Positions 1 through 64,000 of a DNA stretch of 64,000 bases are shown here, one piece after another. The DNA is from a virus. A program made the position numbers and the translations under genes. Position 1 is the first letter of the stretch. Every line of letters starts with the position of its first letter. Below the pieces are notes generated by a model. The model worked only from the letters and a program-made list of their open reading frames with translations, ran no database searches and was not told where the DNA came from. The stretch is taken from positions 1 through 64,000 of the IMG/VR virus record IMGVR_UViG_3300048793_000029. One strand, written 5' to 3'.

Positions 1-135
1 CGTCCCCGTCCCCGGACCCGTCCCCGTACCCGGACCCGTCCCCGTACCCGGACCCGTCCCCGTCCCCGGACCCGTCCCCGTACCCGGACCCGTACCCGTA
101 CCCGGACCCGTACCCGGACCCGGACCCGGACCCGT
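1..135. repeat. GC-rich hexanucleotide tandem repeat
   Basis: Units of six bases alternate between CGTCCC, CGTACC and CGGACC without interruption up to about 135. The repeat continues beyond the left edge, so its full length is unknown. Variation between units is confined to a few positions, as expected for slippage-driven expansion. Confidence 0.9.
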
Positions 136-151
136 AAAACTCTGTAGGCAC
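1..151 (-). CDS. Gly-X dipeptide repeat protein (partial, runs off left edge)
   Basis: A hexanucleotide repeat fills about 1-135. Read on the minus strand from a GTG at 149-151 it gives a short VPTEFY start and then alternating Gly with Ser, Tyr or Asp (GGG followed by TCC, TAC or GAC). The plus-strand reading gives Arg-Pro/Arg-Thr repeats ending at a stop at 145-147. I prefer the minus strand because all neighbours lie there and Gly-[YSD] repeats are known in small phage proteins. A purine-rich AAGGGA lies only two bases before the GTG, so the start is weak. Function unknown; the tract could also be a non-coding repeat. Confidence 0.4.
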   Translation of the reverse strand, partial: MPTEFYGSGSGSGYGSGYGYGSGYGDGSGDGDGSGYGDGSGYGDGSGDGD

Positions 152-162
152 CTTCCCTTGGA

Positions 163-471
163 CTATCGCGACCACGGGGCAATCTCCCATGCTTTCGTTG
201 CTTCCTCAGAGCATTCCGCCACGCAAGTAATATCCCGAAGTTCAATGTCCGCTGCTGGGCCGATCTTGGCCCCGTCAACCGGACCCATCGAGGCGAGGCC
301 GAGGAAGCCCTTATTGGCTGCCGGCCAATAAATGCAGTTGCGAGCGCGGCGAAGTTTAATGGTCGCGCCATTGGTCTTTTTGGCGTAGCCAAAGAAAACC
401 CCGCGATGCGAAGTTGTCACCATGACGGCCCGCTCGCCGGTCCGCTTGGTACGATTAGGGTGCGTATTCAT
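163..471 (-). CDS. DUF6948-like phage protein
   Basis: 102 residues. The pattern of a short beta-rich domain (VMVTTSHRGVFFGYAKK, then LRRARNCIYWPAANKGFLGLA, then an ITCVAECSEEA strand near the end) resembles the small phage family DUF6948, whose function is unknown. The ATG at 471 is the only good start and lies in the small-gene cluster at the distal end of the leftward operon. No membrane segment or cysteine motif suggests another role. The family call rests on recalled pattern, not on a search. Confidence 0.65.
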   Translation of the reverse strand: MNTHPNRTKRTGERAVMVTTSHRGVFFGYAKKTNGATIKLRRARNCIYWPAANKGFLGLASMGPVDGAKIGPAADIELRDITCVAECSEEATKAWEIAPWSR

Positions 472-549
472 TTCCAGTTCTCCGCCCCTGAAAATCCCCG
501 AGGCGCGGGATAAAGTCAGCTTCCATGTTCTGTCGTCACAGTGGTTTGA

Positions 550-768
550 CTACGGCGCGTAGTCCGCTTTAATTTGCTCGCGCACGGCGCGGTCGTCTGC
601 CTCAAGATCGTCGCCGCCAAGTTCAAGCATTTGGTCGATCTGTTCGAGCAGAATCCACACATCGACACGCAGGCGTTTAACCTCGTCTCGCAAGACTTCG
701 GCAGCCTGTTTATAATCCGCCAAATCCTGTGCGTCGGTGTTTCTTAGTACGTCCAAGTCAACCTCCAT
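550..768 (-). CDS. small acidic helical protein
   Basis: 72 residues, strongly acidic, with heptad-like spacing of Leu/Val through residues 8-50 that suggests one coiled coil or helical hairpin. I do not recognise a family. It lies between the DUF6948-like gene and another small gene on the same strand, in a region of short phage accessory genes. The ATG at 768 is preceded by an upstream GGAACTATG context that gives a weak ribosome site. Confidence 0.6.
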   Translation of the reverse strand: MEVDLDVLRNTDAQDLADYKQAAEVLRDEVKRLRVDVWILLEQIDQMLELGGDDLEADDRAVREQIKADYAP

Positions 769-787
769 AGTTCCGTATTAGTATGAG

Positions 788-982
788 TCATTCCTTCAAA
801 GCTTCACGGGCAATTTTACCCACATAAATTCGGCCATCCTCCGCGTTCGCCCAAGGCGCATCATCTGGGTCACATTCATTGGCAATATCTGTTAGCACCG
901 CCCGCAGCCGCGCGTTGTCGCGCTCAAGAGCGTGCGCCTCTTTAGAGGCGGCATCTAATATCTGGTAAAGCGCGGCACTAAT
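788..982 (-). CDS. small phage protein with a probable ATT start
   Basis: Minus-strand frame of 64 residues reading (M)SAALYQILDAASKEA, then ERDNARLRAVLTDIANEC, then DDAPWANAEDGRIYVGKI and a C-terminal AREALKE. The composition and the DPDDAPW to GRIYVGKIAREAL pattern are typical of short phage proteins with an N-terminal helix. A TGA lies directly before the first sense codon, and no ATG, GTG or TTG is available before the conserved part. A GGGAGG at 990-995 sits seven bases upstream of ATT at 980-982, so ATT is the most likely initiation codon. Function unknown. Confidence 0.65.
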   Translation of the reverse strand: MSAALYQILDAASKEAHALERDNARLRAVLTDIANECDPDDAPWANAEDGRIYVGKIAREALKE

Positions 983-1010
983 TTGTCAGCCTCCCTAATG
1001 TCCCGATACA

Positions 1011-1027
1011 GTAGTTCACCGAACTAC
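1011..1027. repeat. perfect inverted repeat upstream of the ATT-start gene
   Basis: GTAGTT and AACTAC arms (6 bp) enclose a five-base loop. It lies between the sugar-kinase stop and the ATT-start gene. No T-run follows on either strand, so a terminator is unlikely; an operator or RNA hairpin is possible. Confidence 0.45.
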
Positions 1028-1064
1028 CCAGCTCCGTAGATATCATAGCTCATTTTAGCGCTGT

Positions 1065-2057
1065 CTACAACCCATTCGGCTGATAAAGCACAATCTTCGA
1101 TCCGTCATCGTTGATACGTACGCCAACTTCAATCAAGCCACGCATAGCCTCGCGTAATTTAGCCCGCTCGCCTGGCCCCACCATGAACAGCATGAAGCCG
1201 CCAGCTCCGGCCCCCAGCAGCTTGCCGCCCCAGGCCCCCGCGGCCAGACCGGTCTGGTAGATCTCGTCTATCTTTGCATCAGATATGTTGGGCGCCAATT
1301 CGCGCTTGAACATCCACGAGTGGTGCAGCATCTCTCCTAAGTAGCTCAGCGGTGCGTCGGATGCCAGTAGCCCAAGACCGTCGTCTACCATCTTCTGCAT
1401 AACCAGCAAGCGGCCGGCATTAACCTTGGCACGCGCTATCTGGGCACCCGCCACCTCACTGGCGATGCGGCTAAAGCCGGTGAAGTATAGCGCCAGCGAC
1501 GCCTCAAACTCCTTGCGCCGCTCTTCCTTCAGGATGACGGGTTGCACCGAGTAGGCGCGATCGGGGTAGAACTCAATCTTGTTGAGGCCGCCGTAGGCCG
1601 CCCAGATCTGGTCCTGGCAGCCGACGTTCTCCTTGATAACTTCCTGTTCGACGTGGATGGCGTTGTCGGCCAGTACACGCTTGGTGATCATCGAGCCGTT
1701 GAGCGCCGTCATGGCGTTGATAAGGCCGACGGTAAAGGCGGACGAAGAGCCCATGCCGGACTTCGCTGGGATGTCGGCGTCGTGGTGGATCTCGAGGCCT
1801 TGCCTGGCGTCGAGAGTTTGGAGAACAGCCTTGACTGATGGGTGAACAATGTCGTGATTATCTTTAACCAGCTCGATTTTGGTGTAGGCCACGCGGCTGC
1901 GGTGCTCGAAGAACGGTGGTAGCCTGCGCACGGTGATCCAGCAGTATTTGTCGATGGCAAAGCCCAGCACCGCGCCACCATGCTCCTTGAAGTGGGCCGG
2001 GTAATCGGTGCCGCCGCCGAACAGGCTGACGCGGAATGGGGTCTTGGAGATGATCAT
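1065..2057 (-). CDS. GHMP-family sugar kinase (heptose-7-phosphate kinase-like)
   Basis: 330 residues, full length for the family. It shows the N-terminal FGGGTDYP (13-20), the GHMP phosphate-binding loop AKSGMGSSSAF (98-108) and the C-terminal GGKLLGAGAGG (277-287). These fit kinases of the D-glycero-D-manno-heptose-7-phosphate or fucokinase type, which phosphorylate the anomeric carbon of a sugar using ATP in the cytoplasm. It is the last gene of a sugar cassette with an SDR epimerase, a PLP dehydratase and a TPP enzyme, which supports a nucleotide-sugar route. Start ATG overlaps the upstream stop as ATGA. The exact substrate cannot be told from sequence. Confidence 0.9.
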   Translation of the reverse strand: MIISKTPFRVSLFGGGTDYPAHFKEHGGAVLGFAIDKYCWITVRRLPPFFEHRSRVAYTKIELVKDNHDIVHPSVKAVLQTLDARQGLEIHHDADIPAKSGMGSSSAFTVGLINAMTALNGSMITKRVLADNAIHVEQEVIKENVGCQDQIWAAYGGLNKIEFYPDRAYSVQPVILKEERRKEFEASLALYFTGFSRIASEVAGAQIARAKVNAGRLLVMQKMVDDGLGLLASDAPLSYLGEMLHHSWMFKRELAPNISDAKIDEIYQTGLAAGAWGGKLLGAGAGGFMLFMVGPGERAKLREAMRGLIEVGVRINDDGSKIVLYQPNGL

Positions 2058-2404
2058 TTAACTACTATTTCAATAACGACAGGAATTGCATCATTGACGC
2101 TCTCGCGGTCTAGGATTTCGCGCAGGACTGCCATTCCGGTCTCTGTTTTCTTTTCGACGATGGGGCGGAAGCGTGAAGCCCGCCAATGCGGTTCCCCGAA
2201 GGCTGTATGATTATTGGTCCATCCCTCGTGATTTTTAACCTCCTCAAGACGAATTGAAATTATGGAAGGATCGCCAAGGGACGGGCCGATATCGCGTACA
2301 GTGTACGTTTGTCCGGCCATAGGCACTGCATAGCCAAGCAGTTCATTCCAACCCATGTCGCTATCATCCACGCACACTACCTTCTGCCCAACGTGAAATG
2401 CCAT
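2054..2404 (-). CDS. conserved phage protein, VGQKVVC family
   Basis: 116 residues from the ATG at 2404, which has a GGAGAACTAAG ribosome site; the longer open frame upstream overlaps the epimerase and is not needed. The N-terminal FHVGQKVVCVDD, the middle YTVRDIG and the FRPIVEKKTETG region followed by a REILDRES helix resemble small hypothetical proteins seen in rhizobial phages and prophages. Its first residues match the short protein at 24119-24295 (also VGQKVVC). It interrupts the sugar cassette and is coupled to the kinase by ATGA. Function unknown. Confidence 0.75.
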   Translation of the reverse strand: MAFHVGQKVVCVDDSDMGWNELLGYAVPMAGQTYTVRDIGPSLGDPSIISIRLEEVKNHEGWTNNHTAFGEPHWRASRFRPIVEKKTETGMAVLREILDRESVNDAIPVVIEIVVK

Positions 2405-2414
2405 CTTAGTTCTC

Positions 2415-3344
2415 CTATGCGTTCCTGTATTTTTCATCTCGTAGCATCTGATACCCTTTGACCAGCTCCTCAATCCCCTGATCCAGCGACCGCGTCGCCC
2501 GCCAGCCGGTGGCCTCGATCTTGGCGTTGCTGACCACGTAGTCGCGCTTGTCCGGGTCTTCCCCCACGTCGGCGCCGACGAAGAACAGCTCCGGCACATG
2601 CTGCTTTATCTTGACCACTAGCTCGCGCTTGCTGATGTTGGCCGAGCTGAGGCCGACGTTGTAGACCTGGCCCCTCATGACGTCGAACTTATTCAATGCG
2701 TGCGTGAAGGCGTCCGCCACGTCGCGGACGTGGACGTAGTTGCGCCGGAAATGCTCCTCAAACAGCACGATAAAGCGGTCGCGCACGGCGCGGTAGACGA
2801 AGTCATTAACAAGGAGATCCAGCCTCATCCGCGGGCTCATGCCGAATACGGTGGCCAACCGCAAGCTGATGGAGTTCTGGCGGGACATGGCTGTTTCTTC
2901 GGCTTGGACCTTCAACTTGCCGTAAAGAGATACTGGCTTCAACGGAGACTCCTCGGTGCATTCGCCGTCAGTGCCTATACCGTACCCACTGTTCGTTACT
3001 GGAATAACGAGGAGTTGAGAGTCTCCCATCAAATGGCACAACGTTCTGACGGCGACGTAATTTGTCGAATAAGCCGCCGCATAGTCAGCGTCACAGGCCG
3101 GAGCACCTACGATGGCAGCCAACGGCAATACGGCATCAGCATGGAGGAGTAACGGCATCAGTGTTGCCTCGCTCCTCGCATCCCCCCGCACAATCTCCAG
3201 TTTGATATTGTGGCACAGGTGCGCCAGCGAGCACTGACCGTACATAAAGTTGTCTAGCACAGTGACGCGGCGGCCTTTGGCCAGCAACTGCTCGACGAGG
3301 ATGCTGCCAATATAGCCGGCGCCGCCGGTCACTAATATATTCAT
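2415..3344 (-). CDS. NAD-dependent epimerase/dehydratase (extended SDR)
   Basis: 309 residues from ATG at 3344. The Rossmann glycine motif TGGAGYIG (6-13), an acidic D31 after the second strand for NAD(H) preference, LAAIVGAPAC (76-84) and the catalytic YGKLK (Y141, K145) identify an extended short-chain dehydrogenase acting on a nucleotide sugar. Such enzymes oxidise C4 and allow epimerisation or dehydration. The gene sits between the PLP dehydratase and the sugar kinase. ATGA overlap with the preceding small gene indicates coupled translation. The substrate is not deducible. Confidence 0.9.
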   Translation of the reverse strand: MNILVTGGAGYIGSILVEQLLAKGRRVTVLDNFMYGQCSLAHLCHNIKLEIVRGDARSEATLMPLLLHADAVLPLAAIVGAPACDADYAAAYSTNYVAVRTLCHLMGDSQLLVIPVTNSGYGIGTDGECTEESPLKPVSLYGKLKVQAEETAMSRQNSISLRLATVFGMSPRMRLDLLVNDFVYRAVRDRFIVLFEEHFRRNYVHVRDVADAFTHALNKFDVMRGQVYNVGLSSANISKRELVVKIKQHVPELFFVGADVGEDPDKRDYVVSNAKIEATGWRATRSLDQGIEELVKGYQMLRDEKYRNA

Positions 3345-3541
3345 GCCACCACCCATACCAGCCCGATGGCAGTCATCGCCAATGCCAGCCAGGCGATGCG
3401 GTTGGCCACCATCTCCTTGGACCTCTCGGTCATACCAAGAGCGGCTGCTATGGACGAGCACTCGTCGCCGCAGCGGCACGTCAGATGGAAGTCGTCCATC
3501 TCTAGCATCGTCTCGTACTTGTGAATGTGAAATGGGCTCAT
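3341..3541 (-). CDS. small protein with CxC motif and C-terminal membrane segment
   Basis: 66 residues. The start at 3541 is chosen because it forms an ATGA overlap with the preceding small gene; a start four codons earlier is possible. The N-terminal half is polar and contains TCRCGDEC (three cysteines), and the last 20 residues (IAWLALAMTAIGLVWVV) form one transmembrane helix ending at the C terminus. This is a tail-anchored layout. It overlaps the epimerase start by ATGA. No family recognised. Confidence 0.6.
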   Translation of the reverse strand: MSPFHIHKYETMLEMDDFHLTCRCGDECSSIAAALGMTERSKEMVANRIAWLALAMTAIGLVWVVA

Positions 3542-3660
3542 CGGAACCACCATCCGACGTGGCCAATGTGAAAGCCGAAGACCAGGGTAGCCACCGCAAG
3601 CATGACAACGATCACCACGCAGTGGTTGACGAAGTAGATAAGTCGCTCTGCGTTTTTCAT
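3538..3660 (-). CDS. 40-residue single-span membrane peptide
   Basis: ATG at 3658-3660 overlaps the stop of the PLP-enzyme gene (ATGA), and its own stop overlaps the next start (ATGA). The peptide has a charged start MKNAERLIYF, a hydrophobic stretch of about 20 residues (VVIVVMLAVATLVFGF) and ends GHVGWWFR. The double overlap is the main evidence that it is translated. Function unknown. Confidence 0.6.
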   Translation of the reverse strand: MKNAERLIYFVNHCVVIVVMLAVATLVFGFHIGHVGWWFR

Positions 3661-4781
3661 TCCAGTACCTCCTTCATGACGCCTACCGCCAGTTCGATTA
3701 GCTCAGGGATGGGGTAGGGCGCATTTCCAATGAACAAGCCGGCGCGGTGGATGCGATCGGCGTTGGGCGTTAACTGGTCGGCCCAGGGCTTGCCGATTGG
3801 GTGTTTGGTAAAACTGCCTCCGGTTGGCAAGCGGCAATCAACTCCGTTGGCACGAAGTGCGGCTACAAGCGGCGAGCGTTGCGCAGGGTCATTCAAAGAG
3901 AACGACATGCCGAATGGATTCGCCGTTCCTTCCATGACTTGCATAGTTATCGGCAGGCCCTTGGTAACCTCCACAAACGTATTCCAATTCTGGCGACGCG
4001 CCGTTCGGTACAGTGGCAACTTCTTGAGCTGCTCGCGCTGCACTGCGGAGTTTATCTCCAGCGGTCGCACGTTGAAGGCGGAACTAATTGCGAAGCAGTA
4101 TTCGTCCTCGAACTTAGTGGCTTTCTGCACGTCACGGGTCCAGCCGTGGCTGCGAATCATCTTGCACAAGCGATTAATTTCCACGTCGTCGGTAAGAATA
4201 GCACCGCCTTCTATTCCAGAAATTTGATGCGACATGAACATCGACAACGTACTAATGTCGGCCAACGTTCCGATCTTGTGACCGCTTTCGGTAACGGCTC
4301 CGATCGACTCACAAGCGTCCTCGATGCAGTAACTGCCATTTCTTCTCGCGTCGAGAAGCCATTCATCGATATGAGATGGATTGCCGAGAATGGGGCAGCT
4401 AACAACTAGCCTTGCTTGCTGGTAGTTGTACGGCAGAGCGTTCCACGTCTCGTCTATGTCGGCGACAATCAAGTTGAGACCGTAGAGAATCAGCGGCGAC
4501 CAAGTGGTGGCCCAAGCGATAGATGGAACGACGGCAAGGTCACCACGCTTCAGAGGATTGTTCTGGATATGAAATAGCGCAGCAACGGCGATCAAGTTGG
4601 CGCTCGATCCTGAATTTGTGGCCACGCAGAAGTTGCGGCCGTGAAAGGTGGCAAGTTCCGATTCCAGCGCTTCGGTCTCGGGGCCGTAGGTGAACCAGCC
4701 ACTTGCAACGACACGCTGGATGGCTTCTTGTTCTTCCGTTGCCCATGCGGTGAAGCCTGTGGGATATTTATAAACCGTCAT
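3657..4781 (-). CDS. ColD/RfbH-like PLP-dependent sugar 3-dehydratase (DegT/DnrJ/EryC1 family)
   Basis: 374 residues, full length. SGSSAN (57-62), EDACES with the PLP-pairing Asp155, and LSMFMSHQISGIEGG (179-193) place it in the DegT/DnrJ/EryC1/StrS family. At the position where aminotransferases carry the Schiff-base lysine it has His185, and RSHGWTRD follows. His in place of Lys is the hallmark of 3-dehydratases such as GDP-4-keto-6-deoxymannose 3-dehydratase (ColD), which remove the C3 hydroxyl. I therefore infer deoxygenation of a 4-keto sugar rather than transamination. It lies with SDR, GHMP kinase and TPP genes. Stop overlaps the 40-residue peptide. Confidence 0.85.
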   Translation of the reverse strand: MTVYKYPTGFTAWATEEQEAIQRVVASGWFTYGPETEALESELATFHGRNFCVATNSGSSANLIAVAALFHIQNNPLKRGDLAVVPSIAWATTWSPLILYGLNLIVADIDETWNALPYNYQQARLVVSCPILGNPSHIDEWLLDARRNGSYCIEDACESIGAVTESGHKIGTLADISTLSMFMSHQISGIEGGAILTDDVEINRLCKMIRSHGWTRDVQKATKFEDEYCFAISSAFNVRPLEINSAVQREQLKKLPLYRTARRQNWNTFVEVTKGLPITMQVMEGTANPFGMSFSLNDPAQRSPLVAALRANGVDCRLPTGGSFTKHPIGKPWADQLTPNADRIHRAGLFIGNAPYPIPELIELAVGVMKEVLE

Positions 4782-4782
4782 C

Positions 4783-5160
4783 TCACTTCCCTACTTGCCT
4801 AAGCGCATCCTGGGCCATGAACGCTGCGCGTATCATGCAGCTATCCCGTCCGGTCTCGGGCCACTCCGGGTGGTCCCAGCACCACACCTTCCACGCTGGC
4901 CGGCAGGCGCTGGCAAACAACATGAAAGTGGATTCGAGATCCTCGTCATGCGAGGAATAAGAGCCGCTTCGGCCTTGAGTTAGTAGGCACGTTTGAAGTT
5001 CTCTCTCAAACTTCTGCGATATCAAAAATCTTTCGCCTTGCGACATTGCAGAGACTTGTGCCGTCACGGGAACCACGGGACCTGCCGTCAGGAACATGCC
5101 AGTTAAGGCGATCAGGACTGTCACCGCGATGATCAGAAGATTTTTTAGGTAGCTGGTCAT
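4783..5160 (-). CDS. membrane-anchored or exported protein of unknown function
   Basis: 125 residues from ATG at 5160, with AGGAGCGATT just upstream. Residues 6-28 (KNLLIIAVTVLIALTGMFL) form a signal anchor or uncleaved signal peptide; the remainder is soluble and carries five cysteines (CLLTQG, ACRPAW, VWCWDHP, SCMIRAA) that could form disulfides in the periplasm. It is placed between the TPP enzyme and the PLP dehydratase, with one base between its stop and the next ATG. No family recognised. Confidence 0.65.
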   Translation of the reverse strand: MTSYLKNLLIIAVTVLIALTGMFLTAGPVVPVTAQVSAMSQGERFLISQKFERELQTCLLTQGRSGSYSSHDEDLESTFMLFASACRPAWKVWCWDHPEWPETGRDSCMIRAAFMAQDALRQVGK

Positions 5161-5168
5161 AATCGCTC

Positions 5169-7007
5169 CTACGTCACCACATTCGGCATAGTCGGCTTCA
5201 GCCAACCTTCGACCGGCTCGATGGTCATGTTCTTGCGAAACTCGGCGCGCGGCAGGTACGGGTAAAGATCCTCAATTGGCGTTTTCCATCCGACCACGCG
5301 CGGCTCATAGGTGTGATAGTCGTAGCACTCGACGATACAGATCATCGACTTGGAGTGCGCCAGCAGGACGTTGATCGCCGCGCCCATATCCTTCAGCACG
5401 CCGTCATGCTGCCCTCCAATTCTGATTACGTCCATCCCATAGGCTTGCGCCACTCGCTCGAAGTCCGGCGGGTTATAGCCCTTCGGCCCGCAGGCCTCGG
5501 CGCGACCCTCGAAGTTAGTCTCCTGGAACGCCTTGGTGATGCCGTAGATGCGATTATCGAGGATGATGGTCTTGACCACCGCGCCGTAATTGATCAGCGT
5601 CTGGATCTCCTGGAGGTTCATATTAAAGCCGCCATCGCCGATGACGCAGATGATAGTCTTGGTCGGGTCGGCGAACCAGGCTCCCAGTGCGCCGGCAAAC
5701 GAGAAGCCCATCGGGCTGTTGCCATTGTTGGTAATGAAGCGCTGGCCGCGCTTGGTCTCGAAGGCGTGGGACAGCACCACAATGTTGCCGCCGCAGTCGC
5801 CAACCAGAATTGTTTCTGGACTGCACTTTTCGGATAGCGTTTCGACGAAGGTATAGAAGTCGCAGCCGGCCCTAACCTTCTTGGCGGGCCGCGCCGGGTA
5901 CTGCCTCTGCCAGCCGCGGCATTGCGCCAGCCAATCGGCGTGGCGTGGCTGGTAGCCCTCCAACGCGGCAGCCAGCCTCGCCAGGTAAAGCCGAACGTCG
6001 CAGCGGGTACTGACGTCGAACGGCACCTGCTGCAGCTCACGCCGCGTCAGCGCCGGGTCGATGTCGACGAGGTACTTCTTGGCTGCACGCGCCCAGGTCT
6101 CCGGCGCACCGCCGGTTATCCGGCCCGATATTCTTGAGCCCACGGCCAATAAGAGATCTGAATTTTGCAGGCCGAAGTTGCGCCCTGCGCCGCCGTAGGT
6201 GCCGATACGGCCGCCGTACCAAGGCAGGTCGGAGGTGACGACGTCGAGGGCATTCCAAGTCGGGTAGCAAGGGATCTGCAGCAGCCCGGCCACTTCGAGG
6301 AATAGGTCGACCGCGCCGGCCGAGCGGACGCCGCCGCCAACCAGCAGCACGGGCCGCTCGCTTTGTTCGAGGTCGATGACGAAGTCACTCACGTCGCGGT
6401 CTATCTCGGCTACCGACGCGGAGGCATTGAGCAGATCGCGGTTCTCGGCATCACGAATATCAAAGCTTTCAAGTGTGTCAGGATCAATCATGGCCTGCTG
6501 GACGTCGATCGGCAGGTCGAGCAGCACCGGGCCGGGGCGGCCGTGCTGACAGAGGAATAAAGCTCGCTCCAGCTCGTAGCGAATGCGGGCTGGATCGGTG
6601 ACCATTGTGGCCGACTTGGTCACCGGCTTGAACATGGAAATCACATCGGCCTCTTGAAAGCCAATCTGGCGAAGCGAAGGATCTGGCCGCAGGAACCGAG
6701 TCTTGATCTGGCCGGTGATGAAGATGGCCGGTACGCTGTCGTAGAAGCAGTTACCAGCTGGAGTTATTAAATTCATAGCGCCGGGACCGGAAGTCGCGAT
6801 CGCCAGCCCCGGTACGCCCCTTATTTTAGAAAACCCCTCGGCAGCAAAACCAGCAGCTTGTTCAACCATACAAGCAACGTAGGAGATCTGGTTTGTCCTT
6901 GTAAAAGCGTCTACCAAATCACCGTTGGCCGATCCGTACACGAGAAAGGCGTGACTGATGCCGTGGGCAGCAAGCGTGTTGATTATATAGTCTGCAACTT
7001 TGATCAT
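5169..7007 (-). CDS. thiamine-diphosphate enzyme, acetolactate-synthase-like
   Basis: 612 residues with the three-domain plan of the acetolactate synthase/pyruvate oxidase family: N-terminal pyrimidine-binding domain with catalytic Glu49 in MVEQAAGFAAEGF, a central FAD/NAD-like domain, and a C-terminal ThDP domain with VIGDGGFNMN and a following LDNRIYG motif. ThDP enzymes of this class can transfer a two-carbon acyl unit; YerE of yersiniose synthesis is a relative that acts on 3,6-dideoxy-4-keto sugars. Its place beside a ColD-like dehydratase suggests a branched deoxysugar, but true acetolactate activity cannot be excluded. Its leader contains a 5-base-periodic repeat tract. Confidence 0.85.
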   Translation of the reverse strand: MIKVADYIINTLAAHGISHAFLVYGSANGDLVDAFTRTNQISYVACMVEQAAGFAAEGFSKIRGVPGLAIATSGPGAMNLITPAGNCFYDSVPAIFITGQIKTRFLRPDPSLRQIGFQEADVISMFKPVTKSATMVTDPARIRYELERALFLCQHGRPGPVLLDLPIDVQQAMIDPDTLESFDIRDAENRDLLNASASVAEIDRDVSDFVIDLEQSERPVLLVGGGVRSAGAVDLFLEVAGLLQIPCYPTWNALDVVTSDLPWYGGRIGTYGGAGRNFGLQNSDLLLAVGSRISGRITGGAPETWARAAKKYLVDIDPALTRRELQQVPFDVSTRCDVRLYLARLAAALEGYQPRHADWLAQCRGWQRQYPARPAKKVRAGCDFYTFVETLSEKCSPETILVGDCGGNIVVLSHAFETKRGQRFITNNGNSPMGFSFAGALGAWFADPTKTIICVIGDGGFNMNLQEIQTLINYGAVVKTIILDNRIYGITKAFQETNFEGRAEACGPKGYNPPDFERVAQAYGMDVIRIGGQHDGVLKDMGAAINVLLAHSKSMICIVECYDYHTYEPRVVGWKTPIEDLYPYLPRAEFRKNMTIEPVEGWLKPTMPNVVT

Positions 7008-7067
7008 GTTTTGCCTGCTTTGCTAAGCTCCGCTGCGCTGCATTTGGCTTCGCTGTGCTATGCCTGC
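7008..7067 (-). repeat. short NAGCN 5-base-periodic leader tract
   Basis: On the minus strand nearly every fifth base group reads NAGCN (TAGCA, CAGCG, AAGCC, CAGCG, GAGCT). Two copies of a GC(A/T)AAGCAGGC-like core (plus-strand GCCTGCTT at 7013 and 7062) lie 49 bases apart. The tract runs from the end of the upstream gene to the TPP-enzyme ATG and supplies its untranslated leader. Confidence 0.8.
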
Positions 7068-7511
7068 TTAGGCCTCCATCCTTGCCTCTCCCTTTTTCTT
7101 ATCCTGTTGACGCCTGATCTTGGCAACTTCCGACCAGATTGGCTTAAGGGCCTTGAGGCGCTCGTATTTCGTTTCGATGCGGTGCAGCTCATTCAAGGCA
7201 TCGGCCATCATAATGTCCTTGAGCGACTTGTCCCGAAGGACTTCCTCGATGTCACGGTAGCCGCCGCCTTCCTTTGGCCGGTCCAAGCTGAGCGAGACAA
7301 ACTTCCGTTCACCGTCCTTGAAAGTAATGTGAACGGCGATCAGTTGCCTTACCTGCCAAAGCCGATATTCGTGGCCAGCCTTGCTGTTATTCCATTCCAG
7401 CCGCTTGTACAGGTCCGAATCTGGATGCGCCTTGGACCACTCAAGAACTTCTTCAGCAATCAGAAGTTCTTTGCCGTTCTTTATCTCTAGTAATTCACTC
7501 TCGATGCTCAT
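7068..7511 (-). CDS. conserved phage protein of unknown function
   Basis: 147 residues; ATG at 7511 follows AAGGAGTTACAAA. An N-terminal helical section with AEEVLEWSKAHPDSDLYKR and a central NNSKAGHEYRLWQVRQLI helix followed by an IAVHITF strand match a pattern I recall from small proteins near recombination genes in alphaproteobacterial phages. The C-terminal 60 residues are helical and rich in Lys and Arg. The gene is flanked on both sides by 5-base-periodic tracts. Function unknown. Confidence 0.7.
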   Translation of the reverse strand: MSIESELLEIKNGKELLIAEEVLEWSKAHPDSDLYKRLEWNNSKAGHEYRLWQVRQLIAVHITFKDGERKFVSLSLDRPKEGGGYRDIEEVLRDKSLKDIMMADALNELHRIETKYERLKALKPIWSEVAKIRRQQDKKKGEARMEA

Positions 7512-7816
7512 TTTGTAACTCCTTTGGTTTGCCCGCTTTGGTTTGCTTTGCTGAACTGTGTTCAGCTATGCTGGGATTGGCTACGCCTGCTTTGGTTTGC
7601 TGCACTTTGCTGAACTGATCTGTGCTGAGCTACGCTACGCCTGCTTTGCCGCGCTTCTCAATGCTTGACTTTGCTTGGCTACACTCGGTTTTGCTATGCC
7701 TGCTTTGCTTTGCCGCACTGGGCTCATCTGAGCTGTGAGGCGCTCTGCTGGGCTGAGCTTAGCCTGCTTTGCTGCACTTGGCTGGGCCACGCTTCGATAA
7801 GCTGTGCTACGCCTGC
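7512..7816 (-). repeat. 300-base non-coding tract with 5-base periodicity
   Basis: Read on the minus strand, most of this gap is a run of pentamers NNAGC with occasional slips. A longer core, seen as GCCTGCTTTG on the plus strand, recurs at 7531 (variant GCCCGCTTTG), 7585, 7639, 7698, 7762 and 7811 (partial), spaced 49-64 bases. No convincing gene crosses it: the only open frame yields low-complexity Ser/Ala/Lys/Gln sequence. It ends in the AAGGAG ribosome site of the 7068-7511 gene. A structural, protein-binding or recombination role is possible. Confidence 0.85.
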
Positions 7817-8482
7817 TCAGTCCATACTCACCTTGAATGTTCCCTTTCCTGTTCCGCCACTCATTTTGCTCAAAGGCCTTCCGGCCCCGATACCAACCTG
7901 CCAGCCGGCGCGGGCCAGAAGATTGACAATATCCTGGGCCTTGAAGACATCGTCGTCCCACTCGATCTCAAATTTGGCTGACCACTTCTCGAAAATCGCT
8001 CGCGCTGCCAAATCGGTTGACGCCATGCCAACCTTGACCCGCTCGATATGCATCCTCGGCTCGCCTTCGATCTTGATCAGCGGTTCTAGGTTCTCCGCAT
8101 CGAGCCCTTGAGCGACGATGAAGATGCACATCTTGGCACGGACCATGTCCATCTCAGTCAGGCGGCAAGCGTCGATCATAGCATTGCGCAGCGCGGTGGC
8201 TGGAATACCGGGCCACCCTTCCTTAGATATGTGCATTGAGCCACGATACACCTTCTCGAAATCCTTCGGCGCCTTTGCTTTGCGGGTCTTCTTGGCCGCC
8301 GAACCTTCCTTCTGCGTTGCGAGCATCTTGTCGCGGTTCTCGGAACTGAACCGGTTCTGCAAATAGGGAGCAGTACCGGTGATCTTTACTCTAGCCGTTG
8401 CCATCTTTGGCGGCGTGATGGTGACTTTCGTTTCCGTAACAGGGGCCGCGCTAACGGCCTTCAGTTGCATTACTTTTGACAT
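7817..8482 (-). CDS. conserved phage protein of unknown function
   Basis: 221 residues; ATG at 8482 follows GAGAGGACTAAAAG. The order is a basic N-terminal region, a helix with GIPATALRNAMIDACRLTE (94-112), an AKMCIFIVAQGLDAENLEPL stretch, and a C-terminal NLLARAGWQVGIGAGRPLS with a GTFKV end. This layout recurs in phages and prophages, often near recombination genes, but I know no tested function. Resemblance of the glycine-rich C-terminal part to RAMP-type folds is too weak to use. Confidence 0.7.
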   Translation of the reverse strand: MSKVMQLKAVSAAPVTETKVTITPPKMATARVKITGTAPYLQNRFSSENRDKMLATQKEGSAAKKTRKAKAPKDFEKVYRGSMHISKEGWPGIPATALRNAMIDACRLTEMDMVRAKMCIFIVAQGLDAENLEPLIKIEGEPRMHIERVKVGMASTDLAARAIFEKWSAKFEIEWDDDVFKAQDIVNLLARAGWQVGIGAGRPLSKMSGGTGKGTFKVSMD

Positions 8483-8516
8483 CTTTTAGTCCTCTCTGCT
8501 GTGGTTTGTTAAGTCT

Positions 8517-10046
8517 TCACGTTACATCTTCCAACAAATTCCGCTTCAACTTATATGACGTCATTCCCTTCACATGCTTCCGCGCCTCCTGCCCGAACCG
8601 CTGAGCAATCGAATCAAGGTAGCGGGGGCTAGTGAAGTACGCCTGGAACGCTTGATCGCGAGCGCGGAGAACAGCGGCGGGGGACAAGTCGCCGGTGACG
8701 TAGGGGATGGTGTGCTCGTTGTGCATGCTGAAGGCCTCCCACGGCGGTGGCTTCCAGCCGGCGGCGACCGCGTCGTCGTAGAGCTTGCTACCGGGGAACG
8801 CTTGCGTGGGATAAAAGTTCGCCCACGCGGTGTTGAGTTCTTGGGCCAGCGCAAGGGTCGCCTCCATAGTCTCTGGCGTCTCGCCGGGTAGGCCGAAGAT
8901 GTAGTTGGCGCCGATGTGGATGCCGGCCGCCTCGATCTTGTGGACCACGGCCTTGATCTGCTCTGACGACATGCTCTTGTCGGCGCCGTCGCGGACTTCG
9001 GCGCTACCGGACTCGATGCCCAAGGCAAACCATTTAAAGCCGGCGGCGCGGAACAGTCCTAGCTCGCCGACCTCGAACTTGTAGTCGGGGCGGCAGTAGC
9101 ACCAGCTGTTGATCTTCTTGCCCAGGCCCGACGCAATCAGCCGCTCGCAAATCGCCTTGGTGTGGCGGCGGTTCAAGACGAACAGTTCATCGACGAACTT
9201 GAAGGTTTCGACACCGTGGTCGCGGTTGAGCATCACCATCTCGTCAATCACAGCTTGCGGGTCGCGCATGCGGTAGCGGTTGGTGTGTTGAAAGACATTT
9301 ATCATACAGAAACTACAAGTGAACGCGCATCCAAGTGAAGTGCAGATGGCGGCGTAGGGGCTGCGCTTTGATTGGTCGTCGAACCGCTGCCAGTTGTGCG
9401 AGCGGTACTTGGATGGAGGCGGCAGCAGGTGCCAGGCGCGGCCGTGCAGGTCCTTGTTGATGTCGAGCAGCGGGGCGCGGTGGTTTTGCTTAACAACATC
9501 ATCCAGGGTTTTGGCACGACCAGCTTCTAGAGCTTCTGTACTGCACCATACCAGTCCAGGAACTTCCCACAGCGGGTCGTTGTTGAGCAGCCCCATGATG
9601 GTCAGCGGCCCCTCGCCGTCGATCACGAAGTCTACTGGCTCCTCAACCAAAGTCTGCACCGGCAGGGCCGACGGGTGGTTGCCCATCATGACGATCTTCG
9701 GCTGCCGGTCGAGGTCGGCGCCTATGTCGGACGTTCGGTAGCTCTGCCGGATGGCCTCCGCCGCCAGCCTCGCCCCCGGCATGGCCTGGGTGCTGGCGCT
9801 GGGCTGATGGCCCGACACCACGATAGCAGCGATGCGAGGGTTGAGGGCCGCGACCCGTTCGCCTATCTGGCCGGGGCTCAGCCCCTCGCACTCGGCATCG
9901 ATGATCTTGACGTCGACGCCGCGGTCAAGCAGGTAGCCTGCTATCAAGCGGGGCCACAACGGCTGCTCACGGCTAACCAGCGTATCGCCGAGCTGGCCGT
10001 AGATGCCGTGGACGCCGTTGGGGTGGATCAGGACTACGTCAACCAT
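8517..10046 (-). CDS. B12-binding-domain radical SAM enzyme
   Basis: 509 residues from ATG at 10046 (GAGGAGTTGGTG upstream). Residues 1-150 form an N-terminal cobalamin-binding-like domain (DVVLIHPNGVHG, later MMGNHPSALP and DGEGP). Residues 240-247 carry the radical SAM cluster motif CAFTCSFC (C240, C244, C247), followed by a TIM-barrel with FKFVDELF, GIESGS and FGLPGET. This is the architecture of BchE/methylthio-type B12 radical SAM enzymes, which methylate or rearrange unactivated carbons. The substrate is unknown; a nucleotide-sugar, nucleobase or protein target are all possible. TGATG overlap with the gene upstream. Confidence 0.9.
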   Translation of the reverse strand: MVDVVLIHPNGVHGIYGQLGDTLVSREQPLWPRLIAGYLLDRGVDVKIIDAECEGLSPGQIGERVAALNPRIAAIVVSGHQPSASTQAMPGARLAAEAIRQSYRTSDIGADLDRQPKIVMMGNHPSALPVQTLVEEPVDFVIDGEGPLTIMGLLNNDPLWEVPGLVWCSTEALEAGRAKTLDDVVKQNHRAPLLDINKDLHGRAWHLLPPPSKYRSHNWQRFDDQSKRSPYAAICTSLGCAFTCSFCMINVFQHTNRYRMRDPQAVIDEMVMLNRDHGVETFKFVDELFVLNRRHTKAICERLIASGLGKKINSWCYCRPDYKFEVGELGLFRAAGFKWFALGIESGSAEVRDGADKSMSSEQIKAVVHKIEAAGIHIGANYIFGLPGETPETMEATLALAQELNTAWANFYPTQAFPGSKLYDDAVAAGWKPPPWEAFSMHNEHTIPYVTGDLSPAAVLRARDQAFQAYFTSPRYLDSIAQRFGQEARKHVKGMTSYKLKRNLLEDVT

Positions 10047-10276
10047 CACCAACTCCTCGCGGCCAAGCCGCTGGCAAACCCCACCACCTGCTTCACGCCA
10101 CCACCTCGCAACCCTACCTGATACCTCAGCTCCTCGGCCAGCCGCGTGCCGTAGTAGCCGGCGCACTTGAGGCTGGCCTTGAGCACCGCTTCCGAACCGC
10201 CGGCGGCATATTCCCGGCAAGCTCGCTCGTAGCGCCAGCGGTGGACCTCGGCGGCATCGGGGTTGGAGCCTAGCAT
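10046..10276 (-). CDS. small helical protein upstream of the radical SAM gene
   Basis: 76 residues, basic, with a helical N-terminal half (AAEVHRWRYERACREYAAGG) and a Gly-rich end. The ATG at 10276 has a GAGGACTAAAA ribosome site of the same type as its neighbours, and its stop overlaps the radical SAM start (TGATG), which suggests a coupled product. No family recognised. Confidence 0.65.
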   Translation of the reverse strand: MLGSNPDAAEVHRWRYERACREYAAGGSEAVLKASLKCAGYYGTRLAEELRYQVGLRGGGVKQVVGFASGLAARSW

Positions 10277-10278
10277 TT

Positions 10279-10617
10279 TTAGTCCTCAACCCGCCGCAGA
10301 CCCTCGGGGGTATATTCTTGCTGGCGGCGAACGTGGTAGATGCCCTTGTCAAACATAATCGGCTCGTGCTGGTCAAACTCGCGCAGGTGCTCAAGCGCGG
10401 TTGGCTCGTCAACTACCAACAAACAATCCATTATCGAGTCCGGCAACCGATACATTGTGACACTCTCGGCCTTCATGACGTGGTGATGGCCGGTTTCCGA
10501 GTGGGTCACGATCACACGGCCAGCTTCGGCCTTTACAGCAACAACCGCTTCCGGCAACGCATTGATGCGGCGGATGTAGATGTCGCCCTGTGCGCAGTAG
10601 TCTTTGAAGGTTCTCAT
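10279..10617 (-). CDS. conserved phage protein, QGDIYIRR family
   Basis: 112 residues. The sequence pattern QGDIYIRRINALP, then GRVIVTHSETGHHHVM (33-48), then HEPIMFDKGIYHVRRQQEY and PEGLRRVED is typical of a widespread small phage and actinobacterial family. Several His residues in the ETGHHHV stretch could bind a metal, but no function is established. ATG at 10617 follows GAGGACTTAAT. It ends three bases before the next gene start. Confidence 0.75.
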   Translation of the reverse strand: MRTFKDYCAQGDIYIRRINALPEAVVAVKAEAGRVIVTHSETGHHHVMKAESVTMYRLPDSIMDCLLVVDEPTALEHLREFDQHEPIMFDKGIYHVRRQQEYTPEGLRRVED

Positions 10618-10618
10618 A

Positions 10619-11704
10619 TTAAGTCCTCACTTCTGGCTTGATGAACGTCTTTTTGTCTAGGCCCCACGTCCATGCTTGGGCCTCTAATGCAGTTTTCATA
10701 GTAGGCGGCACAGGCAACGCAAACTGCCGTTTGGTGCCGCAGAGTACGCGCAAGAACCTCTCCTTACCGATCTCTGGTAATTCAACCTCGACAAGCTCTC
10801 CGATCTCTGGGTCGCCGTCTCGATCGACAATCTTGGACTTCAATTCGGTCAGAATGCGATCCCAACCTAAAATTTCACAAGCGGCACGACGCTGTTCAAT
10901 GTTCGTCCAAGTCAAAGCCATCTTTGAAGTCAACTTGTGGCGCTCAACAATCCACTCTGGCGGCACTTGCGTTCCGTGCCAGTGATAGAGGCCCCAACCT
11001 GTCCCGGCATACTTTATCGACATGCCTGTGTCATAGTGCAGACGGCCCTCACCGTCTAAATGAATTTCTGATGGCCGCTCTGAAGCAAAACAAACATCAT
11101 CTAGTGTCCAATAAAAACCACAACTCTCAGTCATTTCGAGGAAGTTGCGATCAATAGCGATGCCGCAAACTTCGCTGAAATAGTCGGCCCAAGCAGAATA
11201 TCCTGCGTTCCAGACAGAGCCACCAAAATAAGCGGTGCCAGCCGAGTACACCGCCGAGTCCACCGCCGAGTCCACCGCCGAGCGCACCGCCGAGTCCACC
11301 GCCGAGCGCACCGCCGAGCGCACCGCCGAGTCCACCGCCGAGTCCACCGCCGAGCGCACCGCCGAGTCCACCGCCGAGCGCACCGCCGAGTCCACCGCCG
11401 AGCGCACCGCCGAGTCCACCGCCGAGCGCACCGCCGAGTCCACCGCCTTCTTGGCGGTGGGCTCTAATCTGTGCTGAATGATATTACTGTAAACAATTGC
11501 GCTCAAAGTGGCGCTAATTGGACACGGCAGCCAGATCACGCGCGGTTCTTTTAGACTGGCTAGACGGTACAAACCCGCAATGGCTTTCTCGGCGCGCGGT
11601 CGATCCGCAGGCTTCGTCGATAGTCCGATCTCTATCCATTTGCGCGTGAACTCCGGGAAACGGGCTTCCTGGTCCTTCGTTAGTTTGGTAATGAGTTTTT
11701 TCAT
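10619..11704 (-). CDS. DUF6745 protein with internal SAV(D/R) tandem repeat
   Basis: 361 residues. The N-terminal part (KWIEIGLSTKPADRPRAEKA) and the C-terminal part (EIHLDGEGRLHYD, then WGLYHWHGTQVPPEWIV and ILGWDRIL) match the DUF6745 family, a beta-rich domain of unknown role. Between them residues about 86-157 are a four-residue repeat S-A-V-[D/R] encoded by 12-base DNA repeats. Such a repeat may form a regular helix or solenoid. ATGA overlap with the preceding gene. Confidence 0.8.
   Translation of the reverse strand: MKKLITKLTKDQEARFPEFTRKWIEIGLSTKPADRPRAEKAIAGLYRLASLKEPRVIWLPCPISATLSAIVYSNIIQHRLEPTAKKAVDSAVRSAVDSAVRSAVDSAVRSAVDSAVRSAVDSAVDSAVRSAVRSAVDSAVRSAVDSAVDSAVYSAGTAYFGGSVWNAGYSAWADYFSEVCGIAIDRNFLEMTESCGFYWTLDDVCFASERPSEIHLDGEGRLHYDTGMSIKYAGTGWGLYHWHGTQVPPEWIVERHKLTSKMALTWTNIEQRRAACEILGWDRILTELKSKIVDRDGDPEIGELVEVELPEIGKERFLRVLCGTKRQFALPVPPTMKTALEAQAWTWGLDKKTFIKPEVRT
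11235..11450. repeat. 12-base tandem repeat inside the DUF6745 gene
   Basis: About eighteen units of CACCGCCGAGTC or CACCGCCGAGCG on the plus strand, in frame with the minus-strand gene. The two variants differ only at the Asp/Arg codon (GTC versus GCG on the plus strand). Confidence 0.9.
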
Positions 11705-11871
11705 TCGCTCAGCTCATAGTTGCTGTAACTGTTCTGCTTTTCGTAGTCCCAGTCTAGGTCGTCAATGGGCCTGACTTGGATTCGCTGTTTGACTTCATGC
11801 GTGAGGCAATACGCCTTGCGCTCCTCGAAGGTCTTGAGCCGCAGGTACTCGTCGAGGCGAAAGTCAATCAT
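11701..11871 (-). CDS. small acidic protein of unknown function
   Basis: 56 residues from ATG at 11871, which overlaps the stop of the GcrA-like gene (ATGA); a longer frame upstream would overlap it more. The sequence (MIDFRLDEYLRLKTFEERKA, then YDEK-like acidic end) is helical and polar. Its own stop overlaps the DUF6745 start as ATGA. No family recognised. Confidence 0.65.
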   Translation of the reverse strand: MIDFRLDEYLRLKTFEERKAYCLTHEVKQRIQVRPIDDLDWDYEKQNSYSNYELSE

Positions 11872-12299
11872 TGCTGTCGGTCCCTCGAAAGAGGGTGCAT
11901 CCTCTTGAAATGACCCTCGCACCAGGAAGTGCCTGGCTTCACAACATCACCACAAAATAACATTGTCGAGGCTTCGCCTTCGATCCACCGACAGTGCCAC
12001 GACTTGGCATCGTATAGGTTAACACCGCCTTTCGTGGATCGCGACCTATTTGGTCTCGGCGGCAGCCTCAACTTGACCTTCTTGAACCGTCGGGCCGGCA
12101 CTCGCTCAAACTCGCGCTTGATCGATGGCTCGCGATCGGTGCGGATGGAGTTAGTTCTTACGATGCCGAGGCGGTGCAACTTGCCTATGATGGCGTTGCG
12201 ACTGACGGCTCCGACCTCCCTGGTGATCTCTAGCGTACTTTTACCGAGAGCGTGAAGTTGCTTCAGTAGAGTAGTGCGATCATTGGTCCAGAAGGTCAT
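11868..12299 (-). CDS. gcrA: GcrA-family cell-cycle regulator homologue
   Basis: 143 residues, near normal length. The N-terminal helix-turn-helix (FWTNDRTTLLKQLHALGKS, TLEITREVGAVSRNAIIGK, LHRLGI) is the GcrA signature, followed by a basic linker and a C-terminal CRWIEG, FCGD, WCEGHFKRMH segment that matches the sigma-factor-interacting end of GcrA proteins. In Caulobacter GcrA recruits sigma70 at GANTC-methylated promoters. A phage copy could redirect host transcription or act at phage promoters. The family is restricted to Alphaproteobacteria and their phages, which is the best host clue here. Confidence 0.88.
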   Translation of the reverse strand: MTFWTNDRTTLLKQLHALGKSTLEITREVGAVSRNAIIGKLHRLGIVRTNSIRTDREPSIKREFERVPARRFKKVKLRLPPRPNRSRSTKGGVNLYDAKSWHCRWIEGEASTMLFCGDVVKPGTSWCEGHFKRMHPLSRDRQQ

Positions 12300-12337
12300 G
12301 ACGTTGATCCCGAAGAAAAAACATCCCGTTACTTACT

Positions 12338-12508
12338 TTAGGCGGCCAACTTGCTGGCAACTTTTGTCAATTCGACTTCAGTGGCCCAAGTATAGCTTTT
12401 GCCCATCTTCTTGATCTTGGCTTCGCGAAGCTTGATCCGAACGGTGCTGGGCTTCAACTTCATTTTCTTGGCCAGATGGGCGATGCCAAACTTAGCAACT
12501 TTTGCCAT
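12338..12508 (-). CDS. small HTH-like DNA-binding protein (paralogue 1 of 4)
   Basis: 56 residues from ATG at 12508, preceded by AAAGGAAGTAACG. The core FGIAHLAKKMKLKPSTVRIKL, then REAKIKKMGKSYTW, has the same pattern as domains at 26531-27055, 28147-28830 and 29771-29983 (a helix, P-x2-[AV]-R-x2-LR-x-AK, then a Trp). This suggests a small helix-turn-helix or winged domain. Very basic; a role in DNA binding is inferred. It starts four bases after the helicase stop. Confidence 0.7.
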   Translation of the reverse strand: MAKVAKFGIAHLAKKMKLKPSTVRIKLREAKIKKMGKSYTWATEVELTKVASKLAA

Positions 12509-12512
12509 GTCG

Positions 12513-13847
12513 TTACTTCCTTTCAAAGTGTGAAACTACTTGATAGACCGATGACTTTTTACCTTCTATCACCTTTATCTTCTCTTCGTCAACTGTATCT
12601 ACAGCAAACAAAAGATAAGCATTTAGTACCTTTTTCTGGTTCTTACCATAGAGCCGGAAGAGTACCTGCTCGAAATCGATGAAGCTGTGGTTAATAGAGT
12701 AGAAGATCAATTCACATGATCGAGTTAGATCGATGGCTACCCCGCCAGTGCGTAATTGACAGATGAGAGCATCAACCTTTCCGGCCTGAAAGTCTCGGAT
12801 CAACTGAACTCTTTCCTCTCCTTTAATTCCACCATGAAGGGATCGAATATGAGACCAAGGCAATGATTTACGGATTAGGGGAATCTCGTGTGAGAACAAG
12901 CAGAAAATTACCACTGGGGGCTTAAGTCGATTAGCCAGCCACTTTAGTTTGCGGGCTTTGGCTCCACCCGTAGGTCTTGAAATGTCATCTTCATCAAGAA
13001 TCAGACCGCCAGTAATTTGCTCAAGCTTGCTTTTAACAGTGATGCTAAGAGGAGCCACGATACGAACACCGCCAACTTCAATGACCCCATTGTCCCGCAT
13101 GTCTTCATAGAGTTTACGTTGATTGCCTAGCAAATGAAAAGGGACAGGATGAAGTTGAATCGGTTTGAGCTTCAAAAAGTCCACGGTTAAGCGATAGATA
13201 TGGTTCTTTAGTTTATCAAGAAATTGCCGTTGTTTGTCTTTATTAAATCTCCATTCATGCCCCATGAACCCGGCTTTGTAGCAGTACTCCTCGGCAAAAG
13301 GTGTCCAGTCTTCCCCTAGTACGGTGTGATCAATGAACCTCATCTGACTCCATACATCGATCTCACTTTCGTCAATCGGGGTACCAGAGAGGGCGATGCG
13401 TCGTGGAACCGCATCGCGAAATCGACGGGCAGCCCGTGACTGGAGGGAGTTTCGGTTCTTAAGCCCCTGCGACTCGTCGATAATAAGGACTTGCCAAGGC
13501 AGTTTAGCGAGCTGCTTGGACGTTTTAGTGAATAACTGCCAATGCACCACTAGGGCAACCGGCCCGGAAGCCCCCTTGAGCTCCTCACGATTACGGCAGA
13601 TTAGGTAGGGGGACTGTTGAAGAGCCGTGACCCACACGAGGTCGACTGCAGTGAGAGGCGCGACGATCAAGACAGTGGGCCAATGCAGTTTCTCAAGCAC
13701 GGCCATGGAGATAAAGGTTTTACCGGTTCTTTGCTGGGAGAAGAGGCCTACACAGCCTTCTTTGATTACAAAATCAGCGGCGTCTTTTTGCTCTGGCAAT
13801 AGTCGATGATACCAACTCAATGGCCTCTTCGGGTGACGTGACGACAC
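12513..13847 (-). CDS. SNF2-like superfamily 2 helicase
   Basis: 444 residues from a GTG at 13847 that has GGGAGG eight bases upstream; a TTG at 13865 is the alternative. Motifs in order: QQRTGKT (Walker A), IIDESQGLKN (DESQ in place of DEAH), ALSGTPID (motif III), and in the second RecA domain VDALICQLRTGGVAIDLTRS with a motif VI region FEQVLFRLYGKNQ. This fits small SNF2/DEAD-like phage helicases that translocate on DNA. It overlaps the VRR-NUC gene by about 74 bases, a common helicase-nuclease pairing in phages. Confidence 0.88.
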   Translation of the reverse strand: MSSRHPKRPLSWYHRLLPEQKDAADFVIKEGCVGLFSQQRTGKTFISMAVLEKLHWPTVLIVAPLTAVDLVWVTALQQSPYLICRNREELKGASGPVALVVHWQLFTKTSKQLAKLPWQVLIIDESQGLKNRNSLQSRAARRFRDAVPRRIALSGTPIDESEIDVWSQMRFIDHTVLGEDWTPFAEEYCYKAGFMGHEWRFNKDKQRQFLDKLKNHIYRLTVDFLKLKPIQLHPVPFHLLGNQRKLYEDMRDNGVIEVGGVRIVAPLSITVKSKLEQITGGLILDEDDISRPTGGAKARKLKWLANRLKPPVVIFCLFSHEIPLIRKSLPWSHIRSLHGGIKGEERVQLIRDFQAGKVDALICQLRTGGVAIDLTRSCELIFYSINHSFIDFEQVLFRLYGKNQKKVLNAYLLFAVDTVDEEKIKVIEGKKSSVYQVVSHFERK

Positions 13848-14094
13848 CGGCGCAACCTCCCGCAAGTTGGATCAACTCTATTTCAATCTTTTGTAAGTCT
13901 GAAGGCTTAGATTTCTTTCCCTTTCCGGGCTGTTTGACTTCTAGACCAAAAAACAGCCCATTCACGCAGCCAAGCAGGTCGGGGATGCCGGCTTTTTGAT
14001 AAGGACCTCCCCAGATTTTATACCAATGACCTCCGACGGCAGTGACTAGCTGCCGTCGGATATTTCGTTGAAGCCTTGACTCTGGCTTAGCCAT
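13774..14094 (-). CDS. VRR-NUC nuclease
   Basis: 106 residues, the full VRR-NUC domain. ESRLQRNIRR at the start, IPDLLGCVNGLFFGLEVKQP (PD then E-x-K catalytic residues, about 37-56) and the late AGGCAGVVTSPEEA strand and helix define the PD-(D/E)XK subfamily. Such proteins cut structured DNA and often pair with SNF2 helicases, as here. Start ATG at 14094 overlaps the end of the SSB-like gene. Confidence 0.92.
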   Translation of the reverse strand: MAKPESRLQRNIRRQLVTAVGGHWYKIWGGPYQKAGIPDLLGCVNGLFFGLEVKQPGKGKKSKPSDLQKIEIELIQLAGGCAGVVTSPEEAIELVSSTIARAKRRR

Positions 14095-14728
14095 CTAACA
14101 GGTCATTTTCTTCGAGAGCCGCGGTAACGGCGGCAATTTTCTTGCGAAGAATTTTGTAGTCGCTTAGGTCGACGCCCAGATCATGCTTTTCAATCAAGGA
14201 CTCGAGCTCATCTTCGCTCATTTCCTTGACTTCATCCTCACTCACCTTGACGACCTTACCCTTGCCGGCGCCCTTGGCGCTACTCTTGGCCGAACGGGAC
14301 TCCGGCTCTTCGGCCTCGGGAACAACGATGGCGGCGAGTTTCGATCGGGTCTTGCCCTGGTACTCGTCGTCTTCTACGACAGCTGTGCCTTCGAGACCTT
14401 CGAGTTCATCGAGATCCACGTCCATGACGCTGTCCGGCACTTCGACGCCAAGCCCTTCGAGTGTCTGACGCAATTTCCAGAGCGCCTGCTCGACGAGGGG
14501 GGTATAGAAATAAAATAGCTTCCCCTTCGCCTTTCCATCGGTTCCTTTGAAATGCCACTCAATTTGCTCGTTGTCGTTGCTGCTGATACCAACCTCGGCA
14601 GAGTCAACGATTACGCCGTACTCGCCTTCGGGAATATGAAAACCACCACCGCCGCCGGACTCGACGTCGCTGAAATCAACTTCGATAGTGCGTTTCTTCT
14701 TCGCTGTACGACTGGCTGGTCTTGCCAT
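14087..14728 (-). CDS. ssDNA-binding-like protein (DUF669-type)
   Basis: 213 residues. Residues 13-140 form a beta-rich domain (EVDFSDVES, IPEGEYGVIVDSAEV, then EQIEWHFKGTDGKAKGKLF, and LRQTLEGLGVEVP) as in DUF669 phage proteins thought to bind single-stranded DNA. The tail is acidic and ends EENDLLDG, as in many SSB-type proteins that recruit partners. Its place between a VRR-NUC nuclease and a Sak4-like ATPase supports a recombination/replication role. Family call by pattern only. Confidence 0.7.
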   Translation of the reverse strand: MARPASRTAKKKRTIEVDFSDVESGGGGGFHIPEGEYGVIVDSAEVGISSNDNEQIEWHFKGTDGKAKGKLFYFYTPLVEQALWKLRQTLEGLGVEVPDSVMDVDLDELEGLEGTAVVEDDEYQGKTRSKLAAIVVPEAEEPESRSAKSSAKGAGKGKVVKVSEDEVKEMSEDELESLIEKHDLGVDLSDYKILRKKIAAVTAALEENDLLDG

Positions 14729-14796
14729 ATTAGTTTACTCCTTGTTGCTGGTGGAATGGTTTATCCCGACAGGCCCACCGGATACCGAGTCGAGAA

Positions 14797-15636
14797 TTAT
14801 TTGCCCTTGATCACGTCAATGACATCCGAATAGGAGGCGTCTTCAATGAACGCGGGCGGTGGAACGTCTTTCGGCTTACGAAGTTTCGTCAAATAGTAAG
14901 GACCGGGGCCCACGCGTAGGCAGTACTGAATCTCTTCTTTCGATACCTTCTTCCCCTTGATGTCTTTCTTGAACCGACGCAGTCGAACGAAAGTATTAGC
15001 GATCACGGACACCGCCGCATTGAGGGCGATCGCCACAGACTTCATGACGTGAGGTCCAACCTCCGGAGAAATTGCGTTGTCGGAGTCATCTACCTCGTCT
15101 TCGTCGGTGGCGGAGATGCGTTCTTGCGCCAGGAACACGACCTCCATGGGCAAGTTTCGTAGATTGATGATCCAATCCTTCATCAGACCGGAAGCAGTGC
15201 CCCAGTCTCGCTTAGTCATTGATCCCCAGTCGCCGACTCGGGTAGTGTCTTTTTTCTTGTCGCTGATCACATACTCGAGACACACCTGCTGAAGCTGAGT
15301 GATAGTGTCCATCACCACCGTCTTGTACTTCTTAGGATTAGCTTTTAGATAGTAGTAGGCTTCCTCGAATCTTTCCCATGAGTCGATCTCGACCATATCG
15401 ATGTCGTCATGATCAGCGATAGAGTCGGTACCTTGATCGCGCACATCCAACAACAAGATGGGCTTGGGAAAAGTTGCCGCGAATGTGGTCTTGCCACTAC
15501 CGGATTTACCATAGATCGCCCAAGACCGCGGACGATTGAGTAAGCTGATGGGACGCGGGTGGATATCACCGTCGTCCTCATCAGTCTCGGGTCTCTTCTT
15601 CAGTGGTTTCTTTAGCTTCATCTTTACGGATGACAT
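14797..15636 (-). CDS. Sak4-like RecA-fold ATPase
   Basis: 279 residues; ATG at 15636 has AAGGAG seven bases upstream. Walker A GKSGSGKT (43-50), a Walker B region TVVMDTITQ, and the order WAIYGKSGSGKTTFA, WERFEEAYYYL, VVFLAQERIS match the phage nucleotide-binding family that includes Sak4 single-strand annealing ATPases. It is probably part of phage recombination with the SSB-like protein beside it. An acidic-basic N-terminal tail of 35 residues is probably disordered. Confidence 0.85.
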   Translation of the reverse strand: MSSVKMKLKKPLKKRPETDEDDGDIHPRPISLLNRPRSWAIYGKSGSGKTTFAATFPKPILLLDVRDQGTDSIADHDDIDMVEIDSWERFEEAYYYLKANPKKYKTVVMDTITQLQQVCLEYVISDKKKDTTRVGDWGSMTKRDWGTASGLMKDWIINLRNLPMEVVFLAQERISATDEDEVDDSDNAISPEVGPHVMKSVAIALNAAVSVIANTFVRLRRFKKDIKGKKVSKEEIQYCLRVGPGPYYLTKLRKPKDVPPPAFIEDASYSDVIDVIKGK

Positions 15637-16564
15637 ATTCGTGCTCCTTCACGTAATCTTCATCGGAACCTTGTAGAGCCGCTCGACAGAGAGGCTCAAA
15701 CTCGCACCAGGTACAGTGCTTATCTATACTGCGCGGGACGGGCTTGTCGAAATTAGTATCCCTTAGATGACGAGCCGAAAGGGTGAAATCACGGACGAGG
15801 TTATCAACGACCGCCTTCTTGGTTGGAGTATAGACGCGTTGATACCAAGTTGACATGTTGAGTGTCTGCGAGTCAATCAGATCTTTGTAGTCTCGAGGAT
15901 TGAGTTTATGCTTCTTGATCGTGTCGATCACGACCTGAGGAAGAGAGTCCAGCCTTTTCTCACTTAGTTTGCCCGACTTGAGCAACTCCGGCCTAGTGGG
16001 AGGTTTCGATCGTATGTAATCCCACAGGGTTCCTTCGAGACTCCACCATCCCAACATTTCGATGAAACGGATATAGACCGCTGACTGAAGGTTCCGCCAA
16101 CGATGGTCGGCGTCGGGGAATTGCTTGTTGTTCTTGTGCTCAACAAGCCAGTTCATTTTGCGCGACTTCGCTACACCGTCAAGTTTACCTGTGGCGACGA
16201 TGTCGGTAGTAAGCTCGATCTCGAACTCGATCTCCGCCTTTTTTCCGTCGTGGGGCAACATGACGAGTGGGTCTTTTTTCCAGTGCTCCAGATAGCCCCG
16301 CATGATATAGCCAGCATCGGCAACAATTTCTCCGTAAGCCTCTCGCTCCTCACGAAATAGTCGAACATTCTGCTTGGCGATCTCGTCGAGCTTCTTGAAA
16401 GGGTCTTTGCCTTCAACATGCACTTCAATCAACTCGTGCATGATGGAGCCAAATTGCAACGGCCGTGCCTTGGCCTTTCGACGTAGACGATCGTGGTATT
16501 TGTACTTGAATGCTTGAAGGCACCGACGGCCGGTGTTGATTTTGCTTTGACTGACTCTAAACAT
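15581..16564 (-). CDS. Cas4/RecB-like PD-(D/E)XK exonuclease with Fe-S cysteines
   Basis: 327 residues. A first cysteine in TGRRCLQAFKYKY, then GSIMHELIE (His of the nuclease core), ATGKLDGVA with the catalytic Asp, LVEHKNNK (E-x-K) and QSAVYIRF, and finally CTWCEFEPLC at about 288-297. The four cysteines would ligate a 4Fe-4S cluster as in Cas4 and AddB. Such enzymes resect DNA ends. In this operon it would feed the Sak4-like annealing system. Confidence 0.88.
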   Translation of the reverse strand: MFRVSQSKINTGRRCLQAFKYKYHDRLRRKAKARPLQFGSIMHELIEVHVEGKDPFKKLDEIAKQNVRLFREEREAYGEIVADAGYIMRGYLEHWKKDPLVMLPHDGKKAEIEFEIELTTDIVATGKLDGVAKSRKMNWLVEHKNNKQFPDADHRWRNLQSAVYIRFIEMLGWWSLEGTLWDYIRSKPPTRPELLKSGKLSEKRLDSLPQVVIDTIKKHKLNPRDYKDLIDSQTLNMSTWYQRVYTPTKKAVVDNLVRDFTLSARHLRDTNFDKPVPRSIDKHCTWCEFEPLCRAALQGSDEDYVKEHEYVIRKDEAKETTEEETRD

Positions 16565-19034
16565 GCTGTCTCTCCCGTTTCCATTTTTCGTAGCTCACGC
16601 CACTGCCCCAGGGGCCTAACTTCGTATCTCCGCAGATGGGGACCGTGAACTCAATCCCGAAGTCTTTGAGGATATCAGGACCTGTCATGATTTCTTCGAT
16701 GCGTCGCACGACCCTGTCTACTGCGTCAATACGAACTTCAATGAGAATACTGTCGTGAACGGTGACAGTAGGCTGAAAGACAAGGCGCGAGAACTCAGAG
16801 GACATCTGAAGGAGCACTGCAAGGTTAAGGTCGCTCGCACAGCTCTGGATCGGGCTGTTGATCGCCTGTCTTAGCGCCTCAGCACGTTCAGGGGTATCCT
16901 CGTAGGATAAGGCCTGAGGGAGACGACGTTTTCGCCCAAATAACGACCTTACAAAGCCATGGCGGCGAGCATACCGACGTTGATCGCTGTGCCAGTCCTC
17001 AAGGCGATACAAGTCAAAGAAGGATTTACGGCTTTCCTGTGCCTCCTCCGGTGAGATCTTCATGTCATAGTTATCTCGGGCGTAGATGATGAACTTCTTC
17101 CACCACATTCCGTATGAGTACCCAAAATTGACGGCCTTAGCTTTCTTGCGCAATTCCTTCCACACCTTGTCGACTTCTTGGGCGGCATCAGGACCGGCTT
17201 CGAGCAAAATCTCGATCGCCTCGCCATATTTCATCGGCCCTCGGCGTTGACTGAGCGTCTTAGCCGTTTCAATAACTAGTTCAGCTTGGCCCGCCCCTCG
17301 TTCTAACTCACGCATGGCAGTTAGCCAATGAATGTCTACTCCCTCACGAAAGGCCTTCATCATACTAGGGTCTCGGGAGATCTCGGCAATAAGACGTAAT
17401 TCTATCTGGGACAAATCAGCTTCGAGAAGGACATAGCCGGGAGGTGCAGTGATTTGAGACCGGATGCGCGTGTCACGGGGCACTTGCTGGAAATTGGGGT
17501 GTTCGCATGAAGGACGACCGGTGACCGTGCCGTGTAGCTTGAAACTAGGGTGGATGCGATGATCGACTATGTAAGGCTTCCATCCGTCAACGAAAAAGGA
17601 CAGTTGCTGCTTAGCCCCTCGAAACCGCAACAGGTCGGCGACGCAATCGTGATCAATCTGCTTGAGGGCGCTCTCGGCGGTAGAGTTAGCCCCTTTCTTT
17701 GTTTTCATTGGACACTTGAGCTTTAGCTTTCCATAAAGCAACTCACCCACTTGCTTAGGCGACGCCCAATTGATGTCGCCCCACTTGCTCAAATTCTTGG
17801 TGGTGACACGGATCTCATTGTTGAGAAACTTCTCTGCCTCCACGTGCTTAGTGTGGTCGATAAAACACCCATGGCATTCCATCTCGACGAACAAGCGAGC
17901 GACGGGCATCAATAGTTTGTTAAAAACTTTTTCTACCTGAGGGTCTTTCGATAAAGCTTTTTTCAGCTTGAAGTACAGTCTACGAGTATAAAAAAGGTCA
18001 TGAGCGTGATAGCTCGCAATCTTTTCCATCGAAGCTTTGCCTTGCTTTTCTTCGAGGGGGATGTCCCACTTGGGAGCCCCGAAGAATAGCTGAGCCAGAA
18101 ATTCCAGGTCGTGAGGACTGTTTTCGTCTGTCAAGTAATGGGCTAACATAGTATCGAAGTCATTGGACCACTTGACGCCATAGTGAACAAGTAACCACAG
18201 GCAGTCGAACTTGCCGTTTTGAAAGACAAGGATGCAGTCGTCTAGCTTCTTGTTGATACGATCGATGATTTTTTTGACGTCTGTTTTTGACCAGGGGCTG
18301 TCAGAGTGATTGATGAAAAGACTGAACTCGCCGGCGGCGGTTCCGAAGCCCAGAGTAACAATCGCCGCCCCTTCATCCCACGGATACAGTCCGGTCGTTT
18401 CAATATCACAGGACACGATGCCTGAGAGTGCTTCAATGAACTGATCAACTCGCTTCCAACTATCGACGATGATCGAGTTCAATCCTTCCTCTCGAGGGAT
18501 TCCCCCATACTCAATGATCTCGCGAAAGACGCGCAAGTCTGCTTCGACTGTGGGACGATCTCGACCGTCACCTCGTAGGATATAAGAAGGGTGATAGGTG
18601 GGCAGCACAATCATTCCTTGATGTTCGATGGGTCGTCCCCGTAATTTCTTGATCCCCTTTAATCCAAGCACAGCTTGAAGGGCAACACCCCCAAGCAGCA
18701 ACACGTACTTAGGCTTGATTGTGGCGATTTGATAGTCAAGCCACTTTTTACACGCTTCGATTTCCTTTTTCTTGGGCGTACGATTGTCGGGCGGACGACA
18801 ACTGACGGCATTGGTGATAAATAGTTTCTTGCGAGGAAGTCCCACTTCTTCGAGCATTTCGTCGAGCAACTTTCCTGCGCGTCCAACGAAGGGCTTTCCC
18901 GTTTCATCTTCGCTAGCGCCCGGGGCTTCTCCAATCACCATGACATTGCACGGCTCCGGCCCTTGTCCGAGAAGACAGACGTGCTTTGCCTCTTCGTGCA
19001 GGATGCAGAGCTGACAGTGCGCGTCACGTTTCAT
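16557..19034 (-). CDS. fused uracil-DNA glycosylase (family 4-like) and DNA polymerase A
   Basis: 825 residues. Residues 1-175 are a family-4-type uracil-DNA glycosylase: cysteines C7, C10, C79 and C95 for an Fe-S cluster, VIGEAPGASEDETGKPFVG (33-50) and TYHPSYIL (146-153). Residues 205-360 are a 3'-5' exonuclease (D210-x-E212, N273/D277, Y342/D346). The rest is a family A polymerase: motif A DLSQIELR (540-547), motif B KKAKAVNFGYSYG (630-642) and motif C VHDS (759-762), with an insertion between A and B. The glycosylase may remove uracil during synthesis. Such fusions are known in phages. Confidence 0.93.
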   Translation of the reverse strand: MKRDAHCQLCILHEEAKHVCLLGQGPEPCNVMVIGEAPGASEDETGKPFVGRAGKLLDEMLEEVGLPRKKLFITNAVSCRPPDNRTPKKKEIEACKKWLDYQIATIKPKYVLLLGGVALQAVLGLKGIKKLRGRPIEHQGMIVLPTYHPSYILRGDGRDRPTVEADLRVFREIIEYGGIPREEGLNSIIVDSWKRVDQFIEALSGIVSCDIETTGLYPWDEGAAIVTLGFGTAAGEFSLFINHSDSPWSKTDVKKIIDRINKKLDDCILVFQNGKFDCLWLLVHYGVKWSNDFDTMLAHYLTDENSPHDLEFLAQLFFGAPKWDIPLEEKQGKASMEKIASYHAHDLFYTRRLYFKLKKALSKDPQVEKVFNKLLMPVARLFVEMECHGCFIDHTKHVEAEKFLNNEIRVTTKNLSKWGDINWASPKQVGELLYGKLKLKCPMKTKKGANSTAESALKQIDHDCVADLLRFRGAKQQLSFFVDGWKPYIVDHRIHPSFKLHGTVTGRPSCEHPNFQQVPRDTRIRSQITAPPGYVLLEADLSQIELRLIAEISRDPSMMKAFREGVDIHWLTAMRELERGAGQAELVIETAKTLSQRRGPMKYGEAIEILLEAGPDAAQEVDKVWKELRKKAKAVNFGYSYGMWWKKFIIYARDNYDMKISPEEAQESRKSFFDLYRLEDWHSDQRRYARRHGFVRSLFGRKRRLPQALSYEDTPERAEALRQAINSPIQSCASDLNLAVLLQMSSEFSRLVFQPTVTVHDSILIEVRIDAVDRVVRRIEEIMTGPDILKDFGIEFTVPICGDTKLGPWGSGVSYEKWKRERQHV

Positions 19035-19243
19035 TGTTGTTCCGTTAGGCGTCGCAGTACCTCTCGCTTACGCTCGAGTTCGGCTTTGGCGAAGCCCCCC
19101 AATTTGCGTAGAGCGTTCAACTCGATCTCGGCTTGACCCAGTTGTTCCTCAGCGTGACGTTCACGAATGGTGATCGCTTTGCTGACTTCGACCAAGCCGG
19201 TGATCTCTTCACGAATAGCTTTGATGGGATCGAACTCACTCAT
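19031..19243 (-). CDS. small coiled-coil protein
   Basis: 70 residues, nearly all helical with heptad spacing (ITGLVEVSKAITIRERHAEE, then QAEIELNALRKLGGFAKAEL). ATGA overlaps at both ends couple it to the dCMP deaminase gene upstream and the polymerase gene downstream. A replisome accessory role is possible from context alone. Confidence 0.7.
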   Translation of the reverse strand: MSEFDPIKAIREEITGLVEVSKAITIRERHAEEQLGQAEIELNALRKLGGFAKAELERKREVLRRLTEQQ

Positions 19244-19701
19244 GCGACAAGTTCGTTGGTCAAATAATTGATAGTGTACCCGCCGGGGGTCATGCGATAG
19301 ACTTCGACGCCGGCAGCGACGAGAAGGTCAATGCCTTCAACAAGGCGATACTGGTTGAGATAAAATATTTTCTCAACCTTCTCTTTGATAATGATCGCGG
19401 CGCAGTCCGGGCAAGGACTCTCGGTGACATAGAGGGCCTTGCCTGAAGTTCGACGCCTATCCCACGAGGAGAGACGCTCAAAGGCATTCACTTCGGCATG
19501 CACCGCACGATGGCAGCCAGCTGAACTTGGACAATTCTTACCTGTACAGTGAGGCTCTCCCGAGGCGGGACCGTTATACCCAGAACTTATGATGCGATTA
19601 TCGGCGACGAGAATAGCCCCAACGCTACGTCGGTAACACGTCGATCGAAGAGCCTCTACCTCGGCATGTTTCATCCACAGCTGATTTCGGCTAATTCTCA
19701 T
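19240..19701 (-). CDS. deoxycytidylate deaminase
   Basis: 153 residues. Zinc ligands are H68 in HAEVNAFE (with catalytic E70) and C97/C100 in ESPCPDC. The region GYNGPASGEPHC and the Cys-rich insert (CTGKNCPSSAGC) are typical of dCMP deaminases of the ComEB/T4 cd type, which make dUMP for thymidylate synthesis. It is next to the thymidylate-synthase-like genes and upstream of the polymerase. ATG at 19701 overlaps the previous stop by eleven bases. Confidence 0.93.
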   Translation of the reverse strand: MRISRNQLWMKHAEVEALRSTCYRRSVGAILVADNRIISSGYNGPASGEPHCTGKNCPSSAGCHRAVHAEVNAFERLSSWDRRRTSGKALYVTESPCPDCAAIIIKEKVEKIFYLNQYRLVEGIDLLVAAGVEVYRMTPGGYTINYLTNELVA

Positions 19702-20563
19702 CCGACACCCCGTGCTCTTTAGTCAGTTGAATGTAATCATTGCGGAACATGTGCAAATTGGCGATCTGCAAGACAAAGACGCCAGGCAATACACCAGTCC
19801 ACTGAGCTGGGTCCATGAGACGTAGCTGATCGAGAGCCCACAGGAGGAGGCGCACGGTGAGATAGATATCGTCACGCATGTGATGGGCGAGGTCACACGA
19901 ACGAAGCTGATAAGAGATATCGAGTGAATTGCCGGTGAGCATGAAATGATAAAAAAGCGAGCAGGGCTTGCGACGGCCTGGTTGGTAGCCCGTATCTTCG
20001 GGGAAGAACACTGGTAATATCGCCTGTCGTGTGGTGGGATCTTCCTTTAGCTCGAGCACGACATCATCGAGATCACCGTAGGGGAAGTAAATACCCCGAT
20101 GGGATGGTGGAGTCAAGACACCATCTTCAGGCAAGATGCCTCCTGAGTACATGCCAGCGTACTTAGGCCAGTAACGCATGGCGTAAGTGTGATCAAAGAT
20201 TCGCTCTGGGCCGGGATCACCGACGCTCAGTGGATCTATGCGCGACTTATCGGCGCTGGCGCCCCACGGCCAATTTCGCCATTCTTTGCCCGGGTTGAGG
20301 GGATTTCCATCCACTCGTTCTTCGAAGTGATTGTCGGCCCAGGGAAGGTTAGGTTTGATCTCTCGGCGATAAAAACCTAGCTCTTTTAGGACCATGGGAA
20401 CTTTCATGGTAAAGTGATGCAGCTCATGTGTTGCGGCATCCGGCTTTCGCGAGACGTCGATGCCTTGCCATTTCCCGCGATGCACGAGTAAGCTACGCAG
20501 ACGCATCTGGTCAAGGGCGTAGTCGATGGCTTCGGGAAAGCTATTGAAGGTCGTCACTGTCAT
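19691..20563 (-). CDS. thymidylate-synthase-like enzyme with Asp at the pyrimidine-specificity position
   Basis: 290 residues from ATG at 20563 (a GTG two codons later has GGAG six bases upstream and is an alternative). The active-site cysteine is C201 in RRKPCSLFYHF, and LRSCDLAHHMRDDIYLT (220-236) aligns with the RSCDxxLGxPFN region of ThyA. Where ThyA has the dUMP-recognising Asn, this protein has Asp232. Asn to Asp at this site is known in dCMP hydroxymethylases such as T4 gp42. The enzyme may make dTMP or a hydroxymethyl-dCMP; sequence alone does not settle this. Confidence 0.82.
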   Translation of the reverse strand: MTVTTFNSFPEAIDYALDQMRLRSLLVHRGKWQGIDVSRKPDAATHELHHFTMKVPMVLKELGFYRREIKPNLPWADNHFEERVDGNPLNPGKEWRNWPWGASADKSRIDPLSVGDPGPERIFDHTYAMRYWPKYAGMYSGGILPEDGVLTPPSHRGIYFPYGDLDDVVLELKEDPTTRQAILPVFFPEDTGYQPGRRKPCSLFYHFMLTGNSLDISYQLRSCDLAHHMRDDIYLTVRLLLWALDQLRLMDPAQWTGVLPGVFVLQIANLHMFRNDYIQLTKEHGVSDEN

Positions 20564-21440
20564 CTCCATCAGGATCAACATAGTTATTGCGAAAGCCCGG
20601 GTGGTTTTTTCGTAGATAGACTTGAAGCTCGCGTTGCCTTTTGTGGCTGATGCGCTCAAGGGCATCCTTACGCACGCGCATCGCTTGACTAAATTTCTCA
20701 ATCCCACGACGATGCTCGGGGCAGAGATAACGAGCGCTCCACTTGACCAGCCAGTTGGCGAAGAAGCCATCAGCTCGTTTGATAGCATCGATGATTCGTA
20801 GCGGATCGTTTAGGTGGGGGATGATCGTTACGAAGTACATAGGATGAATGGTGACGTTCGCAAAGTGGGCTGTGACACCTCGACACTCAAGACCCTTAAA
20901 GTCAAACGGCGAGAGAAGGACATCCCGGAGAAGGATAAGATCGGCGGGAAATTTCTTAAAGAGCTCCGTGGTCCTATAGAAAACGTCAATGGTATAAGTT
21001 TTCTTGGTGAGTAAGGTGATGACTACAGATTGGATGCAGGGGCCAAAAACACTGGCACGTTTCGATCGCTTGGCGTCGATGGAGCCTCCTTTGACGAAGT
21101 GGGCATAGGTCGTGAAACCTACGCTCCCATACTTGCCCTGCTCTTTTCGTTTGTTCCACAGCTGAAGAGCGACGTTACGGCTCTCTTCGTGAAGATAGTG
21201 CTTGGTCAACATCGTCAGCTTGCTTTTGGTGTAGCCGGCGTCTCGGAGTTGGAGAGAGTCGTCAAGAGAGGAGAAGTGCAAAGTCATGGGTCTCAGAATC
21301 TTGCGGCAGCCTGAATATAAATCGGCTACTTGGCCTGAGGCGTCCAGGCAATGCTGAACCCACTCTTCCCTAAGCGTACCGCCGCCCTGCCGACCGCGAG
21401 ACGCGACGACAGAGCGGCGGGGCTTCGACCGGGTCACCAC
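20541..21440 (-). CDS. putative degenerate thymidylate-synthase-like paralogue
   Basis: 299 residues from GTG at 21440, 16 bases after the upstream stop; an ATG at 21287 is an alternative without a good ribosome site. The section PCIQSVVITLLTKK through YRTTELFKKFPADLILLRD aligns with the neighbouring synthase (PC..., R-[TS]-[TC]-[ED]-L-x3-[FM]-x2-D-[LI]), keeping Cys, Arg and Asp. I infer a diverged relative that may form a complex with it. The N-terminal 50 residues are basic. Known phage genomes carry unnamed genes in this position. Confidence 0.55.
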   Translation of the reverse strand: MVTRSKPRRSVVASRGRQGGGTLREEWVQHCLDASGQVADLYSGCRKILRPMTLHFSSLDDSLQLRDAGYTKSKLTMLTKHYLHEESRNVALQLWNKRKEQGKYGSVGFTTYAHFVKGGSIDAKRSKRASVFGPCIQSVVITLLTKKTYTIDVFYRTTELFKKFPADLILLRDVLLSPFDFKGLECRGVTAHFANVTIHPMYFVTIIPHLNDPLRIIDAIKRADGFFANWLVKWSARYLCPEHRRGIEKFSQAMRVRKDALERISHKRQRELQVYLRKNHPGFRNNYVDPDGDDSDDLQ

Positions 21441-21458
21441 GGGATAACAGCTCGCCGG

Positions 21459-21824
21459 TCAAACGAGATCAGAGAGGATGGGCGGTTGCCACCCCAAAGG
21501 CTTCACCACGTCATGAGTGGAGTCTCGCGTGCTCTGGTCAGCGTGCGTTGCGCGAACCTTCTTCATGTTCGCTCCGTGTACGCGGCGCCAAGCTTCCTCG
21601 AAATTATATCCATGCAGGTAGGCAGTCCCCAACGCGACATAGACAAGGTCCACCAAAGCGTCGAGTTCTTGAACTCGAGTGAGGGCGTCGCAGTATTCGT
21701 TCAGTTCTTCTTCCAAGAACTTGATGCGAAAAGCCCCGAGGTCGGCGGGTAGTTTTCTCGGCGGGCCGGAGTAAGCAAGTTCAAACTTCTCATGAAACTC
21801 TGCGATGTCGTCGATCATGTTCAT
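21459..21824 (-). CDS. MazG-like nucleotide pyrophosphohydrolase
   Basis: 121 residues. The all-alpha NTP-PPase pattern is clear: FHEKFELAY, then FRIKFLEEELNEYCDAL (E-E-L-x2-E metal site) and ELDALVDLVYVALGTA (D-x2-D). The C-terminal ANMKKVRATHADQSTRDSTH, then DVVKPLGW, is typical of phage members. Members hydrolyse dNTPs or other NTPs to monophosphates. Start overlaps the kinase stop by ATGA. Confidence 0.85.
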   Translation of the reverse strand: MNMIDDIAEFHEKFELAYSGPPRKLPADLGAFRIKFLEEELNEYCDALTRVQELDALVDLVYVALGTAYLHGYNFEEAWRRVHGANMKKVRATHADQSTRDSTHDVVKPLGWQPPILSDLV

Positions 21825-22333
21825 GTGTTGCTCCCGTTGCGGTAGATAGCTCGTTCAACGCAATCAGCGATGAAGCTCATGGAGTCGCCGATGCGATAAA
21901 TGAGATGTGCGTGCTGAATGGCCCAAGCTCGATAAAGCGTGAGCATCTTGTCGTAACCTTCGCGAACTTGACGCAAGTGGTCCTCAGTGTCAACGCCATC
22001 GTTGAAGGTGTGACCCGCCATGCCTCGTCCAACTGGATCGCAGTAGATGAAAAAAGGCCTTGAGTCATAGAACTGCTGGACGAGTTCGTCGCGCATCCCG
22101 GCGGCGTCATGTCCACTGCGTATGGTGCGATAGATCGTCTGACTGACGACGGGATGACGATCAAAGATAGTGTGCGGCATCAGAGCATAGCGCTCGATAC
22201 GGACATCTACTTCGCCTTCATACTTAGGCGGTCCTTCACTTGGTTGCACTGACCAATCGGGAAAACCCGCAGTAAGAAATTTAATCAGGGTAGACTTGCC
22301 TGAGTTATCTATCCCCTCGACGACAACGTTCAT
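21821..22333 (-). CDS. deoxynucleoside monophosphate kinase (thymidylate-kinase-like)
   Basis: 170 residues. P-loop EGIDNSGKST (6-15) at the N terminus and FDRHPVVSQTIY in the middle fit thymidylate or general dNMP kinases. It is somewhat short for a Tmk (about 200). It sits between the methylase and the MazG-like gene in the nucleotide block, with ATGA overlaps on both sides. The preferred nucleotide is not clear, and a modified dCMP substrate is conceivable. Confidence 0.8.
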   Translation of the reverse strand: MNVVVEGIDNSGKSTLIKFLTAGFPDWSVQPSEGPPKYEGEVDVRIERYALMPHTIFDRHPVVSQTIYRTIRSGHDAAGMRDELVQQFYDSRPFFIYCDPVGRGMAGHTFNDGVDTEDHLRQVREGYDKMLTLYRAWAIQHAHLIYRIGDSMSFIADCVERAIYRNGSNT

Positions 22334-22911
22334 TTAACCGCTCCTGTCCAGTGGAGAGTGGGTGGTCCCTTGTGCTTATGATCCCAGACGAACCACGCGT
22401 AAGCTGTGGCCGATGTGGCCTTCATCTTGCCATTAGCGCGACGAATGGGAGGCATCAACGTCACTCGCTGAGAAAAGACGATTACTTTAGCCAGAGGGGT
22501 ACAAGTGAAGATATCTTCATACCGGCCCATACTTTCGAGAAAGGCTAGACGCAAAAAGAGCGCTAACTTACGACGAGATTTCACGAGACCAACACGGACA
22601 AAATCTTCGGCGAGGGAGAAAGGCGGGTTGGTGATGATGTTGTCCGATGATTTTGGTCCCTTCTCCTCTAAAAAGTCAATGCCCGATCGACCGAAGCCTC
22701 GATCATGTAGGTCTGTAGCGGTCACGGAATAGCCGGCGGCTCGCAATGTCTTTGCCATATCGCCTTTGCCGCAAGCGGGTTCCCAGACGTTGCCGGTAAA
22801 CTTTACTTGCTCGAGTAGGGCTTCGGTGGCATAAGAAGGTGTAGGGTAAAAGCCATGCTGATGGGGCTTATTATTCTGTCGCACACCGTAGTCGCCGGCA
22901 ATGGCCATCAC
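22330..22911 (-). CDS. DNA adenine-type methyltransferase (NPPF)
   Basis: 193 residues. FYPTP (21-25), SAM-binding motif WEPACGKGDM (43-52), ATDLHDRGFG (65-74) and catalytic NPPF (95-98) followed by an EDFVRVGLVKSRRKL helix are those of small phage adenine methylases. The C-terminal AYAWFVWDHKHKGPP is also common in this group. It has no partner restriction enzyme nearby, so it is probably an orphan that protects or marks phage DNA. Target site unknown. Confidence 0.85.
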   Translation of the reverse strand: MMAIAGDYGVRQNNKPHQHGFYPTPSYATEALLEQVKFTGNVWEPACGKGDMAKTLRAAGYSVTATDLHDRGFGRSGIDFLEEKGPKSSDNIITNPPFSLAEDFVRVGLVKSRRKLALFLRLAFLESMGRYEDIFTCTPLAKVIVFSQRVTLMPPIRRANGKMKATSATAYAWFVWDHKHKGPPTLHWTGAVK

Positions 22912-24122
22912 TCGGCCTCCGGTGCTGAAAGGAGTTTGATGTCGGGTAAGGAAGCCCCGATCAGGCCCTGGAGATCGCCGTACATGCCTGACGTGCTTGA
23001 GATAACTTGCATCACTTGCTTCTCCCTCTTAGACCAACGCCGCTCGGCAACACGCCTTTCTTCGGCGATATCGACTTGCATCTCGGTGAAGGCTTCGACG
23101 ATTGCTTCGACACGTTGGCGAAAGCCGGGGCCGGAGAGATAGTCATAGATGACTTCCATCTTCTCCTTCTTGCCCACCGAGGAGGCGCGAACTTGGGCAA
23201 CTTCCATGAGCTGAAGACGACAGGCAGCGGCGAGGGCCATGGCGTGGTCTAGTGACACGATCCATACTCCTTCGACATGAGCGAAGGTCTTCACAGCGTC
23301 AGGCATTGTTGTGCTGACGATGATGGCGATGTCCGCCTTAGCCGTTCGCTGGTCAGACTTTAGCTTTGGCAGCCATTCGTCTTTCCACGCTTTGGTCCGC
23401 TTGATCTCCCAGATGATGGAGCCCGCCTGAGCCCCGGAGCGATCGAGGACGCAATGCAAGACGTCGGCGCCAGTGACGCCTTTAGGCACGGGCTCGATGC
23501 GATCGAGGGGAAACGTAGCGGCGAGGGTTTTCTCAATCTCTAGCTCTAGTACTTCGCCTTGCGTTTGTTGCGAGCCTTGCTCGAGACGACGCTGTAAGGT
23601 TTCTACCGTAGTGAGAGCATCACTAAGACGCTTGTCCTTCTCGGCGTCTTTGAGGCGGCGCTCATTATCCAGGCGATCAGTGATTTCACTCGTTAGATCG
23701 GCGCGAGCAGTGTCAAGCTTACGCGCAACCTCTAGCTCGAGGGACTGCTCGCGCTCCTCCAACTCACGCGCACGGTTACGCAACGCAAGCTCGGAGGCTT
23801 GCGCCTCGCGTCGTTGTTTGTCAGCCGACGCCGCTTGTTGACGCAAGGACTCTACCTCGGCGGACACCGCAGATCGAGCTGCCTCCTCAGCAGTCGCCGT
23901 AGCTTGCCTAGTGGCCACGGCTACACGATCTGCGATTGTTCGCTCAGCTACGAGCTCGGACTTTTTAAGGCGTTGCTCACGGGCAGTGATGTCTTCTTGC
24001 TGGGTGAGTACTTCAGCACGCATCTCTTCGCGTGTTCGTTCAGCGATCTGATGCGAAAGTAGATCGGTGAGAGGAATGATATGTCCGCAGTTAGGACACT
24101 TTAAATTGTCAAGTGTGCTCAT
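22908..24122 (-). CDS. DUF2130 protein, coiled coil plus nuclease-like domain
   Basis: 404 residues. An N-terminal zinc-ribbon half CPNCGHIIPL, a long coiled coil (about 25-190, rich in Arg and Glu), and a C-terminal domain with GADVLHCVLDRSG and IIWEIKRTKAWKDEWLPKLK (D, then E-x-K) as in DUF2130 proteins, which look like PD-(D/E)XK nucleases. Function is not established. It is the second gene of the leftward operon, coupled by ATGA to the methylase and the 58-residue gene. It could process DNA or act in host takeover. Confidence 0.8.
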   Translation of the reverse strand: MSTLDNLKCPNCGHIIPLTDLLSHQIAERTREEMRAEVLTQQEDITAREQRLKKSELVAERTIADRVAVATRQATATAEEAARSAVSAEVESLRQQAASADKQRREAQASELALRNRARELEEREQSLELEVARKLDTARADLTSEITDRLDNERRLKDAEKDKRLSDALTTVETLQRRLEQGSQQTQGEVLELEIEKTLAATFPLDRIEPVPKGVTGADVLHCVLDRSGAQAGSIIWEIKRTKAWKDEWLPKLKSDQRTAKADIAIIVSTTMPDAVKTFAHVEGVWIVSLDHAMALAAACRLQLMEVAQVRASSVGKKEKMEVIYDYLSGPGFRQRVEAIVEAFTEMQVDIAEERRVAERRWSKREKQVMQVISSTSGMYGDLQGLIGASLPDIKLLSAPEAE

Positions 24123-24295
24123 GCCACTCTCCTTACTTCTTCAAAAGTCACCAGCAAATGCTGGGCGCAGCGCCATGCCGCCTTAAGGGCTTCCTTGGCG
24201 GGTCCTTGTGTCCGGACGGCGCCAGACTCAAAGATCTTCCACCACTCGCCGGTGATGCAGACCACTTTCTGTCCGACGACGAAGTTGCATTTCAT
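24119..24295 (-). CDS. short VGQKVVC-type protein, first gene of the leftward operon
   Basis: 58 residues. ATG at 24295 opens MKCNFVVGQKVVCITGEW, then KIFESGAVRTQGPAKEALKA and an AWRCAQHLL helix. The N terminus matches the protein at 2054-2404, a remote paralogue. Its stop overlaps the DUF2130 start (ATGA), and it directly follows the divergent promoter region, so it is the promoter-proximal gene. Function unknown. Confidence 0.65.
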   Translation of the reverse strand: MKCNFVVGQKVVCITGEWWKIFESGAVRTQGPAKEALKAAWRCAQHLLVTFEEVRRVA

Positions 24296-24329
24296 GGCTG
24301 GGCTCCCGTGCTAAATCTCGTCAGTTGCA

Positions 24330-24365
24330 CGCGAGAGCTTATTACGTTACGTTCTTCGCTGTCAA
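24330..24365 (-). promoter_or_regulatory. candidate leftward promoter
   Basis: In the 91-base gap between the divergent operons a perfect TTGACA (minus strand, plus-strand 24360-24365) is followed at 15 bases by TAATAA or at 17 by ATAAGC as a possible -10. Spacing is short for the better -10. It would drive the whole leftward operon. Confidence 0.45.
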
Positions 24366-24386
24366 CGCCGCCTCAACGGGATCTCC

Positions 24387-26264
24387 ATGCAAACAATCAT
24401 TGAACTGTGGAAGAAGCAGCCCGGCAAATTTTTTTGTGTCTCGACGAAAAACGCCATGGGGCGTTGGAAAGACAACTTTTTTAAGAGGAGCGAGCTCGGA
24501 GACGTTCGGGAGTTTTTGAAGGACAATTCCGACAAGGACATTTATTGGTGCGTGTGCGGATTAACCCATCCACAGCGGAGGAAAGAGTTCGTCGAGTTGC
24601 CTAAGATGCTCTGGGCTGATCTCGATGAAGCGAACCCTCACAAGATGCGACCGAAGCCCACGATCGCCATCGAGTCGTCGCCCGGGCGTTGGGTAGGTCT
24701 GTGGTTGACCGATCAAGTGGTGACTGAGAGCATCAACAAGCGCCTCACCTCGCTCGTAGGGGCGGACCCGGCGGGCTATGATGTGACGCAGGTGCTTCGC
24801 ATACCGGGAACGACCAACTATAAATATCAAAGCAATCCGCGCGTACGAGAGCTATGGGATGATGGCCCAACGTGGAGGTTGCGCGATATCGAGAAGATGC
24901 TGCCTGAAGATGAAGAAGACGATGAGATGGGAGAAGGGGCAGCAACGATATTCAAAAAATATGAAAAGAGTCTACCGGCGCAGACACGTCATGAGCTCAT
25001 GTCGGGAAAGCCCACTCCGGGTAAGAGGTCGGAGGTTCTCTGGCGCCTCGAGAATGATTTGATTGAGGCCGGGGTAAGTCGAGAAGAAGCGTTCATATTG
25101 CTGAAGGCGTCGCCTTGGAACAAGTTCAGAGGGCGAGCAGGAGAAGATGATCAACTCAACCGTGAGCTGGATAAGGTGTATGCCAAGAAGTTCAAGGGGA
25201 AGAAGTGGAAAGAAGAGGAAACTCCGGCGCACAAGAACGGCTATACTTTCTTAGCAACGAACATGGACGATGTCGAAGAAGAAAATATCAATTGGCTATG
25301 GTTTCCCTACTTAGCGAGGGGCGAAGTGACCATCATCGAAGGGGACCCGGGCGTGGGAAAAAGCTATTTGTGTCAGATGGTGGCGAAAGGCTTAGTCGAT
25401 GGAGATCGCATGCCGAGCGTCAAGAAGGAGATGACGCGTCATGTAAAAGGAAAGGTAGCTTACTTCGACATTGAAAACACCGCAGCGACGGTGACGAAGA
25501 AAAGGCTCAAGTATAACGGCTGCAAGAACATGGGGGACTTTTATCAAGAGGAAGAGCCGTTCAGCATCGATGACGCCCCGGCACTCGGGCATGTTTACGA
25601 GGCGATCGAAAAGCTCAAGCCGGTGGCGGTGTTCTTCGACACGGTGAACCTCTACATAGGCAAGGCCGATACGCACAAGAGCAGCGAGACGACGCAAGCG
25701 CTGGCCGTGTTTAAAGATATCGCTCGTCGTTTTGATTGCTCGGTCGTGATCGTGCGCCACTTGACGAAAGGAAACGCCGGGGTGAGCGCATTGTATAGAG
25801 GGCAGGGATCGATTGCCTTCACCGGAGTGTCGCGCATCGTCATGACGGTGGGCACGGACCCCGAAGACGCCGAGATCAAGGTCGTCTCGGTGACGAAGCT
25901 CAATCTGGCCAAGAGACCGCAAGCGCTGACCTTCACCATCGATGCCTTGCCCGATACGCTGAAGGAGAATGATCGGTCTCGCTTTGCTTGGGGGGGTTTC
26001 GTCAACCTGAGCAGCGACGAGATACTCGCAACGTCGAAAGGCGGCGGCAATCACGAGCGCGACGGGGCGATCGAGTTCCTTAAGCGAGAGCTCGAAGATG
26101 GTGCTGTGAAAGTGGGCGAACTGGAGGTCATGGCGGAGAAGAGGAGCATATCGCGCCGCACCCTTTATCGCGCCTCAGAAGAGCTCGGAGTGAAGAAGAA
26201 ATTGACCGGTTATGGAAAGGGTCGAACATCGACTTGGAAGTTGGCATTTAAAGGCAAAAAGTGA
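24387..26264 (+). CDS. primase-helicase (AEP-like primase domain plus RepA-type ATPase)
   Basis: 625 residues. The N-terminal 180 residues resemble archaeo-eukaryotic primases: WADLDEA (D78-x-D80) and QVLRIPGTTNYK. A linker of about 90 residues follows, then a RecA-fold ATPase with EGDPGVGKSYLC (Walker A, near 315), AVFFDTVNLY (Walker B region) and VIVRHLTKG. The C-terminal 60 residues look like a winged helix (KVGELEVMAEKRSISRRTLY). This is a replication initiator and helicase candidate. Its ATG follows AACGGGATCTCC. Iteron-like repeats overlap its 3' end. Confidence 0.85.
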   Translation: MQTIIELWKKQPGKFFCVSTKNAMGRWKDNFFKRSELGDVREFLKDNSDKDIYWCVCGLTHPQRRKEFVELPKMLWADLDEANPHKMRPKPTIAIESSPGRWVGLWLTDQVVTESINKRLTSLVGADPAGYDVTQVLRIPGTTNYKYQSNPRVRELWDDGPTWRLRDIEKMLPEDEEDDEMGEGAATIFKKYEKSLPAQTRHELMSGKPTPGKRSEVLWRLENDLIEAGVSREEAFILLKASPWNKFRGRAGEDDQLNRELDKVYAKKFKGKKWKEEETPAHKNGYTFLATNMDDVEEENINWLWFPYLARGEVTIIEGDPGVGKSYLCQMVAKGLVDGDRMPSVKKEMTRHVKGKVAYFDIENTAATVTKKRLKYNGCKNMGDFYQEEEPFSIDDAPALGHVYEAIEKLKPVAVFFDTVNLYIGKADTHKSSETTQALAVFKDIARRFDCSVVIVRHLTKGNAGVSALYRGQGSIAFTGVSRIVMTVGTDPEDAEIKVVSVTKLNLAKRPQALTFTIDALPDTLKENDRSRFAWGGFVNLSSDEILATSKGGGNHERDGAIEFLKRELEDGAVKVGELEVMAEKRSISRRTLYRASEELGVKKKLTGYGKGRTSTWKLAFKGKK

Positions 26265-26317
26265 TGGGTTGGCATTTTAACTTTAAAATGCCAAAGGGGC
26301 ATAACGCGGTGGCATTT
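26242..26317 (+). repeat. iteron-like TGGCATTT repeats and palindrome
   Basis: TGGCATTT occurs directly at 26242, 26270 and 26310, and inverted (AAATGCCA) at 26286-26293. The second direct and the inverted copy form a perfect palindrome with 10-base arms (GGCATTTTAA/TTAAAATGCC, 26271-26292) and a two-base centre. The repeats start inside the 3' end of the primase-helicase gene. Confidence 0.75.
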
Positions 26318-26530
26318 CAACTCTCTCTAAATTACAGAAGTGCCGGTGAACATTGAACTTGCTTCGCGATGCGTGCCAACTTTCCTACACACACAAAAAA
26401 ATGGCACGTAAAGACACAAAAACCCCTAAAATAATAATATGCCACCTTTTTTATGTACGCGCGTGCGCGCGCGATGTTGACAAGACGTGCCGTACAGGCG
26501 CAGAGTCGTGATTCTCAACGGGAGATTATC
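26265..26530. other. candidate replication origin region
   Basis: No gene fits here. After the iteron-like repeats comes an A-rich segment (26391-26452: poly-A runs, CCCCTAAAATAATAATATG), then an alternating purine-pyrimidine GCGCGC stretch (26459-26473) and TTGACA at 26477. More TGCCA/TGGCA half-sites are scattered through it. Iterons, AT-rich DNA and an adjacent initiator gene are the usual parts of an origin. Confidence 0.5.
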
Positions 26531-27055
26531 ATGAGATCACCATCACCACCTAAGCGGCCTGCTAAGTACTCGGTCATGTGCGAGCTAGGACATCGTCTCT
26601 ACAGCGACAACTTCATGGAGAAGGGAGATGCAGCGGCCTTCGTGCAGGCGGTTCTCCAAAACGAACCCCTGCGTTGGGAGTCGCCTGAAGAGGCAACGGC
26701 GAAAGGAGGCGTCCTTGTCATCAAGGCAGATGACCTGGAAGACCTAGTTGAAATGGAGAGGGTGCCGAGTTTGAGTAGTGAACAATTGCGAGCGGTGAAG
26801 GCATTCTTGAGCGGGCATTGGCCTCCGAACGATAAGGTGCCGGGATCGGCTACGTCGACGAACGCGAAGAAGGCTGTGATGAAAAAGCCCGGTCTCGTTA
26901 CCTTAGCCGACATGTGCACTCGTAATAAATGGACACCGCGCGTCGCACGTATGAAGCTGAGAAAGGCAAAGGTGAAGAGGCCGAAGGACGCTGGCTGGGC
27001 CTGGCCTTCGAACGAAGCAGCGAAGATCGAGAAGCAGCTGAAGGAACTGATATAG
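26531..27055 (+). CDS. early protein with C-terminal HTH-like domain (paralogue 2 of 4)
   Basis: 174 residues from the ATG at 26531, placed seven bases after the AACGGGA leader; the longer open frame upstream runs through GC-alternating DNA and is unlikely. The N-terminal 120 residues are mixed (YSVMCELGHRLYSDNF, then VLVIKADDLEDLVEMERVP). The C-terminal LADMCTRNKWTPRVARMKL, then RKAKVKRPKDAGWAWP, is the same small domain as in three other genes of this window. Probably DNA binding. Stop is followed by a weak hairpin at 27081. Confidence 0.7.
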   Translation: MRSPSPPKRPAKYSVMCELGHRLYSDNFMEKGDAAAFVQAVLQNEPLRWESPEEATAKGGVLVIKADDLEDLVEMERVPSLSSEQLRAVKAFLSGHWPPNDKVPGSATSTNAKKAVMKKPGLVTLADMCTRNKWTPRVARMKLRKAKVKRPKDAGWAWPSNEAAKIEKQLKELI

Positions 27056-27528
27056 GAATACTATCCTATATGCCCATGCGGATATACCGGATACACCGGC
27101 ATATCTTTATTGTTGACAAGGCATGCGGATATGGTAGTATGGATATGCCACTTGATGGCTACGGGACAAGGATTGGGTCCAAGAGCATAAAACACCGATC
27201 CCGCCACGCCCCCCCGGGGCTGCACGCGGAGACAGGCATGCGATCCTGACACGTTCGCCCCAAGCCGCCCGCAAGTCGCAGTAGGAGGAGCTGGGTCAGT
27301 AAAGGGCTAACGCCCTGCGCAGCCAGTGGAACGACGCTGGGCGCGCTCGAGAAGATAAAAATCACATCAGCAACGCGGAGACAGTTCAAAGGAACGTCGC
27401 GCACATGACGATGGGCAGTAGCCTCAACGTCGACATGTGGCGGGTGTGAATGTCTACGCAAATCCTAACGTCGCGGGTCGAGAGGCCTGCGGCGTTATAG
27501 TGTGCGATGACAACAACGGGAGATGGAT
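27056..27528 (+). other. 470-base non-coding region with promoter, possible structured RNA
   Basis: No coding frame has plausible codon use or a start. A hairpin at 27081-27105 (GATAT-A-CCGG ... CCGG-C-ATATC, then TTTAT) may end the previous transcript. TTGACA (27113-27118) and TAGTAT (27135-27140, 16-base spacing) form a promoter candidate pointing right. Downstream, GGGCTAACGCCC and CCAG...CTGG flanked by GCGC form hairpins around 27306-27342. This may be an untranslated leader or a small RNA. Confidence 0.45.
27113..27140 (+). promoter_or_regulatory. candidate sigma70-type promoter
   Basis: TTGACA, 16 bases, TAGTAT. The context GTTGACAAGGCATGC resembles GTTGACAAGACGTGC at 26476-26490, so the two sites may share a regulator. 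Confidence 0.5.
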
Positions 27529-27759
27529 ATGCAAATTTTAATGATGGCGGTGCAGGCGCAGCTTGATCGTTCTCACTCGATGTATGACGTCAAGATCCAA
27601 AACATCTTGACTGTTGAAAAAGGCTGGCTCGTGATCTTCGAGATTACGCCTCAGGTATTGCCGGGTGAGAGAACAATGCTATCGCGTTATCAGCGATGCG
27701 CGTTCTTCACGCAGACGGATAAGGGCATCAACTGCCCGAACGATATCATCTTGGGATGA
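27529..27759 (+). CDS. small early protein of unknown function
   Basis: 76 residues from the ATG at 27529, exactly seven bases after AACGGGA as in its neighbours; an ATG two codons upstream overlaps the ribosome site. Mixed alpha/beta look: MQILMMAVQAQLDRSH, then VKIQNILTVEKGWLVIFEI and RCAFFTQTDKGINCP. No family recognised. Confidence 0.65.
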   Translation: MQILMMAVQAQLDRSHSMYDVKIQNILTVEKGWLVIFEITPQVLPGERTMLSRYQRCAFFTQTDKGINCPNDIILG

Positions 27760-27770
27760 GAAGGTGAAAC

Positions 27771-27965
27771 ATGGAAAAGATACGGGATAGGATACGCAAG
27801 CTGCTGAGGCTGGCGCGCGACAAAGGCGCGAGCGAGAATGAGGCGGCCAGCGCGATGGCGATGGCGTCACGTCTGATGCTCCAACAGTTGAGGACGGCGT
27901 GGCTAGGCCCAAAGGCAAGGCTGAAGCAACGGGCCTTCGCTCTTGCTCTGGAGCACGCCCGATGA
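27771..27965 (+). CDS. short DUF2786-like protein
   Basis: 64 residues. KIRDRIRKLLRLARDKGAS, then ENEAASAMAMASRLMLQ, is the N-terminal helical pair of DUF2786, but the usual longer C-terminal part is missing; the last 24 residues are basic and unlike the family. It may be a truncated member. Start has GAGAAGGTGAAAC upstream; stop overlaps the next start by ATGA. Confidence 0.65.
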   Translation: MEKIRDRIRKLLRLARDKGASENEAASAMAMASRLMLQQLRTAWLGPKARLKQRAFALALEHAR

Positions 27966-28150
27966 CGACACTCGAAGAGTTCATGGGGGGCACACCGTTG
28001 AAGTACGTGTGGGATGATAACACGTGGACTGCAGTCTATCGCGTTGGCACTATAGAGTTGCGTTGTGGTAAGCGTCGCGAGAGTGTGGAAATGATTGACA
28101 AGATAGGAGCATCACGCTTTTATCACAACATCAAAGGAGCGATGATATGA
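27962..28150 (+). CDS. small early protein of unknown function
   Basis: 62 residues. MTTLEEFMGGTPLKYVWDD, then WTAVYRVGTIELRCGKRRE, looks like a small beta-rich protein with a short C-terminal helix (IDKIGASRFYHNI). ATGA overlaps at both ends tie it to its neighbours, the main support that it is expressed. No family recognised. Confidence 0.65.
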   Translation: MTTLEEFMGGTPLKYVWDDNTWTAVYRVGTIELRCGKRRESVEMIDKIGASRFYHNIKGAMI

Positions 28151-28830
28151 CTAAGGAACTTGAGATACCTGCGGATGGGAGCATACCCAAGTTCTTGGCT
28201 AGGGGAAAGCCCACCGAAGAGAACAAGGCGCGCATCGCGGCGATCGTCGCTGAAGGCAAGAACCCGACGATCAAGTTGGCTGAACCTACGGGCGAGCGAC
28301 GTGATTGGTTGAGGCCGAAGGGAATGAGCGACGAGGACTGGAAAAAATACCAGGAGGCTGAAGCGACGAAGAAAAAGGCCGCGACGACGGAACGACTGAA
28401 AGGATTGAAGAAAGAAAGGCAACCGAAACGTCCAGCGCGTGACGGACTGATCAGCGTGGGAGACATTGCCAAGAAAGCTGGATTGCTGCCACGTGAGGCG
28501 CGAGCCATACTACGATCGGCGAAGGAGCCCAAGCCCGCGTGTGGTTGGGCGTTCGACACGACGACGGCTGGTCGCATCGAGGGACTGCTGAGAGCCGGGG
28601 CGGCTAAGGCGCCGCCGAAAGGGACACCCGGCACGAAGCCCACGCCGAAGGGATTGAGTATACCACCTCCGGAGGAGACGACATGGTCCTTGTCGAAGAA
28701 AGACAAGAAGAAATGGAAGACCGATGTGAAAAAGCGAGATGTTTCCATGGTCGACGCCGAAGCCGCCGAGGCAAAGACTGCACCGAAAAAGCGGACGTTA
28801 TCGAAAGCCGCGACTGCGAGGAAGAAATGA
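28147..28830 (+). CDS. basic early protein with central HTH-like domain (paralogue 3 of 4)
   Basis: 227 residues, Lys-rich. The central ISVGDIAKKAGLLPREARAI, then LRSAKEPKPACGWAFD, is the third copy of the small domain shared with 12338-12508, 26531-27055 and 29771-29983. The flanks are disordered, with Lys/Ala and Pro-rich sections (GTPGTKPTPKGLSIPPPEE). Probably a nucleic-acid-binding protein. ATGA overlaps with both neighbours. Confidence 0.7.
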   Translation: MTKELEIPADGSIPKFLARGKPTEENKARIAAIVAEGKNPTIKLAEPTGERRDWLRPKGMSDEDWKKYQEAEATKKKAATTERLKGLKKERQPKRPARDGLISVGDIAKKAGLLPREARAILRSAKEPKPACGWAFDTTTAGRIEGLLRAGAAKAPPKGTPGTKPTPKGLSIPPPEETTWSLSKKDKKKWKTDVKKRDVSMVDAEAAEAKTAPKKRTLSKAATARKK

Positions 28831-29048
28831 CCGTTGTGACCAAGATACAGGGACGTGGCGAGACTGAACTGTATGCCTCGCCTTCGATAGCGCGCAGGGG
28901 GTACATGAACTTGCTAGTGATTGCGGTGAATGCTTATGAAGTCTATCGCATCATCGGGCTCATGGCTGACACGTTCGCCGAAGTGACGTTCACTGATCCG
29001 GCTCGCTGCGGCGATCACCGCTGGGGTAGTTATGGGAGAGTGAAATGA
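28827..29048 (+). CDS. small early protein of unknown function
   Basis: 73 residues from the ATG that overlaps the previous stop (ATGA). LYASPSIARRGYMNLLVIAV, then NAYEVYRIIGLMADTFAEV, suggests a helix-rich centre; the C-terminal DPARCGDHRWGSYGRVK is polar. No family recognised. Its stop overlaps the next start. Confidence 0.65.
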   Translation: MTVVTKIQGRGETELYASPSIARRGYMNLLVIAVNAYEVYRIIGLMADTFAEVTFTDPARCGDHRWGSYGRVK

Positions 29049-29221
29049 AACGGATCGAGTGGAAGATCTTGACGACGGCGCGGATCGAGTTGCAGTGTCG
29101 TCAAGACGATGATGAGGAGTGGAAGATTTTGACGACAGCGCACTATCCTATAGGCGATACTGGAATCGAGACGCAGGAACGCCAAATGAGTGTGCGCTAC
29201 ATCAACGACTGCCACCGTTGA
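29045..29221 (+). CDS. 58-residue protein with internal repeat
   Basis: ATG overlaps the previous stop (ATGA). MKRIEWKILTTARIEL is followed by a second EEWKILTTAHYPIG, so EWKILTTA occurs twice, encoded by near-identical DNA (29055-29079 and 29118-29142). Ends in VRYINDCHR. No family recognised; the repeat suggests recent duplication. Confidence 0.6.
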   Translation: MKRIEWKILTTARIELQCRQDDDEEWKILTTAHYPIGDTGIETQERQMSVRYINDCHR

Positions 29222-29342
29222 TGGCAGTCGAATACTTACCTGTTCGGACAAGAGTTCAGGATTGTGAAGCCGAAAGGGTTTTGAAACATGGCAGCGTGTC
29301 TGTCGTGTCACGGTGCACTGAGCACCTCAACGGGAGAGAGAG

Positions 29343-29693
29343 ATGGAAAAAGTGTTCAACGTTCATCTTCGTGTCAATGGACAGAGGGCTCTGTCAACGT
29401 TACTAGAGGTAACCGACGGCACTGCGGAGATCGTCGAAATCAAAGAAGCGATTGTCAAGCCGGTGAAGTCGCACGCCTATGTTGGCGGAAAAAGAGACAA
29501 GGGGATCAGGTCTGACGATTTGATCAAGGAGATTTTTACCAATGCCAAGCGTCCCGTAAGTCATGATGAAATTTCCAAAGAATTTGTGCGTCGTGGTTTT
29601 GCGGGCAACAGCTGCAGTCCGTCACTAAGTGTGGCCGTTCGCAACAAGAAGATACACAAATTGCCAGATGGGAGGTATGAAGCAATCAAGTAA
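29343..29693 (+). CDS. protein with C-terminal winged-helix-like domain
   Basis: 116 residues, ATG seven bases after AACGGGA. The first 50 residues form a beta-rich part (VFNVHLRVNGQRALSTLLEV). The rest (DDLIKEIFTNAKRPVSHDEI, then SKEFVRRGF and VAVRNKKIHKLPDGRYEAI) reads as a winged helix with a recognition helix and a beta wing ending in Lys-Leu-Pro-Asp-Gly. A transcription or replication regulator is likely. Intervening 29222-29342 shows no convincing gene. Confidence 0.68.
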   Translation: MEKVFNVHLRVNGQRALSTLLEVTDGTAEIVEIKEAIVKPVKSHAYVGGKRDKGIRSDDLIKEIFTNAKRPVSHDEISKEFVRRGFAGNSCSPSLSVAVRNKKIHKLPDGRYEAIK

Positions 29694-29705
29694 AGACATC
29701 AGCTC

Positions 29706-29729
29706 GATGCACCTGGAGACGGGTGCATC
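29706..29729. repeat. perfect 8-bp hairpin in the leader of the 29771 gene
   Basis: GATGCACC and GGTGCATC enclose an eight-base loop. An imperfect palindrome (GGTGTTGTC/GACACACC) follows at 29732-29753. No T-run follows, so an operator or leader structure is more likely than a terminator. Confidence 0.5.
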
Positions 29730-29770
29730 AGGGTGTTGTCATGACGACACACCATTAACGGGAGATGGCT

Positions 29771-29983
29771 ATGACTGATACCAAGAAAGCCGGCGTTGCG
29801 TTGTCGAAGATCGCGACGGAGTTGAAGATAGACCCGAAAGTGGCACGCGCTAAGTTGCGTCGCGCCAAAGTGCCTGCGGGTATGACTGTGGGCGATACCT
29901 GGATGCTCACTCCGAAAGGCGTGATGTGGGCGAAGGCATTGCTGAGGGGTGAAAAGCCTAAGGCAACAGCAACGGCGGCGTGA
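29771..29983 (+). CDS. small HTH-like DNA-binding protein (paralogue 4 of 4)
   Basis: 70 residues from the ATG seven bases after AACGGGA. LSKIATELKIDPKVARAKLR, then RAKVPAGMTVGDTWML, is the shared small domain; nearly the whole protein consists of it, as in the 12338-12508 gene. Basic. It is the last early gene before a strong terminator. A DNA-binding regulator is inferred. Confidence 0.72.
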   Translation: MTDTKKAGVALSKIATELKIDPKVARAKLRRAKVPAGMTVGDTWMLTPKGVMWAKALLRGEKPKATATAA

Positions 29984-29993
29984 ACTAAAACAA

Positions 29994-30028
29994 AGCGTCC
30001 ATTGGCATTAGCTGATGGGCGCTTTTTT
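29994..30028 (+). terminator. rho-independent terminator of the rightward early operon
   Basis: Arms AGCGTCCAT (29994-30002) and ATGGGCGCT (30015-30023) form a nine-pair stem with one G-T pair, followed by a run of six T. Confidence 0.85.
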
Positions 30029-30032
30029 AGTG

Positions 30033-30062
30033 GGTTGACGAGGAAGGGTTTGAGTGTTTAGT
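30033..30062 (+). promoter_or_regulatory. candidate promoter after the early terminator
   Basis: GGTTGACG at 30033-30040 resembles a -35 box; TTTAGT or TAGTGT at 16-18 bases is a weak -10. Its position between the terminator and the first late gene suits a late promoter, but the match is poor. Confidence 0.3.
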
Positions 30063-30089
30063 GTGGGGGATGATCAAGGAGACCAAAGC

Positions 30090-30617
30090 ATGGCTCGAGG
30101 AAGGCCGCGTAAGCAAGGACCTCGAACCAAAGGAGGTCGACTGAGGTATGACAAACTTGACGCAAGATACCCAACAGCTTTGATACGTGTGAGGGATTTC
30201 GGGGTGTCTGTAGTGCAAAGTGTTTCTCCCTTTGCAGGCCATCTTGCGGGAGTGCTTTACTTACGAGGATTGATCGAGAAAGAAGAACTGGGTCGATTTC
30301 ACTCTTATTTGCAGATGGTGCCAACGACGATGCGCGCAATCCAATACGGGATACGCGTGAGCGGGCGTGAAGGAGGGGTTGAGTTCAGGCCTTCGAGGGG
30401 GTATTGGAGGCTATGTCGTAAGCTGGGACGCGACATTGATGTGCTGCACCAACTCGCAATTGACCGGCTTATATGCCCGGTTTCACGCTTGCGTCATATC
30501 CTCTCCCGAGTACCATTGACACCCGCCGGCTCCTCTTATATACAAGCTGCTGAAACTCATCAATCACCAGTGCGCCTTGAAGCTCGCCGCGGCCCGATTG
30601 TCGTGGGTTCGGTATAA
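30090..30617 (+). CDS. basic protein with AT-hook-like GRPRK, upstream of terminase
   Basis: 175 residues from the ATG at 30090, eight bases after AAGGAG. It starts MARGRPRKQGPRTKGGRLR, an AT-hook-like and arginine-rich tail. The remainder is mostly helical (GVLYLRGLIEKEELGRFHSY, then VLHQLAIDRLI). Proteins with this kind of start often lie just before phage terminase genes; a DNA-binding or regulatory role is inferred. Not a recognised family beyond that. Confidence 0.65.
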   Translation: MARGRPRKQGPRTKGGRLRYDKLDARYPTALIRVRDFGVSVVQSVSPFAGHLAGVLYLRGLIEKEELGRFHSYLQMVPTTMRAIQYGIRVSGREGGVEFRPSRGYWRLCRKLGRDIDVLHQLAIDRLICPVSRLRHILSRVPLTPAGSSYIQAAETHQSPVRLEARRGPIVVGSV

Positions 30618-30651
30618 CGAAATGGCTATGGATATGGCTTGGATCTAACCG

Positions 30652-31146
30652 ATGTCAGGTAGCCCAGAAACCGCAAGAGAGAATGGCAAGAAAGGCGGCC
30701 GTCCTCCGGGTGCGCTGACCAAGATGTCGAGACGCAAAGCCATCGAGTTAGCCCTGGCTAATCGTACCCCGCTCGACGTCATGGTCGACAACATGAACTT
30801 CTGGTGGGACAAAGGAAAAGACTTAGGAGAAGTGCTTGAGCAACAGCTAGCTCGTATTTCTTCAATCAAAGGTAAAGAGAAAGTCAAGCAAGCGTTATCC
30901 GAAGTTAATAAGATAGCCACGCATTTTCTGGCCGCACGCGAGAACGCCCAACGTTGCGCTGTCGATGCGGCTCCTTACGTACATCCCCGGTTCCAGTCGA
31001 TCGAGTTCAAAGGCCAGCTGGAAGTCAGCGAAGTGGAAAAGATTTCCAAGGAGATGACGCCGGATAAGGCCAAGGAACTGTATGCCAGCACTATCAAACC
31101 GGATAGCAACGTCTCGCCGTTCCCGGCTCGACGCGTGGCCCCCTGA
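30652..31146 (+). CDS. terminase small subunit-like protein
   Basis: 164 residues. The N-terminal GKKGGRPPGALTKMSRRKA is basic and DNA-binding in type; PLDVMVDNMNFWW (41-53) and AQRCAVDAAPYVHPRFQSIE (103-122) are patterns common in phage proteins placed directly before the large terminase. The C-terminal 40 residues are acidic and would contact the large subunit. It overlaps the large-subunit start by 65 bases. Confidence 0.75.
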   Translation: MSGSPETARENGKKGGRPPGALTKMSRRKAIELALANRTPLDVMVDNMNFWWDKGKDLGEVLEQQLARISSIKGKEKVKQALSEVNKIATHFLAARENAQRCAVDAAPYVHPRFQSIEFKGQLEVSEVEKISKEMTPDKAKELYASTIKPDSNVSPFPARRVAP

Positions 31147-32800
31147 CTACACCGCTGTTCTGGCTTGGCGTCAAGAGCAGATTGTTCGGATGCGGAAAGA
31201 GCCCGCATATCATTTTGGCTCTCTCGAGTATTACAAAGAAAACCCCGCTGAGTTCATTTCGCATTGGTGTGATACTTATGATCCTCGCAACGCTACGGGC
31301 GCCGCGATGGTACGGCCACCCTTTGTCTTGTTTCAACGGCAAACAGAGTTCGTAGAATTTCTTCAAGCATGCATTGCTGCGGAAGAAGGCGGACTGGTTG
31401 AGAAATCTCGTGACATGGGAGCCACGTGGCTTTGTTGCGCTTACTCAGTTTGGCTATGGCGCTTTGTGCCCGGTGCCTCGATCGGCTGGGGCAGTCGCAA
31501 GGCCGAACTGGTTGACAGACTGGGCGACGCCGACACGATCTTCGAAAAGATGCGTATGATCTTGCGCGAGCTACCGCCTGAGTTCTTGCCTGTGGGATTT
31601 GATCCTGGCAGTCACGCTGCTCACATGCGGATATTTAATCCCGAGAACGGGTCGTCGATTACCGGCGAAGGCGGCGACAACATAGGCCGCGGTGGCAGGA
31701 AGCTTGTCTACTTCAAGGACGAGAGTGCACATTACGAACACGCCGAAATGATTGAAGCTTCGCTGTCTGGCAATACGCGCGTGCAGATAGACCTGAGTTC
31801 AGTCCACGGCTTGGGAACGATCTTCCACCGCAAGCGTGAAGCCGGTGTTGACTGGGTGCCGGGTCATCCCGCGGTTAAGGGCCGTACCAATGTTTTCGTA
31901 ATGGACTGGCGTGACCACCCACTCAAGACGCAAGAGTGGTACGATCAGGAGAAATCGCACAAGGAGCAGGAAGGTCTGCTCCACATCTTCGCCCAAGAGG
32001 TAGACCGCAATTACGCTGCTTCGGTTGAGGGCGTCATCATTCCGGCCGAGTGGGTCAGCGCTGCGATTGACGCTGATAAGAAATTGAGCTTCAACGACTC
32101 GGGCATGTGGGCCGCGGCCCTTGACGTCGCCGATGCCGGGCTCGACACCAACGCGCTGGCCAAGCGCAAGGGCGTCGTGCTCAAGTCGGTTGATGAATGG
32201 GGCGAGCGCGACACCGGCAAGACAACGCGGCGCGCGGTTGAGGCCTGTCGAGATTGCGGTGTTGTAGACCTACAGTATGATTCGATCGGTGTTGGTGCTG
32301 GGGTCAAGGCCGAGTCCAACCGGCTGATCGAAGAAGGCTTGATGCCGAAGAACGTGTTCCTGGCGCCGTGGAACGCCGGTGCCGAGGTGCTCGACAAGGA
32401 CAAGAACTTAATCCCACACGACCGCAACTCGCCGCTCAATGGCGACTTCTTCGGCAACCTCAAGGCCCAGGGCTGGTGGCAGCTAAGGTTGCGGTTCGAG
32501 CGAACGTGGCGCGCGGTCAACGATCCGACGTTTACCTGGGAGCCCGGCCAACTGATATCCATACCGGGTACGCTGCCATTGCTTCGCAAGATCCAAAAAG
32601 AACTGTCGCAGGCCACGGCCTCGACCAACACGCGGATGAAACTGATTGTGGACAAGTCGCCCGAGGGTACGCGTTCGCCAAATTTGGCCGACGCCATCAT
32701 GATGGTTTACTGGCCCTTGAAGAGCGTGCGGCCGATGCAAGTTAGTGCCGGCATGCTGCAACGGGCCTCGATGCCGATGCGCGGTAGGACGCGGTTTTAA
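31082..32800 (+). CDS. terL: terminase large subunit
   Basis: 572 residues; ATG at 31082 has AAGGA six bases upstream. The ATPase shows the variant Walker A EKSRDMGATW (107-116), Walker B VYFKDES (near 220) and a coupling motif SSVHGLGTIF. The nuclease domain shows ALDVADAGLDTNAL (Asp), QYDSIGVGAG (Asp) and SPNLADAIMM (Asp), the three-acid RNase H-like centre. It packages DNA into proheads. The long overlap with the small subunit is unusual but the N terminus still reads as protein. Confidence 0.93.
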   Translation: MPALSNRIATSRRSRLDAWPPDYTAVLAWRQEQIVRMRKEPAYHFGSLEYYKENPAEFISHWCDTYDPRNATGAAMVRPPFVLFQRQTEFVEFLQACIAAEEGGLVEKSRDMGATWLCCAYSVWLWRFVPGASIGWGSRKAELVDRLGDADTIFEKMRMILRELPPEFLPVGFDPGSHAAHMRIFNPENGSSITGEGGDNIGRGGRKLVYFKDESAHYEHAEMIEASLSGNTRVQIDLSSVHGLGTIFHRKREAGVDWVPGHPAVKGRTNVFVMDWRDHPLKTQEWYDQEKSHKEQEGLLHIFAQEVDRNYAASVEGVIIPAEWVSAAIDADKKLSFNDSGMWAAALDVADAGLDTNALAKRKGVVLKSVDEWGERDTGKTTRRAVEACRDCGVVDLQYDSIGVGAGVKAESNRLIEEGLMPKNVFLAPWNAGAEVLDKDKNLIPHDRNSPLNGDFFGNLKAQGWWQLRLRFERTWRAVNDPTFTWEPGQLISIPGTLPLLRKIQKELSQATASTNTRMKLIVDKSPEGTRSPNLADAIMMVYWPLKSVRPMQVSAGMLQRASMPMRGRTRF

Positions 32801-32953
32801 GTGAAGAGTTCTACGCAGAAACCCTTTAGTGGGACGGTCACCACCTCGGACTACAACGGGATTAAGTTGCCCGCTCTGGTCACAGGACCCCGGCTGTCGA
32901 GGAAAAAGATGTCGGGTTGCCGAGTTGTCCTCGGCCTGCGTGGATCAAAATGA
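32801..32953 (+). CDS. possible 50-residue protein between terminase and portal
   Basis: GTG directly after the terminase stop opens a frame that ends in an ATGA overlap with the portal start. The product (MKSSTQKPFSGTVTTSDYNG, then LPALVTGPRLSRKK) is basic and shows no family. Support is positional only; no good ribosome site is seen, so reinitiation would be needed. Confidence 0.45.
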   Translation: MKSSTQKPFSGTVTTSDYNGIKLPALVTGPRLSRKKMSGCRVVLGLRGSK

Positions 32954-34653
32954 AACGCTCTAAGCTCAAAAAAATCCTCCAGGAGACCGTGCGCCAGGAG
33001 CGCCGTCGCGGTAAGCGTGTACCGAAGAAGGTCACTGTGGTCGAGGCTAATAAGCCGACCAAGCCGCCGTTCAAGGTTCATGACTTCACGCTGGCTCGCG
33101 CCAGGGCGCTGAAGAAGACACGCCAGTTGGACAGCAAGCCGCGTATCAATCCGTTCGAGCCGTACACCCCACCGCCGGGTGTTGTACCTGCAGGCCATAA
33201 CTTGGCGATGGACGAGGCGATGTCCAGCGCGCTGACCTGGGCGGCGCAAGCCACCATCTCCGGCATGTGGTCGGAGGGCTTGACGTTCCTCGGTTACGCA
33301 TATCTCTCCGAACTCAGCCAGCGCCCCGAATACCGCGTTATCAGTTCGGTGATCGCCACCGAGATGACCCGCAAGTGGATCAAGCTTGAGGCTTCCGAGG
33401 CCGCCGAGGAAGCCGAGGACAAGACCGATAAGATTAAGGAGCTGGAAGATTATCTCGACCGGCTCAATGTGCGCGATGTGTTCTACCAACTGGCGGAACA
33501 AGACGGCTTCTTCGGTCGCACGCATTTATACCTCGACACCGGCGACACTGACGATTGGGACGAGTTGGCACAGGACCTTGGCGACGGTCGCAACGACCGC
33601 AGCAAGATGAAGGTCAACCCAAAGAAGCCGCTGCAGCGCCTGGCTGTGATCGAGCCGATTTGGTGTTACCCTCAGCGCTACAACTCCAACGACCCGCTGC
33701 GACCGGACTGGTATAATCCAGAAGTCTGGTTCTGCATGTCCAAGGAGATCCACGCCTCGCGGCTACTGACGTTTGTCGGCAACAAGGTGCCGGACATCTT
33801 AAAGCCGGCTTACGCCTTTGGCGGCCTGTCGCGCAGCCAGATTGCCAAGCCCTATGTCGACAACTGGTTGACAACGCGCCAGTCGGTCAACGACCTGATC
33901 CACAGCTTCTCGGTGATGGTGCTGATGACCGATATGAGCGCGATGATTAGCTCCAGCAATGCGGCGCTCGATGGCTCGGACGCGGGCAGCACGACCGGCG
34001 ATGCCATGTTCAACCGGCTCGACATGTTTAACTCGCTGCGTGACAACCGCGGCATCTTCGCGCTTAACAAGGACACCGAGGACTTTAAGAACGTTATGAC
34101 GCCATTGAGTACCTTGGACTCACTGCAGGCGCAGAGCCAGGAGCACATGGCTTCGGTGTCGCGTATTCCGTTGGTTAAGCTGTTGGGCACCTCGCCTGCT
34201 GGGCTCAATGCTTCGAGCGAGGGCGAGATTCGCGCCTTCTACGACACCATCCACGCCTTCCAGGAGCAGTTCTTCCGCCCTGGCTTGTCGCGCGTTATTG
34301 ACTTCTGCCAGCTCAGTCTGTGGGGCGAGGTTGATCCGGCCATCACCATCAGGTTCGAGGAGCTGTGGTCGATCGACGCGCTGCAAGAGGCAACCATCCG
34401 CAAGATGGATGCCGAGACCGACGACATCCTTGTGAACGGCGTAGGGGCGGTGGCGCCTGAGGAAGTGCGACAGCGTATCGCGGCTGACGTTGACGCGCCG
34501 TATGCCAGCCTTGATGTAGAGGACATGCCGGAGCCGCCCGCGCCTGAGGTCGATCCCAAAACCGGTGAGCCTTTGAAGGGGCAGAACATAAGCTTGAGGG
34601 GCACCACCAAGAAGGGCGAGGGGCCGGCATCACAGAAGGCGGGTAAAGATTGA
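32950..34653 (+). CDS. portal protein (DUF1073-like)
   Basis: 567 residues from the ATG that overlaps the preceding stop; an upstream ATG-like start at 32917 is less likely. Basic N-terminal tail, then YLSELSQRPEYRVISSVIAT (entry of the wing domain), EQDGFFGRTHLYLD, IHASRLLTFVGNKVP and LNASSEGEIRAFYDTI, all typical of DUF1073/phage portal rings. The last 60 residues are Pro/Gly-rich and disordered. It forms the dodecameric DNA channel at the head vertex. Confidence 0.9.
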   Translation: MKRSKLKKILQETVRQERRRGKRVPKKVTVVEANKPTKPPFKVHDFTLARARALKKTRQLDSKPRINPFEPYTPPPGVVPAGHNLAMDEAMSSALTWAAQATISGMWSEGLTFLGYAYLSELSQRPEYRVISSVIATEMTRKWIKLEASEAAEEAEDKTDKIKELEDYLDRLNVRDVFYQLAEQDGFFGRTHLYLDTGDTDDWDELAQDLGDGRNDRSKMKVNPKKPLQRLAVIEPIWCYPQRYNSNDPLRPDWYNPEVWFCMSKEIHASRLLTFVGNKVPDILKPAYAFGGLSRSQIAKPYVDNWLTTRQSVNDLIHSFSVMVLMTDMSAMISSSNAALDGSDAGSTTGDAMFNRLDMFNSLRDNRGIFALNKDTEDFKNVMTPLSTLDSLQAQSQEHMASVSRIPLVKLLGTSPAGLNASSEGEIRAFYDTIHAFQEQFFRPGLSRVIDFCQLSLWGEVDPAITIRFEELWSIDALQEATIRKMDAETDDILVNGVGAVAPEEVRQRIAADVDAPYASLDVEDMPEPPAPEVDPKTGEPLKGQNISLRGTTKKGEGPASQKAGKD

Positions 34654-34838
34654 TGGCAGACGAACACCCGCGCTTGATCCAGCTTCGCGTCAAGAAGGTG
34701 TCAACCGCGCATCTGTACTCGAAAGTCAAAGTAGCTAGGCCAAGCCGGCGGGACTACTTATATTGGGCAGGCTTTGCCGTCGTGTTCGTTGTTGCCATTA
34801 TAGCTGCAGTCGTGCTCTTCGCCTTGATCCAGTTATGA
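34653..34838 (+). CDS. small protein with C-terminal membrane helix
   Basis: 61 residues; start overlaps the portal stop (TGATG). A polar basic N-terminal half (ADEHPRLIQLRVKKVST) is followed by DYLYWAGFAVVFVVAII and AAVVLFALIQL, one long transmembrane helix. First of four tightly packed small genes between portal and Mu-F-like protein. A holin-like or membrane-docking role is possible but unsupported. Confidence 0.6.
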   Translation: MADEHPRLIQLRVKKVSTAHLYSKVKVARPSRRDYLYWAGFAVVFVVAIIAAVVLFALIQL

Positions 34839-34951
34839 TTGTTACCTCCCGGCGCCTTCGACGACTCCTCAACCACAGGTCAGCCGTAGTGAAGACGAGT
34901 GCAGTCGAGCGCCGGGACGGGTTTCATGGCACAGATTATTGGCTACGGTAG
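34835..34951 (+). CDS. possible 38-residue basic peptide
   Basis: ATG overlaps the previous stop (ATGA). MIVTSRRLRRLLNHRSAVVK, then an acidic-basic tail ending DYWLR. Short and without family; accepted only because of the overlap at its start. The following peptide starts inside it. Confidence 0.35.
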   Translation: MIVTSRRLRRLLNHRSAVVKTSAVERRDGFHGTDYWLR

Positions 34952-35009
34952 TTTGCTGGTGGTAATGATTGTGCTGTCGATGGTGGTGCTTAGAGTGACG
35001 ATGGGTTGA
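34926..35009 (+). CDS. possible 27-residue membrane peptide
   Basis: MAQIIGYGSLLVVMIVLSMV and a short tail make a single hydrophobic helix. It starts inside the preceding frame and ends one base before the next ATG. Could be translated as part of the small-gene cluster; evidence is weak. Confidence 0.35.
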   Translation: MAQIIGYGSLLVVMIVLSMVVLRVTMG

Positions 35010-35010
35010 T

Positions 35011-35202
35011 ATGAGCCTTACCACTGTTCATCTAAGAGACGCGCTTGCCGCCGAAGGGGTCCTGTTCGTAAGGATCACCAGGAGACGTGAGTACCACGAT
35101 ATGTTGCCACCGGTGCCTTGGGTCATTCGCAATAATAATGGCTTGTTGTCTCTCGCTGCAATAATCGTGATCAGTGCAATAGCTTGTCTGCTGGCGTCCT
35201 AA
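35011..35202 (+). CDS. small protein with C-terminal membrane helix
   Basis: 63 residues. The first 40 are polar (LTTVHLRDALAAEGVLFVRI) and the last 20 (LLSLAAIIVISAIACLLAS) form a transmembrane helix ending at the C terminus, the same plan as the 34653 gene. Stop overlaps the Mu-F-like start (TAATG). Confidence 0.55.
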   Translation: MSLTTVHLRDALAAEGVLFVRITRRREYHDMLPPVPWVIRNNNGLLSLAAIIVISAIACLLAS

Positions 35203-36020
35203 TGGCCCCTTACATCTACCGCAAGGATCGCGATCGCACTGACAAGGTGCTACGCCCCGTGCGCCCTAATATTGGCCTCGAGGTAGCCTACCGGCGTCGG
35301 CTGGTTGAGCTGATTGAGAAGATGGGCGTCTCAGTCCAGCACTGGATCGAGCAGCAGTACAAGCGGTTGCGGCCCGAGATGGCGCAAGACGCAACGCCTG
35401 CCAGCGAGCTACAGGCCGCCGTCCAGCAGCTGGTGCGCCAGTGGATGTACAACTTCGACCAAGCCGCCACTGAGCTGGCCCATTACTTTGCGCAGGACGT
35501 CAGCCAGCGCAGCGATGCGGCTCTCTTATCGGCCTTGAGGAAGGGCGGCTTTGCGGTCGGCTTTACCATGACGCCGGCGATGCGTGACATCATTGACGCC
35601 ACGGTTCATCAGAATGTCGCGCTGATAAAGTCAATCCCGGCTACATACCTCAGTCAAGTTGAAGGTATGGTGATGCGGTCGGTCCAGACCGGTCGCGATA
35701 TTGGCGGACTGGCTAAAGAGCTTCGAGAACAGTTAGGCGTCACTAAGCGGCGGGCCGCGCTTATAGCGCGTAGCCAGAACAACTTGGCGACTGCTGCCAT
35801 GCAGCGTGCCAGACAAAAAGAAATGAAGATTACCGAAGCTATTTGGATGCATTCTCACGGTGGCAAGACGCCGAGGCCAAGCCACGTCAAGAACAACGGT
35901 AAGCGGTATAAAATATCTGAAGGCTGGTATGACCCCGATGAGGGGAAATTTATCCTGCCTGGCGAATTGATAAACTGCCGTTGCGTGTCGCGTTCGGTCA
36001 TACCGGGACTTGACATGTGA
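35202..36020 (+). CDS. Mu gpF/SPP1 gp7-like head morphogenesis protein
   Basis: 272 residues from the ATG at 35202 that overlaps the previous stop. The C-terminal domain shows the family pattern: TKRRAALIARSQNNLATAAM, WMHSHGGKTPRPSHVKNNGK and PGELINCRCVSRSVIP. Such proteins are minor capsid components bound to the portal and may enter with the DNA. The N-terminal half is helical. Next to the portal, as in most phages. Confidence 0.88.
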   Translation: MAPYIYRKDRDRTDKVLRPVRPNIGLEVAYRRRLVELIEKMGVSVQHWIEQQYKRLRPEMAQDATPASELQAAVQQLVRQWMYNFDQAATELAHYFAQDVSQRSDAALLSALRKGGFAVGFTMTPAMRDIIDATVHQNVALIKSIPATYLSQVEGMVMRSVQTGRDIGGLAKELREQLGVTKRRAALIARSQNNLATAAMQRARQKEMKITEAIWMHSHGGKTPRPSHVKNNGKRYKISEGWYDPDEGKFILPGELINCRCVSRSVIPGLDM

Positions 36021-36529
36021 CCATCTTCTCTGAACGCCGTCACTTGGCGCGAGTGCTGTCACACTCAAAGCTGCGTAAGTTCACCGACCCCGAGTTGATA
36101 CAGTGTGCAGTCGACGGCCTTACGGTCACTGAGACTTGTTACCGACTTGAAGCGGCCAAGACCACCATCGCCTACCATGCCAAGCGCATAGGGTTGGTGT
36201 TTCCGCAGCGTCGTCGTCGGCTATATTTCACCGAGCAGGACGACGAACTTATCCGCAAGTGTGCTCGCGGCGAAATAGGGCTGTCCAAGGTTGCTGGTGC
36301 TACCAACTGTTCGTTCAGCTCGGTCAGGCTTCGCGCTCTTACCATTGGCGCGCCGATACCATTCAAGAAGCGGCTGCGGAAGAAAGACCCAAAAATCTAT
36401 GCCATGCGCGACTATGACTTGGGCCATCAGATATCAGTTGGCAAGGACAAGTTGCTGATCATGCTACGACGCATCCATGTTACCCCGCGTGATGAGGTCT
36501 ACCCTGGCAGCGTCAAGGTAAAAGAATGA
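36017..36529 (+). CDS. DNA-binding protein with two HTH-like segments
   Basis: 170 residues from a GTG that overlaps the previous stop (GTGA). Two similar helical segments, FTDPELIQCAVDGLTVTETC, then YRLEAAKTTIAYHAKRIGL, and FTEQDDELIRKCARGEIGL, then SKVAGATNCSFSSVRLRAL, look like tandem helix-turn-helix units of the kind seen in phage regulators and GcrA-like or homing proteins without nuclease. It lies between the Mu-F-like gene and a fibre cassette. Role unknown. Confidence 0.6.
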   Translation: MTIFSERRHLARVLSHSKLRKFTDPELIQCAVDGLTVTETCYRLEAAKTTIAYHAKRIGLVFPQRRRRLYFTEQDDELIRKCARGEIGLSKVAGATNCSFSSVRLRALTIGAPIPFKKRLRKKDPKIYAMRDYDLGHQISVGKDKLLIMLRRIHVTPRDEVYPGSVKVKE

Positions 36530-37761
36530 CGACCACGTCCCAGATTATTCGGCAGTGTGAGTCGTTGCTGGCCCAATGCGTCATCGCGGCCAACGAGGCG
36601 GCAGCCGCGGCAGCTTCTCTGGCTGGTTCAGCTCCACTAAACTCTCCTAATTTCACCGGACTGCCGACGGCACCGACGCCGGCGCAGAATAGTAACTCGG
36701 CGTTGTTGGCGACCACTGCCTACTTCGATCGGCTGCTGGGCACCTCCAATGGCGTGGCGACGCTTGACGCCACCGGGCGTATTCCAACCGCTGAGCTGCC
36801 ATCGTCGGTGCTTGGCGGTTTGAGTTATCTCGGTGTTTGGAATGGTAGTACTAACTCGCCACATCTTGCCTCTGGCAGCGGTATCAGCGGCAATTTCTAC
36901 ATCTGCAACGTCGCCGGCACTGCTACAGTTTCTGGCGTCTCCACCTGGAGCGTCGGCGATTGGATTGTCTACAGTGGTGGCTCCGACAATACTTGGCACC
37001 GTGTTTCGCCAACCTATACGACCGTCACTGGCATCACGCTGAGCAACCTGGCGGTTCAGGCCGGCAGCACGTTGGTCGGCAACAACGGCACTGGGGCGGC
37101 GTCGCCCACGGCCATCCCTATCAGTACCATCACGTCCGCGGTGCCGGACATGGTGGGGGCATCCGGGACCGCAGTCGGCGTCAGGGGTTTGGTACCGGCA
37201 CCGGCCGCAGGTGACGGCACCGACCCGAAGTATTTAACGGCGCGCGGTACTTGGGATGATGCCCCGACCCCCGACTTGTCAGCTTATGCGCTGTTGGCGG
37301 GGCCGGCGTTCAGCGGCACGCCGACTACCGCAACGGTGGCGCGTGACACTAACTCGACGGCGATTGCTACCGCGCAGTTCGTCCTCGCCCAGCTTGCCGC
37401 TACTGAGACGCCGGTAGTTGATGGTACAGCATCGGCTGGGACCTCAACCCACGGCGCCCGCATCGATCACATCCATCCTACCGACACGTCAAGAGCTGCT
37501 GCGGCAGCCTTGGCTGCTTACGCGCCGATACCGACGAACGGTACTATGCCAGTTGGATGGTCCGGTCCGGTGCTGTTAAGTGGTGTTAGCTTCGTTTCTG
37601 ATGAGGCAACGGTAGCTGGATCAGCATTAAATTTGTGCAACTTTAATTTGGCTACCACCACTGTAAATGGCGCTGGCACCCCACAAAGTGGCACTTGGAG
37701 AAATATTACTGGAAACCAAGTTCCCCAATATTATATAGGTCTTTTTGTTAGAATAGCTTAA
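36526..37761 (+). CDS. tail-fibre-like protein
   Basis: 411 residues, low in charged residues. LNSPNFTGLPTAPTPAQNSN (38-57) and a second copy PAFSGTPTTATVARDTNSTA near 270 are repeats typical of phage tail fibres; ATGRIPTAELP and STHGARIDHIHP also recur in fibres. The last 60 residues have lower GC than the gene body, as if exchanged. Its position inside the head module is odd. ATGA overlap with the gene upstream. Confidence 0.75.
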   Translation: MTTTSQIIRQCESLLAQCVIAANEAAAAAASLAGSAPLNSPNFTGLPTAPTPAQNSNSALLATTAYFDRLLGTSNGVATLDATGRIPTAELPSSVLGGLSYLGVWNGSTNSPHLASGSGISGNFYICNVAGTATVSGVSTWSVGDWIVYSGGSDNTWHRVSPTYTTVTGITLSNLAVQAGSTLVGNNGTGAASPTAIPISTITSAVPDMVGASGTAVGVRGLVPAPAAGDGTDPKYLTARGTWDDAPTPDLSAYALLAGPAFSGTPTTATVARDTNSTAIATAQFVLAQLAATETPVVDGTASAGTSTHGARIDHIHPTDTSRAAAAALAAYAPIPTNGTMPVGWSGPVLLSGVSFVSDEATVAGSALNLCNFNLATTTVNGAGTPQSGTWRNITGNQVPQYYIGLFVRIA

Positions 37762-37773
37762 ACGGAAAAACAA

Positions 37774-38220
37774 ATGACACTGGCATACACAACGGTCGCT
37801 GATTGCCAATGGGCTGACGCTGCTCATACTATGATTAATTGCCAAGTAACGTTTGATACATTAGGGACTGTGCCATTTACAGCAACTGCTACAGATTACG
37901 AAGCACATGGCGCTGAAATTTTCAACAGAGCAGTTGCTGGCGACTTTGGCGCAATTGCTGCTTATGTGGCACCACCCGCGCCGATTCCAAGTTGTCAGCT
38001 CTGGCAGTTGCAGTCGGTTATGACACCGACGCAGTGGACCGCGGCACAAGCTGCGGTTGCTGCGCTCAACAATTCGGCGGTGTCGGCGTTCTTCGCGCAC
38101 GGCACCAATGTAATTCCAGCCAACTCAACGACGCTACTCGCGCTCGGTGAGGCTATAGGCTTAACGGCAGATCAGATCACGGCGCTAGTCACAGCTGCGG
38201 CGCTTGTTTCAATACCGTGA
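37774..38220 (+). CDS. fibre-associated protein, possible assembly factor
   Basis: 148 residues. YTTVADCQWADAAHTMINCQ, then VPFTATATDYEAHGAEIFNR and GDFGAIAAYVAPP, is a pattern I recall for small proteins encoded after tail fibres, often called fibre assembly or tail proteins. The C-terminal part is helical (LTADQITALVTAAA). GTGA overlap with the next gene. Confidence 0.55.
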   Translation: MTLAYTTVADCQWADAAHTMINCQVTFDTLGTVPFTATATDYEAHGAEIFNRAVAGDFGAIAAYVAPPAPIPSCQLWQLQSVMTPTQWTAAQAAVAALNNSAVSAFFAHGTNVIPANSTTLLALGEAIGLTADQITALVTAAALVSIP

Positions 38221-38417
38221 CCGTAATCTGGCTGATTTGGATTGGTTGCTTCGTTGTAAGCCTCGGCGCGCTGGAAGCGGTCAGCTATTATCGCAACGGC
38301 ACAGCGGGCACGCTGTCCGATCACGTCCGCAAGTGGACGCGTCAGTGGCCAATCATTCCGTTCTGGTTTGGTGTACTGGTTGGTGTTCTGTCTATGCACT
38401 TCTGGGCTCATGCATGA
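38217..38417 (+). CDS. small two-span membrane protein
   Basis: 66 residues from a GTG overlapping the previous stop (GTGA). Two hydrophobic segments, VIWLIWIGCFVVSLGALEAV and PIIPFWFGVLVGVLSMHFW, flank a polar GTLSDHVRKWTRQ. Proteins with this GTLSDHVR pattern are found in other phages. A holin-like role is possible but not shown; no endolysin is adjacent. Confidence 0.6.
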   Translation: MTVIWLIWIGCFVVSLGALEAVSYYRNGTAGTLSDHVRKWTRQWPIIPFWFGVLVGVLSMHFWAHA

Positions 38418-38433
38418 TGAGGAAAATGCGGCA

Positions 38434-39006
38434 ATGAAAAAGATAATTACTGCCATCGTGCTAGCTTGTGCTTGGCTGTTGGCGCCGCTGCCGGCTAATG
38501 CTGTCGTTGTAGTGTCATCCTGCTCATCGATAACGGCGGTGACGGGCTTCAGCGGTGACTTGTATATTGATACGTCAGGTAAGCTGTGTATCAATGCAAG
38601 TACCACTTCGTTGCCCCCCAACGCCGCCCAGGAAACCGGCGGCAATCTCGCGGCGATCTTGTCGGCTATTCAATCACCGCTTGCTGGTGTTTCCGAATCG
38701 CATAGCGCAGCGGCGGAATCATCGCGGGTTGCCAAAAACTCCGCTGGTAACGTAATCAGCATATCCGGCTCTGCCGCTGCCGGTTCCTACATCATGCTTT
38801 TCGATCTTACTGCCGCACCTAGCAATGGTGGTGTGACACCGAAGAAATGCTGGGGACCGATGGCATCGAGTGGACCGTTTTCGTTTTCATGGGGTGTCGG
38901 GCCAACCCTTACGATGGCGACCGGGATAACGGTCGTCTCTAGCTCAACCGGCTGCTTCACGCAGACATTAACCAACGCCAACTTCATCAGCGTGGAGTAT
39001 CAGTAA
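38434..39006 (+). CDS. exported fibre-like protein with signal peptide
   Basis: 190 residues from the ATG at 38434; an ATG at 38410 is the alternative. MKKIITAIVLACAWLLAPLP followed by ANA is a textbook Sec signal peptide with an AxA cleavage site. The mature part is Ser/Thr/Gly-rich and beta-rich (ISGSAAAGSYIMLFDLTAAP, then TVVSSSTGCFTQTL) with several cysteines, consistent with a periplasmic or surface protein. First of four adjacent exported proteins. Confidence 0.7.
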   Translation: MKKIITAIVLACAWLLAPLPANAVVVVSSCSSITAVTGFSGDLYIDTSGKLCINASTTSLPPNAAQETGGNLAAILSAIQSPLAGVSESHSAAAESSRVAKNSAGNVISISGSAAAGSYIMLFDLTAAPSNGGVTPKKCWGPMASSGPFSFSWGVGPTLTMATGITVVSSSTGCFTQTLTNANFISVEYQ

Positions 39007-39851
39007 TGAAAAAGATTTTAGCTCTTATCGCTGGGCTGCTGCTTGTTTCGGCTGCTTACGCGCAGAACTCATCCTCCACTCCTAAATATGCGCCGAATAG
39101 CGTTGTCTTTACTTACAACGATGGCGTTCATTGTACTAATTCTGTTTGTACCTTTCCTATTCCGGCCAACGTCAGTATTATTTATATCGATGGCGTTGGC
39201 GCTGGCGGCCCTGGCGGTGGCGGTCAGGTTACTTCCGGCGCTGGTGGAGGTGGTGGTGGCTCAGGCGAAGAGGTTACTGGACTCCCGCTGCCGGTAACTC
39301 CTGGGGCAACTCTCACTATCACCATCCCAGTAACAACGTCAGGAGGTGCTATTGCTGGTGTTGGCACAGACCCGGCTGCGCTCACCATAACTTCATCCCC
39401 AAGTCTAGCCGTTCCTTTTCCATCACTCGGTGCTGGCATCCACGGATTAGCCGGGGCTGCTACTGTTGGCGGGACTGGCGGCGCGGGCGGTGGCCCTGGC
39501 GGTGTCGCTGGCGGCGCTGCAAACGTAGCTGGTGGCAATGCATCTAATACCGGACGGTCAACTTATTACAAGACAGGAAACGGCGGCGGCGGCGGCGGCA
39601 GCACAGCATCAACTCCAGGCTTTGGCGGAACCTCTGGCGCTTACATTACACTCGGCGCTGGGGCATTAGGAAATGCTGGCGGCGGCCTAGGAGGCAATGC
39701 TCAATTTGGTCCCGGCGGCGCAGGCGGCGGCGGCACTACTCCCTCGGTAGGCTTGGCTCCCGCAAGCGGGTTCGGCGGTGGCGGTGGTGGTGGTGGCCAG
39801 AATAATGCTGGCGGGGCCGGAGGTCCGGCTTTTGTCCAGATCAGGTATTAA
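39006..39851 (+). CDS. exported glycine-rich protein
   Basis: 281 residues; start overlaps the previous stop (TAATG). KKILALIAGLLLVSAAYA is a Sec signal peptide. The mature chain is about one third glycine (GVGAGGPGGGG and GGGGGSTASTP type stretches), like the Gly-rich tips of phage fibre adhesins. Two cysteines in HCTNSVC. Probably forms polyglycine helices. Surface binding is inferred. Confidence 0.7.
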   Translation: MKKILALIAGLLLVSAAYAQNSSSTPKYAPNSVVFTYNDGVHCTNSVCTFPIPANVSIIYIDGVGAGGPGGGGQVTSGAGGGGGGSGEEVTGLPLPVTPGATLTITIPVTTSGGAIAGVGTDPAALTITSSPSLAVPFPSLGAGIHGLAGAATVGGTGGAGGGPGGVAGGAANVAGGNASNTGRSTYYKTGNGGGGGGSTASTPGFGGTSGAYITLGAGALGNAGGGLGGNAQFGPGGAGGGGTTPSVGLAPASGFGGGGGGGGQNNAGGAGGPAFVQIRY

Positions 39852-39853
39852 GC

Positions 39854-41221
39854 ATGATCTGGCGCGTTCTAATTATCTTGCTCTGTGCCGGTATTGTTTC
39901 CGGTTGGCGAGTTGGCAGCAATCTTTCCGTTGCTACGTTCTCGCCCGACGCGACTTCGTTTCTTAATCCTGAACGCGGTTGGTATGGCGACATAGGGGAC
40001 GGCAGTACGCCATGCACCGCAGCGACTAATTTTTCCAGTTATCGTGGCAACAACAAGGGAATGTCTCGCGTCTATGTTCGATTGGACGCTTATGTTTCTA
40101 GCCCGTTGCCTCAATCAATTCTGGATAACCTGACCGGCTGCTTTGCCCAAATCAGGTCAGCCGGAATTAAAGTTGAACCTAGATTTACTTATAATTTCGG
40201 CGGCGGTGCGCCGTGTACCGACGCAACGCTAACGCAGATATTGGCTCACATAGCCCAGCTCACTCCGGTGTTGCAGGCCAACATCGACGTGATTGCGTTT
40301 CTTCACGCCGGGTTCATTGGCTGTTGGGGCCAGTGGTGGGGATCAGCAAATACCCTGAATACGAACCAAAGCGCAACGCAGCAAATTCTCGCCGCCGAAT
40401 TGGCGATTGATCCTAATTTAGTGGTGATGATCCCATATCCAGACAGCGTGCGATATGCTCTCGGTGCAGCAAACATTCAAACGCGCGTCGGCATCGCTAA
40501 TGATTGTTTTCAATCAACCAACAACTCAGATGACGATGAATTTGGCAGATTGAACGGTGTTGACCAAACCGGCCAGCCTGGATATGCCGCGCAAATAACA
40601 ACTGACCGCACCTACATGCAAACGCTCGGCGGCATTACAAACGCCAACGGCGGCGAGGGTCAGCCGAGTTGCCCTTATACGGCGGTCTATAGCGATTGCG
40701 CTGCGTCCATTGCGGCAATGCAGACCTATTCAATTTCATACTTTGCTGTTTTTGCATCGTTACATCCTTCGACATGGGCGTCTGATTCTGGAAATTGTGC
40801 CGCTACGATGCAAGATTCGATGGGCTACCGCCTAGAATTGCAGCGCGTGCAATATCCAGCCAGCATAAGCAAAGGCAGCCTATTCAGTTTCAATCTTGCG
40901 CTGGTCAATCGAGGCTACGCAGGCCCGATCAATCAGCACCCGATCAATGCGGTGCTGTCGGACGGCACGCATACTTATGTGCTGTCATCGTCAATCGACT
41001 GGCGGACGTGGCGTCCTGGATCGGGAATATCCGCATGGGGCCAAGCGACGGTGCCGAGCGGTGCCGTGTCCGGCACCTACTCGCTCTATCTATGGATACC
41101 GGACAGCCACGCCAGTCTGCAAAGTAATCCACTCTATGACGTTCGCCTCGCCAACTCAGGCGTATGGGACGGAACCACCGGCTACAACAAGATTTGCGAT
41201 ACCTGCGTGACGGTGCATTGA
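39854..41221 (+). CDS. exported DUF4874/DUF4832 putative glycoside hydrolase
   Basis: 455 residues. The hydrophobic MIWRVLIILLCAGIVSG start is a signal peptide or anchor. FLNPERGWYGDIG (40-52) opens the DUF4874 domain; IDVIAFLHAGFIGCWGQWWG, the GIANDCF and NGGEGQPSCPY sections continue in a TIM-barrel-like order, and the last 130 residues form the beta-rich DUF4832 part (VNRGYAGPI, YSLYLWIPDSHASLQ). The family is annotated as putative glycosidase; acid residues in GGEG are candidates for catalysis. It could cut host surface glycan. Confidence 0.8.
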   Translation: MIWRVLIILLCAGIVSGWRVGSNLSVATFSPDATSFLNPERGWYGDIGDGSTPCTAATNFSSYRGNNKGMSRVYVRLDAYVSSPLPQSILDNLTGCFAQIRSAGIKVEPRFTYNFGGGAPCTDATLTQILAHIAQLTPVLQANIDVIAFLHAGFIGCWGQWWGSANTLNTNQSATQQILAAELAIDPNLVVMIPYPDSVRYALGAANIQTRVGIANDCFQSTNNSDDDEFGRLNGVDQTGQPGYAAQITTDRTYMQTLGGITNANGGEGQPSCPYTAVYSDCAASIAAMQTYSISYFAVFASLHPSTWASDSGNCAATMQDSMGYRLELQRVQYPASISKGSLFSFNLALVNRGYAGPINQHPINAVLSDGTHTYVLSSSIDWRTWRPGSGISAWGQATVPSGAVSGTYSLYLWIPDSHASLQSNPLYDVRLANSGVWDGTTGYNKICDTCVTVH

Positions 41222-42270
41222 TGAAAAACATCCTGCCGACATGGAAACTCTTTCTCACCGCAGGAAGCTTTCTGTTCTTCCTTGGAGCGTTTCAATCCAG
41301 CACCATCGCGTGGGTACATGGTGGCGTAAGCTACTTTTTTCCAAATGGGATCGCAGTCACACAAAATAGTTCTTCTGGTGTCAACTATGGAGCAGGTACT
41401 GAAAACGGGTCAACAAACTCATTTATTTGGTCGGCATTAAGCACCTATACGAGTGGCAGCACGCTGCAAAATCCCGCGACCGGCATATGCTCAGACGTGA
41501 CAATATGTTTTGTCGATGCCTATGCGGTAGGGCGCGATACGGTTGACGCGAGCGCGGCATCCAATGGTTTCTTCGGTCATTTCTTTTCTCTCAATTCCGG
41601 CGGTACGGGCACTAAGGGTGGCCACCACGCGGCGCTGTTTCAGTTTCAGCTTGTTGGCGCGCCGGATGATACAAACCAATTTTATTCGGCAGTAAATACA
41701 ATTTCGCAGGCTTCCGTTAGCGCAGGCGGAACGTCTGGTGCTGGCAATGGGCTTGGGCATCTTTACGGGACAAATCCTTACGCGAGGCTTACATCAGGTG
41801 CGACAAATTGGGGTCAGCTTGTCGGCACAGAAATAAATACAAGCGTTCATACTGGCGCATCGGTCGATCAGGTGATCGGCCAACAGATTGTCCAAGACAC
41901 CCTCGATGTTGTTTCTGGCAATCAGGTTGATATCGGAATTTCTCTCAACAACCAAGCGATCAAGGCTTCGGTAGCCGGTTGGGATATTCTCTTTGCTGAC
42001 GGTTCTTATCCCGGTTATTCGTCGCTGAAAACCACCGGCACTATTTTCAAATGTTATCTGCACGCCAACAGCGGTAACTGCGGAACAATCGCGAACGGTT
42101 TCGATATGACGAACTACACTTTAACCGGCGCACCAATCCTAGCTCCGCTTAAAACTCCGTCCAGTTCGTCTGATACCTGCACCCAAGGCGCGCAGGAATG
42201 GGATGCCAGTTACGTCTATATCTGCACAGCGACGAATACATGGAAGCGCGCGGCGCTGAGTACATTCTAG
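41221..42270 (+). CDS. exported fibre-like protein with C-terminal tip domain
   Basis: 349 residues; start overlaps the previous stop (TGATG). The first 35 residues (KLFLTAGSFLFFLGAFQSST) are a signal peptide or anchor. The mature part is beta-rich and uncharged. The C-terminal SDTCTQGAQEWDASYVYICT and TNTWKRAALSTF is a short tip domain I recall from many phage tail proteins. Likely a surface or receptor-binding protein. Confidence 0.7.
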   Translation: MKNILPTWKLFLTAGSFLFFLGAFQSSTIAWVHGGVSYFFPNGIAVTQNSSSGVNYGAGTENGSTNSFIWSALSTYTSGSTLQNPATGICSDVTICFVDAYAVGRDTVDASAASNGFFGHFFSLNSGGTGTKGGHHAALFQFQLVGAPDDTNQFYSAVNTISQASVSAGGTSGAGNGLGHLYGTNPYARLTSGATNWGQLVGTEINTSVHTGASVDQVIGQQIVQDTLDVVSGNQVDIGISLNNQAIKASVAGWDILFADGSYPGYSSLKTTGTIFKCYLHANSGNCGTIANGFDMTNYTLTGAPILAPLKTPSSSSDTCTQGAQEWDASYVYICTATNTWKRAALSTF

Positions 42271-42317
42271 GCATCCCGCTGATCGACCCGAACAGGAAGC
42301 CGCCGGAGATTAAGTGA
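42240..42317 (+). pseudogene. possible 3' remnant of a head gene after the fibre cassette
   Basis: A frame overlapping the end of the previous gene reads AEYILGIPLIDPNRKPPEIK and stops in a GTGA overlap with the next gene. The sequence looks like the C-terminal end of a real protein, yet the only ATG (42240) gives 25 residues. It may be the tail of a gene displaced when the fibre cassette entered, or a short leader peptide. Confidence 0.4.
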
Positions 42318-42511
42318 CCCACCTCGTTAACATGTTGATCGATCCCGGCGGCTACTTCTTGGCCGAGTCGGTCACTGTCGGTACCTCGCCTGAGGAGATC
42401 GAGGAGATCCGCCTCGGCAAGGTGGAAGAAGACCGTATGCACGTCATCAACGACAATTTGCGCTTCGCGGCCCAGTTATTATGTGCCGCCGCGCCGATGG
42501 GGAACTGCTGA
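42314..42511 (+). CDS. small head-module protein of unknown function
   Basis: 65 residues from GTG at 42314. THLVNMLIDPGGYFLAESVT, then VGTSPEEIEEIRLGKVEEDR and an alpha-helical end. Two cysteines near the C terminus. No family recognised. It resumes the high-GC head module after the fibre cassette. Confidence 0.6.
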   Translation: MTHLVNMLIDPGGYFLAESVTVGTSPEEIEEIRLGKVEEDRMHVINDNLRFAAQLLCAAAPMGNC

Positions 42512-42577
42512 TGCATGAGCTACAGCTTTCCGCTGCACCCGCGGCGCTATGACCGTGTCGGGTCGAGAGAAAAACTA

Positions 42578-43303
42578 ATGACAGTGCCTCTGATTATCAT
42601 GGTTGGCTCCGATAAGGGTGGCGTTGGCAAGACCACCGTTACCCGGTCGCTGATCGACTATCTGGCCTCGACTGGCGTTTCTGGCCGGGCGTTCGACTCG
42701 GAGAACCCGGCTGGCGGCCTGGCGCGCTTTGTGCCGTCGGCCAAGGTCGTCGATATGGCCCGCGTCGAGGATCAGATGGAGATGTTCGACGTCGCCTCCG
42801 GCGTCACCGTCATCGACGTACGGGCCGGCATGCTGTCCAAGAGCCTTGCTACGCTAGAGCAGGCCCACTTGCTCGATGACGTTCAGACCGGCGCCGTCGG
42901 TCTGGTTCTGATGCATGTGCTGGGACCAAGTGTTCAATCGCTAGGCGAGGTTTCGGCGGCTGCCGCCAGGATCGGTGGTGGCTCGCGGCATATACTAGTC
43001 AAGAACCACATCAGTGATGTCACCGGCGGTTACTTCGAATGGGACGGCGCTGACAGCAAGTTCGCCGCGGTGTTAGCCCAGATGGAGCCGCAGACCGTGG
43101 TAGTGCCGCACTTGGCCGAGCGGGCTTGTGAGACTGTTGACAAGCTCGGCGTCGGCTTTACCGACTTCTGCCGCGACGCCGGTCAGTCGCGCATGCTACG
43201 CGGCTACGTGCGGACGTGGTTGACGTCGACTTGGGCCGACTTTGATAAGGTGGGTTTGGGTGGGTTGGCGAAGAGCGCGTGCGCTCCGAAGGAGGGATCG
43301 TAA
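42578..43303 (+). CDS. ParA/MinD-like ATPase
   Basis: 241 residues from ATG at 42578 (GAGAGAAAAAC upstream); an ATG at 42515 would add 21 residues. Deviant Walker A KGGVGKTT (13-20), then FDSENPAGGLARF and VTVIDVRAGMLSK (Walker B region) identify a ParA/MipZ/MinD P-loop ATPase. These normally bind DNA or membrane to position cargo. A copy between portal-associated and protease genes is unusual; it might act in DNA partition or capsid positioning. TAATG overlap with the protease gene. Confidence 0.8.
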   Translation: MTVPLIIMVGSDKGGVGKTTVTRSLIDYLASTGVSGRAFDSENPAGGLARFVPSAKVVDMARVEDQMEMFDVASGVTVIDVRAGMLSKSLATLEQAHLLDDVQTGAVGLVLMHVLGPSVQSLGEVSAAAARIGGGSRHILVKNHISDVTGGYFEWDGADSKFAAVLAQMEPQTVVVPHLAERACETVDKLGVGFTDFCRDAGQSRMLRGYVRTWLTSTWADFDKVGLGGLAKSACAPKEGS

Positions 43304-44727
43304 TGCCACAGATAGATTCCTTCGCCTTCGACCGCGCCAGTGTGCGCCGTACCGACGACGACGGTCGGCTGCATGTTGAGATAACAAATATTTCAAAATC
43401 GAATGTGTGTCCCTATCTTGGCTCTGAAATCCCTGACTGGGAAGAGATGGGCCTCAAGCGCGACAAGGTCTATCAGCTGCTGCGCGACCCGGCTGAACTG
43501 CGCAAGGCCGCGCCTTCATTCAATAATTTACCGCTACTTAGCGAGCACGTCCCGGTCAACGCGCAAGATCACCAGCCTGATTTAGTGATCGGCTCCACCG
43601 GTACCGATGCTGAGTTTGCGGAGCCTTATCTGCGCAACAGCCTGGTGCTATGGGCGAAGGATTTCATTGACGCGGTGGAGTCCGGCACTCAGAAAGAACT
43701 TTCGTCCGCCTACCGCTACCGGGCCGATATGACGCCCGGCAACTACAACGGAGCAGAATACGACGGCGTGATGCGCGACATCATCGGCAATCACGTCGCT
43801 TTGGTAAGGGAAGGGAGAGCCGGCAGTGATGTCATTGTCGGAGATTCGGCATTACCCATAACAGAGGAGATCATCCAGATGGGTGTGAAACTGAGCCGCA
43901 AGGCTGCACTGGCCCAGGGAGCCCTGATGGTCTTCCTGAAGCCGAAGATGGCACAAGACGCCAAGATTGACCTCGCGTCAGTACTCAAGGGCGTCACGGC
44001 CAAGAACTACGTCGAGAGCAAGCCGGCAATCTTCGCCGGCATCGCCAAGCTGCTCGACGGCAAGCTGGCCAAGGACGCCAAGCTTGAGGACGTCCACGGC
44101 TTCCTCGATTCGCTTGACAGGGAAGAGCCTGCCGGCGACGAAGAGCCGGAGAAAAAGGACGAGCCGGCCAAGGACGAAGAAAAAGACGAAGTCAAGAAGC
44201 CCGCTGAGGACGAGGACGACACGGCAATGGACGCCGAGGGCGTCAAAAACTTCCTTAAGGACAAGATCTCCGAAGACGATATGAAGGCGCTCGACGCACT
44301 CATGTCCGGAGCCAAGGACGCAGACGAGCCTACTCCCGTCAAGGAGCCGGCCAAAGACGAGGAGAAGGAAGAAATGGTGCCGAAGAAGGCAATGGACGCG
44401 GCGATCAAGTCGGCGATCAAGGTCGCTGCCGATACCGCCACCAAGACCCAGAAGGACATCCGCGAGGCCGAGAACTTCGTGCGGCCGTGGGTGGGCAATA
44501 TCGCCATGGCGCACGACAGCGCCGAAGGCGTCTACCGCACTGCGCTTGGTGCGCTCGGCAAGAAGGATGTCGATCAGATCCATCCTGCCGCGCTCAAGCA
44601 CGTCCTTGAAGCTCAACCCAAGCCCAACGAGAAGAAGCCGGCGGCTGAGCACCTCGCGATGGATGCGGCCTCCGTCGACAGCTTCAACAAGCGTTTCCCC
44701 GGTGCCGCTCGCATCGGACAGGCATAA
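43303..44727 (+). CDS. DUF2213 prohead protease/scaffold
   Basis: 474 residues; ATG at 43303 has AAGGAGGGATCGTA upstream. Residues 1-190 match DUF2213 (TNISKSNVCPYLGSEIPDWE, LLSEHVPVNAQDHQPD, YRADMTPGNYNGAEYDGVM, IIGNHVALVREGRAG), a predicted capsid protease with a His and Ser core. The region after 230 is Lys/Glu/Asp-rich and helical (DEEPEKKDEPAKDEEKDE), typical of scaffold. A fused protease-scaffold that shapes the prohead and is then cut away. Confidence 0.88.
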   Translation: MPQIDSFAFDRASVRRTDDDGRLHVEITNISKSNVCPYLGSEIPDWEEMGLKRDKVYQLLRDPAELRKAAPSFNNLPLLSEHVPVNAQDHQPDLVIGSTGTDAEFAEPYLRNSLVLWAKDFIDAVESGTQKELSSAYRYRADMTPGNYNGAEYDGVMRDIIGNHVALVREGRAGSDVIVGDSALPITEEIIQMGVKLSRKAALAQGALMVFLKPKMAQDAKIDLASVLKGVTAKNYVESKPAIFAGIAKLLDGKLAKDAKLEDVHGFLDSLDREEPAGDEEPEKKDEPAKDEEKDEVKKPAEDEDDTAMDAEGVKNFLKDKISEDDMKALDALMSGAKDADEPTPVKEPAKDEEKEEMVPKKAMDAAIKSAIKVAADTATKTQKDIREAENFVRPWVGNIAMAHDSAEGVYRTALGALGKKDVDQIHPAALKHVLEAQPKPNEKKPAAEHLAMDAASVDSFNKRFPGAARIGQA

Positions 44728-44739
44728 GGAGATATCAAC

Positions 44740-45729
44740 ATGAGTGGCGGTTTCCAAACTTCCGTTACCACCCTTCCGGCACTTGGCGTTGCGGGCGACT
44801 TCGCCAGCGCCAATCCGTACTTCAGCTACGACGCCGGCCCTGGCGGACTCGTGGCTGGTGCCAACGGTCTTACTGTTGGCCGCTTCGCCTGGGTTGCCCC
44901 GTATCCTCTCGATGCGGACAACGCCGGCCAAGTAGCCAACAACAACGGCATCGGCCAAGTTGCCGGTTTCGTGCATCGCTCTCAGCGAGCGTTGATCACT
45001 ACTTATCTTGCCGATGCGTCGATGGTGGTTCCGGCCGGCCTTGATGTCTCGCTGATGACTGGTGGTGACTTCCTCATGAAGAACGACGGCACCGCCGACG
45101 CCTTGATGGGGCAGAAAGCTTACGCCGACCTCGCCACTGGCAAGGTGACGTTTGCGGCCACCGCCAGCCCAACCGCGGGGGCCACCTCGACGGCTGCCTC
45201 GATTGCGGCCGGTTCGGCCTCGGTCACTGGTTCCATCTCTGGCAACATCCTGACGGTCAGCACGATCGGCAGCGGCAAGTTGGTGGTTGGTGCCACTATC
45301 GCCGGTTCCGCAGGTTCGGCGGGCGGCGTGGCGGTTGCCACCGGCACGCAGATCGTCAGTCAGTTAACTGGCGGAACCTCCGGTTCGGTTGGTACCTACA
45401 CTGTCAGCATCGGCGAACAGAACGTCACCTCAACGACTATCACCGAGACTTACGGTACGTTGACTGTGGGTGGTTCGCTCACCGGCACGTTAGCCGTTGG
45501 TCAGAGCATCGCTGGTACCGATGGCACGACCACGACAAGCGCTACGACTACTTGGATCACGGCGCTCGGTACTGGAGCAGGTGGCTCCGGCACCTATATC
45601 GTCAACAAGACACAGACTCTCAACTCGACTTCAATTACGGCCTACGGAAATGTTGAGACGAAGTGGATCGCCATGTCCAGCGGCGCACCGGGCGAGCTGG
45701 TCAAAACTTCCAGCCATCCGCTCGGTTAA
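44740..45729 (+). CDS. capsid decoration or cement protein with inserted GTYTVS-type domains
   Basis: 329 residues. N-terminal (LPALGVAGDFASANPYFSYD) and C-terminal (GNVETKWIAMSSGAPGELVK) parts resemble structural cement proteins placed between protease and capsid genes (DUF2190-like role). Between about 150 and 305 lie two or three beta repeats of the type ISGNILTVSTIGSGKLVVG, then GTQIVSQLTGGTSG and GTYTVS. Such inserts recur in two other virion genes here and probably form Ig-like surface domains. Confidence 0.72.
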   Translation: MSGGFQTSVTTLPALGVAGDFASANPYFSYDAGPGGLVAGANGLTVGRFAWVAPYPLDADNAGQVANNNGIGQVAGFVHRSQRALITTYLADASMVVPAGLDVSLMTGGDFLMKNDGTADALMGQKAYADLATGKVTFAATASPTAGATSTAASIAAGSASVTGSISGNILTVSTIGSGKLVVGATIAGSAGSAGGVAVATGTQIVSQLTGGTSGSVGTYTVSIGEQNVTSTTITETYGTLTVGGSLTGTLAVGQSIAGTDGTTTTSATTTWITALGTGAGGSGTYIVNKTQTLNSTSITAYGNVETKWIAMSSGAPGELVKTSSHPLG

Positions 45730-45741
45730 GGAGAAACACAA

Positions 45742-46848
45742 ATGAACCTGCAAGAAGCAGTCCGCACCTTTGCTGCCGACAAGGCGCGGCTCATGGAACT
45801 TGGCGTTAGTTGGGAACCGGGCGCCGAGGCGAAAGCCTATGTACCCGAAGAGTTTCGCCGCAACTGGGCACTCGCTATGGACGCAATGCCCACGTTGACG
45901 ACGGACCCCAATGCGGGCATCCCGGCGATGCTCACTACGTTGATCGACCCGCAGGTCTACGAGATCTTGTTCAGCCCGAACAAGGCAGCGGAGATTCTCG
46001 GCGAGAACCGTAAGGGAACCTGGCTTGACGACGCCGCGCTGTTCCCGGTGGTCGAGCACACCGGCGAGGTGTCCAGCTACGGCGACTACGCCAACTCTGG
46101 ACGCGCTGGCCTCAACATGAACTGGCCGGCTCGCCAGTCCTACCTGTTCCAGACCGTCAAGCAGTACGGCGAGCGCGAACTCGAGCGTGCCGGCCTGGGC
46201 CGCATCAACTACGTGTCGGAGATCGATAAGTCCGCCGCCACGCAGCTCAATAAGTTTACGAACCTGTCGTACTTTTACGGTGTTAATGGCCTGCAGAACT
46301 ACGGTTTGCTCAACGACCCGAACCTGCCGGCCAACCTGACACCGGGAACCAAGGCGAGCCCTGCGTCGGGCAACACCTGGTTCACCACCGGCGGGGCGCC
46401 AAACTGCACGGCCAACGAGGTCTACAACGACATCTTGGCGATCTACGAAACGCTGGTTACTACCGCTGCTGGCCTCGTCGACAAAGGCACCAAGTTGGTG
46501 CTCGCCATGTCGCCGGGCTCGCAAGTGGCGCTCGACTTCACCAACTCCTTCGGCATCACCGTCAGCGATATGTTGAAGAGGACCTTCCCAGGTCTTCGGT
46601 TCGTGACCGCGGTGCAGTACGGGGTGTTGACGGCTTCCAATCCGCAAGGCATTGCGGCCGGCAACATGGTGCAGATGATCGCCGAGTCGATTGAGGGGCA
46701 AGCTACTGGTTACTGCTCCTTCAACGAGAAGATGCGTGCCCACATCATTGTGCGCGAGATGAGCGCGTTCAAGCAGAAAGTTACTGGCGGCACTTGGGGT
46801 GCAATCATCCGCATGCCGGTCGCCTTCCAGGGAATGGTGGGAGTCTGA
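45742..46848 (+). CDS. major capsid protein (DUF2184-like)
   Basis: 368 residues, good ribosome site (AAGGAGAAACACAA). Position after protease and cement genes, length, and features such as IPAMLTTLIDPQVYEILFSP, the DDAALFPVVEHTGEVSSYGD region and a C-terminal GGTWGAIIRMPVAFQ fit the DUF2184 major capsid family with HK97 fold. It forms the icosahedral shell. No decoration insert is seen. Confidence 0.88.
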   Translation: MNLQEAVRTFAADKARLMELGVSWEPGAEAKAYVPEEFRRNWALAMDAMPTLTTDPNAGIPAMLTTLIDPQVYEILFSPNKAAEILGENRKGTWLDDAALFPVVEHTGEVSSYGDYANSGRAGLNMNWPARQSYLFQTVKQYGERELERAGLGRINYVSEIDKSAATQLNKFTNLSYFYGVNGLQNYGLLNDPNLPANLTPGTKASPASGNTWFTTGGAPNCTANEVYNDILAIYETLVTTAAGLVDKGTKLVLAMSPGSQVALDFTNSFGITVSDMLKRTFPGLRFVTAVQYGVLTASNPQGIAAGNMVQMIAESIEGQATGYCSFNEKMRAHIIVREMSAFKQKVTGGTWGAIIRMPVAFQGMVGV

Positions 46849-46851
46849 ACC

Positions 46852-47367
46852 ATGGCAGAAAACGAAGCCTCCAAGGGATCAAAGCACGTTAGCGTGGCGT
46901 GCAAGGTCCCGAACGGTCTCGTCTTGAGGGTGTTCAAGTCCCGCAAGGAACATCAGCAAGTCATGGGTGGCGGCAGCCGTGAGGTTGAAGTCAACTACCA
47001 GGTCGGTGAGGGGTTCAAGGTCAACGGCCCGAAGCCGCTCAGTGCGCAGCCAAACTTCGCCATGCCGGGCGGCTATGCATTGACGCACAACGTGCCGGCG
47101 GACGTGTGGGAATCTTGGCTCAAGGCCAACGAAGATAGCGTCATGGTGAAGAACAAGCAGATCTTTGCCGCCGCTACTTCCGAGGCTGCAGCCAAGATGG
47201 CCGTGGAGCACGAGGAAGTCAAAAGCAACCTCGAGCCGCTCGATCCCGCGACCATCAACGTCAAGGGGCGCGAGGTCAATGTCGACCCGCGCTGGCCGAA
47301 GGCTGTACCGATGGCACCGGGAGGTTCGGGTGTAACCCCAATCCAGACCGGCGCTCGGACGGGGTGA
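46852..47367 (+). CDS. conserved virion-module protein after the capsid
   Basis: 171 residues, four bases after the capsid stop. VSVACKVPNGLVLRVFK and YALTHNVPADVWESWLKANE suggest a mixed fold; the C-terminal 40 residues are Pro/Gly-rich. In related phages a gene of this size lies between the capsid and DUF4054 genes. Possibly a head completion or neck protein; function not established. Confidence 0.65.
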   Translation: MAENEASKGSKHVSVACKVPNGLVLRVFKSRKEHQQVMGGGSREVEVNYQVGEGFKVNGPKPLSAQPNFAMPGGYALTHNVPADVWESWLKANEDSVMVKNKQIFAAATSEAAAKMAVEHEEVKSNLEPLDPATINVKGREVNVDPRWPKAVPMAPGGSGVTPIQTGARTG

Positions 47368-47374
47368 TAAGCAC

Positions 47375-47815
47375 ATGGGCGTCGTCGTCACATTCGACTA
47401 TGCGTCGTGGGTCGCGAGATATCCTGAATTTGCGGCTGTGTCCCAGCCGACAGCTCAAGAATATTTCAATGAAGCCACAATGTATTGTCGAAATGACGGC
47501 GGCGGCCCGGTGCCTACTGCAGCAATCCAAAGCACCTTACTAAATATGTTAACGGCTCATCTTGCCTTTTTGTATTCCGGCGCCAACGGTGAGGCACCAT
47601 CACAGTTGGTGGGTCGCATTAGCGATGCGGCCGAAGGTAGCGTTCACGTTGCAGTCGAGATGCCGACGAACATGTCGGCTGCCGCGGCTTTTTTCACGCA
47701 GACAAAATATGGTCTTGCGTTTTGGCAAGCCACGGTGGGCTACCGCACCGCTAGGTATAGGGCGCGGCCGCAGTTTGTGGTTGGCGGGCGCTGGCCGATG
47801 ATCGGTGGTTATTAA
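47375..47815 (+). CDS. head-tail connector (DUF4054)
   Basis: 146 residues. FDYASWVARYPEFAAVSQPT, the helical LLNMLTAHLAFLYSGA, SDAAEGSVHVAVEMP and a C-terminal TKYGLAFWQATVGYRTARYR match DUF4054, an adaptor ring below the portal. Start ATG has GGTGATAAGCAC upstream. Neighbours are connector genes. Confidence 0.88.
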   Translation: MGVVVTFDYASWVARYPEFAAVSQPTAQEYFNEATMYCRNDGGGPVPTAAIQSTLLNMLTAHLAFLYSGANGEAPSQLVGRISDAAEGSVHVAVEMPTNMSAAAAFFTQTKYGLAFWQATVGYRTARYRARPQFVVGGRWPMIGGY

Positions 47816-48268
47816 GTGGCCGATATCTTCACCACTAAGTTCAGTGGTGGCGCTAAGCTGGCGGCCGCGCTCAAGGCGATGGCCGAAAAGGTTCGCAGCC
47901 CAGGGACGCTGAGCGTTGGGTTTCAGGACGGGTCTACTGACGAGAGCGGAACGCTCAATGCGATGAAGGCTGCTTTGAACGAGTACGGCACCAAAAACAT
48001 CCCACCGCGGCCGTTCTTTCGTACCATGGTTGCCAACAAAAGCGGCGGCTGGGCCGGCGACATCGAGAAGCTGCTAAAGGCCAACGACTACGATGCTACG
48101 GTAACGCTCGATTACATGGGCGATAAGATCAAGGGCCAGCTCGTGGATTCTATTTTTAACGGCGGTTGGCTACCGAATAAGCCATCTACTCTCGCCAGGA
48201 AGTCGGGGACGCAACCATTGGTTGACACTGGCGCAATGTCTAATTCTATAACGTGGGTGGTTAAATGA
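47816..48268 (+). CDS. neck/tail-completion protein (HK97 gp10-like)
   Basis: 150 residues from a GTG directly after the previous stop. GGAKLAAALKAMAEKVRSPG, then SVGFQDGSTDESG, NIPPRPFFRTMVANKSGGW and the end QPLVDTGAMSNSITWVV fit tail-completion proteins of the gp10/Mu gpG-like type. ATGA overlap with the glycosyltransferase-like gene. Confidence 0.75.
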   Translation: MADIFTTKFSGGAKLAAALKAMAEKVRSPGTLSVGFQDGSTDESGTLNAMKAALNEYGTKNIPPRPFFRTMVANKSGGWAGDIEKLLKANDYDATVTLDYMGDKIKGQLVDSIFNGGWLPNKPSTLARKSGTQPLVDTGAMSNSITWVVK

Positions 48269-49191
48269 TCTTTCTCGTAAATCTCATGAACCACAATGAA
48301 GTTGGACAACGCAGTCTTGAAGATGTTGTGGGAATTTTTGGTCATCAGCTTCGTTCGTTCGGTCACCAGATCGTGTGGGAGACCAGTAACACGCGCTTCC
48401 TCGGCCCTGGTCAAGGCATAAATATCATCGTCGAGGGCTTCTTCCCCTATCACGTTCCAATTATCGCCGAGGCCCACAGCAAGGGCGCCCGCTTTCTGAT
48501 GTTGGCGACCGAGGAGCCAACCGATAAAGGCTTCAACCACGGTACCCAGGAAGAGATGGTTGTGCGCCAACGGGTGTTCCCCGAAGTGGCCAAATACTTT
48601 GACGGCATCCTCCACTTGGTGCCTGGCGAGAACATCACGCGCTGGTACGGCCAATTCGCGCCGACCGCGCAGATCGAGTTGGGCTACGCGCCGACTTTGG
48701 TACGCAACCACGGCATTGTACCGGACTATGACTTCGGTTTCTACGGCTCGCTGACGCCGCGCCGGCTCAAGTTGCTCAAGCGGCTGGCGAACAAAATCAA
48801 TTCGCCCAAGGCGGTTAAGATCGTGAGCGACTTCAAGACCCAGACCGAGCGCGACCAATTGATGTCGCGCGCCAAGGTGATCGTGCAGATAAGGAAGTTC
48901 GAGGAGATGGGCCTGGTGTCGAGTTCACGCTGCAACACAGCGTTGCATATCGGTCGCCCGGTGGTGGCCGAGCCACACCTACTGTCGAAGCCGTGGGACG
49001 AGGTGGTCGATTTCGCCGCCTCGATCGACGACTTCTTCTCCAAGGCTATTATGGCCAAGGCCATGTGGAAGGGGTTGCATGGTAGCCAAATGGAAAAGTT
49101 CAAGAAGAAGCTTTCGCCGGAGTTCTGCGTCGGCCACGCCTTGGCGGCGATCGGCATGACAGACGATTCGGCGCAGCGGAAGGTTGCCTAA
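48265..49191 (+). CDS. glycosyltransferase-like protein (GT-B, CgeB-like)
   Basis: 308 residues. DYDFGFYGSLTPRRLKLLKR (153-172), then TQTERDQLMSRAKVIVQIRK and SSSRCNTALHIGRPVVAEPH, form the C-terminal nucleotide-sugar domain of CgeB-like GT-B transferases; the N-terminal half carries NIIVEGFFPYHVPIIAEAHS. It would transfer a sugar from a nucleotide sugar in the cytoplasm. It sits among connector genes, coupled by ATGA, so a virion protein is a likely acceptor, and the sugar cassette at 1-7 kb a possible donor source. Confidence 0.75.
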   Translation: MIFLVNLMNHNEVGQRSLEDVVGIFGHQLRSFGHQIVWETSNTRFLGPGQGINIIVEGFFPYHVPIIAEAHSKGARFLMLATEEPTDKGFNHGTQEEMVVRQRVFPEVAKYFDGILHLVPGENITRWYGQFAPTAQIELGYAPTLVRNHGIVPDYDFGFYGSLTPRRLKLLKRLANKINSPKAVKIVSDFKTQTERDQLMSRAKVIVQIRKFEEMGLVSSSRCNTALHIGRPVVAEPHLLSKPWDEVVDFAASIDDFFSKAIMAKAMWKGLHGSQMEKFKKKLSPEFCVGHALAAIGMTDDSAQRKVA

Positions 49192-49575
49192 GTGGATCTT
49201 CGCTCTATAGCCGGAAGCGTCATAACGGCGGTTAACCCGGATATCTTCGCTACTGTTATGTCGTCTACCGGCTACACGATCGCTCCCGACGGCAAACAGA
49301 CGCCGGCTTACAACACAGTTACCGAAGTTCCGGTGCAGGTTCAAAGCTTGTCGTTTAGGGACCTGATGCAGGTCGAGGGCCTCAACCTCAACGGCGAGAA
49401 GCGGGCCATCTACATCAAGGGCAAGCTCGACGGTACGGTGCGCGTCGCTGGCAAGGGCGGTGATTTGATTGTCATCAATAATGGGACAAGCATTGGCACT
49501 TGGTTAGTGGTTCAGTCCCTCGAACAGTGGCCTGACTGGTGCAAAGTGGCAGTCGTACTCCAGGATGGCTCGTGA
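49192..49575 (+). CDS. conserved connector/tail protein
   Basis: 127 residues from a GTG after the previous stop. IAGSVITAVNPDIFATVMSS, then GYTIAPDGKQTPAYNTVTEV, and the end GTWLVVQSLEQWPDWCKVAV match a small beta-rich protein found in this position in related myoviruses. Likely part of the neck. GTGA overlap with the next gene. Confidence 0.7.
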   Translation: MDLRSIAGSVITAVNPDIFATVMSSTGYTIAPDGKQTPAYNTVTEVPVQVQSLSFRDLMQVEGLNLNGEKRAIYIKGKLDGTVRVAGKGGDLIVINNGTSIGTWLVVQSLEQWPDWCKVAVVLQDGS

Positions 49576-50309
49576 CTATATTGCTGACTCCTACCGAAGA
49601 CGACGCCATCATGGCGCTGCGCTCCTTTATGAGTAGCGTGCTGCCGAGCAGCGTTGACGTGATCCGTGGCCAGATCAACCGCGTACCGGAGCCGGCAGAC
49701 AGCGATTTCATTGTCATGTGGCCGATCATGCGCCGCCGCCTGGAGACCAACGTCGACCAGTTCGTTGATACCAAGAGTGTCGGTTCCATCGCCGGCAACC
49801 TGATGACGGTGACCGGGCTCAGCTACGGCAGTTTGCAAGTAGGCTCCGTGGTGTTTAGTGTGGTCGGCGGCACCGGAGCGGTGTTCTCGGTGCAGTCGCA
49901 GGTGTCTGGCTCGGTCGGTGGCACTGGGGTCTACAGCGTGGCGCCCAGCGGTTCGGTCGGCGGTGGCGTGCTGGCAGCTGGCGTGCTCAACGCGCTGGCG
50001 CCAACTGAGCTTACGATTCAGTTGGATGTTCACGGGCCGAATGGCGGAGATAACGCGCAGATTGTGAGTACGATGTTGCGCGACGATTTTGCTTGCCAAG
50101 CCTTCAAGGTTCTCAACGTTGGTGTAGTGCCACTGTACGCCAACGATCCAAAGCAGATCACGTTTCAAAACGAGAACCAGCAAATCGAAGAGCGGTGGAT
50201 TGTGGAAGCCTGCTTCCAGGTGAACACCACCGTCAATGATATCCCGCAGCAATTCTTTGACTCCATCACCGTCGAGCGGGTGCCCGCCGACATCGAGTTC
50301 CCCGCATGA
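49572..50309 (+). CDS. phage neck terminator-like protein with inserted domain
   Basis: 245 residues from the GTG overlapping the previous stop (GTGA). DVIRGQINRVPEPADSDFIV and MWPIMRRRLETNVDQF are typical of neck/tail terminator proteins (gp12-like). Between about 75 and 140 an insert (NLMTVTGLSYGSLQVGSVVF, then GTGVYSV) resembles the GTYTVS repeats of the cement and J-like proteins. The end (VERVPADIEFPA) closes the terminator fold. Caps the tail tube. Confidence 0.78.
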   Translation: MTILLTPTEDDAIMALRSFMSSVLPSSVDVIRGQINRVPEPADSDFIVMWPIMRRRLETNVDQFVDTKSVGSIAGNLMTVTGLSYGSLQVGSVVFSVVGGTGAVFSVQSQVSGSVGGTGVYSVAPSGSVGGGVLAAGVLNALAPTELTIQLDVHGPNGGDNAQIVSTMLRDDFACQAFKVLNVGVVPLYANDPKQITFQNENQQIEERWIVEACFQVNTTVNDIPQQFFDSITVERVPADIEFPA

Positions 50310-50323
50310 GGAGAAACTAGCCA

Positions 50324-51832
50324 ATGACCACAATTCCGGCTTCTGCGATCGTTCAAGTCAATCCAGCCGTCCTCAGCGCGGGCGGTCGCGCGCTCGACAT
50401 CATCGGCGTCATCCTGACGACTAACTCCCGCGTGCCCATCGGCGCGGTGCAGCCATTCAGCAACCAGGTTGACGTCAGCAACTACTTCGGTCCGTCCTCC
50501 ACTGAGGAGGCGCTGAGCATGATTTACTTCAACGGCTTCGATAATTCCAATATCAAGCCGGCACGCGTGTACTTTGCGCAGTACCCCACGGCTTCGGTGG
50601 CTGGCTACCTGCGCGGCGGTCCAGTCGACACGCTGACGATTGCCCAGCTTAACGCCCTCACAGTCGGGGCGCTGACCATCACTGTGAACGGCTCGGGCTA
50701 CACCGCCGCAGCGGTCTCCTTCGGCACCGTCGGCTCGTTCTCGGCCGCTGCCAATGTCATCCAGGCCGGCTTTGGCTCAGGCGCGCTACCGTTCACCACC
50801 ACCTACGACAGCATCGCTGGCGCCTTTGTCATTACCACCACGGCCACTGGCTCAGGGGCGACGATAAGCTTTGCTTCAACCAATAACATTGCTACGGCAA
50901 TAATGCTAACGGCAGCATCGGGAGCGGTAACATCCCAGGGCGCCGTGGCGGCAACCCCTGGTCCGTTTATGACGGCCCTCACGCAAGCGACTCAGGATTT
51001 TGCCACCTTCATGACGGCGTTCGATCCGGACGTCTCCGGCAACACTAACAAGCTGGCGTTCGCGGCATGGAACAGTCTCCAGAACGATCGCTACGGTTAT
51101 GTCTGCTGGGATTCCGACGCTACGCCAAAGACCGTGGTGCCGGCAACTTCCTCGCTCGGCTATCTGCTGACGCTCAATGAATACTCTGGTACATGTCTTA
51201 TCTCTGCCACTGATGCCACGCTGGCGGCGTTTATCTGTGGTTCGGCCGCATCAATAGATTTTAGCGAACATAATGGTCGCGTTACATTCGCTTTCCGTTC
51301 GCAATCTGGGCTATCCGCCCCGGTCACTGATCAGACTACTGGTGATAACTTAATTGCCAACGGCTACAATTTTTATGGTGCCTACGCTACCGCCAATCAG
51401 GGGTTCATCTTCTTCTATCCTGGTTCGGTGTCAGGGCCGTTCCAATGGTTTGATAGTTACATTGATCAGATTTGGCTCAACAATCAGTTCCAGTTGGCTT
51501 TGATGGAATTGTTGGTCAACGCCAAGTCGATTCCCTACAACGCGGCGGGCTATTCGCTAATCGAGGCCGCTTGTCTCGACCCCATCAATCAGGGTTTCAA
51601 CTTTGGTGCATTTCGCGCTGGCGTTACGCTATCCATGGCGCAGGCCGCCGAGGTTAACAATGCAGCAGGCGTTACCATCAGCAACACGCTCAATCAGCGT
51701 GGCTGGTACTTGCAGGTGTTGGATGCTTCGCCGCAGGTGCGCCAAGCCCGTGGCTCACCGCCCTGCACGTTCTGGTATCTTGATGGTCAGTCGGTACAAA
51801 AAATATCCCTCGCTTCAATCGAGCTTATGTAA
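50324..51832 (+). CDS. tail sheath protein (DUF3383)
   Basis: 502 residues, ribosome site GAGGAGAAACTAGCC. Start AIVQVNPAVLSAGGRALDII, GVILTTNSRVPIGAV, VDVSNYFGPSSTEEALSMIY and the C-terminal YLQVLDASPQVRQARGSPPC match DUF3383, the contractile sheath of this myovirus group. A beta-rich insert (about 100-215) is probably a surface domain. This gene shows that the phage has a contractile tail. Confidence 0.9.
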   Translation: MTTIPASAIVQVNPAVLSAGGRALDIIGVILTTNSRVPIGAVQPFSNQVDVSNYFGPSSTEEALSMIYFNGFDNSNIKPARVYFAQYPTASVAGYLRGGPVDTLTIAQLNALTVGALTITVNGSGYTAAAVSFGTVGSFSAAANVIQAGFGSGALPFTTTYDSIAGAFVITTTATGSGATISFASTNNIATAIMLTAASGAVTSQGAVAATPGPFMTALTQATQDFATFMTAFDPDVSGNTNKLAFAAWNSLQNDRYGYVCWDSDATPKTVVPATSSLGYLLTLNEYSGTCLISATDATLAAFICGSAASIDFSEHNGRVTFAFRSQSGLSAPVTDQTTGDNLIANGYNFYGAYATANQGFIFFYPGSVSGPFQWFDSYIDQIWLNNQFQLALMELLVNAKSIPYNAAGYSLIEAACLDPINQGFNFGAFRAGVTLSMAQAAEVNNAAGVTISNTLNQRGWYLQVLDASPQVRQARGSPPCTFWYLDGQSVQKISLASIELM

Positions 51833-51847
51833 AGGAGCGCCTAAACT

Positions 51848-52279
51848 ATGCCCACAATCACTTCCGCCAATGCCGTACTGACCCTATCCGTAAGCACCAT
51901 CTTCACGGCACCGTTTCAACTGCAGGGCTTTTCTGCCGATGATATCTATACTACTGGGCCGCTGGCCTCCGCTGAAACCCTTATGGGTCTCGATGGTAAG
52001 CTGTCCGGCGGTTACGTTCACGTTCCAGTAACTTGGAACATAGCGCTACAGGCCGACTCGACATCGAACGACTTGTTTGATCAGTGGTTCCAACTTCAGC
52101 AAACTAACAGCGAGGTCTATGAGGCCAGCGGGATTCTTTTGTTGCCAAGCATCAGTAAGAAATGGGTCCTCACTACTGGTTTCTTAACGTCGTTTCCGCC
52201 GTTTCCGGATGCCGCCAAGACGCTTCGGCCCCGACGTTATGGCATGCTGTGGCAGTCTGTCAGCTCGGCGCCGATCTGA
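51848..52279 (+). CDS. tail tube protein
   Basis: 143 residues directly after the sheath. TLSVSTIFTAPFQLQGFSAD, then ADSTSNDLFDQWFQLQQ and ILLLPSISKKWVLTTGFLTS are a beta-sandwich pattern of myovirus tubes placed after DUF3383. Ribosome site AAAGGAGCGCC. It stacks as hexamers inside the sheath. Confidence 0.82.
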   Translation: MPTITSANAVLTLSVSTIFTAPFQLQGFSADDIYTTGPLASAETLMGLDGKLSGGYVHVPVTWNIALQADSTSNDLFDQWFQLQQTNSEVYEASGILLLPSISKKWVLTTGFLTSFPPFPDAAKTLRPRRYGMLWQSVSSAPI

Positions 52280-52301
52280 TAATTAAAATGGAGGAGGTTA
52301 A

Positions 52302-52742
52302 ATGAGAAAAACAAAACACGCCACTATCGACGCCGAAGGCCGTGACAATGGCAAGCTATTCTTGATCACTGAGATGCCGGCATCGCAAGCTGAGCGCTGG
52401 GCGTTTCGGGCGTTTCAGGCGCTGGCGCGTGCCGGCGTCGATATGCCGGAGAACGTGAGCGGCGCAGGCATGGCTGGTATTGCCGTTGTCGGCCTCAAGG
52501 CGCTCGGCACCATACCGTTCTACGAAGCAACCGAGTTGATGGATGAGATGTTTTCGTGCGTGCGTATCGTGCGCGACAAGGCTCACCCTGAGACAGCGAT
52601 GCCTTTAATGGAAGAGGACATCGAGGAAGTATCAACCCGTCTTCACCTTCGCTCGGAGGTGTTTGAACTCCACACGGGTTTTTCTTTCGCCGGAGTGCGC
52701 CAAAGCTTGACCCCGACTCCGGCGATCGACCAGCCGACTTAG
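52302..52742 (+). CDS. tail assembly chaperone, short form
   Basis: 146 residues; AGGAGG site. ATIDAEGRDNGKLFLITEMP, then ASQAERWAFRAFQALARAGV and PFYEATELMDEMFSCVRIV, match small helical chaperones encoded between tube and tape measure. It coats the tape measure during tail assembly. A slippery site near its end allows a longer form (see 52302-52921). Stop at 52740-52742. Confidence 0.85.
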   Translation: MRKTKHATIDAEGRDNGKLFLITEMPASQAERWAFRAFQALARAGVDMPENVSGAGMAGIAVVGLKALGTIPFYEATELMDEMFSCVRIVRDKAHPETAMPLMEEDIEEVSTRLHLRSEVFELHTGFSFAGVRQSLTPTPAIDQPT

Positions 52743-52921
52743 CCCAATACGAGAACGTGCCCAACGTTCTGGCCGTCGTGATCTCCAGCGAACTAGCCAC
52801 CCTCCACGAGCTTGACACCGTTTATTCGGTCGAGGACGTTTACGTGTTCCTCGAGATCATCGCCACCAATAATCACAACAAACGCGCGTACCGGAAGTTT
52901 TACGAAAAGCAGCAGCAATAA
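52302..52921 (+). CDS. tail assembly chaperone, -1 frameshift fusion (G-GT type)
   Basis: After G-GGT-TTT at 52676-52682 a -1 shift continues to TAA at 52919-52921 without any stop. The product would be 206 residues: 127 from frame 0 and 79 from -1, including DLAQYENVPNVLAVVISSEL and LHELDTVYSVEDVYVFLEI, a helical domain like the T part of lambda G-GT. The TAA overlaps the tape-measure ATG (TAATG). Both the heptamer and its position are standard for tail chaperones. Confidence 0.82.
52676..52682 (+). promoter_or_regulatory. -1 programmed frameshift slippery heptamer
   Basis: GGGTTTT read as G-GGT-TTT in the chaperone frame; after slippage GGG and TTT pair. It fits X-XXY-YYZ. No stop lies in the -1 frame from here to 52919. 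Confidence 0.85.
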
Positions 52922-54780
52922 TGGCAACTATCATCGACGAATTGGTAGTGCAACTTGGCCTCGACCCTACGAAGTTTGTCGAGGGCGGCCACGTCACGGT
53001 TGCTGAGTATAAGAAGCTTGTCGAGGGCATTGATAAGCACAGTAAAGATGCGGTCAAGTCAGTCAAGACCGTAGAGGACGGCTTCACCAAGGTCACCAGA
53101 GCCATCGGTGAGATGACTGCCGGCTACTTGACTGTTACCGGCATCAGTAGCTTCATCCAGCAAACTAACGCCACCAATGTTGCGGTCGGCCAGTTGGCGA
53201 CGACGCTCGGCCTGATGCCGGATAAGATCGCTCAATATACGGAGGCCGCGCGGCGGGCTAATATCAATCCGCAGTCGATGACGTCAGCCCTCAACACGCT
53301 GAACATGCGGGCGGGCGCTGCCAAGCAGGGGCAGGACTCTGCACTCTTCGACCCGTTGGCAAGGCTCGGTGTTAACCCGAATGTGGTGTGGTCAAACGAC
53401 CCCACTACTATGTTGCGTGGTATCGCGTCAGCGGCGCAGAAACAGATTGCCGGTGGCCGGCCGCTCGATGAGGTTAACGCCAACCTGGCCGCTATTGGAT
53501 TGAACGGCGACCTGATCTATATGATCGATCGGTCGGACAAGAAGCTCAAGGAATTCTTTGAGGACGCCGAGAAGCTCCATGCAACAACGAACGCCCAGAT
53601 CGAATCTTCCACGAGGCTGCTGAGTGCCTGGAACGAGTTCGTCCCGATCCTCACTAAGCTCGGTAACTCTATCGCTAAGGACCTCGACGGGCCGCTGGGT
53701 TGGCTCGTGAAAACCATGGGCGGCGTTAACGACCACATGGAGGCGTTCAAACACCTTCTCGAAGAGATCGGCGGCCTGCTGATCGGGACGTCTTTAGGCG
53801 CGGCCATCGGCGGTATCATTGGATTCTTCAGCCCCGTCCCAGGCGGCATGGCCATAGGTGCCGGCATCGGTGCGCGTATCGGCGCGGGCGTCGGATTATT
53901 GGGTGGCGCGGGCCTTGCGGCTAGCAGTCCTCCAGACCCGAACCTTGCCGCGGCGCCAAAAGGCGGCAGCAACGCGGTAGCTCCGGCTGGAGGCACAGCT
54001 CCTGCTCCGGGAGCTGGAGGTACTGGCTTAACTACCTTGCAAGCGGATCGTGCGAGATTTGCAGAGGAATTGAGGCTCAATCCTGGTTTGAAGGACGAAC
54101 TCTTTAAGCATGCTACTGGCGAAAACAATGACCCGCTTGCAAATAAGATTATCATGGAAACGGCAATGAACCGCGCTTCGCAGCGGCACACTTCGTTAGC
54201 TGCACAGCTTGGCTATTTTCAGGGTTATCGAGGCTATGATTCTAAGCATGCAGCAATGATGGAACAAAACCTCAAAAGTGTGCTTAGCGGCTCAAACGAG
54301 GGCCTTGGTGCAACAGATAACTCATCCGGTGGATTGGCCGAGCGCGAGAAAGCAAGCGGCAAATTTATACATCGACGCACGGTTAACGGTGAGTCTTTCT
54401 TCATTCCTGGCTCGGCTGAAAAAGGATTACAAAGAAGTTACGGCCCATGGGCAGCGCAGCGTGGTCTAGATCCTACCACTGGATTAGCGTTACCCAGCGC
54501 TGCTGCTCCCGTTCCTGCTCAGGCTGCTCCAGCCAGCGGCAGCAACGCCGTCGTTCCTGCTGTCCCCGCTGAGGAGGGCTGGGGCCATTGGCTAGGCCGG
54601 CACATGCCAAGTTTCTTGTCGCCGTCATCGTCGTCCACCACCAACAACAAGCAATCGTCGTTGAGCATCGGCAACATGAACTTCCACGGCGTGCGTGATA
54701 TGAAAGACGTGGCGGACAACATTCAGCCGTTCATCGCAAACCGCTTCTCGGCCGTCGCGGCGGATACCGGCTATGGTTGA
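52921..54780 (+). CDS. tape measure protein with possible lytic domain
   Basis: 619 residues, short for a long-tailed myovirus. N-terminal IIDELVVQLGLDPTKFVEGG and helical region, a Gly-zipper hydrophobic segment (near 283-335, GGIIGFFSPVPGGMAIGAGI), a Pro/Ala linker, then a globular section at about 370-520 (LKDELFKHATGENND, LANKIIMETAMNRASQR, YFQGYRGYDSKHAAMM) that looks like a cell-wall hydrolase domain, and a C-terminal part. It sets tail length and may help DNA pass the envelope. Confidence 0.82.
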   Translation: MATIIDELVVQLGLDPTKFVEGGHVTVAEYKKLVEGIDKHSKDAVKSVKTVEDGFTKVTRAIGEMTAGYLTVTGISSFIQQTNATNVAVGQLATTLGLMPDKIAQYTEAARRANINPQSMTSALNTLNMRAGAAKQGQDSALFDPLARLGVNPNVVWSNDPTTMLRGIASAAQKQIAGGRPLDEVNANLAAIGLNGDLIYMIDRSDKKLKEFFEDAEKLHATTNAQIESSTRLLSAWNEFVPILTKLGNSIAKDLDGPLGWLVKTMGGVNDHMEAFKHLLEEIGGLLIGTSLGAAIGGIIGFFSPVPGGMAIGAGIGARIGAGVGLLGGAGLAASSPPDPNLAAAPKGGSNAVAPAGGTAPAPGAGGTGLTTLQADRARFAEELRLNPGLKDELFKHATGENNDPLANKIIMETAMNRASQRHTSLAAQLGYFQGYRGYDSKHAAMMEQNLKSVLSGSNEGLGATDNSSGGLAEREKASGKFIHRRTVNGESFFIPGSAEKGLQRSYGPWAAQRGLDPTTGLALPSAAAPVPAQAAPASGSNAVVPAVPAEEGWGHWLGRHMPSFLSPSSSSTTNNKQSSLSIGNMNFHGVRDMKDVADNIQPFIANRFSAVAADTGYG

Positions 54781-55534
54781 TCAGATTCAGCTACCGGAAA
54801 TCAACGTCACCGGCAGCCTTGCTGAGGGCGGAGCAGCAGCAACGCAAAGTATTCCCGGCGTTCCCGTGCTGTTCGGCGGCGTATCAATATCGTTTCCGAC
54901 GCTGATGACTGGCGATGTAGTTGACGCTCTTAGTTTTGGTGTGGGACCGCAGTGGGGCGTCTATCAAGGTGGCAGTCCTGTGGTGGTGTTCGACTCCTTC
55001 TTGGAGATCGACTACCGTCAGACCTGGAACATATCTGATTATCCGGTCGAGCGGGGCGGCTTTGAGAGCTACAACAAGGTTTACACGCCGTTCGAGGCTC
55101 GCGTTAAGTTTGCCGCCGGAGGCACTGAGGCAAACCGCGCTGAATTATTGGCATCGGTAGCGGCTATAGCGGGGACGCTTCAGCTTTACGACGTGGTTAC
55201 GCCGGAAGTTGTTTACCAGTCGGTGAACGTCAAACACTACGAATATCGTAGAACGGCCACCAATGGTCTCGGTATCATTACGGTGGAGATGTGGTTGGAG
55301 GAGGTCCGCGTCACTGTCAGCGAGGATTCGTCCACCACGGCTGGGACGAGTAGCGCGAACAGTTCGAGCAGCGGAGTAGCTACCGATGGGGTCACGCCAC
55401 CGGCGGCAACTGACGTCGTAGCCCCGCTGGACCCATCTGGTGCCAATTTGAACAACAACGGGGTCACCCCTGCTGTACCAAGCGATCCGTCTCTCAGTGA
55501 TCCGTCCCTTATGCTCTGGTCCGGTGTGTGGTGA
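54773..55534 (+). CDS. baseplate protein after the tape measure
   Basis: 253 residues. VVVFDSFLEIDYRQTWNISD, then YPVERGGFESYNKVYTPFEA, and VNVKHYEYRRTATNGLGIIT followed by VEMWLEEVRVTV fit the conserved baseplate protein that follows the tape measure in DUF3383-type myoviruses. The last 70 residues are low-complexity Ser/Thr/Pro. Start overlaps the tape-measure end by eight bases. Confidence 0.75.
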   Translation: MVDQIQLPEINVTGSLAEGGAAATQSIPGVPVLFGGVSISFPTLMTGDVVDALSFGVGPQWGVYQGGSPVVVFDSFLEIDYRQTWNISDYPVERGGFESYNKVYTPFEARVKFAAGGTEANRAELLASVAAIAGTLQLYDVVTPEVVYQSVNVKHYEYRRTATNGLGIITVEMWLEEVRVTVSEDSSTTAGTSSANSSSSGVATDGVTPPAATDVVAPLDPSGANLNNNGVTPAVPSDPSLSDPSLMLWSGVW

Positions 55535-55978
55535 ATGTTGACTATTCCCATCACGGCAAACTACGCACAGACCTTGACGACGGTTTTGAACCAGCAGACC
55601 TGTCATATCAACATCTATCAGAAGTTCTATGGCGTGTTCGTAGACCTGTACGTCGACACCGGTCTCATCATCGGTGGCGTGCTTGCTGAAGACCGCAATT
55701 TCATCGTCAGGGACACTTACCTTGGGTTCTTGGGCGACATTGGCTTCATCGACACTCAGGGTAATGACGATCCAAATTACGTCGGCCTCGGCTCTCGCTT
55801 TGTGCTGGTCTATCTTACCCCGGCAGAGGTCGCCATTGCGCAGAAGGCCTACGTGGCCAGCGCATCAGCTCTTCCGCCATTTATTCCTTCCTCTATCGTG
55901 CCTGTTCCCCCAATCGCCACCCCATCGTTAGACTTCTCTGATCCGGCAAACAGCCAATATATTGGGATGTTCCCATGA
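55535..55978 (+). CDS. baseplate plug protein (DUF6983-like)
   Basis: 147 residues; start right after the previous stop. TIPITANYAQTLTTVLNQQT, then INIYQKFYGVFVDLYVDTGL, GGVLAEDRNFIVRDTYLGFL and YVGLGSRFVLVYLT match DUF6983 plug proteins. The C-terminal 35 residues are Pro-rich. It closes the tail tube in the baseplate. ATGA overlap with the next gene. Confidence 0.85.
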   Translation: MLTIPITANYAQTLTTVLNQQTCHINIYQKFYGVFVDLYVDTGLIIGGVLAEDRNFIVRDTYLGFLGDIGFIDTQGNDDPNYVGLGSRFVLVYLTPAEVAIAQKAYVASASALPPFIPSSIVPVPPIATPSLDFSDPANSQYIGMFP

Positions 55979-56592
55979 CACGTAGAGGATTTGACTTCAT
56001 GATTAGGTACTGGAAAGGCACTATAGCCATATTGTTAACATTGGCGGCTGTCAGTGCTGCCATTGCCGCGAGCGGCACCATCACGGTCAAGGACGGGAAC
56101 GGTGTAGCGCGCACGTATGCCGTAGTGACGGACGGGTCTGGAAACTACGTCGCTATGAACGTGATATGCGACTATTCGTCGGCAGCGAATTGCGCGACGG
56201 TTAATAGCTCGCACCAACTCAGTGTCGTTGCTTCATCTGACCCCTGCATGTCAGCGGCCAAGACAAACCTATCTATCGATAGCAACACAACGGCCCTCAC
56301 GCAACTTATCGCCGCATCTGGTTCTACTCAAATTTATATCTGTTCGGTTTTGATTGTATCTAATGGAACAACTATCACTTTCAACACTGGTACTGGCACC
56401 AATTGCGGCACCGGCACTGCTGGACTAATTGGCGGAACGACAGTTGGCCACTCGATGACTCTTGCAAATAGCAATTTGACCTACGGCAACGGGTTGGGAA
56501 CCGTAGCTGTCACTGGCGTCGGAGGCGAAGTCTGTATGGCGCTCGGTTCGTCCGTCTATGTTGCCGGTAATATGACCTACGTGCAGCAGTAG
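55975..56592 (+). CDS. exported beta-rich protein with signal peptide
   Basis: 205 residues from the ATGA overlap, or 197 from the ATG at 55999. RYWKGTIAILLTLAAVSAAI with AxA sites is a Sec signal peptide. The mature part is beta-rich with paired cysteines (VICDYSSAANCATV, IYICSVLIVSNGTT). It resembles the other exported fibre-like proteins here, and sits between baseplate genes, which do not usually carry signal peptides. Confidence 0.68.
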   Translation: MTRRGFDFMIRYWKGTIAILLTLAAVSAAIAASGTITVKDGNGVARTYAVVTDGSGNYVAMNVICDYSSAANCATVNSSHQLSVVASSDPCMSAAKTNLSIDSNTTALTQLIAASGSTQIYICSVLIVSNGTTITFNTGTGTNCGTGTAGLIGGTTVGHSMTLANSNLTYGNGLGTVAVTGVGGEVCMALGSSVYVAGNMTYVQQ

Positions 56593-56601
56593 CTATCAAG
56601 C

Positions 56602-57447
56602 ATGGCCTTCGTCGAACGCGTCATCACCGTGACGTTCGCCATGGGTGGTGGTGCCGGTGGTGGTGGCGTTACGTTGTCCGGTCTAAGAGTCATAACCAAT
56701 ATTACCGTGGCAGGAGCACACTGGATCACGGCCACTGCCAATATATTCGGCATGACGCTTTCGCACATGAACGCCCTGACGACGGTGCCATGGCGGCCAC
56801 TGACGCGCGGCAAGAACTTGGTGCAGATCCAAGCTGGCGACGCCCAGAACGGTATGTCCGTTGTGTTTAACGGCACTATCATGCAGGCTTGGCCTGACAT
56901 GCAGAGCATGCCGGAAGTGTCGTTCCGCGTTGACGCTAATGTAGGCGGCTGGGAGAAGGTCAACCCGAAGGACCCGACCAGTTTCTCCGGGCCTACTAAG
57001 GTCTCTGACGTTCATGCCGCCATAGCGCAGAAGCTAGAAGCCAAGCCGGAGAACAACGGCGTTACGGCAATGATCTCCAACCCGTACATGTGGGGGCCGC
57101 CTTACACCCAGATGCAGCAGCTTGCTAGGGCAACGCGCATCGGTTGGATACTGGAGAATGGTGTGTGTGCCATCTGGCCACAGCAGGGCAGCCGAACGTC
57201 AGCCGGCCAGACTGTGATATCGCCGCAGACTGGCATGGTGGGCTACCCCATGGCGGTGCCTGGCGGCATAGTGGTGCGAACGCTGTTCAACAAGGCCATA
57301 GCTTACGCCTCCCAGTTCACGGTTCAGAGCGATATTACGCAGGCCAACGGATTGTGGAAGGTGACGAAGATAGACCTCGAACTCGACTCCCAGATGCCGA
57401 ACGGTCGTTGGTTTGCCCTATTGTATGGCACGCCGATAGGTAACTGA
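56602..57447 (+). CDS. baseplate hub protein
   Basis: 281 residues. FVERVITVTFAMGGGAGGGG, then GLRVITNITVAGAHWITATA, NLVQIQAGDAQNGMSVVFNG and a late GYPMAVPGGIVVRTLFNKAI are patterns of the gp27/gp44-like hub encoded before the spike in small myoviruses. It would form the trimeric hub that carries the spike. Confidence 0.8.
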   Translation: MAFVERVITVTFAMGGGAGGGGVTLSGLRVITNITVAGAHWITATANIFGMTLSHMNALTTVPWRPLTRGKNLVQIQAGDAQNGMSVVFNGTIMQAWPDMQSMPEVSFRVDANVGGWEKVNPKDPTSFSGPTKVSDVHAAIAQKLEAKPENNGVTAMISNPYMWGPPYTQMQQLARATRIGWILENGVCAIWPQQGSRTSAGQTVISPQTGMVGYPMAVPGGIVVRTLFNKAIAYASQFTVQSDITQANGLWKVTKIDLELDSQMPNGRWFALLYGTPIGN

Positions 57448-57448
57448 C

Positions 57449-58156
57449 ATGGCCGACGAACATCCCAGTACCGAGTTCATGGAGTCGCCGGCTGCCGACT
57501 TCAATACGCATCAGTTTCTGCAAGACCGCGGGCTGAATCGCACGGCAAAGGCAACGCTCGTTCAAGTGACCAAGGTGTCGACGACCGGACAGGTTGCCCC
57601 GGTCGGCACCGTTAGCGTCTCGCCACTGGTGAAGATGCAGGACGCGCTAGGCAACGTGCATCCGCACAGTGAGATGCACAACCTGCCATACTTCCGTATG
57701 CAGGGCGGTGCTGACAAGGCGGTTATCCTTGATCCGAAGGTCGGCGATATCGGTGTGGCCGTGTTTGCGGACAGGGATATAAGTACTGCCGTCAAGAACA
57801 ACTCTGGATGGGACGGCACGAAGAAAGTAAGCGACGCCCAGGCCCCGCCGGGATCGTTTCGACAGCACGACATGGCTGACGGTATGTTCTTCGGCTGCTT
57901 CCTCGGCGGTAAGCCGAAGAGTTATATTCAATTTAAGGATGACGGCAGCATAAACATGAGTCCAGACGAGGGCACCACTTCGTTTCTTCTCGAAAAGAAT
58001 AAAGCGACGCTCACGGCCACTCAGTTTATTGTCAACGGGACTTCTTACCTCGGCGGTCCGGATGCGAGCCTGAAAGCTGGTATGGTTGGTACCGTTGATA
58101 CTGATGGCGATGCGCTAACGCAGGAAGCGGCGGCAACAAAAGTGTTTATGAAGTAA
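57449..58156 (+). CDS. baseplate spike (gp138/gpV-like)
   Basis: 235 residues. An N-terminal OB-like domain (ATLVQVTKVSTTGQVAPVGT, VSVSPLVKMQDALGNVHPHS, PKVGDIGVAVFADRDIS) followed by a beta section (SYIQFKDDGSINMSPDEG) and a short spike tip match gp138-type spikes that pierce the outer membrane. No metal-binding HxH tip is clear. Overlaps the wedge gene by one base. Confidence 0.85.
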   Translation: MADEHPSTEFMESPAADFNTHQFLQDRGLNRTAKATLVQVTKVSTTGQVAPVGTVSVSPLVKMQDALGNVHPHSEMHNLPYFRMQGGADKAVILDPKVGDIGVAVFADRDISTAVKNNSGWDGTKKVSDAQAPPGSFRQHDMADGMFFGCFLGGKPKSYIQFKDDGSINMSPDEGTTSFLLEKNKATLTATQFIVNGTSYLGGPDASLKAGMVGTVDTDGDALTQEAAATKVFMK

Positions 58157-58506
58157 TGCAAACCTTTCTCCTCGATACCGCCGGTTGGGATCTGACGATA
58201 GATTCCGACAGGAACATCGCCATGGCCAGCGAACCGTACTCGCAGGCGCAGGACGCGGCCAGCGCCATCAAGACCTTCCAGGGCGAGTGCTACTACAACA
58301 TCAATCTTGGCATCCCATACTGGAGTAGCGTACTGGGATTCACGCCGTCGCTGGCGCTGATGAAGTCCTACTTCATGACAATGGCGCTCCTTGTTCCAGG
58401 CACTACCACGGCGGTCTGCTATATAAATTCGTTCGTTAATCGAAAGGTCACAGGTCAGGTGCAAATAACAAACTCGGCTGGCCAAATCTCAGCGGCAGGC
58501 TTCTAG
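58156..58506 (+). CDS. baseplate wedge protein (gp25/W-like)
   Basis: 116 residues. MQTFLLDTAGWDLTIDSDRN, then AQDAASAIKTFQGECYYNIN and LGIPYWSSVLGFTPSLALM, match the gp25/DUF2634-like wedge. It nucleates sheath assembly at the baseplate. Confidence 0.88.
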   Translation: MQTFLLDTAGWDLTIDSDRNIAMASEPYSQAQDAASAIKTFQGECYYNINLGIPYWSSVLGFTPSLALMKSYFMTMALLVPGTTTAVCYINSFVNRKVTGQVQITNSAGQISAAGF

Positions 58507-58507
58507 C

Positions 58508-59944
58508 ATGACGAACGTGCCGCCACCGACCTTCGGCCCACGAGGGTTCATTGCCCCTCTAGAGTCGCAGATACTCGCCGGCTTTCAGGCCGACATCAAC
58601 GCTGCTTTCGGTGGCAATCTGAATACAGCACTCAATACGCCGCAGGGTCAGTTGGCCTCGTCGATGGCTGCCGTTACTGGCAACGCTATGGACACTTTCG
58701 CGCTAATGGCCAACTCTGTTGATCCGGCCTACGCCACCGGCCGCTACCAGGACGGCATCGCTCGCATCTACTTCATTGAGCGAATACCTTCGTCGTCCAC
58801 TGTGGTGCTGGCAACTTGCTCAGGGTTGACGGGAACGCTGATCCCAGTAGGTTCGCTGGCGCAAGCCGCTGACGGCAATACCTACACTAGTACCGCCGAC
58901 GGCATTATTGGCGTCAATGGTACGGTCGATATATCGTTTGCCTGCAACGTGCAGGGCAGTATCTCTTGTCCCGCAAACAGTCTGACGACCATCTACCAAA
59001 CCGTGCTGGGTTGGGATTCCATCACCAACGCCTCGGATGGCGTCATCGGCAACGACGTGGAGAACCGCGCCGACTTCGAGAACCGCCGCTTCCAGTCGGT
59101 GGCGCACAACTCACTAGGTTTCCTGCCGTCGGTGTTGGGTGCGGTACTGTCGGTGCCAAACGTAGTTGACGCCTACGTGACGGAGAACGCCACAGGCTCC
59201 CCTATCATCGTTACCGGCGTCACCATCGCAGCTCGTTCGATCTACGTGTCGGCGGCCGGTGGGTTGGCGGCCGATATAGCGCAGGCGCTGTGGCAGAAGA
59301 AGGCCCCCGGCTGTGGTTACAACGGCAACACCACGGTCACGGTATACGACAACCAATCCGGCTACGACCCACCATACCCAGCCTACCCAGTATCGTTTGA
59401 GACGCCAGACCCGCTCGACGTCTTATTCTCTGTAAACATCGTCAACGGCGTGCTGGTGCCGTCAAATGCGGCGACTCAAATACAAAGTGCCATCATCGCA
59501 GCCTTCGCTGGCGAGGACGGCGGCCAGCGCGCTCGCATCGGTTCGATCATCTACGCCTCCAGGTTCTACGCTTCGGTGGCGGCATTAGGCCCGTGGGCGC
59601 AGATCGTTGCCATTGACATCGGTTCAGCCAACACGCCGGCTGCTTCCATCGTCGGCAGCATTAGCGGTCTTACGCTGACGGTGACCAGTTGCACCGCAGC
59701 GACCATCGCCAATAATCAATTCTTATCCGGCAGCGCTGGCGGCAGCAGCGTGGCTATCGGTACCCAGATTGTCGGGCAGGTATCCGGGTCGACCGGCGGC
59801 ACCGGCACCTATACGGTGAGCATTACGCAAATCGTGCCGTCGATGGCGATGGCTACAGCGACCGCCAACCAGAACTCGGTTGCGGTACAGATCAATCAGG
59901 TACCGACAGTGTCGGCTCTCGATATCGTGGTTAACACGTCCTAG
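58508..59944 (+). CDS. baseplate J-like protein with inserted GTYTVS domain
   Basis: 478 residues. GNLNTALNTPQGQLASSMAA, then DGIARIYFIERIPSSSTVVL, VENRADFENRRFQSVAHNSL and a DPLDVLFSVNIVNG section match J-like wedges. Near 395-455 an insert (VGSISGLTLTVTSC, GTQIVGQVSGSTGG, GTYTVSITQ) repeats the domain of the cement and terminator proteins. C-terminal NQVPTVSALDIVVNTS is the usual J end. Confidence 0.88.
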   Translation: MTNVPPPTFGPRGFIAPLESQILAGFQADINAAFGGNLNTALNTPQGQLASSMAAVTGNAMDTFALMANSVDPAYATGRYQDGIARIYFIERIPSSSTVVLATCSGLTGTLIPVGSLAQAADGNTYTSTADGIIGVNGTVDISFACNVQGSISCPANSLTTIYQTVLGWDSITNASDGVIGNDVENRADFENRRFQSVAHNSLGFLPSVLGAVLSVPNVVDAYVTENATGSPIIVTGVTIAARSIYVSAAGGLAADIAQALWQKKAPGCGYNGNTTVTVYDNQSGYDPPYPAYPVSFETPDPLDVLFSVNIVNGVLVPSNAATQIQSAIIAAFAGEDGGQRARIGSIIYASRFYASVAALGPWAQIVAIDIGSANTPAASIVGSISGLTLTVTSCTAATIANNQFLSGSAGGSSVAIGTQIVGQVSGSTGGTGTYTVSITQIVPSMAMATATANQNSVAVQINQVPTVSALDIVVNTS

Positions 59945-59946
59945 CC

Positions 59947-60657
59947 ATGTACGCCCTCTTATCTCAATTAGCGCAAATGACGGTAGCTTCGGCCCCCGGC
60001 ACTGGACCTGTGACGGTCGGCGTTGCCATTCCACCGTTTCCAACACTGGAGAGTGCTGGCGTCGTCGATGGACAGATTATCCGATATTTCTTGGCCGATG
60101 GCGCGGCGTGGGAACGAGGCATCGGCGTCTACACAGTCGCGACTAAGACTTTCACGCGGACGGTGCAGCGTTCCAGCTTCGGGTCTTTGCCAATCAACGC
60201 TTCGATAAACACCACAGTCAATTGCAGCAGCGCGCAGTTTTCCGGAGGCGGTGGCGGAGGTAGCGGAATTGCTTACGCTCAAGACTTTGTCTCCCCAGGT
60301 GATTTCACACCCGGCACTACTACTAGCCTCACACTTTCAACGACCCCAGATTCAGCAGCGTCCCTTCTCATAGCGTTCGATGGCATAGTTCAGTCGCACG
60401 ATACCTGGTCACTTGCGGGGGCGGTGATTACGTTTTCCTCGGCTATCCCATGGAATGTTCAGGTCGTAGAAGCGCAATGCGGGCTTGTTGGCAACAACGT
60501 CTTTACTGTTGCCACGTTGCCCGCGGCTTCGGGTCTGGCGGGGGTGCGGGCGTTTGTCACGGATGCGAACTCAACCACCTTTTTGGCAACCGCAGTTGGC
60601 GGCGGCGTGAACGCCGTACCTGTGGTTTGTGACGGCACCTATTGGAAGATTGGGTAG
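59947..60657 (+). CDS. tail-fibre-type protein
   Basis: 236 residues. N-terminal DGQIIRYFLADGAAWERGIG, then VYTVATKTFTRTVQRSSFG, is a fold seen in phage proteins after J. A Gly-rich hinge is followed by a beta-domain and an end FTVATLPAASGLAGVRAFVT, with VVCDGTYWKIG, common in fibre tips. Probably binds the baseplate by its N terminus. Confidence 0.72.
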   Translation: MYALLSQLAQMTVASAPGTGPVTVGVAIPPFPTLESAGVVDGQIIRYFLADGAAWERGIGVYTVATKTFTRTVQRSSFGSLPINASINTTVNCSSAQFSGGGGGGSGIAYAQDFVSPGDFTPGTTTSLTLSTTPDSAASLLIAFDGIVQSHDTWSLAGAVITFSSAIPWNVQVVEAQCGLVGNNVFTVATLPAASGLAGVRAFVTDANSTTFLATAVGGGVNAVPVVCDGTYWKIG

Positions 60658-60663
60658 AGGAAG

Positions 60664-61791
60664 ATGAAGAAAATTATTGCAGCCCTAATAGTAATCATCA
60701 CTTTTTCTTTTGCGACTACGCTCACTATTGCGCAACCGGTAACGACAAACCCTAATTTAAGCAATTTGACTGGCGTCGATCTTCGGCAGTTTGCGACGCT
60801 TTCCTGCAATCCGGCATCACCATCCTCAACAAATGTTGCCGCTGCGGTTTACAAGGCTAATCAAGCTGGCTTTACTCATTTTTTCATGCCAGCCGGGTGT
60901 TTTCTTTATCTCGGTGATGCGGCGTGGACCGCACACTTTACAGTCAATGTTATTCCTACCGGCTTTTATTTTCAGGGTGAGAACTGGGCAACGTCGGGCA
61001 TTAGTGTTTGCTCGACCTATACTGGCTGCACACCAGGTAGCGGCACGCTTATCACAGGAATAGGACCTATCGAAATTAAGAACATGTTCACGATGGACGG
61101 CGCCTGTTACAACGTCGACAGCGGTGCTTTTGGTAATCCCGTTTATTGCCCAATCAGCGAATTATTTACCAACGCCGGTTCCTTTGATCAGGACGTCACC
61201 TATCCTGGCCAGGCCATTCAACTTAACATTGGCGCTTATACTAATGGAACGTGGAACGGCACTGACCAGCCGGGTTTAGCTATCAATCAAGAAACGCAAG
61301 GGGATGTTTTCTTTATAAACGACGTTTCCACGAACACGTCGGCGCATCTGCTAAATTTCTTCAATCGGTACGGCACTGTGGCGACGCTTAATGTTGATGG
61401 TAAATTCTCCATCGGAACTTCGTCAACAGTACATTCCGGGAATGGAATGATCCAAATCGCGGATGCTTATGGGACTTGTAACATTTACGCAAACACAAGT
61501 GGAGCCCCAGGCTTTGCCTGTTCATCGGATGAAAGATTGAAAAAGGACATTCACAAAGCCAAAAGTGAATTGCCGTATCTGATGAGTTTTCCAATTCGGG
61601 ATTATGTCTGGAAGAAAAACGGTATAGCGGGAACTAGCACGATTGCGCAACAGATGCTCAAAGTTCATCCTGAAATGGTGCGAAAGGATGACAGCGGCTA
61701 TTACGAGGTTGCTGTACCGGAAATCTGGAAGCTCACTAAGGCCATGCAGGAAATGCAAACAGAAATTGTCGAACTAAAACAGAGGAAGTAA
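60664..61791 (+). CDS. exported fibre/spike with C-terminal S74 autochaperone
   Basis: 375 residues. MKKIIAALIVIITFSFATTL is a Sec signal peptide. The middle is beta-rich with many cysteines (LSCNPASP, VCSTYTGCTPG, GACYNVDSG). The end from residue 287 (SSDERLKKDIHKAKSELPYL, GTSTIAQQMLKVHPEMV, IWKLTKAMQEMQTEIVEL) is a peptidase S74 intramolecular chaperone that trimerises fibres and cuts itself off at a Ser. A signal peptide on such a protein is unusual. Strong ribosome site (AGAGGAAG). Confidence 0.82.
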   Translation: MKKIIAALIVIITFSFATTLTIAQPVTTNPNLSNLTGVDLRQFATLSCNPASPSSTNVAAAVYKANQAGFTHFFMPAGCFLYLGDAAWTAHFTVNVIPTGFYFQGENWATSGISVCSTYTGCTPGSGTLITGIGPIEIKNMFTMDGACYNVDSGAFGNPVYCPISELFTNAGSFDQDVTYPGQAIQLNIGAYTNGTWNGTDQPGLAINQETQGDVFFINDVSTNTSAHLLNFFNRYGTVATLNVDGKFSIGTSSTVHSGNGMIQIADAYGTCNIYANTSGAPGFACSSDERLKKDIHKAKSELPYLMSFPIRDYVWKKNGIAGTSTIAQQMLKVHPEMVRKDDSGYYEVAVPEIWKLTKAMQEMQTEIVELKQRK

Positions 61792-61796
61792 ATACG

Positions 61797-62150
61797 ATGA
61801 AACGTATTGTTGTCGGCCTCCTCATTGCCGTGTTGCCATTCGCTGCGGTGGCGCAGCAGGTGTGGATCGCAAGTGAGAGCGAGACCTACGATCAAAACAC
61901 CGACATCGGCAAAGCGATGCAGATTTGCCACCAGTATCTTCATACTGTAATTGGGATACAACCGAAGAATGGCTGGCGCGCACAATATGATACGGCGCCG
62001 GATTCTAATGGCGTGCCGCGTTGGCAAACTTGTGACGCGGTGCGAACGCAATGGCAGGCAAGTGGCGTGGCCGCAGCAGCCAAGCAGAAGACAGAAGATG
62101 ATTTTATCTCTGGTTTTGTGGTGAAGCTCCAGCAGCCGCTTCCGAAGTAA
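61797..62150 (+). CDS. small exported protein with signal peptide
   Basis: 117 residues. MKRIVVGLLIAVLPFAAVAQ is a Sec signal peptide with AVA-Q cleavage. The mature part has a pair of cysteines (QICHQYLHTVI and WQTCDAVRT) and a helical end. No family recognised. It follows the S74 gene closely. Confidence 0.68.
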   Translation: MKRIVVGLLIAVLPFAAVAQQVWIASESETYDQNTDIGKAMQICHQYLHTVIGIQPKNGWRAQYDTAPDSNGVPRWQTCDAVRTQWQASGVAAAAKQKTEDDFISGFVVKLQQPLPK

Positions 62151-62173
62151 GCAGCGAACGCAGGAAAACCAAA

Positions 62174-62401
62174 ATGATCCGAGCATTTACTATCGCACTC
62201 GGCCTCGCAGTGGCTACAGCAGCAAATGCCCAACAGCTAGCGCCGCAGACAATGGTTCGGCAACTCATAGCGAATGATGCCAATATCAAAGCTGCGCTGG
62301 CTATCGAACTCGACAAGGCCAACGCGCGGATCGCGGCACTTATAGCCGAGAACGAGGCGTTGAAGAAGGCGCAGGGCAAGACAGAAGCGAAGAAGCCTTA
62401 A
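62174..62401 (+). CDS. small exported coiled-coil protein
   Basis: 75 residues. RAFTIALGLAVATAANA-Q is a Sec signal peptide. The mature 55 residues form a coiled coil (AALAIELDKANARIAALIAE, NEALKKAQ). The plan is like small periplasmic Lpp-type or spanin-like proteins, though no lipobox Cys is present. TAATG overlap with the next gene. Confidence 0.68.
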   Translation: MIRAFTIALGLAVATAANAQQLAPQTMVRQLIANDANIKAALAIELDKANARIAALIAENEALKKAQGKTEAKKP

Positions 62402-63066
62402 TGACCGGCCCCGCCTACCCACCGAGTAACCTGCCGGGGGCGAATGCTATCGGTACGTTCGCCATCGGCGCGAGTTCGATCGGCGCCATCAAGCCGTTTG
62501 ATTGGTGGCGCACAGTCATCAGTCAGTATGCCAATAGTCCAATTCTGATGCAGTTGATTGAGAACTTCGACGACTGCGTCGACCAGACCGCCAACCTTGA
62601 GCAGTTCTTCGACTTGATCTGGAACGTCGACACTGCGCAGGGTTATGGCCTCGACGTCTGGGGCCGTATCGTGGCAGTCAACCGCGTACTCAAGATTGGT
62701 GTCGGGCCGCCTTATTTCGGTTTCGACGAGGGAATCGACTACCAGCCGTTTGGCACCGGCGGCCTCGGGCCGTTCTACTCCGGCCAGCAGACGACAGAGA
62801 ACTACTTGCTGTCTGACCCCGGCTTTCGAGTCCTGATCCTGGCCAAGGCATTTAGCAACATCTGCGATGGTTCAATCAAGTCCATCAACCGTCTGCTGAT
62901 CACGCTGTTCGGCTCTAGCGGGAAGGGCTACGTGGTCGACAACCTCGACATGACTATGAGCTACGTCTTCGAGTTCAAATTGTCGCCGGTACAGGCAGCT
63001 ATCCTAACTAACTCCGGCGTGTTCCCTAAACCGACCGGCGTATCCTACAACATAGTCCAGCTGTGA
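62401..63066 (+). CDS. DUF2612 baseplate/tail protein
   Basis: 221 residues; TAATG overlap with the previous gene. FDWWRTVISQYANSPILMQL, then FDLIWNVDTAQGYGLDVWGR, IVAVNRVL and LLSDPGFRVLILAKAFSNIC match DUF2612, which links fibres to the J ring in this phage group (tail protein I role). Confidence 0.9.
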   Translation: MTGPAYPPSNLPGANAIGTFAIGASSIGAIKPFDWWRTVISQYANSPILMQLIENFDDCVDQTANLEQFFDLIWNVDTAQGYGLDVWGRIVAVNRVLKIGVGPPYFGFDEGIDYQPFGTGGLGPFYSGQQTTENYLLSDPGFRVLILAKAFSNICDGSIKSINRLLITLFGSSGKGYVVDNLDMTMSYVFEFKLSPVQAAILTNSGVFPKPTGVSYNIVQL

Positions 63067-63079
63067 GAAACAACTAGCC

Positions 63080-64000
63080 ATGATCTCCAGTAATATTCCG
63101 ACAAAGTTTTCCATTCCGTTCGCCAACAGCGCGACCGGCGCCTACATCACGAAGCCGATCCCGGTGCCGTCGCAGATTGGCATTGGTGCCGGTCGCGCCT
63201 CGTTCACCGATGGCTTCCCGCCGCTTACCTTCACGCAGCTTGCGGCCGGCGGTGATCCGCCGTGGGGTGCCGACTTCAACGGCCTATTGAACGAGATAAC
63301 GTCCTGGCTGGTGTGGGTGGCGGCCGGCGGGGCTCCAGTGGCTTACGACGTCGCCTTCTCAACAGCGATCGGCGGCTATCCCAGCGGGGCCTTCCTGCAA
63401 TCAACCCCGCCAGGTCACTACTGGATTTCCACAGCCGACAACAACGCTACCGACCCCGATACTGGCGGCGCTGGTTGGTCCATCTTCCCTGATATTTTGA
63501 TTCAGCAACAGGCCGGAAATTATGCAGCGGTCGATTCCGGTGCAGTGAATCACGTCGCTGTCACGCTATCGCCGGTGCCGGCATCGCTGACCTCGATTGT
63601 TGGCTCGCCGATTCGCTTCTTGATCGCCAACGCCAACACCATCACGACGCCGACCATCAATATTAATGGTCTCGGCGCCGTAACGATGATCAATACCGAC
63701 GGCTCTTCTATCGTTATTGGTCAGTTCTCTCGCGCTGGCCAGATGTGCGAAGGCTACTTAACCAGCCCGACTGTGTTTCAGGTTACTACCCCCGGTAAGC
63801 CGGCATCGGGCGGCGGTGGAGGAGCGGCTGGCGGCGTGCCGACCGGCGGCATCATCTTGTGCCCGGTGGAAATCCCGTTGCCGGGTTTCCTGGAGTGTGA
63901 TGGTTCGACCAAAAACATCTCTGCCTATCCAAACCTGTTCAACGTTATCAAGGCGACCTACGGCGGCGACGGCATCAATACCTTCAAGGTACCGGACCTG
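63080..64000 (+). CDS. tail collar fibre protein (partial, runs off right edge)
   Basis: ATG at 63080 opens at least 307 residues with no stop before the edge. N-terminal MISSNIPTKFSIPFANSATG, then PLTFTQLAAGGDPPWGADFN, are typical of collar-domain fibres; the visible end has GGIILCPVEIPLPGFLECDG and YPNLFNVIKATYGGDG, the phage tail collar domain. The remaining C terminus with the receptor-binding part lies outside the window. Confidence 0.85.
   Translation, partial: MISSNIPTKFSIPFANSATGAYITKPIPVPSQIGIGAGRASFTDGFPPLTFTQLAAGGDPPWGADFNGLLNEITSWLVWVAAGGAPVAYDVAFSTAIGGYPSGAFLQSTPPGHYWISTADNNATDPDTGGAGWSIFPDILIQQQAGNYAAVDSGAVNHVAVTLSPVPASLTSIVGSPIRFLIANANTITTPTININGLGAVTMINTDGSSIVIGQFSRAGQMCEGYLTSPTVFQVTTPGKPASGGGGGAAGGVPTGGIILCPVEIPLPGFLECDGSTKNISAYPNLFNVIKATYGGDGINTFKVPDL

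What the first reader, a model, noticed from the sequence alone, without database searches (positions are those of the whole stretch)
38434..62401. Eight fibre-region proteins carry Sec-type signal peptides
Genes at 38434, 39006, 39854, 41221, 55975, 60664, 61797 and 62174 begin with a basic residue, a hydrophobic core and in most cases an AxA site (39854 and 41221 are weaker, anchor-like). They lie among tail-fibre and baseplate genes, not in a lysis cassette. Virion proteins normally assemble in the cytoplasm, so exported fibre-like proteins (including an S74 autochaperone and a Gly-rich adhesin) are unexpected. They might coat the infected cell, block superinfection, modify surface glycan before release, or join virions outside the cytoplasm.
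Basis: partly seen in the sequence, partly recalled or inferred. Interest (0 to 1): 0.75.

Follow-up and report, generated by a model that had tools for sequence, protein, structure and literature searches.

The report
Phage tail fibres carrying export signals
This virus and dozens of its relatives put a bacterial export tag on tail-fibre-type proteins, which phages normally build inside the host cell, and the tag has been kept while the fibres behind it were swapped, so these phages probably mature some fibres outside the cytoplasm.

Summary
All eight N-termini look like Sec signal peptides; two (39854, 41221) are weak, and the start given as 55975 is more likely 55999. A ninth fibre-like example lies just outside the window (genome 64518). 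Their mature parts carry even cysteine numbers (9 of 9) at 2.7 times the density of the other late genes.

It is not a peculiarity of this genome. A 97%-identical sibling has swapped most of the 38.4-42.3 kb cassette, yet every replacement gene again starts with a signal peptide. Fibres sharing the N-terminal motif of 64518 were found in 50 viral loci: 42 have a clear signal peptide, in most ending right at the motif. Complete mature parts have even cysteine counts in 32 of 34, against about half for neighbouring tail genes. Five loci without the tag start at the motif and almost lack cysteine. Only 1 of 72 unselected fibres with another common motif has a signal peptide. Cultured phages share the trait (Bcep781 group, BgManors32, phiAO1, phiAX1).

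Best reading: fibres exported by Sec, oxidised in the periplasm, and joined to virions at or after lysis. Export is well supported; virion attachment is inferred and untested.

The parts
38434..39006 (+). Exported protein, 190 aa; MKKIITAIVLACAWLLAPLPANA|VVVVSSC; mature Cys 4
   Evidence: the sibling L009 keeps the signal peptide and the first ~55 aa at 96% and changes the rest
39006..39851 (+). Exported Gly-rich adhesin-like protein, 281 aa; MKKILALIAGLLLVSAAYA|QNSSS; mature Cys 2
   Evidence: (Gly_rich_2, below cut-off)
39854..41221 (+). DUF4874 + DUF4832 protein, 455 aa, weak signal peptide or anchor MIWRVLIILLCAGIVSG; mature Cys 10
41221..42270 (+). Fibre-like protein with phage-tail C-terminal domain, 349 aa, weak signal peptide; mature Cys 6
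   Evidence: (phrog_17312); sibling homologue is 605 aa with clean SP and an S74 domain
55999..56592 (+). Exported protein, 197 aa (start revised from 55975); MIRYWKGTIAILLTLAAVSAAIAA|SGT; mature Cys 6
   Evidence: lies after 55535, in the slot that Bcep781 gp49 occupies after gp50 (slot equivalence judged by eye)
60664..61791 (+). Exported tail-fibre-like protein with C-terminal S74 chaperone (SDERLK matches SDxxxK); MKKIIAALIVIITFSFATTLTIA|QPV; mature Cys 8
   Evidence: 84% identical in the sibling while flanking genes are 97-100%
61797..62150 (+). Small exported protein, 117 aa; MKRIVVGLLIAVLPFAAVA|QQV; mature Cys 2
62174..62401 (+). Small exported, probably coiled-coil protein, 75 aa; MIRAFTIALGLAVATAANA|QQL; Cys 0
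36526..38220 (+). Two tail-fibre-type genes without signal peptide (36526-37761, 37774-38220) just upstream of the exported cassette
58508..59944 (+). Baseplate J-like protein; marker used to find relatives
62401..64000 (+). Tail protein phrog_587 (62401-63066) and collar-domain tail fibre without SP (63080-, runs past the window end); in the genome followed by the exported fibre 64518-64877 and endolysin 64862

Best explanation
These genes encode Sec-exported proteins, several of them of tail-fibre type. The signal peptide takes them to the host periplasm, signal peptidase I cuts (in most fibres before a conserved N-terminal adaptor motif that starts with Gln), and the mature fibre forms disulphides and trimerises there, S74 domains acting as chaperones in some. 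At or after lysis the mature fibres meet particles assembled in the cytoplasm and dock through the adaptor. SHOWN by sequence: signal-peptide-like N-termini, conservation of the signal while the body is swapped, cleavage site next to the adaptor, SP-less homologues starting at the adaptor, paired cysteines, tail-fibre gene position. INFERRED: actual export, cleavage, disulphides, trimerisation and docking on the virion.
For: Signal peptides in all eight plus a ninth. Sibling: cassette replaced, SPs kept. Of 50 viral loci with the adaptor motif, 42 have a clear SP, with gp25/J/I/collar homologues beside nearly all. SP-less homologues begin at the adaptor: Rhizobium rhizogenes MGSSPNLSYGQVPTAGEWNGYF against R. 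freirei ...TIAFA|QSSPNLSYGQVPTAGQWNGYF. Mature Cys even in 32/34 against 13/28, 26/43 and 23/43 for J, I and collar genes. Cys density 1.06 per 100 aa with SP, 0.13 without. Tree of J proteins: one clade of mostly alphaproteobacterial phages (97/95) is SP+ in 49 of 57 rows as labelled (two of those labels doubtful, see full report), with SP-less homologues nested inside. Base rate 1/72. Cultured phages with the trait.
Against: No experiment or virion proteomics. Tails assemble in the cytoplasm, so an exported fibre needs an unproven late-docking step. These genomes also encode SP-less collar and fibre genes, so a virion could be complete without the exported ones. Some SP-less spikes have many Cys (L025, 18), and three exported ones have odd counts (L067 9, L080 3, BgManors32 gp48 7). 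Some of the eight are not fibre-like.
Confidence: 0.5

Rival explanations
1. The proteins are exported and stay with the infected cell or diffuse away. They occupy or trim surface receptors, so that new virions are not lost on debris or siblings and superinfection is blocked. They are free receptor-binding proteins, not virion parts.
For: Signal peptides and S74/adhesin/pectate-lyase-like domains. Separate SP-less collar and fibre genes could serve the virion. Swapping between siblings would suit receptor matching too.
Against: A secreted binder needs no tail-adaptor motif, yet the motif is conserved and also starts SP-less homologues at the same locus. No lipobox or other surface anchor in most.
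Confidence: 0.27
2. The N-termini are uncleaved signal anchors that hold the fibres in the inner membrane during morphogenesis, freed at lysis as with SAR endolysins.
For: 39854, 41221 and L098 look anchor-like; SAR release is an established phage strategy (PMC6116005).
Against: Most have canonical AxA|Q sites directly before the adaptor.
Confidence: 0.08
3. Cargo genes: host-derived secreted proteins picked up next to tail genes and acting on host envelope or exopolysaccharide, unrelated to the virion.
For: 39854 (DUF4874/DUF4832), 61797 and 55999 have no fibre domain; the phage also carries sugar-pathway genes.
Against: The trait recurs at the tail-fibre locus in dozens of phages, with fibre motifs, chaperone and tail C-terminal domains.
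Confidence: 0.1
4. Artefact: real starts lie downstream and the leaders are not translated, or hydrophobic N-termini are common in fibres.
For: SignalP was not available; the score is home-made; some starts lack a clear Shine-Dalgarno.
Against: Mature parts mostly start with Gln and have no start codon at the cleavage site; RBS-like sequence before most starts; base rate 1/72; leaders kept while bodies change.
Confidence: 0.03

Closest known systems
Bcep781 gp49, Bcep43 gp48, Bcep1 gp51, BcepNY3 gp50 (cultured Burkholderia phages); BgManors32 gp48
   Same: Signal peptide then Gln and a related adaptor (QFAPGQVLTAAQLNSQF; QFVPGQVLTAQQLNSAL); annotated tail fibre or tail protein; Bcep781 and Bcep1 entries note 'possible signal peptide domain'; mature Cys 14 (Bcep781) and 4 (Bcep1, BcepNY3)
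   Different: One such gene found per phage in the stretches read, against nine here; BgManors32 gp48 has an odd mature Cys count (7); function not known to be tested
Bdellovibrio MAT fibres (PMC10769870)
   Same: Signal peptide followed by a conserved domain, phage-like trimeric fibre, S74 subset, displayed outside the cell
   Different: Encoded by the bacterium and used for predation; the ~130-aa beta-rich domain after their SP was not compared here
Conventional tail fibres and spikes
   Same: S74, Collar neighbour, pectate-lyase-like and fibre repeat motifs, fibre locus
   Different: Conventional fibres are made in the cytoplasm without export signals; a phage DGR survey took absence of SPs as support for phage origin (PMC6199706)
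Signal-peptide and SAR endolysins (PMC6116005)
   Same: Phage proteins exported by Sec before lysis
   Different: Lytic enzymes, not fibres; no lytic domain here
Disulphide-rich virions of Milano and 7-7-1 (PMC10811340, PMC12796354)
   Same: Phages of Alphaproteobacteria with stabilising disulphides
   Different: There the bonds are in sheath, baseplate and capsid; no SP-bearing fibre was mentioned in the passages read

Membership tests
Sec / signal peptidase I substrate | Basic n-region, hydrophobic core, small residues at -3 and -1 | tested here: met
   39854 and 41221 borderline. No SignalP, no experiment.
Sec / signal peptidase I substrate | Exported and cleaved in vivo | not testable with these tools
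   Needs PhoA fusions or N-terminomics
Tail fibre / receptor-binding protein | Sequence homology to phage fibres | tested here: met
   41221 (phrog_17312), 60664 (S74 and 13 tail families), 64518 (adaptor motif); not met for 39854, 55999, 61797, 62174
Tail fibre / receptor-binding protein | Located in the tail-fibre gene block | tested here: met
   gp25-J-I-collar-fibre order in most relatives
Tail fibre / receptor-binding protein | Present in the virion | not testable with these tools
   No proteomics found; text of the phiAO1/phiAP1 paper has no SDS-PAGE or mass spectrometry
Bdellovibrio MAT fibres | S74 subset with SDxxxK motif | tested here: met
   60664 SDERLK; Pfam S74; sibling 605-aa protein has S74 without SD
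Bdellovibrio MAT fibres | ~130-aa beta-rich domain directly after SP | not tested
   No structural comparison made
Superinfection-exclusion lipoprotein | Lipobox (LxxC) at the cleavage site | tested here: not met
   None of the eight by inspection of the N-termini; 68032 is a lipoprotein but lies elsewhere
Secreted / SAR endolysin | Peptidoglycan hydrolase domain | tested here: not met
   the endolysin (GH108, 64862) has no SP

The most novel reading that the evidence does not exclude
A large lineage of tailed phages makes distal tail fibres by a two-compartment route: head, tail and collar assemble in the cytoplasm while receptor-binding fibres are exported by Sec, oxidised and trimerised in the periplasm, and clip onto virions at lysis through a conserved adaptor. 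Loss of export in some members goes with loss of cysteines.
Probability: 0.45. Interest if true: 0.92.

Novelty: new variant of a known kind. Interest (0 to 1): 0.82.

Why it matters
Tail fibres decide host range and are taken to be built in the cytoplasm; absence of signal peptides has been used as support that a hypervariable fibre is a phage's rather than a bacterium's (PMC6199706). A conserved family of exported fibres would mean a second assembly site for virion parts, or a widespread class of secreted phage receptor-binders. Either is directly testable in cultured phages, and either affects how fibres are annotated, expressed for study and found in metagenomes.

Tried and rejected
Megablast of the region against cultured phages gave only one 110-base, 80% match. 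Homologue scans with 60664 and 39854 found only the sibling or nothing. Class- and family-wide genome searches with the adaptor found few prophages (5 of 398 genomes of the family of Rhizobium freirei), so host range stays open. First idea that SPs are common in fibres generally: rejected, 1/72. Idea that the trait follows all relatives of the J module: rejected, gamma- and betaproteobacterial relatives lack it at the genes read, the Bcep781 group and BgManors32 excepted. Literature searches for exported tail fibres found no description. The 2006 Bcep781 paper is not held. 39854 has no significant match to a solved structure. No structure predictions were run: fibre monomers fold poorly alone.

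Full report
What the window is. It is 64,000 of 72,249 bases of a virus record, a contractile-tailed phage: sheath, tape measure, baseplate hub, J, collar and major head protein by PHROG/Pfam. The closest J proteins in bacterial genomes are in Rhizobium and Mesorhizobium prophages (58-60%), then other Rhizobiales and Acetobacter; the host is unknown but an alphaproteobacterium is likely (inference).

Observation. ORFs at the stated places exist. I scored N-termini with a simple rule set checked on known E. coli signal peptides and applied it to 91 curated genes of the genome. The eight genes score 4.87-6.94; the first clearly cytoplasmic gene scores 4.09. The gene given as 55975 more likely starts at 55999. 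A ninth fibre-like gene lies at genome 64518-64877. The predicted mature parts have Cys counts 4, 2, 10, 6, 6, 8, 2, 0 and 2, all even, at 2.04 per 100 aa against 0.75 in the other late genes (Fisher p 1.7e-6).

Sibling virus. IMG/VR contig 3300050011_000061 is about 97% identical over most of the compared parts. Between window 38.6 and 42.3 kb the DNA alignment breaks. The sibling carries there a 38434-like gene with the same leader and a different C-terminus, a 605-aa protein with leader MKKILALIFGLLFATSLHA, a 41221-like middle and an S74 end, and a third gene with leader MKYLIIALSLLCSPAYA. All three have leaders and even mature Cys counts (4, 8, 2). Elsewhere SP gene 60664 is 84% identical while its neighbours are 97-100%; 55999, 61797, 62174 and 64518 are 96-100%. 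So divergence is confined to the cassette and 60664, not to all SP genes.

Relatives at the fibre locus. Downstream of J and collar, L005 has an SP fibre with the classic NKAGDTM motif. Acetobacter prophages and the induced phage phiAO1 have a spike of about 760-860 aa with a leader such as MSPLFKTRFLLSLCSGVVMLAGAEAKA; in phiAP1 the corresponding leader appears split by a frameshift at a G5T5 run. Rhizobium freirei (L022) and a Rhizobiales MAG (L026) have SP fibres of 729 and 713 aa, while R. rhizogenes (L021), Mesorhizobium (L023, L024) and L027 have homologues without SP that begin at the same motif. phiAO1 was predicted to be an incomplete prophage by its authors, though particles were seen (PMC8566455).

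Adaptor family. An alignment of the motif (A4) found 52 viral loci. Two (L099, L100) match only a repeat. Of the other 50 (one of them the sibling, one the R. freirei prophage again), 42 have a clear SP, 5 have none (L062, L071-L074) and 3 are ambiguous (L088 no standard start, L089, L098 anchor-like). L062 was first flagged SP+ through a spurious GTG and is corrected here. Near-duplicates exist (L059/L060/L082, L069/L070, L052/L053, L090/L092). Most loci also hold gp25, J, I and collar homologues. Mature Cys is even in 32 of 34 complete SP+ proteins (nominal p 3.5e-8; rows are related, so read it as strong but not literal), against 13/28, 26/43 and 23/43 in J, I and collar genes of the same loci. 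For two rows the cut chosen by the script was misplaced (L091, L095), which does not bring Cys in or out. Cys density is 1.06 per 100 aa with SP and 0.13 in five distinct SP-less homologues (p 4e-9, same caveat).

Tree. A J-protein tree of 71 rows groups the J proteins of this phage clade (97/95); inside, 49 of 57 rows are labelled SP+ and the SP-less homologues sit nested among them, consistent with export being old in this clade and lost about three times. In that run L062 was labelled SP+; with the correction the Mesorhizobium group plus L062 is one loss, and L098 is doubtful. The Acetobacter spikes share the locus but not the adaptor motif, so a single origin of the SP fibres is not shown.

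Other phages. Bcep781/Bcep43 and Bcep1/BcepNY3 carry SP + QFAPGQVLTAAQLNSQF or QFAPGQILTAAQLNAAF with different bodies; BgManors32 gp48 is similar but has 7 mature Cys. phiAX1 26418 has MKRLAILAGLCVPALAFA|QSIPT and 4 mature Cys. Podophage-like contigs L013-L017 have one to five SP proteins near head and tail genes, with even mature Cys in the sense-strand genes listed. Gammaproteobacterial relatives (Pantoea PA-1, Klebsiella ST15-VIM1phi2.1, Pseudomonas Amjad_SA, Edwardsiella Edno5, Aeromonas 56) show none in the fibre genes read.

Base rate. 80 viral loci with the DNA for NKAGDTMTG gave 72 fibre ORFs with a readable N-terminus; one (L125) has an SP.

Mechanism. Export is the economical reading of leaders, cleavage sites and paired cysteines. 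Docking on virions is inferred from the shared adaptor: SP-less homologues, which cannot leave the cytoplasm by Sec, have the same N-terminus that cleavage would give the exported ones. The main rival is a free receptor-binding protein. I put export itself at about 0.9 and virion docking at about 0.5.

Prior knowledge. The library searched holds open-licence papers only; absence of a description there is weak evidence of novelty. The GenBank notes on Bcep781 gp49 and Bcep1 gp51 show that individual cases were seen by annotators.

Noticed in passing
window 1065-7007 (-): Sugar-pathway block: GHMP kinase, NAD epimerase, DegT aminotransferase, TPP enzyme; with a glycosyltransferase 2 at genome 68391 it suggests that the phage alters a glycan.
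   Followed up: no
window 48265-49191 (+): 308-aa protein inside the head-tail block, glycosyltransferase-like by eye but without a Pfam or PHROG hit; L005 has a partial homologue at its contig edge.
   Followed up: partly
L020:36304-36530 (phiAP1): Leader of the phiAP1 spike is split by an apparent frameshift at GGGGGTTTTT: sequencing error, decay or phase-variable export.
   Followed up: partly
window 8517-10046 (-): B12-binding radical SAM protein.
   Followed up: no
L002:5033-5344 and L002:8380-8871: Probable lipoprotein (LVGGC) and a further exported Cys-rich protein outside the fibre block.
   Followed up: no
L016:4385-8627 and L017:4076-8621: Podophage-like contigs with four or five SP proteins between head and tail genes; the closest parallel to the cassette in this window.
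   Followed up: partly
window 53990-54510: Tape measure protein is only 76% identical to the sibling, with a stretch that does not align, amid 97% identity.
   Followed up: no
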